IMG/VR virus record: IMGVR_UViG_3300017755_000065
Coordinates: 1 to 28,811 of that record
Origin: a virus
Reading direction: 5' to 3' (one strand)
Length of the DNA stretch: 28,811 nucleotides
Shown here: positions 1 through 28,811 of the stretch, piece by piece
Position numbering within the stretch: position 1 is the stretch's first letter
How the letters are laid out: every line of letters starts with the position of its first letter
Made by a program: the position numbers and the translations under genes
Notes under the pieces: model-generated
Told to the model about the DNA's origin: nothing
Seen by the model: the letters and a program-made list of their open reading frames with translations, nothing else
The model's database searches: none

Positions 1-1
1 A

Positions 2-352
2 TTTGGGGCTAATTACCCGGACGCTATACGTTTAATAGCGGGTACTATGCAAAGTATTACTAATGATTTAGGTAAAGAGCCTAGCGAAGTTTATTGCGCC
101 GTTGGTAGCGGTACATTAGTTAAAGGTATATTAGCCGGTACTACTAAAGCTAAAGTTACAGGCGTAGTCGTAGGTAAAGAATTTGTTTATGAACACGAAA
201 GATTAAGGTTAATAAAGTACCCTAAAGGGTTTGATTACCTTAGTAAATATAAAGCACCTTTTCAAAGTATGCCTAATTATGATTTAAAAGCTTTAGAAGT
301 ATGTTTGGAATTAAAAAAAAGTAACGACGTATTATTTTGGAACGTATATTAA
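2..352 (+). CDS. PLP-dependent (fold type II-like) enzyme, C-terminal part
   Basis: The reading frame is open from the left edge, so only the C-terminal 116 residues or so are visible; the first in-frame ATG at 47 is internal. The segment CAVGSGTLVKGILAG followed by a beta strand (KVTGVVVGKEF) resembles the phosphate-binding glycine loop and next strand of fold-type-II pyridoxal-phosphate enzymes (ACC deaminase/D-cysteine desulfhydrase group), whose usual loop is GSGGT. The tail (NYDLKALEVCLELKK, ending FWNVY) fits a C-terminal helix and strand of that fold. It lies 19 bp upstream of the terminase genes on the same strand. Substrate and role in the phage are unknown. The family assignment is by motif only and the catalytic lysine lies outside the window. 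Confidence 0.5.
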   Translation, partial: FGANYPDAIRLIAGTMQSITNDLGKEPSEVYCAVGSGTLVKGILAGTTKAKVTGVVVGKEFVYEHERLRLIKYPKGFDYLSKYKAPFQSMPNYDLKALEVCLELKKSNDVLFWNVY

Positions 353-371
353 GGAAGTAGAATTATAAAAT

Positions 372-893
372 ATGAGTAAAAGAGGAAGAATACCTAAGCA
401 AAATGACTTAAAAACAGGCCATAGGGATAATAATATTCAAGTTTTACACGGCGGCGCCGAATTTCCTAAGCCTACGGTAAAGCACCAATGGTTAGCTACT
501 ACGAAACGTAATTGGAAAAATTATTGGAATAGCGAGCTAAGTAGTACAGCGCAACCCGTAGATTTACCTGCTTTTTATAGATTATTTCAATTTTACGATG
601 AGGTAGAACGCGCTAATCGTATGGTCTTAAAAATGGGTAATAAAGGTTTATTAAGTGTAGGTAGTCAAGGGCAGCCTAAAGTAAACCCGCTAATAGATTT
701 AACTATTAAATTAGAAAGTAGCATTTTAAAACTAGAGCAAGAGCTAGGCCTAACACCGTTAGCGCGACAACGTTTAGGTATTGCATTCGGCGAGGCACAA
801 ATAGGCTTTAAACAATTACAAGAGTTTTTAAAAGAAGATGAATTAGAAACGGTAGACCCTAGATTACTTCTTGATCAACTAGAAGAAGAATAA
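372..893 (+). CDS. terS: Terminase small subunit (P27 family-like)
   Basis: 173 residues. It would recognise phage DNA and hand it to the large terminase at packaging. The N-terminus is basic (KRGRIPKQNDLKTGHR). The C-terminal half has the typical P27/Terminase_4 pattern: VNPLIDLTIKLESSILKLEQ, then LGLTPLARQRLGI and a helical acidic tail. Its position two genes before the large subunit supports the call. The stop codon overlaps the next start (TAATG at 891-895). Length and architecture are normal for the family. A specific DNA-binding site cannot be named from sequence. Confidence 0.87.
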   Translation: MSKRGRIPKQNDLKTGHRDNNIQVLHGGAEFPKPTVKHQWLATTKRNWKNYWNSELSSTAQPVDLPAFYRLFQFYDEVERANRMVLKMGNKGLLSVGSQGQPKVNPLIDLTIKLESSILKLEQELGLTPLARQRLGIAFGEAQIGFKQLQEFLKEDELETVDPRLLLDQLEEE

Positions 894-1111
894 TGGCGGA
901 AGTATATGCTAAGGATTGCGACGTATGTTTGCAACCTTTTTGGGATGACGTTAGTAACGACCTATGTAAAAAATGTAGAAAAGAAATAAAACAATTACGT
1001 AATAAGGCAGGGGCGGATTTAGTTAGATGTAAAAAATGTTTCGACTACTTTTACCAACACGGGACTATTATTAAATTATGCTTTTGGTGTTTAGATAATG
1101 AAGAAGAATAA
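893..1111 (+). CDS. Small zinc-knuckle protein between terminase subunits
   Basis: 72 residues with four CxxC-type pairs: CDVC and CKKC in the first half, CKKC and CFWC in the second. This suggests two treble-clef or ribbon-like zinc sites separated by a basic helix. It overlaps terS by one base and terL by 14 bases, so it is translationally coupled to both. No HNH histidines are visible, so it is not an obvious HNH endonuclease of the kind often found beside terminases. A role as a packaging accessory or nucleic-acid-binding protein is inferred from position only. Confidence 0.7.
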   Translation: MAEVYAKDCDVCLQPFWDDVSNDLCKKCRKEIKQLRNKAGADLVRCKKCFDYFYQHGTIIKLCFWCLDNEEE

Positions 1112-2546
1112 TTTACCTTTAACTAGAGGCGCGCGTGTAGTTAAGTTTATTGAAAAGTTTTGCGTACACGGTGAGGGCGACTTCTTTGGCGAGCCTTTTA
1201 AATTAGATAACTGGCAAAAAGCAATCATTTATGATTTATACGAAGTTAATGAAGATAAAAGCCGTAGATATAGGGAGGCGTTAATTGGACTTCCGAAAGG
1301 AAACGGAAAAACTGCTTTAGCAGCCGCTATCGGCCTATACGAGCTTTTGGGTAGTGGGGTTACTAGCCCTTTAGTAGCAGTAGCAGCCGCTAGTTATGAG
1401 CAAGCTAACTTAGTTTTTGGAACTATGAAAGTAATGTGTGATGAAAGTCCTATATTAAAAGATATGGTCGAAACTTTTGAAAACGAAATACAACTTAAAA
1501 ATAGTCCGGGTAGAGCTTACCGCGTAGCTGCTAAAGCAGGTACTGCCGACGGTGGCCGTAATAGTTGCTTAATAGCAGATGAAATACACGAGTGGGCAAA
1601 CATAAACCAAGAAAGAGTACATTATGTTTTGTCTAATAACACCGCTAAACGTAAAGACGGTTTAGTTTTAAATATTACTACGGCAGGTTATAACTTAGAT
1701 AGTTTAGCCGGGCGTTTATATCAGCGCGGTCTTAAAAAGGAAACAGGCGAAAATGATGACCCGGAGTTTTATTTTAAATGGATAGGCGCTAAAGACGGCG
1801 ACGATTTTGAGGATAAAAAGTTGTGGTCGGACGTTAACCCGGCAGTCCAAAACGATTGGTGGCCTTTAGAAAATCTTAACCGTAGATTTAAAAGCTTACC
1901 TTTACACGAGTTTCAAAGATACCATTTAAACCAATGGACGCGTACGGAAGAAGAAAGTTGGTTACCGCCTAACGCGTGGGATAATTGTTTCGGGGAGTTT
2001 GAATTAAACCCGGACGTTGAAACTTATTTAGGAGTAGATATGGCGCTGCACCACGATAGCGTAGCTATAGTACACGGGCAAAAAACTAAAAACGGTACCG
2101 TAATTTTAGATAGTAAGATTTGGCACCCGGATGATTACGACGTAATGGACATTCAAGAAATAGAAACTTATATTTTAGAATTATGTAAAACCTTTAACGT
2201 GAAAGAAGTAGCATACGACCCTGCTTTTTTTGAACGTAGCGCGCAAGTATTATTAGATAATGGGGTGCCTATGGTCAACTTTCCGCAAAGCCACGCCCGA
2301 ATGGTTCCTGCTTGCGGTAATGCTTACGAGATGATTGTAAATAAAAAAGTTTTACATAAAGCTACGGCAACGTTTACTGATCAGGTGCTTTCGGCTGCAC
2401 AAAAAATTACAGATAGCGGTTGGCGTTTAAGTAAAGGCCGAAGTAAACGAAAAATAGACGGTGCTATAGCTATGGTTATTATGTTAGATAGAATAACTGC
2501 GCCGATAGTTGATGACGCGCCTCCCGTCGCTATAATTAATTTATGA
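1098..2546 (+). CDS. terL: Terminase large subunit (HK97-type, Terminase_1 family)
   Basis: 482 residues. ATP-driven packaging motor and DNA-cutting nuclease. The Walker A motif GLPKGNGKT is at residues 64-72 and the Walker B motif LIADE at 158-162. The RNase H-like nuclease domain shows its acidic positions in YLGVDMALHHD (about residue 314), VAYDP (about 374) and IDGAIAMVIMLDR near the C-terminus. Length and order fit HK97-like large terminases. The start overlaps the upstream zinc protein by 14 bases. The stop (TGA) overlaps the ATG of the small membrane protein, indicating coupling through to the portal gene. Confidence 0.95.
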   Translation: MKKNNLPLTRGARVVKFIEKFCVHGEGDFFGEPFKLDNWQKAIIYDLYEVNEDKSRRYREALIGLPKGNGKTALAAAIGLYELLGSGVTSPLVAVAAASYEQANLVFGTMKVMCDESPILKDMVETFENEIQLKNSPGRAYRVAAKAGTADGGRNSCLIADEIHEWANINQERVHYVLSNNTAKRKDGLVLNITTAGYNLDSLAGRLYQRGLKKETGENDDPEFYFKWIGAKDGDDFEDKKLWSDVNPAVQNDWWPLENLNRRFKSLPLHEFQRYHLNQWTRTEEESWLPPNAWDNCFGEFELNPDVETYLGVDMALHHDSVAIVHGQKTKNGTVILDSKIWHPDDYDVMDIQEIETYILELCKTFNVKEVAYDPAFFERSAQVLLDNGVPMVNFPQSHARMVPACGNAYEMIVNKKVLHKATATFTDQVLSAAQKITDSGWRLSKGRSKRKIDGAIAMVIMLDRITAPIVDDAPPVAIINL

Positions 2547-2689
2547 TAAATAAAAATAATATGACAACGCTAGCGGAAGTTATAGGCGCCGCCCTTATAA
2601 TTTACGGTGTATATACGTTTAGTATCGGCCTAGCTTACGTAGTAGCCGGTAGTTTTTTTATAGTAGGAAGTTATTTAATTAGTAAATGA
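2543..2689 (+). CDS. Small two-helix membrane protein
   Basis: 48 residues bridging exactly from terL to the portal gene, with ATGA overlaps at both ends (2543-2546 and 2686-2689). These double overlaps are the main support for a real gene. Two hydrophobic segments (AEVIGAALIIYGVYTF and LAYVVAGSFFIVGSYLI) separated by a short turn predict a helical hairpin in the membrane. Tiny membrane proteins at this place occur in other HK97-like phages. Function unknown; not enough is visible to call it a holin. Confidence 0.75.
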   Translation: MINKNNMTTLAEVIGAALIIYGVYTFSIGLAYVVAGSFFIVGSYLISK

Positions 2690-3894
2690 GTTTATTTAAT
2701 CGAGAAAATAGGGACGCAGCTTTAGGTAATTTAGCCGAGCTATTAAACCTCCGGGACGGTGGACTTTACAACTATACGGGCGAAAAAGTAAATGAACTAA
2801 GCGCGTTAGGTATAAGCCCTGTATTAAGTGCTATATCTCTTATAGCCGATAGTATAAGTATCTTACCTATAAAAACTATTAGATACGACGGCGATAAGAA
2901 AGTTTTTACGGAAAAACCTAAAATATTTGATAAACCTAACGTAAACCAGACTATTTTTGAAGTAGTACACCAAATTATTACTAGTTTATTAATGCACGGT
3001 AATAGTTTTATATTAATTGATAAAGATAGACAGGGCAGGCCTATAGCTATGACGCCTATACATAGTGATAAGGTAGTCGTAGAAATGCACAACGGAATTA
3101 AAACCTACACTATAGGAACGCAAAAAAATAAAAGAATTTTAACCGACGATAATATACTTCATTTAAAATGGTTTAGTTATCCGGGTAACTTAGTAGGGGT
3201 TAGCCCTTTAAGAGCTAACGGTAATATGTACGGTTTAGCTTTAGCAATGGAAAGACATATAGCGCAATTTTATGGGCAAGGCGGAACACCTAGTAGTATT
3301 TTAGAAACCGACCGTGATTTAACTAGCGAGCAAGCAAAGTTTTTGCAGGAAAATTGGTCTAGTAGCCATAACCGTAACCGTAAGCCTGCGGTTTTAACCG
3401 GCGGGCTTAAATGGAAATCTATAAGCGCGGGCGCGGGCGATGAGTTAATACAGGCTAGAGAGCAAATTGTAAATGAAGTAGCCCGTATATTTAGAGTACC
3501 GGCTCATTTAATAAATTCTAAAGACGGTAGTAACGTTTACAGTAATATTGAAAGTAACGGGTTAGCTTTTATTAGACATACCTTATTGCCTTACATAAGA
3601 AGAATAGAAGACGCTTTAAGTACTTTATTACCGGGTAAGCAAGTAGTTAAACTAGACACCGAAGAATACGCTAGGGGCGATTTATTTAGTAGGGTACGTA
3701 CATTTCAAGTTGCTATATCTAGTGGCTTAATGACACCTAACGAGGCTAGAAATAGATTAGATTTAGAGCCTTATGAAAACGGCGACAATTTTTACTTAGG
3801 ATTACAAGGAGCGCCGGTTGATCCTGCCCTTGCACCTTTAGGTAATGATGAACACGACCCTAAAAAAGATTTATTAAACCCGGAAACAGAATAA
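2686..3894 (+). CDS. Portal protein (HK97 family)
   Basis: 402 residues. Forms the dodecameric ring at the capsid vertex through which DNA enters and to which connector and tail attach. Recognisable family features include the N-terminal LSALGISPVLSAISLIADSI helix, HGNSFILIDKDRQGRP, the wing segment ILHLKWFSYPGNLVGVSPL, and the stem/clip segment AREQIVNEVARIFRVPAHLI with NVYSNIESNGLAFIRHTLLP. Position between terL and the prohead protease is canonical. It starts within the ATGA overlap with the small membrane gene. The C-terminus carries the usual acidic tail. Confidence 0.95.
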   Translation: MSLFNRENRDAALGNLAELLNLRDGGLYNYTGEKVNELSALGISPVLSAISLIADSISILPIKTIRYDGDKKVFTEKPKIFDKPNVNQTIFEVVHQIITSLLMHGNSFILIDKDRQGRPIAMTPIHSDKVVVEMHNGIKTYTIGTQKNKRILTDDNILHLKWFSYPGNLVGVSPLRANGNMYGLALAMERHIAQFYGQGGTPSSILETDRDLTSEQAKFLQENWSSSHNRNRKPAVLTGGLKWKSISAGAGDELIQAREQIVNEVARIFRVPAHLINSKDGSNVYSNIESNGLAFIRHTLLPYIRRIEDALSTLLPGKQVVKLDTEEYARGDLFSRVRTFQVAISSGLMTPNEARNRLDLEPYENGDNFYLGLQGAPVDPALAPLGNDEHDPKKDLLNPETE

Positions 3895-3897
3895 ACT

Positions 3898-5412
3898 ATG
3901 GCCGTAGATTTAACCGCACCTGCGTTTATGAAAAAGAATATGCAACGCGGGTTAGATAACCTTAATAAAGCAGGTAGTGGTTTAACACCTAAAACAATAC
4001 GCGACGCTAGAAGTATTATTAGCAGCGGTAAGGTAAGCCCGGCTAAAGCTAAGTTAATGTTTCCGTGGCACGCTAGACACCAAAGCGATTTAAAAAGAGA
4101 AAAAAGTAACCCTAACGACCCTAAAACTTGGCGCGGTAGCGACGTAGCTTTTTTATTATGGGGTAGTAATCCGTGGACTAATCCAATGCAAGCAGGCGAG
4201 TGGGCAAAGCGTAAAGTTGAACAAATAAATAATGAAGAAAGAAATCTTGATCAGCGCGCACCTAGTGAGCCGGCGCCTAAAAAAGACCAAATTAAAGGTA
4301 GCGATAAAAATAAAAAGGGTAGTGCTAGCGGTAAGAGTAATAATATTAGTTTTAACGAAAGTACTACTAAGGCTATAAAAACAATAGTAGCCGAGCATAA
4401 TGACATTGTTAAAGATATGGCTAGTTGGCGTAAGTTAAGAATACCTACTGCTAAAGCAGTAGTAAGACGAGGTTTTGGTGCTTATAGCGGTTCGCATAGA
4501 CCCGGCGTAAGCAGGCAAGCGTGGGGTTTAGCTAGGTTAAAAGCTTTTAGTTATTTACTACGTAACGACCGACCAAAAAATACTAAATACGTAGGCGACA
4601 ACGATTTACTTCCGGAAAGCCACCCACGTTTTAGTAAGAAAGAAAAAAAGAGCGACCTTTTTTATGACATAAAGGGCGACGCTATGTCATTAACAAGTAA
4701 TATATTAAATAATAAGGTTAGGATTAATAACGTGAATAAAGAAAAAGAAAACCGTAGCTTTAATTTAGCGAATGTAGAAATAAGAGAAAATAATGACGGG
4801 GAGTTGTCTTATAGCTTTAGCGGTTACGCTAGTGTATTCGACAAGCCTTACGGAGTAAGAGATAGTAAAGGAACTTACACCGAAACAATTAAACCCGGCG
4901 CATTTAAAAAAACACTTCAAGAACAAGACGACGTTAGGTTTTTAATTAATCACGACGGTATACCTTTAGCACGTAGTAGCAGCGGTACCTTAAAACTAGA
5001 AGAAGATGAATACGGACTATTTGTTCAAGCAGATTTAGACGCTAATAATCCTAAAGTCGCTGAAGTTGCTAGCGCTATGAAACGTGGAGATTTAAACGAA
5101 ATGTCTTTTGCTTTCGCAGCTATACGCGATGACTTTAGTGGCGAAAAAAGAGATGTACAAGAAGTAAGACTATTTGATGTAAGCGTCGTAACCTACCCGG
5201 CTAATAGTTACGCAGGCGCTACTTTAAGAGGACTAGATATAAGCGAGAATTTAAAAGAACTAGTCGAAAGTAGAAATAGCGATAAAGCAGTCGAAGTTTT
5301 AGAGGAAATTATTACTAAGCTAGATACACCTAGCGAGGAAAATGAGCGCTCTAAAAGTAACCCGAAATTAGAAATCTTAAAAATTAAGATGAAAAAAGAC
5401 GGTTTACTCTAA
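3898..5412 (+). CDS. Head-morphogenesis domain fused to HK97-type prohead protease
   Basis: 504 residues in two parts. Residues 1 to about 240 contain two conserved phage modules: one with SGKVSPAKAKLMFPWHARHQ ... FLLWGSNPW ... EWAKRKVEQI, and one with IVAEHNDIV ... AVVRRGFGAYSGSHRP ... WGLARLKAF ... DNDLLPESHPRF. The linker between them is rich in K, S, N and P. From about residue 290 comes a peptidase U35-like prohead protease: SFSGYASVFDKPYGVRD, the histidine in FLINHDG, the serine in LNEMSFAF, and FDVSVVTYPANSYAGA. It would cleave capsid and scaffold segments during head maturation. An internal ATG at 4684 has an AAAGGG seven bases upstream, so the protease may also be made as a separate protein of about 242 residues. 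Confidence 0.9.
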   Translation: MAVDLTAPAFMKKNMQRGLDNLNKAGSGLTPKTIRDARSIISSGKVSPAKAKLMFPWHARHQSDLKREKSNPNDPKTWRGSDVAFLLWGSNPWTNPMQAGEWAKRKVEQINNEERNLDQRAPSEPAPKKDQIKGSDKNKKGSASGKSNNISFNESTTKAIKTIVAEHNDIVKDMASWRKLRIPTAKAVVRRGFGAYSGSHRPGVSRQAWGLARLKAFSYLLRNDRPKNTKYVGDNDLLPESHPRFSKKEKKSDLFYDIKGDAMSLTSNILNNKVRINNVNKEKENRSFNLANVEIRENNDGELSYSFSGYASVFDKPYGVRDSKGTYTETIKPGAFKKTLQEQDDVRFLINHDGIPLARSSSGTLKLEEDEYGLFVQADLDANNPKVAEVASAMKRGDLNEMSFAFAAIRDDFSGEKRDVQEVRLFDVSVVTYPANSYAGATLRGLDISENLKELVESRNSDKAVEVLEEIITKLDTPSEENERSKSNPKLEILKIKMKKDGLL

Positions 5413-5416
5413 GACG

Positions 5417-5483
5417 TTACGCCGGTTTCATAAACCACCTAACGCAATAAGTAAAAGCAAATTAATTACATAAAGGAATTAAA
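5417..5483 (+). promoter_or_regulatory. Leader of the major capsid gene with hairpin and strong SD before a TTG start
   Basis: The only sizeable gap in the head operon before the capsid gene. It has TTACGCC at 5417-5423, a small perfect hairpin GGTTT-CAT-AAACC (5424-5436), an AATTAATTA stretch and then TAAAGGAATTAAATTG, whose final TTG is the start codon. The same order of elements precedes the second tail tube gene (9782-9838). No convincing -35/-10 pair was found, so this may act on translation or RNA stability rather than as a promoter. Confidence 0.55.
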
Positions 5484-6815
5484 TTGAAAAAATTAATTGA
5501 ATTAAGGGACGCTAACGCTGTTGAACTTGATACTTTAGTTACTGCAATGGAAGAAATGGAAACAGGCGAAGAACTCGACGCAAAGTTGGAGCGATCAAAT
5601 GTTTTAGTTTCCGAAATAAAAGAACTAGACGAAAAAATCAAGGCTGACGCAGATATGCGCGCTACCTTAAAAGAAGTTGAGGAAAGTAGAAAATCTTTAG
5701 AGATTAAAGATGAAGACATTTCCGAAACACGAATGGAAGTTAAAGAGCCAGATATGTATCGTAAGGATGCTGAAAATTCATTTTTTAATGATATGTATGA
5801 CGCTAAATTTAACCAAAATTATGACGCACAAAAAAGATTATCCGAGCACCAAGATGTCCATAAAAGGGATGTCGGTACCGGAGCTTTTTCTGGCCTCGTA
5901 GTTCCGCAGTACCTCGTTGACGACTATGCACCGCTTGCAAGAGCAGGGGCAGCAGTTTATAACGCGTTACCAAAAAGAGAATTACCTGCATTTGGAAACA
6001 AAGTAGAAATCTCAAGAATTACAACCGGCTCTACTGCAGCTGAACAGGCAACTGAAAACTCAGCAGTTTCCGAAACAAATATGGACGACACTTTATTAAC
6101 AGTTAATGTTGATACAATTGCCGGTCAACAAGATGTTTCAAAACAAGCATTAGATAGAGGCGGGCAACCGGGTTTCAATCTCGAAAATATTATTTTTCAA
6201 GACCTACTCGGCGCATACTATACAAAGCTAGATAACTTACTGATCAACGGTTCAGGTTCCTCCGGGCAACCACTTGGAATAAAATCCGTTGGCGGAATAA
6301 ATACAGTGACTTACACAGACGCAAGTCCTACAGTCGCTGAACTTTATCCTAAGTTAGCCGACGCTTTACAAAAAGTTAATGCAAATAGATTTGCACCTGC
6401 TAACGCAATCATAATGCACCCGAGACGTTGGGGTTTCCTAACTGCCGGGCTTGATAGCTCAAACAGGCCATTAATCGTACCGGCCGGAAATAATCCGGAT
6501 AACGCCATTGGCGTAGGGGACGCTGCTAAATACGGAAACGTAGTTGGTAACATTCTCGGAGTACCGGTAATTACAGACGCTAACATTCAAACGGATGCTG
6601 GATCAGGCAACGACGAAGACATAATCTTAGTCGTAAAGGCCGACGACCATATCTTAATGGAGCAAGACGTCTTTACTGCAAAGTTTGAAGAAACTAATGC
6701 AGGTTCATTAACTACTAAATTAGTAGTTTACGGATATGTTGCATTCGCAAGCGGTAGATACCCTGCGGGCACAACAATGATTAACGGAACAGGGTTGATA
6801 ACACCAACCTTTTAA
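5484..6815 (+). CDS. Major capsid protein (HK97 fold)
   Basis: 443 residues. Residues 1 to about 105 are charged and coiled-coil-like (MEEMETGEELDAKLERSNVL and following), matching the scaffolding delta domain removed by the protease. The HK97-fold part begins near TGAFSGLVVPQYLVDDYAPL and includes ALPKRELPAFGNKVEISRI, DRGGQPGFNLENII and NGSGSSGQPLGI, the P-domain segment IIMHPRRWGFLTAGLDS, and the C-terminal VVKADDHILMEQDVFTAKFEE ... VVYGYVAFASGRYPAG. The start is TTG, with AAAGGA ideally spaced upstream. Codon choice differs visibly from neighbours: more GCA, TCA/TCC, ATC and CTC, and less AGT and TTA. Confidence 0.95.
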   Translation: MKKLIELRDANAVELDTLVTAMEEMETGEELDAKLERSNVLVSEIKELDEKIKADADMRATLKEVEESRKSLEIKDEDISETRMEVKEPDMYRKDAENSFFNDMYDAKFNQNYDAQKRLSEHQDVHKRDVGTGAFSGLVVPQYLVDDYAPLARAGAAVYNALPKRELPAFGNKVEISRITTGSTAAEQATENSAVSETNMDDTLLTVNVDTIAGQQDVSKQALDRGGQPGFNLENIIFQDLLGAYYTKLDNLLINGSGSSGQPLGIKSVGGINTVTYTDASPTVAELYPKLADALQKVNANRFAPANAIIMHPRRWGFLTAGLDSSNRPLIVPAGNNPDNAIGVGDAAKYGNVVGNILGVPVITDANIQTDAGSGNDEDIILVVKADDHILMEQDVFTAKFEETNAGSLTTKLVVYGYVAFASGRYPAGTTMINGTGLITPTF

Positions 6816-6822
6816 TTAAAAT

Positions 6823-6859
6823 TGGTTTATACGTGTCGGGCAACCGACACGTTAAACCA
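6823..6859 (+). terminator. Long GCAA-tetraloop hairpin after the capsid gene
   Basis: A near-perfect stem-loop: TGGTTTA (6823-6829), one bulged T at 6830, ACGTGTCGG (6831-6839), GCAA loop (6840-6843), CCGACACGT (6844-6852), TAAACCA (6853-6859). That is about 16 base pairs closed by a GNRA-type tetraloop. There is no T-tract after it, so it is not a classical Rho-independent terminator. Partial termination, protection of the abundant capsid mRNA 3' end, or RNase processing are all possible. Confidence 0.7.
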
Positions 6860-6872
6860 TTAGAAAGATTTT

Positions 6873-7046
6873 ATGAGTAAAAATAAAGAACAAATAGCAG
6901 CCCTTAAAGAAGAATTAAGAGGCTACGAGATTTACGGAAAGGCAAAACGTGCTGAAGAAGTTAAAAAAGAAATTAAAGCGCTTGGCGGCAAAATTGAAAA
7001 TAAAGCTGCTAAACCTAAGTCCGAAAAAAAAGTAGTTAAGAAGTAA
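6873..7046 (+). CDS. Small basic helical protein downstream of capsid
   Basis: 57 residues, beginning MSKNKEQIAALKEELRGYEI and ending in an A/K-rich tail. Almost entirely predicted helix with strong positive charge at the C-terminus (KPKSEKKVVKK). Short helical proteins of the form LKEEL...(K)RAEEVKKEIKALGG are common immediately after capsid genes in actinophage-like genomes. It is the first gene after the capsid hairpin; a purine-rich TAGAAAGA lies upstream as a weak ribosome site. Possibly a minor head component; function unknown. Confidence 0.7.
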   Translation: MSKNKEQIAALKEELRGYEIYGKAKRAEEVKKEIKALGGKIENKAAKPKSEKKVVKK

Positions 7047-7048
7047 TT

Positions 7049-7120
7049 ATGCCTAAAGGGATTGGCTACGGTAAGAAAAAAATGAAAGGTCGTAAAGGCA
7101 AAGGCCGTAAGGGTAAATAA
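7049..7120 (+). CDS. 23-residue Lys/Gly-rich peptide
   Basis: A complete ORF from ATG 7049 to TAA 7120, fitted between its neighbours with 2-3 base gaps. Its composition is almost only K, G and R with a few M, P, I and Y (MPKGIGYGKKKMKGRKGKGR at the start), a strongly cationic peptide. No strong SD is visible, so coupling to the preceding stop codon is likely. It could be a DNA-condensing or capsid-lining peptide. The tight packing supports it being real but its small size keeps confidence moderate. Confidence 0.5.
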   Translation: MPKGIGYGKKKMKGRKGKGRKGK

Positions 7121-7123
7121 CCT

Positions 7124-7756
7124 ATGGCTATTACTAACGGGTATATAACCCAAAACGATTTAAAAGAGTTTGTAGGTATACCTACTAGCGATACTGCGGA
7201 CGACGACTTACTAGATAACGCTATAAATGGTGCTAGTAGGCAAATAGACGCGTTTTGCGGACGTAAGTTTTACGCTGACGGATCAACTAGCGCTCGAGTT
7301 TTTTTTACTAATGATTTTTATAGATTACCAGTCGATGATATTTCAACAGCTACCGGGTTAGTTATTAAATATGATGACGACGACGACGGTACTTATGAAG
7401 TAACCGTACCTAGTAATGAGTTTCAACTTTTACCTATAAATGGTGTTGTAGGGGGTATAGAGGGTAGCCCTTACTACATTATTCAATTAAATAGCAACGG
7501 TAGTTACGAGTGGCCTATAAGTAATACTAGTAATAGACCTTACGCTGAAATTACGGCTAATTGGGGTTACGCTAGTACACCCGAGCCAATAAAATACGCT
7601 ACGAAAATGTTAGCTAGTGAACTTTTTGCTATGCGCAACGCACCTTTAGGAGTAGCAGGCGTAGGCGACTTTGGGGTAGTAAACGTTCAACAAAACAGAG
7701 AAGTAACTCGTTTATTACAACCATTTCGTAAGGCTAGCGTTTTAGGGGTAGTTTAA
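7124..7756 (+). CDS. Head-tail connector / adaptor (HK97 gp6-like)
   Basis: 210 residues. The N-terminal all-helical segment (TQNDLKEFVGI, DDDLLDNAINGASRQIDAFCGRKFY) followed by a beta-rich middle (LPVDDISTATGLVIKYDDDD, FQLLPINGVVGG, YAEITANWGYASTPEPIKYA) and a final helix (ATKMLASELFAMRNAP) is the usual pattern of gp6-type head-tail adaptors that dock on the portal. Position after the capsid gene agrees. The stop overlaps the next start (TAATG at 7754-7758). Confidence 0.85.
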   Translation: MAITNGYITQNDLKEFVGIPTSDTADDDLLDNAINGASRQIDAFCGRKFYADGSTSARVFFTNDFYRLPVDDISTATGLVIKYDDDDDGTYEVTVPSNEFQLLPINGVVGGIEGSPYYIIQLNSNGSYEWPISNTSNRPYAEITANWGYASTPEPIKYATKMLASELFAMRNAPLGVAGVGDFGVVNVQQNREVTRLLQPFRKASVLGVV

Positions 7757-8181
7757 TGGCCGCCCTACACCAAGTCCGGGACGGTATTAAAACTACTTTA
7801 GAAAATAACATAAGCGGTTTAAGAGTTTACGACGTAGTTCCAGATTATGCTTTAAACTTTCCGGTAGCAATAGTTTTACCGGTAAATATTAATTTTAATA
7901 TAGCTATGCAAAGAGGAACTGATCAGTACACTTTTGACATTTTAGTAGCCGTAGAGCGTGGTAATAGCCGTACCGCTCAAGATAAACTCGACCAATATAT
8001 AACAGGGCAGGGTAGTAGTTCACTAAGGCAGGCTATATTTAATAATAGAACGTTAGGCTTAGACAACACCGACGCGACTATAACGGGCGTAAGTAATTAC
8101 GCAGCGGACGTTAATTTAAACGGTATAGACGCAATAGGTGCGAACGTAAGCCTCGAAGTTTATACTAAAGGAACAAGTTAA
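7756..8181 (+). CDS. Probable tail terminator / tail completion protein
   Basis: 141 residues. Begins with a helix (HQVRDGIKTTLENNI) followed by GLRVYDVVPDYALNFPVAIVLPV and a strand/helix pattern (DQYTFDILVAVERGNSRTAQDKLDQYI). Between connector and tail tube genes this layout matches tail terminator-type proteins that cap the tail tube at the head end. The assignment relies on synteny and fold pattern, not on a catalytic motif. Overlaps both neighbours by one base. Confidence 0.65.
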   Translation: MAALHQVRDGIKTTLENNISGLRVYDVVPDYALNFPVAIVLPVNINFNIAMQRGTDQYTFDILVAVERGNSRTAQDKLDQYITGQGSSSLRQAIFNNRTLGLDNTDATITGVSNYAADVNLNGIDAIGANVSLEVYTKGTS

Positions 8182-8384
8182 TGCCTAAATTTAAAATAAT
8201 AGGAACAAAAAAAATTGACGGTAAAGAGCCGGGTAGCACTATAACTATAGAGGACTTAGATAAAATAATTACACTAACTAAGGCCGGGCATATTGCAGCG
8301 ATTAGTAAAAAAGAAAATTTAAAAAAAGCAAAAAAAGCGCTTGATCAAGGAAATAAAAAAGATGAGGTTAAAGATGTCAAATAA
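8181..8384 (+). CDS. Small lysine-rich protein, head-tail region
   Basis: 67 residues. The first 45 look like a small beta-type domain (MPKFKIIGTKKIDGKEPGST ... ITLTKAGHIAAI); short proteins of this kind (MPKF/Y...G..PG) occur next to tail tube genes in other phages. The C-terminal third is a charged Lys-rich tail (KKAKKALDQGNKKDEVKDVK). It starts in a TAATG overlap with the preceding gene. Function unknown. Confidence 0.65.
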   Translation: MPKFKIIGTKKIDGKEPGSTITIEDLDKIITLTKAGHIAAISKKENLKKAKKALDQGNKKDEVKDVK

Positions 8385-8424
8385 TTGTTGTGGGGCTTGC
8401 CCTAACGGTTGCGGTGGTAAGTAA
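8374..8424 (+). CDS. 16-residue Cys/Gly-rich micropeptide
   Basis: ATG at 8374 is preceded by GAGG with six-base spacing (GATGAGGTTAAAG). The ORF MSNNCCGACPNGCGGK overlaps the previous gene by 11 bases and ends in a TAATG overlap with the tail tube gene. Four cysteines in 16 residues suggest metal binding or disulfides. The well-placed SD and exact fit argue for translation. Its main role might instead be to carry ribosomes into the tail tube start. Confidence 0.5.
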   Translation: MSNNCCGACPNGCGGK

Positions 8425-9149
8425 TGGCTAAATACGTATTTACCGACGGAAAATTATTTTTAGGAGGTTACGACTTTAGTAGTAATACTAACGCGGTGAC
8501 TTTAGACGTAACGGTCGATGAGCAAGACGTTACTACTATAAATAGTAGTGGGTTTAGAGAAAGAATAGGCGGTCTTAAAGATAGCACTATTTCCATTGAC
8601 GGTTTTTATGAGGCCGGAGCTGAAAAACCCGATGCTTTATTAGGAGCTAACGTAGGTAACGAGATTATTTGCACAGTAGTTCCGGACGCCGGCGTAGGTA
8701 ATACAGCCTACTTTTTAAAATCTAAATTATTTAGTTACTCAATACTAGGGGCTATAGGCGAAGTTGCGCCGTTTACTGTAAGTAAAAGTAATAGCACCGA
8801 CAAAGTTGTAAGGGGTACTATTAACCTAGATAGCGATATTACCGCTACAGGATCAAGCACCGGAATACAATTAGGCGCCGTAGCAGCAACCGAAAGCATA
8901 TACGCGGCTATACATTGTACCGGCGTTAGCGGTACAAGTACCCCTACTATTACGTTCGTATTAGAAAGCGATGATAACTCGGGCTTTACTAGTGCAACTA
9001 CTAGAGCTACCTTTACGGGTATAACAGCTATAGCTAGCGAGATTAAAAAAGTTAGCGGGGCAATTGCAGATGACTATTATAGACTTTCATACACCGTTAG
9101 CGGTACTAATCCTAGTTTTAGTATTCACGCTACGCTCGGTATAGAATAA
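8424..9149 (+). CDS. Tail tube protein paralog with C-terminal extra domain
   Basis: 241 residues. Residues 1 to about 140 align by eye with the protein at 9839-10246: MAK(Y/F)V at the start, VTLD(V/I)T(V/A)DE, then R(I/L)GGLKD(S/G)T(I/L)SID, and GE(V/L)A(P/S)F(T/S)VS. Residues from about 145 to 241 add a separate beta-rich domain (IYAAIHCTGVSGTSTPTITF, ATTRATFTGITA, DDYYRLSYTVSGTNPSFSIH) resembling surface-exposed Ig-like or carbohydrate-binding decorations on tail tube proteins. It would form or decorate the tail tube. It has an ordinary ATG start, unlike its paralog. Confidence 0.8.
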   Translation: MAKYVFTDGKLFLGGYDFSSNTNAVTLDVTVDEQDVTTINSSGFRERIGGLKDSTISIDGFYEAGAEKPDALLGANVGNEIICTVVPDAGVGNTAYFLKSKLFSYSILGAIGEVAPFTVSKSNSTDKVVRGTINLDSDITATGSSTGIQLGAVAATESIYAAIHCTGVSGTSTPTITFVLESDDNSGFTSATTRATFTGITAIASEIKKVSGAIADDYYRLSYTVSGTNPSFSIHATLGIE

Positions 9150-9318
9150 CCACGTCAACCGGCTATTTTAAGCCGTTCTGACGCCCTTAAAATTCATAGT
9201 TAAGCAAGTACGCCTACCTACTAAATATATATAATTTTTCTAAAAAACCCTTATTTTAAAAGACTTATTTATATTTTACGGCTTATACTGGTTATATAAA
9301 TTACTTAGGGAGTAAAAA
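9150..9318 (+). promoter_or_regulatory. Intergenic region with hairpin and candidate promoter
   Basis: Non-coding between the tail tube paralog and the two small genes. A short hairpin CGGCT-ATTTTA-AGCCG lies at 9160-9175 without a T-tract. An AT-rich run follows with a candidate -10 TATACT at 9284-9289 (alternatively TATATAA a few bases downstream), then TTACTTAGGGAGTAAAAA before the ATG. The last part nearly repeats the leader at 21861-21877, which also follows a -10-like TATAAT. No clear -35 is visible. Confidence 0.5.
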
Positions 9319-9519
9319 ATGAGCTTAAATGCTAAAGAAAGAAAACTAGTTAACTACATAGTAAAATTTACTAGCGTATTAGCTAACTTAGACGAAATAA
9401 AAACTAATACTATATTAACCGCTTGCGAATTAGCTAAGGTAGATACTACCGACGTTAATACCGTAAAAGTTAGAATAGCTTTATTAGAAATCAAAAACAA
9501 TAACCTATTAGGGAGGTAA
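9319..9519 (+). CDS. Small helical protein of unknown function (cassette gene 1)
   Basis: 66 residues, mostly helical and mildly basic (MSLNAKERKLVNYIVKFTSV, ANLDEIKTNTILTACELAKV). Strong SD GGGAG before the ATG and its own candidate promoter. With the next gene it forms a short unit inserted between two tail tube paralogs and closed by a terminator, so it probably is transcribed independently of the late operon. No recognised family. Confidence 0.7.
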   Translation: MSLNAKERKLVNYIVKFTSVLANLDEIKTNTILTACELAKVDTTDVNTVKVRIALLEIKNNNLLGR

Positions 9520-9522
9520 ATA

Positions 9523-9717
9523 ATGGCGTTAAGTAGAAAATATTATGAATTAGTAGCCAAAGAAATAAACGAAATGGTTAAGTTACAAGAGGGGCAACAA
9601 AGTGCTCTTTTTACATTAGATAAATTAATGTGCAATTTAGCTTTAAGATTTGAAGAAGATAATGCTAATTTTGATAATGTTAAATTTCTTAAAGCGTGTT
9701 TAAAAGACGTAACTTAA
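9523..9717 (+). CDS. Small phage protein, SRK-x-Y ... DN-x-x-FD ... F-x-x-AC type
   Basis: 64 residues. The pattern LSRKYYELVAKEINEMV ... LALRFEEDNANFDNVKFLKAC matches a widespread short phage protein of unknown function with an N-terminal SRKxYxxxA and C-terminal FxxDNxxFDxxxFLxAC signature; this is recognition from memory, not a search. A very strong SD (GGGAGG) lies seven bases before the ATG. It is followed directly by the terminator at 9741. Confidence 0.75.
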   Translation: MALSRKYYELVAKEINEMVKLQEGQQSALFTLDKLMCNLALRFEEDNANFDNVKFLKACLKDVT

Positions 9718-9740
9718 CTCCCTAGTTAATTACGTACGTT

Positions 9741-9772
9741 AAAAAGCCGGGTTTTATCCGCCCGGCTTTTTT
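9741..9772 (+). terminator. Rho-independent terminator of the two-gene cassette
   Basis: AAAAAGCCGGG (9741-9751), nine-base loop, CCCGGCTTTTT (9761-9771) plus a further T. Eleven paired bases with a GC core and flanking A- and T-tracts on the two sides, so it can work on both strands. Confidence 0.92.
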
Positions 9773-9838
9773 AATGTCATATTACGCCCGCGCTGATCAG
9801 CGCGACTTAAAATTTAATTATTAAGTAAAGGAGTTAAA
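9771..9838 (+). promoter_or_regulatory. Leader of the second tail tube gene: repeated element, CTGATCAG palindrome, strong SD
   Basis: Contains TTAATGTCATATT (9771-9783), which recurs at 14682-14694; TTACGCC (9782-9788), shared with the capsid leader; the perfect 16-bp palindrome CGCGCTGATCAGCGCG (9789-9804); an AT-rich run; and TAAAGGAGTTAAATTG, ending in the TTG start codon. Because it directly follows a terminator, it must contain or allow a new transcript start, or the terminator must be leaky. Confidence 0.65.
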
Positions 9839-10246
9839 TTGGCAAAGTTTGTATTAAATAACGCTAGCGTAACAATTAATAGCGTGGACTTAAGTGACCA
9901 CGTATCAAGCGTTACATTAGATATTACGGCCGACGAAGTTGAAGAAACAGCGTTCGGGCAAACTTTTAAAAGTAGATTAGGTGGACTTAAAGACGGTACC
10001 CTTAGTATTGATTTCCAACAAGATTTCGCTGCAAGCGAAGTGGATGCAACACTATGGCCGCTTTTAGGAACTGTTACTACTTTTGAAATAAAAGCAGATA
10101 GTGGAGCAGTAGCTGCTACTAACCCTAAATATAGTGGTTCAGTATTAGTTAATAACCACCAACCCGTAGCTAACGGCGTAGGTGAACTAGCAAGTTTTTC
10201 CGTAAGTTTTCCAACTAGCGGAACAATTACTAGAGCTACTTCTTAG
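9839..10246 (+). CDS. Tail tube protein (probable major form)
   Basis: 135 residues, TTG start with AAAGGAG at ideal spacing. Paralogous to residues 1-140 of the protein at 8424-9149 through VTLDITADE, SRLGGLKDGTLSIDF and GELASFSVSF. The compact size is typical of a phage tail tube subunit. Its leader mimics that of the major capsid gene, which suggests it is the abundant form. It lies directly upstream of the frameshifted chaperone gene and the tape measure gene, the usual place for the major tail protein. Confidence 0.87.
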   Translation: MAKFVLNNASVTINSVDLSDHVSSVTLDITADEVEETAFGQTFKSRLGGLKDGTLSIDFQQDFAASEVDATLWPLLGTVTTFEIKADSGAVAATNPKYSGSVLVNNHQPVANGVGELASFSVSFPTSGTITRATS

Positions 10247-10247
10247 T

Positions 10248-10514
10248 ATGTCAAGTTTGCAAGGGTTACACCAACTCACACTTGTAATTGAAGACGGTAC
10301 TAAAAAAGAAGTAACGTTAAGGCCTATAGATTTCGTAGCGCTAGAACGTAAGTTCGGTCAAAGACCGGCTAGCGATTTAGAAAAACTTAGTTTTGAGGAG
10401 TTAATGTATTTATGTTGGAACGCTAGTAAGCGTACCGGCGTTACAGATGACTTTGATAAATGGCTAAGTACCGTAGCTACGATAGACGGTTTAGGTGGCG
10501 AAGACCCGGAGTAA
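10248..10514 (+). CDS. Tail assembly chaperone, short form (gpG-like)
   Basis: 88 residues between the tail tube and tape measure genes, with an overlapping -1-frame ORF: the standard arrangement of tail assembly chaperones that coat the tape measure before tube assembly. The protein begins with beta strands (LTLVIEDGTKKEVTLRPIDF) followed by helices (FEELMYLCWNASKRTG). It ends at TAA 10512-10514, immediately after a slippery-type heptamer. Confidence 0.82.
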   Translation: MSSLQGLHQLTLVIEDGTKKEVTLRPIDFVALERKFGQRPASDLEKLSFEELMYLCWNASKRTGVTDDFDKWLSTVATIDGLGGEDPE

Positions 10515-10544
10515 CCGGCGGCTATTATTTAGACCTAATAGCCG
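10505..10544 (+). promoter_or_regulatory. Programmed -1 frameshift signal
   Basis: Zero-frame C CCG GAG at 10505-10511 is followed by the zero-frame stop TAA (10512-10514). After a 7-base spacer comes a perfect 9-bp hairpin: CGGCTATTA (10519-10527), 8-base loop, TAATAGCCG (10536-10544). Moving back one base places the ribosome in the frame of the downstream ORF, next codon GTA at 10511. The heptamer is not a perfect X-XXY-YYZ (it would be CCCGGGN), but spacer and stem are of the expected kind. Confidence 0.75.
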
Positions 10545-10660
10545 AAGTTAGTTTAGCTGCCGGGCTTGATCCTATGGGCGTAGCGGAATTACCGCTACCA
10601 ATGTTTTTAGCGTTACAAAGAGCTTTAAATAAACGAGCGGAAGATTATAACAATGGCTAA
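10511..10660 (+). CDS. Tail assembly chaperone, frameshift extension (gpGT-like)
   Basis: The -1-frame segment adds 49 residues (VTGGYYLDLIAEVSLAAGLD then an LPLPMFLALQRALNKRAEDY helix) to the 88-residue short form, giving a fusion of 137 residues. The frame is open from an ATG at 10460, but that ATG lies inside the short-form gene just after stops in its own frame and has no obvious SD, so expression by frameshift is the better model. The extension should bind the tape measure protein. Confidence 0.75.
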   Translation, partial: VTGGYYLDLIAEVSLAAGLDPMGVAELPLPMFLALQRALNKRAEDYNNG

Positions 10661-11249
10661 AGGTATTTTTAAAACTACAAGTGGAACGGGTATAGCCGTA
10701 GAGGGCTTAAACGATACCGTACGTGGTTTACGTGATTTAGAGCAAGGTAAAGAAGTTAGAAAAGCTTTACGCGTTTTACATAAAGATATTTCAAAGCAAG
10801 TAGAAAACCGTACGCGTATAGAGGCTTTAAAGCAAAGCGTAAACGGTAAGCCGGTACCTAAAAGAACTAAAGGTGCTAAAGGTTACGTAGGTGGTGGAAC
10901 TGATCGCACCGCTTTTTTAGATATACGTAAAACTAATAAGTTCGTTAGGTCTATAGAATTTGGCCGTGAATACCAATACGTAAACTTCTTTACTAATAAG
11001 CAAGGTAATACTTTAAATATGGATAAAAACTTTCGTGGGGTTTTCTTACCCGTAAACGAATTAAGGCGTAAAGTTTATAAAAGGTGGATAGGTAATAAGT
11101 GGCGAAGTACAGGCGTATTTCCAGAGGGGGCTAGGGTACACGGTTACGTTGCCGAGCCTACTATAGCTAAAGCAGTACCGGTTATAACGGAAGATTATAG
11201 TGAACGAATGTTTGATACTGTAAAAAAAGCAATTAAGGAAAATAAATAA
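10653..11249 (+). CDS. HK97 gp10-like minor tail / head-tail protein
   Basis: 198 residues, basic. The N-terminal VEGLNDTVRGLRDLEQGKEVRKALRVLHKDI segment is the typical start of HK97 gp10-family proteins (G-L ... L-R-A-L ... V-R-K-A-L). The rest has many aromatic/basic residues (RSIEFGREYQYVNFF, RRKVYKRWIGNKWRSTG). Such proteins usually lie near the connector genes; here the gene sits between the chaperone and the tape measure gene, overlapping both. Good SD-free coupling: its ATG lies 8 bases before the preceding stop ends. Confidence 0.65.
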   Translation: MAKGIFKTTSGTGIAVEGLNDTVRGLRDLEQGKEVRKALRVLHKDISKQVENRTRIEALKQSVNGKPVPKRTKGAKGYVGGGTDRTAFLDIRKTNKFVRSIEFGREYQYVNFFTNKQGNTLNMDKNFRGVFLPVNELRRKVYKRWIGNKWRSTGVFPEGARVHGYVAEPTIAKAVPVITEDYSERMFDTVKKAIKENK

Positions 11250-13453
11250 TGGCAGGGCAAAATACTAAAACGTTAAGGTTTGAGTTTTTAGCAGATACTA
11301 AAAAGTTTTTAGGCAACATAGGTAAAGTAGGTAAAAAGTTCGGCGACTTGTCAGCCGATATGAAAAAGACCGGCGATACAATTAATAAAGCCGTAGCCGG
11401 TATAGGTATAGCTGCGGGTGCAGCAGCCGGGCAATCTTTAAGAGCTTTTAGAGATTTTGAAACCGGTATGAATGAGGTTTTTACTCTTTTACCGGGTACT
11501 ACGCAAGAAGCTTTTGACAATATTAATGCAGATGTTTTAAAGCTATCTAAAGAAATAGGTAGATTACCCGAAGATATTATCCCGGCTTTATATGACTCAT
11601 TATCCGCAGGAGTACCTCCGGGCAATGTTTTTGATTTTTTAGAAACCGCTAATAAATTAGCCGTAGGTGGAGCTACCGAACTAGGTATAGCCGTTGACGG
11701 TTTAACTACCGTAGTAAACGCTTTTGGTAGTGATGTAATTAGCGTAGGGCAAGCGTCCGATATTATATTTACCGCCGTAAAGGGTGGTAAAACTACCGTA
11801 GAGGAACTATCTAAAGCTATGTTCAACGTCGCACCTATTGCAGCGTCTATGGGTATAGAATTTGGTAACGTAACGGCTGCGGTAGCAACCTTAACCGCAT
11901 CGGGTACTCCTACTAGTGTTGCTATGACGCAGATTAGAGCTGCATTGTCAGAGCTTGCTAAACCTACTAGTAAAATATCTAAGTTATTTACAGAATTAAC
12001 CGGGCAAAGTTTTGAGGAATTTATAGCTAGCGGTGGCGACTTAAAAGAGGGTTTTGACATTATTAAAAAGGGTGCCGAGTTAAATGGTAAGCCTTTAGCA
12101 GAATACGTAGGGTCGGTAGAGGCTCTAGGTGCTATTCAAACTCTTACGGGTAAAGGTAGCGAAAAATTTGCTAGCGAAATAGTAAATGCTGCTAATGCAG
12201 TAGGAGCAACCGACGCTGCTTTTGAACAAGGTTCGCAGGGTATAGGATTGGTTTTAGAAAAACTAAAAGCTAGTTTTCAAGTATTACAAATAGAAATCGG
12301 ACAAAAATTAGCGCCGATACTTATAGACGCTATAGATAATATTAAAAAAAGATTTGATGAAATAAGGCCGGGTTTAGAAAACTTCGTTAAAAATGTTAAA
12401 AGCTTTTTTTCCTCTGATCAGGTCGTCAATACTATAAGTAAATTAAAAGACGCTTTTAAAAGTTTGCAGGAACGTTTAGCGCCTGTAGTAGATAAAATAC
12501 AAGCATTTTTTAAAGCTAACCCTAAAGTAGCGTTTACGTCGTTAGCGGTCGTTATAGGCGGTATATTACTAGCTAGCGTACTTTCTATAGCTAGTGCTTT
12601 TGCAGCTCTATTTAGCCCGGTTACGCTCATAATAGGTGCTATAGCAGCCCTTGCCGGAGGTTTTAGGTTCGCTTACGACAATGTTGAAGTGTTTAGAAAT
12701 TTTGTAGATAATAGTATTTCGTTTTTAAAAAACTTATTTAGTAACTTTATTAACTTTTTTAAAAGCGACGGTTTCGTAGGTGCATTTAATAAAGGATTAG
12801 ATTTCGTTAAACTACAGTTTGAAAACTTAAAAACAGTATTTAAAGGGGTAGTAGATTTTCTTAAAGCATTATTTACCGGCGACGTATCAGGCGCCGTAGA
12901 TAGCCTTAAAGATATATTTAAAGGTTTACTAAGTTTCTTTAAAAATAATTGGAACTTATTTGGTACCTTAAAAGATGTTTTTCTTAATGCCCTTAGTAAA
13001 ACTAAAGACTTTTTAGTTCCTAAATTAAAAGAATTTGGAAAAAACTTTACTGAAACTATTAGTACGGTTTTAAAAACTAGTGCGGGCGTAGTTATGGAGG
13101 GCGTTAAGTTCGTATTTAATAAAGTTATAAATAAAATTAATGGTTTCATAAATGACTTAAATAGTGGTTTAGGTTTTAGTTTTTTCGGAATAGACATTGA
13201 TCCACCAGATTTACCTAATATCCCTCAATTGGCCGAAGGTGGTATTGTAACCAAACCTACGCTCGCTATGATTGGCGAGGCGGGTACGGAGGCAGTAATA
13301 CCGTTACCCTCGAGAGTTGGCGGGGGTTTAGGCCAACAACCTACTATTAATTTAACCGTAAACGCCGGCTTAGGTACCGACGGGGCAGAAGTAGGCCGTA
13401 TAATAGTCGAACAAATAGAAAAATATAACAGGCGTAATTTAAGGATTGTCTAA
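11249..13453 (+). CDS. Tail tape measure protein (TP901-like core)
   Basis: 734 residues. Sets tail length and is ejected with the DNA. The core pattern is clear: FRDFETGMNEVFTLLPG, DALYDSLSAGVP-like segment (ALYDSLSAGVPPGN), GLTTVVNAFGSD, SKAMFNVAPIAASMGI and VAMTQIRAALSELAKP within residues about 65-235. A hydrophobic stretch near residues 425-480 (SLAVVIGGILLASVLSIASA, then LIIGAIAALAGG) predicts membrane insertion. The C-terminus has AEGGIVTKPTLAMIGEAGTE, a recurrent tape-measure motif. Using about 0.15 nm per residue, a rule of thumb, the tail would be about 110 nm. Confidence 0.95.
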   Translation: MAGQNTKTLRFEFLADTKKFLGNIGKVGKKFGDLSADMKKTGDTINKAVAGIGIAAGAAAGQSLRAFRDFETGMNEVFTLLPGTTQEAFDNINADVLKLSKEIGRLPEDIIPALYDSLSAGVPPGNVFDFLETANKLAVGGATELGIAVDGLTTVVNAFGSDVISVGQASDIIFTAVKGGKTTVEELSKAMFNVAPIAASMGIEFGNVTAAVATLTASGTPTSVAMTQIRAALSELAKPTSKISKLFTELTGQSFEEFIASGGDLKEGFDIIKKGAELNGKPLAEYVGSVEALGAIQTLTGKGSEKFASEIVNAANAVGATDAAFEQGSQGIGLVLEKLKASFQVLQIEIGQKLAPILIDAIDNIKKRFDEIRPGLENFVKNVKSFFSSDQVVNTISKLKDAFKSLQERLAPVVDKIQAFFKANPKVAFTSLAVVIGGILLASVLSIASAFAALFSPVTLIIGAIAALAGGFRFAYDNVEVFRNFVDNSISFLKNLFSNFINFFKSDGFVGAFNKGLDFVKLQFENLKTVFKGVVDFLKALFTGDVSGAVDSLKDIFKGLLSFFKNNWNLFGTLKDVFLNALSKTKDFLVPKLKEFGKNFTETISTVLKTSAGVVMEGVKFVFNKVINKINGFINDLNSGLGFSFFGIDIDPPDLPNIPQLAEGGIVTKPTLAMIGEAGTEAVIPLPSRVGGGLGQQPTINLTVNAGLGTDGAEVGRIIVEQIEKYNRRNLRIV

Positions 13454-14685
13454 TGGCGCAACCTACTATACGCGTTCGTTTAGGTTTTACGGCTAATACT
13501 TTTACTTTAGACGATTTAGTAAGAGGTATTTTAGATACCGGGCAATTAGGTGGTGCCGTTACTTTAACTGATGTAACCTCCGATGTTCAAAACGTAGCTA
13601 TAAGTCGTGGTAGGTCTAAAGATTTAGATAGTTTTTTTACGGGTAACTGCGCCATTAAATTATTAAATAATGAACGTAAATATGAAAACACGAACACTAG
13701 TAGTCCGTATTATCCCGGTATAGAGCCATTTATAGTTATGCACGTAGACGCTACTACGGACGGCGGCAGCAATTATGAAGATTTATTTGTTGGTTTTGTA
13801 GCAGATATAAATTTAAGTTACCCGGACACTAATAACTCTTTTGCTACCTTTACAGGTTTTGACGCTTTTATGAAAATTAATAATACCGAGTTACAAAGTC
13901 AAAGTTTTTCTAGTAGCGATAGTGGTACGTTAATAAATAATATTTTAAATAGTGATACGGTAAAATTTAGCACTGCAAATAGAGATATTGAAACCGGCGT
14001 TTCGACAATGCAAGCTTTAAGTAATATAACCGATAATACGTTAAGTATTTTACAAACAATAGAGCGCAGCGAAAACGGACTTTTATTTATGTCTAAAAGC
14101 GGTAAGTTAACATTTAAAAACCGTCATACGACTTTTCCTAGTAGCGCGTCTATGACATTTAGCGATGACGGTAGCGACATACCTTATAACAGCGTAGATT
14201 ACATAAACGACGACAATGAAATTTATAACGTTATTAACTTAACCCGTACGGGCGGTACTACGCAAACTAAAGAAGATACCGGGAGCCAACTTAAATACCT
14301 TATACGTACTTTAACCCGTAGCGGTTTATTAAATAACAATGACGCCGAAGTAAGCGATGCTGCTTTATTTTTATTAGGTAAGTTTAAAGACGCTTTATTA
14401 AGGTTTGATAATTTAGAAGTTAATTTAAAAGATATTGGAACTAGTAGCCAAAATAGTATTTTAGGTAGCGAGGTAGGGGATATAGTAAATGTAGAGCTAA
14501 GTCCACCCGGTAGTGGTAGCCCTAGCCAAATAGTTAGCTTAGAAATACTAGATAGTATTACTTATAGCGTTACGCCCGATACTTTTAAAGTAAATTATAA
14601 ATTAAGCAAAGCTGATCAGCAAGCTTTTATGAGATTAGATAACACTTTATTTGGTATTTTAGATACGGATAAACTTGGTTATTAA
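13453..14685 (+). CDS. Minor tail protein (hub-like) with terminal repeat motif
   Basis: 410 residues directly after the tape measure gene, the place of distal tail/hub proteins. Beta-rich with a central segment (SNITDNTLSILQTIERSENG then LLFMSKSGKLTFKNR) typical of minor tail proteins that form the base of the tail tip. The N-terminal FTLDDLVRGILDTGQLGG and C-terminal MRLDNTLFGILDTDKLGY are near-identical copies of one motif placed at the two ends. It overlaps the tape measure stop (TAATG). No enzymatic motif seen. Confidence 0.8.
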   Translation: MAQPTIRVRLGFTANTFTLDDLVRGILDTGQLGGAVTLTDVTSDVQNVAISRGRSKDLDSFFTGNCAIKLLNNERKYENTNTSSPYYPGIEPFIVMHVDATTDGGSNYEDLFVGFVADINLSYPDTNNSFATFTGFDAFMKINNTELQSQSFSSSDSGTLINNILNSDTVKFSTANRDIETGVSTMQALSNITDNTLSILQTIERSENGLLFMSKSGKLTFKNRHTTFPSSASMTFSDDGSDIPYNSVDYINDDNEIYNVINLTRTGGTTQTKEDTGSQLKYLIRTLTRSGLLNNNDAEVSDAALFLLGKFKDALLRFDNLEVNLKDIGTSSQNSILGSEVGDIVNVELSPPGSGSPSQIVSLEILDSITYSVTPDTFKVNYKLSKADQQAFMRLDNTLFGILDTDKLGY

Positions 14686-14730
14686 TGTCATATTGCGCTG
14701 ATCAGTAAGAAAAGGAAATAAAATAAAAAT
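14682..14730 (+). promoter_or_regulatory. Repeated intergenic element upstream of tail tip genes
   Basis: TTAATGTCATATT (14682-14694) followed at once by GCGCTGATCAG (14695-14705), then the purine-rich SD region AAGAAAAGGAAATAAAA before ATG 14731. The first 13 bases are identical to 9771-9783, where the same CGCTGATCAG core follows a few bases later. It is non-coding at both places, which makes a regulatory role likely. Confidence 0.6.
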
Positions 14731-15228
14731 ATGCCTAGTGGATTTAAAACATTTAGTACCGGTGAGGTACTAACAGCAGCCGACGTAAATAATTATTTGA
14801 TGGAGCAAAGTATAAGCGTTTTTGCAGATACTAGCGCGCGTAACAGTGGTATTACTAGTCCGGAAAACGGGCAAGCTTGTTTCCTACTTGATACACAAAC
14901 ACTTCAATTTTATTTTTCAAGTGCGTGGAATAACTTTGTAGGCGACGGAGATATTACGGGCGTCACGGCAGGCAATGGTCTTAGTGGTGGTGGCGTTAGC
15001 GGGGCTGTATCTTTAGCTTTAGATTTAAACGAATTAAGCGCTGCGACTGTAAATGTCGCTAACGATAGTATTGCTATAGTAGACGCCGACGATAACTCAT
15101 CTAAAAAAGAAAGTATTGCTGATTTAGCAACGGCTATGGCCGACGGAACTACAATTACGGCGACCGGTGGTGTACTTAGTGCAGGTGGCGGTGGCGTTAG
15201 TTTAGGTTTAGTAATAGCTTTATCATAA
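14731..15228 (+). CDS. Tail tip / fiber-associated structural protein
   Basis: 165 residues. The N-terminal FKTFSTGEVLTAADVNNYLM and QACFLLDTQTLQFYFSSAWN segments are a module often seen at the start of tail fiber-region proteins in marine phages. DGDITGVTAGNGLSGGG with following SLALDLNELSA is a repeat-type sequence found in phage fiber shafts. The C-terminus is a short Gly-rich run and a hydrophobic end (GLVIALS). Position after the hub gene supports a tail tip role. Confidence 0.7.
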   Translation: MPSGFKTFSTGEVLTAADVNNYLMEQSISVFADTSARNSGITSPENGQACFLLDTQTLQFYFSSAWNNFVGDGDITGVTAGNGLSGGGVSGAVSLALDLNELSAATVNVANDSIAIVDADDNSSKKESIADLATAMADGTTITATGGVLSAGGGGVSLGLVIALS

Positions 15229-15245
15229 GAAAGGAATAATATAAA

Positions 15246-15590
15246 ATGGCGGAAACATTCAAAACGGCTGATATAGCCCTTACGAACTCCGAACAAACAT
15301 TATATACTGCACCGGCTAGTTCCGGAGCGGTGGCAATAGGTTTGTCTTTAAGAGTTACTAATATTGACGGAACTAATGATGATAGCGTTACGGTTACAAT
15401 TTATGAAACCGGCGGATCAACTAAAAAAGCAGAAATAGCTCACACTATGCTAGTACCTGCGGATAGTTCATTGGAGTTAATGGGTAACTCGAAAATCGTA
15501 TTAGAGCAAAGCGAAGTAATTAAAATACAGGGCGTTGCGTCTTCCGGCGATTTAGAGGCCTATTTATCAGTTTTAGAAATTACAACCTAG
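15246..15590 (+). CDS. Small beta-rich structural protein of the tail tip region
   Basis: 114 residues, predicted beta-sandwich (ALTNSEQTLYTAPASSGAVA, VTVTIYETGGSTKKAEIAHT, SSLELMGNSKIVLEQSEVIK). Similar short proteins (LT...YT.P.g..av...l.v.N...) are frequent in marine phage tail fiber clusters. SD AAAGGAA precedes the ATG. Probably a virion component; exact role unknown. Confidence 0.65.
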   Translation: MAETFKTADIALTNSEQTLYTAPASSGAVAIGLSLRVTNIDGTNDDSVTVTIYETGGSTKKAEIAHTMLVPADSSLELMGNSKIVLEQSEVIKIQGVASSGDLEAYLSVLEITT

Positions 15591-15599
15591 AGGTAAATT

Positions 15600-16598
15600 A
15601 TGTCAGAATATGGTTATACGGGTGCGGTACCTACGCAAAATACGGCTAAAAATTCAGGGGTTTTTCAAGTAAACGATATTATAGATTTACAAGCCGACAA
15701 CGGTTGGTCTTTATCCGAATACCCCGTTCAATATTTGGTTATTGCAGGAGGCGGAAGTGGTGGATGTGGTTTTTCCCTAGCAGCCGGTGCCGGTGGTGGT
15801 GCAGGAGGATATAGAAATTCGTACGCTAGTGAAGATAGCGGTGCTAATTCATCAACTGAAACACCAATGACAATAACCCCTAACACAGATTTTTTAATTA
15901 CTGTAGGTGCAGGTGGAGCAGCTACAACTAATCATTCACCCGGAAATGCAGGAAACGATAGCGTCTTAGGAGCAGTTACTTCTGTAGGAGGCGGTCGAGG
16001 ATCAAGTGCAACTAACGGCGGGCCAACTTCAGGTGGCTCAGGTGGTGGTGGAACAGGTTATCACGGTCGAGCATCTGGAACTACTGATCAAGGTAGTATC
16101 GGTGGACACGGACTTCACGGCCCGAATACTTGTCCTAATCACTACCAAGCAGGTGGTGGTGGTGGTGGCGCAAGCGCCGCGGGTACACGTTGTAGTTGTT
16201 CAGGTGGTGCTATACCCGGTGGTAATGGTTTAAATTCATCAATTACAGGAACATCAGTCGGTCGTGGTGGTGGTGGCTCGGGCTCAAATAATGATACTAC
16301 TTCTAATCAAGCTAATGGTAATAATGGTTATGGTGGAGGTAATGCTAGAGCAGGTACGGGCTCAGGTAATTCTTATAGTGGGGTTGCAAACACCGGTGGC
16401 GGTGGCGGTGGTGGACAAGCTAATACGTCTGCTAATTCTGGTGCAGGTGGTAGTGGTACGGTTATAGTTAGAGTTCCTTTAGATTGGAATTGTAATAACG
16501 CTAGCGGGTTAACATTTACCGAAACTTTAGATTATGTACTTCACCAAAAAATTATTCAATTTACTGCCGGTACTGATACAGTACAGTTCGGGGCTTAA
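15600..16598 (+). CDS. Glycine-rich tail fiber / adhesin-like protein
   Basis: 332 residues. The central part (about residues 45-285) is dominated by glycine with runs such as AGGGSGG, GAGGGAGGYRN, GGGGGGGASAAG and GTGSGN, interrupted by N, S and T, as in phage adhesins whose tips fold as polyglycine-II helices that bind host receptors. VQYLVIAGGGSGG is the classic start of such domains. The C-terminus (LTFTETLDYVLHQKIIQFTA) is not Gly-rich. It has SD AGAGG at good spacing. Host recognition is inferred from composition and location; the low-complexity DNA should be hypervariable. Confidence 0.75.
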   Translation: MSEYGYTGAVPTQNTAKNSGVFQVNDIIDLQADNGWSLSEYPVQYLVIAGGGSGGCGFSLAAGAGGGAGGYRNSYASEDSGANSSTETPMTITPNTDFLITVGAGGAATTNHSPGNAGNDSVLGAVTSVGGGRGSSATNGGPTSGGSGGGGTGYHGRASGTTDQGSIGGHGLHGPNTCPNHYQAGGGGGGASAAGTRCSCSGGAIPGGNGLNSSITGTSVGRGGGGSGSNNDTTSNQANGNNGYGGGNARAGTGSGNSYSGVANTGGGGGGGQANTSANSGAGGSGTVIVRVPLDWNCNNASGLTFTETLDYVLHQKIIQFTAGTDTVQFGA

Positions 16599-16599
16599 T

Positions 16600-17067
16600 A
16601 TGGCACATTTTGCATTTATAAACGAAGAAAATATAGTCGTCGAAGTTATCACGGGTAAAAATGAAGATGAGGCTACGCCTGACGGTTTTAGTAATTGGGA
16701 AGAATATTACGAAACTAAAAGAGAGGGTTTAACTTGTAAACGTACTTCTTTTAATACTTACGATGATGTTTATTTAGATAATACAACAGGCGAAGAAGAC
16801 GCTGATCAAAGTAAAAAATTTAGAGGAAACTATGCAGGAATAGGAAGTATTTATAAACCTACTGAAAATATTTTTACACCGCCTAAACCTTATGAAAGTT
16901 GGATTTACGACGAAACTATTGGAAACTTAGGTAATTGGAAACCACCAATAGATAAACCTACTTCTTACGACGAAGAAACAGAAAATTATTTGTGGAACGA
17001 AGAAGAAGTACAATGGGATTTATATAGGTGGAATACTGTTACTGAAATATTTGAAAAAGTAGAATAA
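16600..17067 (+). CDS. Conserved phage protein, MAHF-type, tail tip region
   Basis: 155 residues. I choose ATG 16600 rather than an upstream in-frame ATG at 16534, because MAHFAFINEENIVVEVI is the typical start of a family common in cyanophages and other marine phages and the start sits just after the preceding TAA. The family signature NYAGIGSIYKPTENIFTPPK with PYESWIYDETIGNLGNWKPP and a YLWNEEEVQWDLY end is visible. Acidic, many Trp/Tyr. Often annotated in tail fiber clusters; precise role unknown. Confidence 0.75.
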   Translation: MAHFAFINEENIVVEVITGKNEDEATPDGFSNWEEYYETKREGLTCKRTSFNTYDDVYLDNTTGEEDADQSKKFRGNYAGIGSIYKPTENIFTPPKPYESWIYDETIGNLGNWKPPIDKPTSYDEETENYLWNEEEVQWDLYRWNTVTEIFEKVE

Positions 17068-17097
17068 AAAAAACCTTTATAAAGCTAATATGGTTTT

Positions 17098-17805
17098 ATG
17101 AAAAAAATTACATTTAAAGCAGTCCAAAAAAAATACGAAACATTAGATCGTATGCCTATACCGGCAAGTAAAAAATTGCCTAATTGGTTTAAAGACATAA
17201 ACATTTACGGGGATATTAAAAAAGTAGATGAAATAGAAGTTGCTGCTAATTTGACTAATAGTACGTATAAAAAGTGCGTACCTATGTTAGACGCTTTAAC
17301 TTTAGGATATATTATTGAAACTCAATACGATATAGTTTTAAAACATAAGAACGATAATTGGGATTTAAGCTGGAAAACTCAAGAAACTATTATGGAGCCT
17401 CACGCCGAACACACCTCTAAAATAGATACCCCTTACGGTTATTACCCGCAAGTAGCTAAATATACTTATAGACGTATTCCTATTACGCCTAAAGGTTATT
17501 CATCTTTAATAATTAGTCCGTTAGGTTTTAATAAATTACCCTTTAAAGCAGTAGCAGGGGTAGTAGATACCGACAATAATATTTCAGCTTTTGCTTTACC
17601 CGTTTGGGTTTCCAAAAAGCATAAAGGCATAATTAAACACGGTACCCCTTTAGCGCAAGTAATACCATTTAAAAGAGATAATTGGGAAATGGTAAGTGAT
17701 TTTTTTGAGGACGGGGCTTACTACTTACAAGAGCAAAGCAGTTTTGGTAGGTATGCTATTAATCACTACGCCAATAAAATATGGACTAAAAAGAAATTTA
17801 AGTGA
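17098..17805 (+). CDS. Conserved phage protein of unknown function
   Basis: 235 residues. It has the look of a family found in marine phages: an N-terminal MPIPASKKLPNWFKDI, then KKCVPMLDALTLGYIIETQYD, PKGYSSLIISPLGFN, AGVVDTDNNISAFALPVWV and HGTPLAQVIPFKRDNWEM. No catalytic motif recognised. There is no SD before the ATG; instead TAATAT at 17086-17091 lies six bases upstream, which could be a -10 for a leaderless transcript, though no -35 was found. Overlaps the next gene by four bases (GTGA). Confidence 0.75.
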   Translation: MKKITFKAVQKKYETLDRMPIPASKKLPNWFKDINIYGDIKKVDEIEVAANLTNSTYKKCVPMLDALTLGYIIETQYDIVLKHKNDNWDLSWKTQETIMEPHAEHTSKIDTPYGYYPQVAKYTYRRIPITPKGYSSLIISPLGFNKLPFKAVAGVVDTDNNISAFALPVWVSKKHKGIIKHGTPLAQVIPFKRDNWEMVSDFFEDGAYYLQEQSSFGRYAINHYANKIWTKKKFK

Positions 17806-18074
17806 CTAAACTTCAAGAAATGCGCTTAGTAGCATTAGAACGTGCTAATAACCGTTGCGAATGGCCGGAATGTATTAATTACGACCAAAAATTAGAGCTA
17901 GCGCATTTAAAAGATATAGGTATGGGCGGTAACCCTACCCGTAAATATGATATAAATAATGTAGCTATGTTATGTAAGTTACATCACGACATTTATGACG
18001 GGCGTACTATATCATACGCTAAAAGGGAGTACCGGGTACTGCTAAAATCTTACTTAGATTATGAGCGAGAATAA
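17802..18074 (+). CDS. HNH-type protein
   Basis: 90 residues from a GTG start inside a GTGA overlap with the previous stop. Contains NRCEWPEC, then LELAHLKDIGMGG, the asparagine in YDINNVAML and the CKLHHDIYDGR helix. This gives the H ... N ... H order of an HNH/treble-clef nuclease with two Cys pairs for zinc. Small, freestanding, far from the terminase genes, between a conserved unknown and membrane proteins. It may be a nicking or homing-type endonuclease. Confidence 0.75.
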   Translation: MTKLQEMRLVALERANNRCEWPECINYDQKLELAHLKDIGMGGNPTRKYDINNVAMLCKLHHDIYDGRTISYAKREYRVLLKSYLDYERE

Positions 18075-18243
18075 TTATACCCAAAAGGAAATAACTTCTA
18101 AAATTATGTTAGATTTAGAAAAAATATTTGCTAAGTTAGATGAATTAGCTAAAGATATAAATACAAGGCCTACCCGCGCAGAAATTTACGGGTGGATTAT
18201 TGCCGGTATATCTATAGCTACACTACTTAACGTGATAATGTAA
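18061..18243 (+). CDS. Small protein with C-terminal membrane helix
   Basis: 60 residues. The first 40 are charged and helical (MSENNYTQKEITSKIMLDLE, FAKLDELAKDIN); residues about 43-59 (IYGWIIAGISIATLLNV) are one membrane helix at the C-terminus. It is the first of three consecutive overlapping genes encoding small membrane/coiled-coil proteins. Tail-anchored topology predicted. Role unknown; a lysis accessory or virion protein is possible. Confidence 0.65.
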   Translation: MSENNYTQKEITSKIMLDLEKIFAKLDELAKDINTRPTRAEIYGWIIAGISIATLLNVIM

Positions 18244-18455
18244 TGAAAGCACAAGTAAACCTTTCACAAATACTTCAAGGCGGTTTAGCAGCTTTAGTAG
18301 GTTGGTTATTTAAAACCGTTAACGATTTACAACAATTAGTCGCAGTATCGGAAATACAAATACAAAAACTAGAGGAAAATATAGTAGCTTTAGCATTAAG
18401 AGAACGTGAATTAAATTCTGCTATAACAGAAATCTTGATCAAGCTCGGTGGCTAA
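18243..18455 (+). CDS. Small protein with N-terminal hydrophobic helix and coiled coil
   Basis: 70 residues. The N-terminus NLSQILQGGLAALVGWLF is amphipathic to hydrophobic, followed by a coiled-coil stretch (VAVSEIQIQKLEENIVALAL). Starts in a TAATG overlap with the previous gene and ends in one with the next. Resembles short marine phage proteins of the tail tip/lysis boundary. Function unknown. Confidence 0.65.
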   Translation: MKAQVNLSQILQGGLAALVGWLFKTVNDLQQLVAVSEIQIQKLEENIVALALRERELNSAITEILIKLGG

Positions 18456-18937
18456 TGTTAACTAAAATAAAAGATAACATAGGTCTAATAGCTACGGCGA
18501 TTGCTTTAATGGGTACTATAGGTACCGGGCTTAGTACCGCAGCAGATATTGTTAATACTTTACAGGGTATAGATGACCGTATGAATAATATCGAATACGA
18601 ATTTAATACATTAAAAGAAAGCACATACGTTCAAAACGACATAGCAGTACTTTATGAAAAAATTCAAGACTTAGAAATCGCTGCACAAAATGTAGGAAGA
18701 TTTAATGAAGAAATGGCTACGCTACAGGCTAATTTATATAACTTAGAGCAAACAGTTCGGGACGGTGGTTTTGATTTAGATAGATATTACTTACTAGAAA
18801 AGTGGGAGTATCAAGACCTTAATGACTCAATGACAAGGGTAGAAACACAAGTGCAAACCGTTACTAATAGTATGTGGGAGCTTAACGATTTAAAAACTAG
18901 ATTAGCTTATATAGAGGCAAATAGTCACGGACATTAA
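18455..18937 (+). CDS. Membrane-anchored coiled-coil protein
   Basis: 160 residues. One N-terminal membrane segment (NIGLIATAIALMGTIGTGLS) and a long heptad-rich remainder (IDDRMNNIEYEFNTLKE, LYEKIQDLEIAAQN, MATLQANLYNLEQTVRD, LNDSMTRVETQVQTVTNS, LKTRLAYIEAN). The extended rod on a membrane anchor could be spanin-like or a virion tail-tip rod. The infected host is probably not a classical Gram-negative, which argues against a spanin. Unassigned. Confidence 0.65.
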   Translation: MLTKIKDNIGLIATAIALMGTIGTGLSTAADIVNTLQGIDDRMNNIEYEFNTLKESTYVQNDIAVLYEKIQDLEIAAQNVGRFNEEMATLQANLYNLEQTVRDGGFDLDRYYLLEKWEYQDLNDSMTRVETQVQTVTNSMWELNDLKTRLAYIEANSHGH

Positions 18938-18946
18938 AATTATATT

Positions 18947-19096
18947 ATGGATTATTTAATAGGTTTTTTATTAGGTTATTTTTTAAAAGAAACTAGTAAT
19001 TTTATTAAAAGAATAAGCCTTAACGATTGGCAAAACCGTAACTATTATAACAAATCTTATAAGTGGATAGATTTAGAAGAAGACGACTTTATTTAA
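18947..19096 (+). CDS. Small protein with N-terminal membrane segment
   Basis: 49 residues, ATG 18947 to TAA 19096. The N-terminus MDYLIGFLLGYFLKE is hydrophobic, followed by a basic/aromatic middle (FIKRISLNDWQNRNYYN) and an acidic end (DLEEDDFI). Amphipathic design and position after three membrane/coiled-coil genes suggest a related role. No clear SD. Moderate confidence because of size. Confidence 0.5.
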   Translation: MDYLIGFLLGYFLKETSNFIKRISLNDWQNRNYYNKSYKWIDLEEDDFI

Positions 19097-19106
19097 TACC
19101 TAAAAC

Positions 19107-19161
19107 TTTAAATGTCGTATAAAACGGATATAATAGCCTTAACAGAATAAAGGGGCTAACT
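19107..19161 (+). promoter_or_regulatory. Candidate promoter for the lysis-region operon
   Basis: A consensus -10 TATAAT at 19129-19134 lies 28 bases before ATG 19162, with an SD AAAGGGG just upstream of the ATG. The -35 is weak (TTTAAA at 19107-19112, 16-base spacer). It separates the membrane protein cluster from the metallophosphatase/endolysin/holin genes. Confidence 0.6.
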
Positions 19162-19431
19162 ATGACACAAATAGACCTAGATACGTTTATTACTACTAAA
19201 ATGAAATCACACCCTCGAAAATTCGAGCAAAAATACCCTAATGAAACAAAAATTATTTTAAAACTAATAAAGCAAGCATTAGATAAAAAAGGCCAAGAAT
19301 TTGGTTATAAATATAATTATTTAGCTATTACAGAATACTGCGTCGAGGTTTTAGGTTTTACTATGGTAAGTAAAGAGGGTTTACGAAAAATAATTGCACG
19401 TATTGCTAAAGAAAATAGTTGCGAGCTATGA
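19162..19431 (+). CDS. Small basic protein upstream of metallophosphatase
   Basis: 89 residues, largely helical and basic (FITTKMKSHPRKFEQKYPNE, ILKLIKQALDKKGQEFGY). The last third, YLAITEYCVEVLGFTMVSKE with GLRKIIARIAKEN, could be a helix-turn-helix. Overlaps the metallophosphatase start by four bases (ATGA). Strong SD and own candidate promoter. Perhaps a DNA-binding partner of the next gene; unproven. Confidence 0.65.
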   Translation: MTQIDLDTFITTKMKSHPRKFEQKYPNETKIILKLIKQALDKKGQEFGYKYNYLAITEYCVEVLGFTMVSKEGLRKIIARIAKENSCEL

Positions 19432-20639
19432 ACTTCGACGATTATATAAAAAATAGAGAAGACGTACCTACTACTAACGGTAAAACCCCTAAAGCTAGCC
19501 CGGACTGGATGCCCGGAGTAGAAATGAAAAGCGGTAAAGGTAGTATAACTACTAAAGCTATACCGCAAGGCAGCCCTAATTGGAACGAATGGATAGATTT
19601 TTGGCTAGGCGAGGGCGCTAGTAAAAACTTTTACGTACGTGAAGATGAGCCTGTTAACTTTCGTACTTGGCAGGGTTGGGGTAAAGAGGGTATACAAAAC
19701 CTTTATTATTTTAAGGCTAACCTATACGCGCGTAAAGATATGGGTTACGAAGATAAAGATTTAAAAAAGCTAGTTAGTAACGCTAAACGTAAAAAGCCCG
19801 CTGATCAGCGCAAAAGTAAAAATAAAAAAGCTTTTGTAATATGTATGTCGGATTGGCAAGTCGGCAAAGAGGGTACGGAAAATATGTTAGATAGATATTA
19901 TGACGGCCTTAATCGTATAGCCGAACAAATAAAGTTTCTTAAACGTAAACATAAAGACCTAGATAAGTTAATTATTGCGGGATTAGGCGATTTAGTCGAG
20001 TCGTGCAGTGGCCACTACTCGATGCAAACTTTTACGACCGTGCTCGATGAACGTCAGCAAAAAACACTAGCCCGGCAGATGTTATTAGACGCCTTTAATA
20101 GATTTAGTAAAGACTTTAACGAAGTATTAGGGCTATGCGCTTTAGGAAATCACGGTGAAAAAAGAATAGGTACTAAAGCATATACAACTTTCGGGGATAA
20201 TAAAGACGGTGAGTTATTTGATGAGGTAGCGCAGGTTTTAGCAGCTGATCCTAGTAAAAAGCACGTTAAATTTACTATACCGGGTAATAGCCTAGCGTAT
20301 AGCGTAGAAGTTTTACCGGGTACCGTACTAACGCTAGCACACGGCCACCAAGCTAAACGTGGAACGACACCGGCCGCCCGTGTAGAGAATTGGTTTAATA
20401 AAATGGCTAGTAAGCAAAGTAAAGGCGGTTTTTACGCTACTAATGTTTTATTAGTAGGACATTACCACCACCATTGGAGCAAAGAAAACGAACGTTTACT
20501 TTTAGGAACTACGACCATAGATGACGGTAGCCAATGGTTCGAGGAAGGTGGCGGGGATAAAAGTTTACCCGGCATAACTACCTTAGTTTTACATAGTAAT
20601 GAAGATTTAAGAAAGTGGAGTGATATAGAAATATTATGA
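19428..20639 (+). CDS. Calcineurin-like metallophosphoesterase
   Basis: 403 residues from ATG 19428 (four-base overlap); a TTG nine bases earlier is the alternative start. The first 130 residues are Trp-rich and basic (WIDFWLGEGASKNFYVRE, RTWQGWGKEG), resembling a nucleic-acid-binding domain. The phosphoesterase motifs follow: CMSDWQVG (141-144), GLGDLVE (187-191), LGNHGE (240-244), LAHGHQ (304-308), VGHYHHHW (344-349). The first is DWQ instead of the usual DxH. Comparable proteins in actinophages lie near lysis or DNA-metabolism genes and are presumed nucleases/phosphatases. It overlaps the endolysin gene by four bases. Confidence 0.82.
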   Translation: MNFDDYIKNREDVPTTNGKTPKASPDWMPGVEMKSGKGSITTKAIPQGSPNWNEWIDFWLGEGASKNFYVREDEPVNFRTWQGWGKEGIQNLYYFKANLYARKDMGYEDKDLKKLVSNAKRKKPADQRKSKNKKAFVICMSDWQVGKEGTENMLDRYYDGLNRIAEQIKFLKRKHKDLDKLIIAGLGDLVESCSGHYSMQTFTTVLDERQQKTLARQMLLDAFNRFSKDFNEVLGLCALGNHGEKRIGTKAYTTFGDNKDGELFDEVAQVLAADPSKKHVKFTIPGNSLAYSVEVLPGTVLTLAHGHQAKRGTTPAARVENWFNKMASKQSKGGFYATNVLLVGHYHHHWSKENERLLLGTTTIDDGSQWFEEGGGDKSLPGITTLVLHSNEDLRKWSDIEIL

Positions 20640-21409
20640 GTACTAGACGCGGAAGTAGTAAGTGGTACCTAGAGCATTGGAAACACGCTTTAGGCAACCA
20701 AGAAGATTTAATAATAATGAATTTTAACGGTACGGGTAGGGCGCGTATAAATAAAGAAGTTTTACCTGCCTTTACATTGTTAAATATGTGTTTAAAAGAC
20801 GACGAATATATAACGCAAAAAAAAACTACGGGCGGTTTTAATTATAGGAAAATAGCGGGTAGCGATAGATATAGTTGCCACGCCTATGGTTTAGCCGTAG
20901 ATATTAATTGGCAGCTTAACCCGGTTACTAGGGACGGAAGTATTAAAACGAATTTTCAAGATAGCACGATTAATAAAATATTAAATATTAAAACGCAAGA
21001 CGGTTTACCTATTTTTAGGTGGGGCGGTAACTATAACAGTTACAAAGACCCTATGCACTTTGAAATATTTGTAACACCGGAAGAACTAAGTAAAGGAATA
21101 ATTAGAGAAAACTTTGATCAGCGCGAATATATTAAGTTAGGTTTATCTACTAAACCTTTACGTAAGGGCGATAAAGGTACGGGCGTAGCATATATACAAC
21201 AACTTTTAAACGAGGTTATAAATGCTAAGTTAGTAGCCGACGGCGATTTTGGAAACTTAACGCAAGCTAGTGTTTTAATATTTCAAAAAAAAGCAGGTTT
21301 AGTAGAAGACGGTATTGTCGGAAGTAATACCTACGCTAAAATTATGGAGTTTAAAAATGCTAAGGTTATAAAACGAAAGGAAAAAAATGTCAAATACGAA
21401 ATCGAGTAA
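20636..21409 (+). CDS. Endolysin: M15 peptidase plus peptidoglycan-binding domain
   Basis: 257 residues. The N-terminal M15-type domain has the zinc ligands in YSCHAYGLAVDIN (H82, D89) and DPMHFEI (H141), the SxHxxGxAxD / DPxHxE signature of D-Ala-D-Ala carboxypeptidase / L-Ala-D-Glu endopeptidases. Residues about 172-240 form a PG_binding_1 domain (LRKGDKGTGVAYIQQLLN, DGDFGNLTQASVLIFQKKAG, DGIVGSNTYAKI). It cuts peptide cross-links at the end of infection. No signal peptide, so it depends on the holin encoded next. The C-terminus overlaps the holin gene. Confidence 0.92.
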   Translation: MSTRRGSSKWYLEHWKHALGNQEDLIIMNFNGTGRARINKEVLPAFTLLNMCLKDDEYITQKKTTGGFNYRKIAGSDRYSCHAYGLAVDINWQLNPVTRDGSIKTNFQDSTINKILNIKTQDGLPIFRWGGNYNSYKDPMHFEIFVTPEELSKGIIRENFDQREYIKLGLSTKPLRKGDKGTGVAYIQQLLNEVINAKLVADGDFGNLTQASVLIFQKKAGLVEDGIVGSNTYAKIMEFKNAKVIKRKEKNVKYEIE

Positions 21410-21614
21410 AAATTGGAAAAGTTATTGGGGCTTTATGTTATCTAAAGCTTTTCGCACCGGTTTACAAAGTGCTATTTCTTTATACTTAGCAAATAGTACC
21501 GGAATAATTGACGCGGACTTATTTGAACTTTTAGGAGTGGCTTTTCTAAGTTCATTTATCACAGTTATTCAGCACGCGCTAGAGCAGTATAAACCTAAAC
21601 AAACTTGGTCTTAA
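21387..21614 (+). CDS. Probable holin
   Basis: 75 residues, overlapping the endolysin gene by 23 bases with SD AAAGGA before its ATG. A polar N-terminus (SNTKSSKNWKSYWG) is followed by two hydrophobic segments (RTGLQSAISLYLANSTGI and LLGVAFLSSFITVIQHAL) and a short charged tail (EQYKPKQTWS), as in small actinophage holins. The next element is a terminator, so it closes the late/lysis transcript. Confidence 0.78.
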   Translation: MSNTKSSKNWKSYWGFMLSKAFRTGLQSAISLYLANSTGIIDADLFELLGVAFLSSFITVIQHALEQYKPKQTWS

Positions 21615-21681
21615 AAACTAAGATAGGTTAAAATTAAAAAAAAGTGTGATATTACCCCTAAGTAATTATCGCAGCCCGATT

Positions 21682-21711
21682 AAAAGCCGGATAGCAATAT
21701 TCGGCTTTTTT
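21682..21711 (+). terminator. Rho-independent terminator after the lysis genes
   Basis: AAAAGCCG-GATA (21682-21693), GCAA loop (21694-21697), TATT-CGGCTTTT (21698-21709) with T-tract. Twelve pairs including one G-T wobble. It has the same GCAA loop as the capsid hairpin. Confidence 0.93.
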
Positions 21712-21877
21712 CTTTTCTCAACATAGGGCAAATTTACGTTCTCTAGCTTTTAAATTGTAGGTCTGCGAGTAACAGGCGTAACCTTTATATTTAAAGGAAT
21801 TTACCCGTAAACGTATGAATAAGCTTTTATTTAAAAAAATTTAGTATATAATTGTCAGTATTACTTAGGAGGTAAAA
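21712..21877 (+). promoter_or_regulatory. Intergenic region between late and early modules with candidate promoter
   Basis: AT-rich and non-coding. It holds an inverted repeat CCTTTA-TATT-TAAAGG (21782-21797), a second short one TTTAC-CC-GTAAA (21800-21811), and a -10 TATAAT at 21847-21852. The leader TTACTTAGGAGGTAAAAATG follows; it is almost the same as the leader before 9319. The -35 is weak (TTTTAT near 21825). The two inverted repeats just upstream could be operators. Confidence 0.6.
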
Positions 21878-22204
21878 ATGAAATTATATAAAGTAACTAG
21901 TAAAGATACCCTAGCTATAGAGGGTCGTACCTATAGCGCAGTAGATAAAGGTAGTGACTTAATACTTACTCATACGGTAGCAAGTAGCGGTTTAGTACAA
22001 CTTACTAAACCCGTAGTAGTAACTACTAAAGACGTAGAAAAAGTAAGTGATAAAGTTTTTCACGCAAGTATAAATACACAAAAAGGAACTAAAAAAGCTT
22101 TTATTAAGGCTAACCCTTTTGGTATTCGCAAAGATGTTTATAGTCCAGATTGCGTAGATTGTAAAACTATCTTAGATTATTGCGGGGCGTTACATAATGC
22201 TTAA
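21878..22204 (+). CDS. Unknown protein with C-terminal cysteine cluster
   Basis: 108 residues, first gene of the non-structural module, with strong SD AGGAGG. The first 75 residues look beta-rich and basic (YKVTSKDTLAIEGRTYSAVD, SDLILTHTVASSGLVQL). The end contains DCVDCKTILDYCGALHN, three cysteines that might bind a metal. As the first early gene it may take over some host function. No family recognised. Confidence 0.7.
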   Translation: MKLYKVTSKDTLAIEGRTYSAVDKGSDLILTHTVASSGLVQLTKPVVVTTKDVEKVSDKVFHASINTQKGTKKAFIKANPFGIRKDVYSPDCVDCKTILDYCGALHNA

Positions 22205-22343
22205 TAAAGATATAAAAGAATTAATAGGCGCATTTGATAAAGTTAAAGATTTTGATTTCATAAGTAGTTGTGAAACATATAGCGAGTATTTATGGTGGGG
22301 TAAAACCATATTAGATATTAAAGAAATGAAAGAGGTTAAGTAA
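22197..22343 (+). CDS. Small acidic/helical protein, unknown
   Basis: 48 residues, ATG 22197 (eight-base overlap with the previous gene) to TAA 22343, where TAATG starts the next gene. Sequence begins MLNKDIKELIGAFDKVKDFD; YSEYLWWGKTILDIKEM is in the middle. Overlaps at both ends support it. Function unknown. Confidence 0.6.
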   Translation: MLNKDIKELIGAFDKVKDFDFISSCETYSEYLWWGKTILDIKEMKEVK

Positions 22344-22462
22344 TGAGTGATCAAGAACAATATATAAACGCATTAAAAAGCTGGGTTAAAGGTGGTAAAG
22401 AATATCCATTAGAAAGTTACTTAGTAAATAAATGTGATTGTGGCTGTACTGAAAGGGGTTAA
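22343..22462 (+). CDS. 39-residue protein with CxCxC end
   Basis: ATG in a TAATG overlap with the previous gene, SD GAGG eight bases upstream. It starts MSDQEQYINALKSWVKGG and ends CDCGCTERG, three cysteines in five residues, a possible metal site. One of several micro-proteins in this early stretch. Confidence 0.55.
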   Translation: MSDQEQYINALKSWVKGGKEYPLESYLVNKCDCGCTERG

Positions 22463-22465
22463 GTA

Positions 22466-22615
22466 ATGTTAGAAAGTATGAGCATATTAGGTAAATGGTC
22501 TTTATTAATAGCTATAGCTTTTTCTATAGCGGGTATTATTTTTTTTAGTGAAGAAAATGAAGAAGAAATAGACTTTCCAGATTGGATAAAAGATGAAGAT
22601 TTATTTGAGGATTAA
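22466..22615 (+). CDS. Small single-pass membrane protein with acidic tail
   Basis: 49 residues. SD AAAGGGG precedes the ATG. A hydrophobic helix (WSLLIAIAFSIAGIIFF, residues about 11-27) is followed by a strongly acidic tail (SEENEEEIDFPDWIKDEDLF). Could act at the host membrane early in infection (for example superinfection exclusion), which is speculation from topology and position. Confidence 0.6.
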   Translation: MLESMSILGKWSLLIAIAFSIAGIIFFSEENEEEIDFPDWIKDEDLFED

Positions 22616-22757
22616 AAAAGTTTTTTTAGTCTTTAGTTATAATTTTTTAACATACCTAGAGATTAAGATAGACGAGCTTATTTGGAAAGTACTAGATAAG
22701 TTAAACACTAATTACGAAAAGAAAGAGGTAAAAAAGTGGAAAATAAAGAAAGACTAA
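22605..22757 (+). CDS. Possible small basic protein (TTG start)
   Basis: An open frame runs through the otherwise uncovered stretch 22616-22735, from TTG 22605 to TAA 22757 (50 residues). The sequence reads like a protein (IKKVFLVFSYNFLTYLEIK, IDELIWKVLDKLNTNYEKK) with a hydrophobic/amphipathic start and a basic end. The start is uncertain: no ATG is available, and only a GAAG lies upstream. It overlaps the next gene by 22 bases. Confidence 0.4.
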   Translation: MRIKKVFLVFSYNFLTYLEIKIDELIWKVLDKLNTNYEKKEVKKWKIKKD

Positions 22758-23233
22758 TTATGAAACAGGTTAGCTTAAAAGCTGCTACCCGTTTAGTAAA
22801 TGCTAAAAGCCCTAGCGAATGCGATAGCTTAGGTTACGCGGAAGAAGTAGTAGCAGTAGCTACCTTTTTTAATGAATGGCTATTAGAGGGCGCTGATCAG
22901 GTTATTACGGCTAGTAAACCTAGTAGCGCGGGTAATGGTGCGGTTTTTGAGCCTAAGTGTCCGGGATGCAGTAGTTTTGTTTGGGATAACCGCGAAACCG
23001 CCTCCGGTATGCAACCCTTATGGCGTTGTAAAAATGAAGATTGTACTAGCGGTAACTTTAGTAAAAAATATAATAAGCAAATGGCGTGGGCTAGTTGGGA
23101 GGCCGACGAATTTTCTAATTTAGAAAGACAATTTTTATCTAATAACGAAAAAGAAAGTACTACTGATTTAATAGATGAGCCTCAAATAAAAGATGAGGAA
23201 GAAATCGTAGACATAACGGTAGCACCGTTTTAA
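22736..23233 (+). CDS. Zinc-ribbon phage protein
   Basis: 165 residues from GTG 22736, which has SD AAAGAGG; ATG 22760 is the alternative. Helical N-terminal part (KAATRLVNAK, GYAEEVVAVATFFNEWLLEG). The zinc ribbon CPGCSSFVWDNRETASG ... WRCKNEDCTSG follows (two CxxC/CxxxxC pairs with the WDNR motif common in phage DNA-metabolism proteins), then an acidic tail (LIDEPQIKDEEEIVDITVAPF-like) as in single-stranded DNA-binding partners. It lies immediately upstream of replication-type genes. A role in replication or recombination is inferred. Confidence 0.7.
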   Translation: MENKERLIMKQVSLKAATRLVNAKSPSECDSLGYAEEVVAVATFFNEWLLEGADQVITASKPSSAGNGAVFEPKCPGCSSFVWDNRETASGMQPLWRCKNEDCTSGNFSKKYNKQMAWASWEADEFSNLERQFLSNNEKESTTDLIDEPQIKDEEEIVDITVAPF

Positions 23234-23571
23234 TGACTAAAAACGAATTTGCTAGCAACTTAAATTGGGCTAACATACGTTGGCCTAATTTAAACCTTAC
23301 TAACGATAGTTTAAATTCGTTATATGAAGACTTTAAGGGTTTTAGTAGCAATAGTTTATCTAAAGCCCTAAAGCTTTTATTTAATAACGGTAATACTTTT
23401 TTAGAGTGGCCTAAACTATTACAACTAACTAAAGATATGTATAGCGACGAGTTACTAGATAGACCACGCCTTGATCAGCCGAAATACGAAAACGGTTTGA
23501 AAGATTATCTAAAAGAAAATAATTATAAAAATATAAAAGACGCTATAAAGCATAGGAGCATTAATGACTGA
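23233..23571 (+). CDS. Unknown protein of the replication region
   Basis: 112 residues, starting in a TAATG overlap with the zinc-ribbon gene and overlapping the winged-helix gene by eight bases. Rich in N, L and W (NLNWANIRWPNLNLTNDSLN at the start), mostly helical (LSKALKLLFNNGNTFLEWPK). No recognised motif. Coupling to its neighbours suggests a replication accessory, but nothing in the sequence proves it. Confidence 0.65.
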   Translation: MTKNEFASNLNWANIRWPNLNLTNDSLNSLYEDFKGFSSNSLSKALKLLFNNGNTFLEWPKLLQLTKDMYSDELLDRPRLDQPKYENGLKDYLKENNYKNIKDAIKHRSIND

Positions 23572-24280
23572 AAAAATAAGAGTAAATTACGACATACCCA
23601 CTTTTACAATAGTACCGCATTGGGTAGCCGATTTAGTTAAACCTACCGAGCTTGCAGCTTTTGTAGTTTTAGGTAAATACGCTGATAATGTGACTAAGGA
23701 ATGTTGGCCTAGTTTAAATACTATAGCTAAAGATTTAGGTCGTAGTAAAACGGCTACTATAAGCGCAATTAAGGGTTTAGAAAGTAAAGGCGTATTAAAG
23801 ATTACAAAACGTAGAAATACTAAAGGCGATTGGGATAGAAATCACTATACATTAATAATTAATGAGGGTAGTAAAGAAAACTTGACCACCCCTAGTAAAG
23901 AAAACAAAACTACGGGTAGTAACGAAAACTTAACTCTAACTAGACCTAATATAACTAAACCTATTGAACTATATAGTCGGGATATACAAACACAATATAA
24001 AGATATGATTGTCGAAGTATGTAGCTTACAAAAAATAACTCAAAGAATGTGGGGGCAAATAGAAAACACGGCTAAACAATTATTTGACGCGGGCGTAACT
24101 GTAGATGAAATACCTATATTAGCTAAAAATATAGTTTTAAGTTATGGCGAAAGTAGTTTAACCCACCGTAGCTTGCCTAGTCATACCGAGCTAATACAGG
24201 GGGCTAAAACCCGTAAACCTAAAGATTTTAAAAAGGCGCTTGATCAGAACAATTTAGAAAGGTGGGCTAATGAGCAATAA
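23564..24280 (+). CDS. Winged-helix replication initiator-like protein
   Basis: 238 residues. Residues about 20-85 form a winged HTH: PTELAAFVVLGKYAD, WPSLNTIAKDLGRSKTATIS, AIKGLESKGVLKITKRR with wing DRNHYTLII, as in HTH_36-type phage/plasmid replication proteins. A polar T/N/K-rich linker (about 105-135) leads to a helical C-terminal domain (YKDMIVEVCSLQKITQRMWG ...). It would bind an origin or recruit the host helicase. No polymerase or helicase gene is in the window. The C-terminus overlaps the next gene by 11 bases. Confidence 0.72.
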   Translation: MTEKIRVNYDIPTFTIVPHWVADLVKPTELAAFVVLGKYADNVTKECWPSLNTIAKDLGRSKTATISAIKGLESKGVLKITKRRNTKGDWDRNHYTLIINEGSKENLTTPSKENKTTGSNENLTLTRPNITKPIELYSRDIQTQYKDMIVEVCSLQKITQRMWGQIENTAKQLFDAGVTVDEIPILAKNIVLSYGESSLTHRSLPSHTELIQGAKTRKPKDFKKALDQNNLERWANEQ

Positions 24281-24560
24281 AGGTGCTTTATCGGTAACTA
24301 ATTTATTAGATAGCGTTAAAGGTATAAGTAAATTAATAACTAATAAAAAAGTTATAGAGGAAAACGAACACGGTTACGGGGGTTTACAATTTGACCTTAA
24401 AACTAAAGGTAAGTCATTTAGACATAAAATATTTTTAAATTTTAATGATTTATATGACTTAACTATACGCGGTAAAACTAATACAAACATATTAGTCGGC
24501 GAACTAACTCAATTACTAACGTGGGTAGTAGAGCTAGATAACAATTTAGAGGAGGAATAA
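24270..24560 (+). CDS. Small unknown protein
   Basis: 96 residues. Mixed alpha/beta: a helical start (LSVTNLLDSVKGISKLITNK), strands GYGGLQFDLKTKGKSFRHKI, then an acidic helical end (LTQLLTWVVELDNNLEEE). It starts inside an 11-base overlap (AATGAGCAATAA) that is repeated at 27743-27754. SD is weak (AAAGG about ten bases upstream). No family recognised. Confidence 0.6.
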   Translation: MSNKGALSVTNLLDSVKGISKLITNKKVIEENEHGYGGLQFDLKTKGKSFRHKIFLNFNDLYDLTIRGKTNTNILVGELTQLLTWVVELDNNLEEE

Positions 24561-24670
24561 TGGAAAAAAGTTACGAAAAACTTTTGTTAAGACTTGAACA
24601 TATTTCACAAAAATATCCTAAAAAAGGATTAGCAGGTGGAATTCCTAATGATAAAGAGGAGGAAGAATAA
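24560..24670 (+). CDS. 36-residue charged helical peptide
   Basis: ATG 24560 with SD GGAGG just upstream and a TAATG overlap at both ends. Sequence MEKSYEKLLLRLEHISQKYP is helical and basic, then a Gly-rich turn and an acidic end (NDKEEEE). The final GAG-GAG-GAA-GAA codons double as the SD (GAGGAGG) for the next gene. Function unknown. Confidence 0.55.
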   Translation: MEKSYEKLLLRLEHISQKYPKKGLAGGIPNDKEEEE

Positions 24671-24927
24671 TGCAAGATAACTTTATGGAAGAATTACGTA
24701 ATAAAAAAGATTTATATAAAGACCCGCCCTTTAAAAAAGTAATAGTAAAAGCTGAAATAGTAATGTGGTTAGAAAGTGAAAAGATGAACATAGATTACGC
24801 TAAAGAGTGCGCTATATTTTTACTTAATACCGGGTTAAATAGAAAAAGCGAATTTACGCACTCGGACGGCCGCGAAATTTTAGATAGCGTACGTTATACT
24901 ACCGTAGAAAGTTTTAAATTTGATTAA
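24670..24927 (+). CDS. Small unknown protein
   Basis: 85 residues preceded by a perfect SD (GAGGAGG). Basic/acidic helical protein: MEELRNKKDLYKDPPFKKV, VKAEIVMWLESEKMNIDYAK, then SDGREILDSVRYTTVESFKF. No motif recognised. Overlaps the TTG start of the next gene by eight bases. Confidence 0.6.
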   Translation: MQDNFMEELRNKKDLYKDPPFKKVIVKAEIVMWLESEKMNIDYAKECAIFLLNTGLNRKSEFTHSDGREILDSVRYTTVESFKFD

Positions 24928-25408
24928 GGCCTGTATATTACTTTACGCTACTTTAATTAGTAACTTTAGCTTAGGCCTTGATCCTACGGTAAACGAAATG
25001 CGAAGTTTAAATAATTGTATTAATGATTTGCCGGGTAAGTGTTTAACCTATAGTACGTTATTAGTAGAAAATTTTGATGAAGATAATTTAGAAATAGCTT
25101 TTAAAGTTATGTGGTGCGAAAGTAGGGGCAAACCTAATGCTTATAGATACGACAACCAAGATAGCGGGCTATATCAATTTATACCGCGTACATACGGGTG
25201 GGTAGTAGATAATAGCGACTTACCTTATTGGGATTACCCTATAAATAACTCATACGCGCAATTTATACCTAGCGTAAACATTAAAGCGGCGGCTATCTTA
25301 GTAGAAGATTTACATAGCTATAGCCCGTATTGGAAACCATTTAGTAGCAGCGAGAATTGTTGGAAAGATACAAAAACCTTTTTAAAGTTAGTAGAATTAG
25401 AACAATGA
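24920..25408 (+). CDS. Secreted lysozyme/transglycosylase-like protein
   Basis: 162 residues. Start TTG 24920; the first in-frame ATG (24998) would remove the hydrophobic N-terminus KACILLYATLISNFSLGLD, which looks like a signal peptide (cut near residue 19). Residues about 60-100 carry the lysozyme-like core: VMWCESRGKPNAYRY with E67 as the catalytic acid, DSGLYQFIPRTYGW, then later SVNIKAAAILVEDLH. This fits SLT/Rpf-type muralytic proteins. It is encoded among early genes, far from the M15 endolysin, so a role in cell-wall opening, dormancy or superinfection control is possible. The E and GLYQF motifs are seen; function is inferred. Confidence 0.7.
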   Translation: MIKACILLYATLISNFSLGLDPTVNEMRSLNNCINDLPGKCLTYSTLLVENFDEDNLEIAFKVMWCESRGKPNAYRYDNQDSGLYQFIPRTYGWVVDNSDLPYWDYPINNSYAQFIPSVNIKAAAILVEDLHSYSPYWKPFSSSENCWKDTKTFLKLVELEQ

Positions 25409-26043
25409 AAGTTTTAGTAGCTTGTGAATATTCAGCGGTAGTAAGGGATGAGTTTATTGAAAAAGGCCATACCGCCATAAGTTGTGATATATTACCTAGC
25501 GATAGTCAATTGGGAGAACATTATCAAGGGGATGTTATGGATATTTTATATAAAGATTGGGATTTAATGATTGCACACCCACCCTGCACTTATTTAACGG
25601 TTACGGGTAATAGGTGGTTTTACCACCCCGAAGATAGTCATTTGCCTACAGAAAAACGCAGGCCGCACCCCTTACACCCTAATAGACGAGAATTACGTAA
25701 AGACGCCCTAGAATTTATACGGGTTTTATTAAATGCACCTATAGAAAAAATAGCTTTAGAAAATCCTATCGGGGTTATTAGTACAAACATAAGGAAACCC
25801 GACCAAATAATTCAACCGTATCAATATGGACACGACACGGCAAAGTCAACTTGCTTATGGTTAAAAAATTTACCGTTGCTAGAGCCTACAAATATAGTCG
25901 AGCCTCAATATTTTAAAATGGGTAAGAAAAATTATAATAAATTACATTATGAAACATTTAAGTTGCCCGTAGAAGAACGAGCCAAAATAAGAAGTAAAAC
26001 TTTTAAAGGTATAGCCAAAGCAATGGCTAATCAATGGGGTTAA
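25405..26043 (+). CDS. Cytosine DNA methylase-like phage protein
   Basis: 212 residues from ATG 25405 (four-base ATGA overlap). Reading from the start: MKVLVACEYSAVVRDEFIEK with a SAM-site-like N-terminus, CDILP, QGDVMDI, LMIAHPPCTYL (PPC, residues 59-61, C5-methylase-type cysteine loop) and IALENPIGVIS (ENP, 119-121). KPDQIIQPYQYGH and STCLWLKNLP follow. This compact family is common in phages and usually annotated as DNA methylase. It lacks a recognisable target-recognition domain, so activity and target are open. It is followed after one base by a nuclease-like gene. Confidence 0.75.
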   Translation: MKVLVACEYSAVVRDEFIEKGHTAISCDILPSDSQLGEHYQGDVMDILYKDWDLMIAHPPCTYLTVTGNRWFYHPEDSHLPTEKRRPHPLHPNRRELRKDALEFIRVLLNAPIEKIALENPIGVISTNIRKPDQIIQPYQYGHDTAKSTCLWLKNLPLLEPTNIVEPQYFKMGKKNYNKLHYETFKLPVEERAKIRSKTFKGIAKAMANQWG

Positions 26044-26044
26044 A

Positions 26045-26473
26045 ATGTTGGATTTAAGCGAGGCGCAGATTGTAGAATTACTTAACCGTATAGAATTTAG
26101 GGGCGGTAACTTTATAAAAACCGCTGATCAGTACGAACATTACGACGCCGAAAACTTTGACAATATTGTTGAAATAAAGATACGTTATCAAGATTATGAT
26201 AAACACATAATTGAACGCTTTAAATACGAACGTAACATAGAACATTCATTAAATACCGGACGTAGATTTTATTACGTTGTAAATTACAATGAGTATTTAT
26301 ACGTATGGGACATAAATTATTTAGATAGTATTAACTATAATTATTATTGGAAAACTAAAAAGCTAGCTAAAACTACTTACTTTAAAAATAATAATGAGAT
26401 ACCTAAAGTAGTAGGTTACTTAGAAAAACATTTTGCTTTAATTATAAATTTAAAGACCGCCGAATTAATTTAA
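26045..26473 (+). CDS. Probable PD-(D/E)XK-fold nuclease
   Basis: 142 residues. YDAENFDNIVEIKIRY gives a D-x(n)-E-x-K arrangement (D34 or D39, E43, K45), followed by alternating strands (RRFYYVVNYNEYLYVWDIN) as in VRR-NUC/holiday-junction-type or restriction-like folds. Many Tyr and Asn residues. Directly after the methylase-like gene with one base between. Could be a Holliday junction resolvase, a host-DNA nuclease or a restriction partner; motif evidence only. Confidence 0.5.
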   Translation: MLDLSEAQIVELLNRIEFRGGNFIKTADQYEHYDAENFDNIVEIKIRYQDYDKHIIERFKYERNIEHSLNTGRRFYYVVNYNEYLYVWDINYLDSINYNYYWKTKKLAKTTYFKNNNEIPKVVGYLEKHFALIINLKTAELI

Positions 26474-26634
26474 AATGAACTCGACTTTCTTTTTAAAACG
26501 TGTATTGTCTTGAGCATTGAAACTTTATTTAGGGGTAAACCTAATAGGTAGTAAAAATGAAGAGCGAAACCCTCGAAAACTAAAGGTACTACCTGCCTAA
26601 TCTAAATAAGATTTAATTGAAAAAGATTAAAAAG
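26474..26634 (+). ncRNA. Candidate structured RNA / leader with mini-ORF
   Basis: A 160-base stretch without a long ORF and with several exact stems: TTAGG-GGTAAA-CCTAA (26529-26544), AGGTAGT (26546-26552) with ACTACCT (26588-26594), and AATCT-AAATA-AGATT (26599-26613). TTAGG (26529-26533) could instead pair with CCTAA at 26596-26600, so alternative folds exist. An 8-codon ORF MKSETLEN (ATG 26557) sits inside the second stem's loop with AGG in the stem. It ends in the terminator at 26635. No known riboswitch class or tRNA shape matched. No clear promoter. Confidence 0.45.
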
Positions 26635-26663
26635 ACCCGGTTTAATTAGCCGGGTTTTTTTTT
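26635..26663 (+). terminator. Rho-independent terminator
   Basis: ACCCGG (26635-26640), nine-base loop, CCGGGT (26650-26655) and an uninterrupted run of T to 26663. Six GC-rich pairs with a long T-tract. Confidence 0.88.
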
Positions 26664-26667
26664 AGTG

Positions 26668-26680
26668 TATAATAAAATTT
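26668..26680 (+). promoter_or_regulatory. Candidate leaderless promoter
   Basis: Consensus -10 TATAAT at 26668-26673 is followed by only seven bases before ATG 26681, so transcription should begin at or next to the start codon. There is no SD (the spacer is AAAATTT). The -35 region overlaps the terminator loop and is weak. Leaderless mRNAs are frequent in Actinobacteria. Confidence 0.6.
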
Positions 26681-27085
26681 ATGAACGGTAAAGGTTTTAA
26701 TAAAGTAAATAACATAATTAAGAACGTAAGCGGTTTAGACGCGTACATAACAGAATTAACGCCTATAGAAGTACATAGCTCGGGCTTAGGACATAAAGGC
26801 GGGGTAAACTTTAGCGTAATATTACCTAATGACGCCTTTACTAAATTCGTAGTTAGATATTTTAGCGATGACGCTTTTAGTGTAGAAATATCAAAGTTTA
26901 ATAAAGTAAGCCTTAATTATGAAAGCGCTATTGTAGATGAGCAAAGCTTAGGGGTATTATTTAAAGCGGTATACGAAGAAATAAGTTTATTTAATAACAT
27001 TATGCTAGATGACCTAGATTTTGATTTAAGCGCTAAAGGTAAAAAAGATTTACATAAATTAAAAGATTTAGATAATAATTTATAA
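26681..27085 (+). CDS. Unknown early protein (leaderless)
   Basis: 134 residues. Pattern: basic helical start (GKGFNKVNNIIKNVSGLDAY), GLGHKGGVNFSVILPNDAF, VVRYFSDDAFSVEISKFN, helix LGVLFKAVYEEISLFNN, and an acidic/basic tail (DDLDFDLSAKGKKDLHKLK). Alpha/beta, no recognised family. It has its own terminator upstream and a leaderless-type promoter, so it may be regulated separately from the preceding genes. Confidence 0.7.
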   Translation: MNGKGFNKVNNIIKNVSGLDAYITELTPIEVHSSGLGHKGGVNFSVILPNDAFTKFVVRYFSDDAFSVEISKFNKVSLNYESAIVDEQSLGVLFKAVYEEISLFNNIMLDDLDFDLSAKGKKDLHKLKDLDNNL

Positions 27086-27106
27086 ATAACTGACTAAAGT
27101 TAGCAT

Positions 27107-27754
27107 ATGGAATGGCTTAACAGGGCTGCGTGCAAAGATTTAGACACAAATATATTTATAAACCCTAGCCGTGAAAAATACACTGATCAGGATTTATGGG
27201 CTACTAATCTAATATGCCGGGAGTGTCCGGTAAATATAAAATGTTTAACTAAGGCATTAGACGACGACTTAGAGTATGGCCTATATGGTTTACCGGAAAG
27301 AGTAAGGCGCCGTATTAGAAATAAAGATAATTTAAAAGCTTATATGGTTAATACGTTTAAAACTATAGACGTAATAGACCCTACGTTTAATAAAGAGGGT
27401 AAGCTAACTAAAAAACGTTGCCTTAGATGTCATAGATTTGTTAAAGGTTATAGCAAAGATAGTGCTAACTGGGGCGGGTTTAACCATATCTGCGTTAGCT
27501 GTTATATGAATACTAAAGATAAAAAGCGGGTAGACAAACTATTAGATAGAGATAAAGCTAGTCAATCTATGCCTATATTTGACCATTACGGCACCTTAGA
27601 GAGTAAAAAGTGTACTAAATGTAAAAAAAGAAAGTTAGCAGATAATTTTAGTAACCGTAAAGCAGGTATAGGAGGTAAAACCTCGTGGTGTAAGAAGTGT
27701 ACGTTAGCTAACTTAAAAAAGTGGTTAGCGGAAAAAAAGAAAAATGAGCAATAA
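27107..27754 (+). CDS. whiB: WhiB-like protein fused to two zinc-finger modules
   Basis: 215 residues. The N-terminal WhiB-like domain has C9, C37, C40 and C46 (C-x27-C-x2-C-x5-C), the four ligands of the [4Fe-4S] cluster. YGLYGLPERVRRRI then follows in place of the usual G(V/I)WGG turn and basic helix. Two similar zinc modules follow: G(K)L-x-K-K-R-C105LRC108 ... C129VSC132, and GTLESKKC169TKC172 ... W-C195KKC198, a form seen in phage endonuclease-VII-like and other DNA-binding proteins. WhiB proteins control transcription through sigma factors in Actinobacteria. Normal WhiB proteins are around 80-130 residues, so the C-terminal extension is unusual. Confidence 0.85.
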   Translation: MEWLNRAACKDLDTNIFINPSREKYTDQDLWATNLICRECPVNIKCLTKALDDDLEYGLYGLPERVRRRIRNKDNLKAYMVNTFKTIDVIDPTFNKEGKLTKKRCLRCHRFVKGYSKDSANWGGFNHICVSCYMNTKDKKRVDKLLDRDKASQSMPIFDHYGTLESKKCTKCKKRKLADNFSNRKAGIGGKTSWCKKCTLANLKKWLAEKKKNEQ

Positions 27755-28418
27755 ACGTTGGTCTAAAGAGGAAATAGATAAGTTAAATACTTTATTAAAT
27801 AATAATGTAAAGCAAAGCACAATAGCTAAAGAACTTAATAGAAGTATTACTAGCGTGCAATTAAAAATTAAACGCTTAAAACTTAAAGAGGGTACGTATA
27901 ACGAAAAGCACCAATTAAATAAGTATCTAGCTAATAAAAAGTATTTAGATTATTTAAAACCTAAAAGCGTTTTAGATGTTTACGCGGGTAGTAAAAGTTA
28001 TTATGAAAATAAAGTAGATAATTTAATTACTAACGATATAAATACAGATTATAAAACTAACTATAACTTAAACGCTTTTGATTTATTATGTCAACTTTAC
28101 TTAGATAAAGTAACTTTTGACTTAATAGACCTTGATCCATACGGTAGCGCAGCGGAAAACGTATACCTAGCTACTAAATTAGCTAATAAAGGTTTAATAG
28201 TTACATACGGGGAGTTAGGCCATAAAAAGTTTAAAAGATTAGATTACGTTAGTAAGTTCTATAATATAAATACCTTAGATGATTTTAATTTAAAAAATCT
28301 TATTAACCATACTAAGTTAATAGCAAAGCAAAATAAAAAAGTATTAGAAGTACATACGGCTTATATGTTTTACGCGGGGTTAGGACGCGTATATTATAAA
28401 GTAAATGAACAAACCTAG
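27744..28418 (+). CDS. Myb/SANT-like HTH fused to Rossmann methyltransferase (Trm1-like motif)
   Basis: 224 residues. Residues 4-46 (RWSKEEIDKLNTLLNNNVKQ, STIAKELNRSITSVQLKIKR) form a Myb/SANT-like helix-turn-helix. From residue 70 comes a SAM-methyltransferase-like domain: motif I KSVLDVYAGSKS (76-82), acidic strand end LITNDIN, and FDLIDLDPYGSA (129-135), then KGLIVTYGE. DLDPYGS resembles the DxDPFGSP motif of tRNA guanine-26 dimethyltransferase Trm1. Target may be DNA (given the HTH) or RNA. Overlaps the WhiB gene by 11 bases. Confidence 0.65.
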   Translation: MSNKRWSKEEIDKLNTLLNNNVKQSTIAKELNRSITSVQLKIKRLKLKEGTYNEKHQLNKYLANKKYLDYLKPKSVLDVYAGSKSYYENKVDNLITNDINTDYKTNYNLNAFDLLCQLYLDKVTFDLIDLDPYGSAAENVYLATKLANKGLIVTYGELGHKKFKRLDYVSKFYNINTLDDFNLKNLINHTKLIAKQNKKVLEVHTAYMFYAGLGRVYYKVNEQT

Positions 28419-28734
28419 TAGACCTTGCTTAGTATGTAGAGCTTTATTTATACCTAGTAAAGATAGCCCTAGCCATTGTGCTAATCATAAGCCTAAAAGA
28501 AATAAACCTAAACCGCATTATAACGACCCGGAATATAGGCGTAACAGAGAATACCTGCGTAAACAGTACGGTTACTGCTTTAGATGTAAAACTAAGGGTA
28601 CCCCCTCTAATAGACTTGAAATAGACCATATAGTGCCGGTATCTAAGGGCGGTAATAATAAATTACATAATTTACGTATATTATGTCAAAACTGTCATAG
28701 ATTACGCCATAAGTTAGAAAACCCTAAAATATAG
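28405..28734 (+). CDS. HNH endonuclease
   Basis: 109 residues. An N-terminal zinc-type CLVC ... CANH element and basic linker lead to the HNH core: CFRCKTKG, LEIDHIVPVSKGG (first His of HNH), NNKLHNLRILCQNCHRLRHK (central Asn, final His, and the CxxC zinc pair). Overlaps the methyltransferase gene by 14 bases. Could serve host DNA degradation, recombination or nicking. Confidence 0.85.
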   Translation: MNKPSRPCLVCRALFIPSKDSPSHCANHKPKRNKPKPHYNDPEYRRNREYLRKQYGYCFRCKTKGTPSNRLEIDHIVPVSKGGNNKLHNLRILCQNCHRLRHKLENPKI

Positions 28735-28800
28735 CGCTATATACGTTTAGCCTTAAACCCCTTAAATATAGGCTCTCTAGGGGTACTGGGGGCTTTTTTT
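28729..28800 (+). terminator. Palindrome and Rho-independent terminator closing the module
   Basis: A perfect 14-bp palindrome ATATAGCGCTATAT (28729-28742) spans the HNH stop codon. After it, AGCC (28749-28752) and CCCC (28758-28761) can pair with GGCT (28791-28794) and GGGG (28780-28783), followed by seven T (28794-28800). The stem has an internal loop, but the G-rich right arm plus T-tract is typical of a terminator. Confidence 0.75.
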
Positions 28801-28811
28801 CTATACGACTA

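Follow-up and report, generated by a model that had tools for sequence, protein, structure and literature searches.

Dispersed GATC-core palindromes switch sequence among closely related tailed phages

Why should a perfect eight-base palindrome recur throughout the genome of a phage? The window analyzed here, meaning the whole 28,811-nt stretch of IMG/VR record IMGVR_UViG_3300017755_000065, belongs to a tailed phage whose host is probably the marine Ca. Actinomarina. It carries ten exact copies of CTGATCAG, five of which (9793, 14698, 19801, 22893 and 26124) take the form CGCTGATCAG on the plus strand. Both counts agree with the original prediction, whose expectation of about 0.3 copies was too high. 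Markov models of order 1 to 3 predict 0.03-0.07 copies in the window and dinucleotide shuffling predicts 0.04, with none of 100 shuffles yielding more than one. Eight copies reside in genes and two (9793 and 14698) are intergenic, a distribution that had likewise been foreseen.

All eight genic copies read NCT-GAT-CAG and thus always use CAG for Gln, as had been claimed, while CAG represents only 42 of the 263 Gln codons in the window. DQ pairs occur 20 times versus 17 expected, and 12 of these 20 are encoded by GAT-CAG. The prediction would have failed if shuffles preserving codons and dipeptides had given about ten copies. Three kinds of codon shuffle, each repeated 500 times, gave 0.13-0.77 genic copies, with a maximum of four, versus the eight observed. 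An artefact of codon or dipeptide usage is therefore ruled out, and the 10-100 fold enrichment of the site, which persists after codon shuffling, is confirmed.

The octamer is part of a wider unit. The hexamer TGATCA occurs 21 times in the window (2.1-2.3 expected) and accounts for 21 of its 35 GATC sequences, and 34 of the 35 carry a GATCAA or GATCAG half. GATC outside TGATCA is depleted in genes, with 13 observed versus about 42 expected from codon shuffles. Many of the sites that are imperfect palindromes deviate only at the outer flank, as in CTGATCAA and AGGATCAA. The sites are listed below, together with the gene at the left end of the window and the sequences found at the same places in relatives (G004, G006, G008, G011 and G024).

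1..352, plus strand: PLP-dependent-enzyme-like gene, cut, 3′ part
872..877: TGATCA core site, TTGATCAA
2377..2384: CTGATCAG copy 1, in the TerL gene; CGGATCAA in G004
4248..4253: TGATCA core site, TTGATCAG
6241..6246: TGATCA core site, CTGATCAA
7919..7926: CTGATCAG copy 2, in gene 7756-8181; CGGATCAA in G004
8342..8347: TGATCA core site, TTGATCAA; TTGATCAA in G004 as well
9793..9800: CTGATCAG copy 3, intergenic, upstream of the major-tail-protein gene at 9839; G004, G011 and G008 also have sites of their own motif there
12414..12421: CTGATCAG copy 4, in the tape measure gene
14612..14619: CTGATCAG copy 5, towards the end of gene 13453-14685
14698..14705: CTGATCAG copy 6, intergenic, upstream of the gene at 14731; G004, G011 and G008 have their own motifs at the same place
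16085..16090: TGATCA core site, CTGATCAA
16803..16808: TGATCA core site, CTGATCAA
18436..18441: TGATCA core site, TTGATCAA
19801..19808: CTGATCAG copy 7, in the exonuclease gene; TTGATCAA in G004, TAGATCAA in G006
21115..21120: TGATCA core site, TTGATCAG; TTGATCAA in G004
22348..22353: TGATCA core site, intergenic
22893..22900: CTGATCAG copy 8, in ORF 22736-23233; TTGATCAA in G004, TAGATCTA in G024, TTGATCTA in G006
23472..23477: TGATCA core site, TTGATCAG
24241..24246: TGATCA core site, TTGATCAG; GTGATCAA in G004
26124..26131: CTGATCAG copy 9, in gene 26045-26473
27183..27190: CTGATCAG copy 10, about 77 bp into a WhiB-like gene; G004, G006 and G011 have GATC sites there too

Absence of enrichment from close relatives had been named as a second result that would count against the prediction. 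There CTGATCAG is indeed replaced, yet other palindromes with the same GATC core are present, which strengthens the case. Close relatives carry TTGATCAA (17 copies), ATTCTGATCAGAAT-type sites (15 copies) or GACGATCGTC. Every relative has a GATC palindrome of its own, among them CTGATCAG 15 times inside a 14-bp palindrome and eight copies of ACGATCGT. In G011 the motif is a 14-bp palindrome. When this 14-bp motif was scanned in other viruses, nearly all occurrences outside the phage family were single copies.

Genome position is often retained while both flanks change jointly. Between the window and G004, CTGATCAG becomes TTGATCAA at four of seven shared sites, and the right-hand AG flank becomes AA in nine of nine cases (background G to A, 0.13). 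Retention of position between lineages with different motifs is significant for the window and G004 (p=3e-4), the window and G011 (p=0.002), and G011 and G008 (p=0.003). CTGATCAG is one lineage's version of a wider GATC-palindrome system.

The sites are also evenly spaced. Of 136 tetranucleotides, GATC is the most evenly spaced within the phage family, with p<0.01 in 38% of family contigs versus 8% for the next tetranucleotide, and p<=5e-4 in the window, G004, G011, G008 and G014. Little or no even GATC spacing was found when unrelated phages and the host were scanned in the same way. A minimum-distance rule, by which close pairs are avoided, can alone yield part of this evenness. Ordered spacing of a tetranucleotide over a whole genome is unusual in itself, and literature searches found no prior report of GATC spacing in phages.

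What might read such sites? Directly upstream of the PLP-dependent-enzyme-like gene, and outside the window, lies a gene with ParB-like and DNA methyltransferase domains (171-1493 of L005, a contig sharing 99.6-99.8% identity with the window). A structure model (mean pLDDT 73) showed only a generic class I methyltransferase fold. The gene is found in L005 and in the motif-bearing close relatives whose left end is covered. Left genome ends are homologous, and they either carry the methyltransferase or go straight to TerS. Members with the gene have 0.7-3.3 GATC per kb with fixed flanks, and members that go straight to TerS have 5.3-7.2 per kb without even palindromes. The TerL tree places absence of the gene as one loss within a methyltransferase-bearing clade, and in one subclade this loss coincides with loss of the pattern.

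Family-wide, the association between gene and pattern is modest (Fisher p about 0.01, not corrected for phylogeny). Among the exceptions, G006 and L020 have the methyltransferase and random spacing, and L027 is evenly spaced, with the methyltransferase cassette absent from its available sequence. Distant homologues of the enzyme are associated with neither palindromes nor special GATC avoidance. A general rule that phages with ParB-type methyltransferases avoid GATC was rejected, since GATC O/E is 1.05 and GGCC and others are zero as often. The methyltransferase at the left genome end is the best candidate reader. Two points weigh against a methyltransferase in this role: for such an enzyme a motif of 14 bp, as in G011, is long, and the within-clade link depends on a single loss event. 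Over-representation of its site is not a necessity for a methyltransferase.

Our preferred reading, which is tentative and may well prove wrong, is that a phage protein specific to the lineage reads these dispersed cis-acting sites, with the methyltransferase as the likeliest candidate, and that the sites label phage DNA. About 20-40 GATC-core palindromes or near-palindromes stand regularly, every 0.7-1.4 kb or so, along a linear genome of about 30 kb, both genic and intergenic. The flanks of the GATC core would be recognized by a phage protein reading both symmetric half-sites; drift in its specificity would give the sites new flanks, and GATCs in any other context would be lost. If this protein is the ParB-like/N6-N4-type DNA methyltransferase whose gene comes first at the left end, the sites would be methylated and could serve as a label, perhaps for self-marking, nuclease protection, or strand or replication control. 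The specific proposal of a self-mark and reader pair, with regularly spaced GATC palindromes whose flanks co-evolve with the methyltransferase cassette and whose specificity switches between close relatives, is possible but rather doubtful. The original suggestion of binding by a dimeric protein, or of modification, gains support from palindromy, joint switching of the halves, kept positions and even spacing; the idea of one packaging or partition site is at odds with 21-35 sites spread genome-wide.

The closest precedent is HIP1 (GCGATCGC) and the alternate HIPs of cyanobacteria, which have cognate orphan DNA methyltransferases (Elhai 2015, PMC4390886). As with HIPs, CTGATCAG is an octameric palindrome strongly over-represented genome-wide, genes included, and one palindrome is substituted by another in related genomes; HIP1 itself has a GATC core. 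HIPs have cognate methyltransferases, whereas the lineage of the window has a candidate only. The carrier also differs, being a phage contig with a probable Actinomarina host rather than a cyanobacterial chromosome, and the sites occur in phages of about 30 kb and not in their host. They have AT-rich flanks and very even spacing, and most other GATCs are depleted. Chi sites (RecBCD) and DNA uptake sequences are likewise over-represented, dispersed short signals whose sequence depends on species, but they are non-palindromic and chromosomal, and their readers are known.

Alternatively, the palindromes could be operators through which a phage repressor or transcription factor silences the genome, with specificity switches creating immunity groups, as for the stoperators of Cluster A phages (L5, Bxb1; PMC6550527, PMC9283540). 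Those phages are actinobacterial as well and also carry a few dozen dispersed sites per genome with a consensus that changes between related phages, so that the 20-40 lineage-specific sites seen here form a parallel (PMC6550527); a 14-bp palindrome as in G011 is typical of an HTH dimer, and two conserved sites precede genes. However, true stoperators span 13 bp, lack symmetry, follow the direction of transcription and are read by a temperate-phage repressor (PMC6550527, PMC9283540), whereas the sites here are palindromic and nearly all genic, and the spacing property is one of GATC overall. No integrase, parABS or immunity repressor was recognized among the window proteins scanned, although a repressor might be encoded by one of the small unassigned genes. 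We judge this explanation unlikely.

Nor does it seem likely that a restriction regime accounts for the pattern, with a GATC-cutting host enzyme, perhaps a two-site one, purging all GATCs except those that are methyltransferase-protected or far apart. Zero GATC in relatives L065, L071 and L073, the near-universal GATCAA/GATCAG half, and a minimum-distance rule that accounts for much of the even spacing all favor it. CATG is missing clade-wide, and this total absence, with depletion of GATC outside the motif, recalls restriction-site avoidance in viruses such as halovirus Hardycor1 (PMC7911831). Purging, however, is unable to make 10-17 palindromes where 0.03-0.9 are expected, leaves kept positions with switched flanks unexplained, and sits poorly with GATC-rich close relatives that lack the methyltransferase. 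Counts at or below expectation are found only for GATC outside the motif, not for CTGATCAG.

A mutational drive of the kind proposed by Elhai for HIP1 (PMC4390886), in which biased repair or conversion at methylated GATC rewrites flanks to palindromes with no gain to the phage, would suit the many imperfect sites that are off only in the outer flank. We consider it improbable: the regular spacing, together with positions that persist as flanks differ, suggests selection on position, and no very-short-patch repair gene was noticed. A host-wide oligonucleotide signature taken over by the phage, the alternative first raised, is highly improbable and found no supporting evidence, since 42 host-genus genomes (0.6-1.1 Mb) hold only 1-11 copies of CTGATCAG each, GATC shows no excess and no even spacing in a 360-kb host sample, and close phages of the same group bear different palindromes. 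CAGCTG in the 75% group was rejected as an instance of the same phenomenon because it is raised in the host too.

Dispersed palindromes that switch jointly are a long-standing puzzle of cyanobacteria, where DNA methylation and biased repair have been proposed for HIP1. Phage genomes of about 30 kb offer a HIP1-type pattern that comes in several specificities between close relatives, as well as a subclade without it and few candidate readers, which brings the question within reach of tests on a few purified proteins. Besides the preferred left-end methyltransferase, two genes were considered as partners of the motif. An HTH-methyltransferase gene at 27744 was rejected because it is absent from G011. 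A fast-evolving 89-aa gene at 19162 is unsupported as reader, since it occurs in pattern-free phages too; in this gene, the window is nearer to G024 (65%) than to G004 (53%).

All ten copies of the GATC-core palindrome CTGATCAG that the original prediction placed between positions 2377 and 27190 of the 28.8 kb window were recovered, and five of them indeed read CGCTGATCAG. Expected counts are 0.04 from dinucleotide shuffles and 0.03-0.07 from Markov models of order 1-3. The excess also survives the codon-preserving check that had been proposed for it: 8 genic copies are observed, versus means of 0.13-0.77 and a maximum of 4 in 500 when synonymous codons were permuted gene by gene or genome-wide, or when codon order was permuted. 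The core, TGATCA, occurs 21 times against 2.1-2.3 expected, among 35 GATCs in the window. Genic GATCs overall number 31 versus 47-50 expected, and thus those outside TGATCA are depleted (13 in genes versus about 42 expected). T precedes all 16 of the window's Asp-Gln pairs that use GAT, and 12 of the 20 Asp-Gln pairs are written GAT-CAG, yet CAG makes up just 42 of the 263 Gln codons. Separately, CCGG is enriched about two-fold relative to codon shuffles in the window and several close relatives.

Comparison with related phage contigs (82-91% TerL identity) reveals that each lineage has its own palindrome.

GATC motifs of related phage contigs
G004: top palindrome TTGATCAA, 17 copies, 0.26 expected
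G011: top palindrome CTGATCAG within ATTCTGATCAGAAT, 15 copies, 0.03 expected
G008: top palindrome ACGATCGT within GACGATCGTC, 8 copies, 0.18 expected
G006: asymmetric TAGATCAA, 22 of 76 GATCs
G024: weaker TAGATCTA, 13 copies, 3.4 expected

Judged by information content, motif length is about 8-10 bp in the window, 8-12 in G004, 14 in G011 and 10 in G008, and the same palindrome classes recur in right-half relatives. G008 also carries a second GATC context, GATCTCC.

Alignment of the window with G004 identifies 15 GATCs common to both genomes. At the seven shared sites that are CTGATCAG in the window, G004 carries TTGATCAA at four and CGGATCAA at three. Across the shared sites, an AG right flank in the window corresponds to AA in G004 in nine of nine cases, against a background G to A rate of 0.13. 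Site positions also coincide beyond rotated controls between genomes with different motifs: 6 sites within 10 bp between the window and G004 (0.2 expected, p=3e-4), 7 within 100 bp between the window and G011 (p=0.002), and 4 within 40 bp between G011 and G008 (p=0.0025). The same controls gave no site-position excess for any of these four genomes relative to G024; G006 and G024 have sites in common. Intergenic regions 5′ of genes 9839 and 14731 each hold an own-motif site in the window, G004, G011 and G008.

In several genomes the sites are also more regularly spaced than uniform placement predicts.

Evenness of sites versus uniform placement
G011, palindrome, n=15: 0 of 20,000 simulations as even
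Window, TGATCA, n=21: p=3.5e-4
G004, palindrome, n=17: p=0.004
G008, palindrome, n=8: p=0.01

The palindromes of G024 are not more regular than uniform placement (p=0.75), and the evenness of the window's ten CTGATCAG copies alone is not significant (p=0.13, minimum-distance test). Evenness is strongest when all GATCs are taken together rather than the palindromes alone: gap CVs are 0.35-0.58 in the window, G004, G011, G008 and G014, with 0 of 2000 simulations as even, and control 4-mers are mostly random in this test. An unbiased scan covering 136 strand-symmetric tetranucleotides showed GATC to be even (p<0.01) in 38% of 50 family contigs, which are related and not independent trials, versus 8% for the next tetranucleotide; GATC was even in 2-3% of contigs in two unrelated viral sets and in 0 of 18 host segments. 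Much of this evenness is reproduced by a minimum-distance rule at the 5-10% quantile of gaps, beyond which long gaps are still too few in several genomes (p 0.002-0.1).

The window begins within a PLP-enzyme-like gene. A contig 99.6-99.8% identical across the overlap (L005) extends upstream to a gene for a 440-aa protein that joins a ParB-like N-terminal part to a methyltransferase with a TCPPY motif, and its AlphaFold model has a class I methyltransferase fold. Left genome ends are homologous in several members, and then lead either to this gene or straight to TerS. Bearers of the gene have 0.7-3.3 GATC per kb, in preferred flanks, and members without it (G024, L014, L016, L021, L082) have 5.3-7.2 per kb. 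In the TerL tree the latter form one clade nested in bearers, indicating, given the outgroup, one loss of the gene. Across the whole family, gene presence is associated with GATC evenness (Fisher p about 0.01, kinship ignored; G014, scored as cassette-less, carries two further methyltransferase-like genes). The association fails in G006 and L020, which combine the gene with random spacing, and in L027, which has even spacing and no copy found; more distant homologues show no such GATC effect. The left-end methyltransferase is therefore the leading candidate for the partner of the GATC sites rather than an established one.

Across the family more widely, this ParB-like N-terminus is joined to other, variable methyltransferase parts. 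At the left ends of L024, L025, L035, L045, L047, L049, L050 and L058-L060 this N-terminus is about 68% identical, and the proteins have many different methyltransferase bodies and a similar C-terminal end, resembling a specificity-swapping cassette. In G008 a second methyltransferase-like gene (L094 237-869) adjoins the ParB-type one.

On the best reading, the palindromes are dispersed, regularly placed cis sites; a phage protein particular to each lineage, probably the left-end methyltransferase, would recognize them symmetrically and would change in step with its sites. The mark might label the phage's own DNA, protect it from a nuclease directed at GATC, or act in strand and replication control. 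Restriction pressure may account for the loss of unmarked GATCs, and site avoidance consistent with it is strong in this phage group; CATG is absent from the window and from every close relative, whereas codon usage predicts about 38 in the window's genes. However, such avoidance could not create new palindromes.

CATG is also absent from most relatives (listed: G004, G006, G008, G011, G024, G014, L005-L022), including nearly all strongly even-GATC phages, and is present in L063, L077, L085 and the host (821 in 360 kb). L065, L071 and L073 have zero GATC in 8-13 kb, where relatives have 3-7 per kb. Among TerL relatives L023-L084, TCGA, GCGC and CGCG are also often zero where more than 5 are expected, pointing to strong, varied restriction pressure.

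The cyanobacterial HIP1 and alternate HIPs (PMC4390886) are likewise palindromic octamers swapped between relatives, with cognate methyltransferases where the window's lineage has a candidate one, and HIP1 has the same GATC core, although they are unlike the phage sites in host, flanks and size scale. Stoperators of Cluster A mycobacteriophages (PMC6550527, PMC9283540) are similarly dispersed and lineage-specific, but unlike the window's palindromes they are asymmetric, oriented and found in temperate phages. Literature searches found no earlier report from phages.

This IMG/VR record encodes TerS, TerL, portal, S78 protease, major capsid, tail, tape measure and endolysin proteins, together with replication-initiator-like, WhiB-like and HNH genes. 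The annotated collection held no close phage record, and TerL relatives are common among aquatic viral contigs. The single match among 84,980 genomes is a Candidatus Actinomarina single-cell genome (75% identity). The presence of a WhiB-like gene is consistent with an actinobacterial host; WhiB has been reported before in phages of Actinomarinales. The suggestion that CTGATCAG is a host-wide signature is rejected for the genomes searched, with 1-11 copies per 0.6-1.1 Mb in 42 of 42 from this genus, although the true host species may lie outside these; a 360 kb sample from one host genome shows GATC at 0.8-0.9 of expectation and no even spacing. The WhiB-like gene (27107-27754) joins its WhiB-like domain to a C-terminal part that is rich in zinc fingers and resembles Lar-like or endonuclease VII families. 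Another gene (27744-28418) fuses a helix-turn-helix domain to a Trm1-like methyltransferase domain, and among the genomes compared it occurs only in the window and G004.
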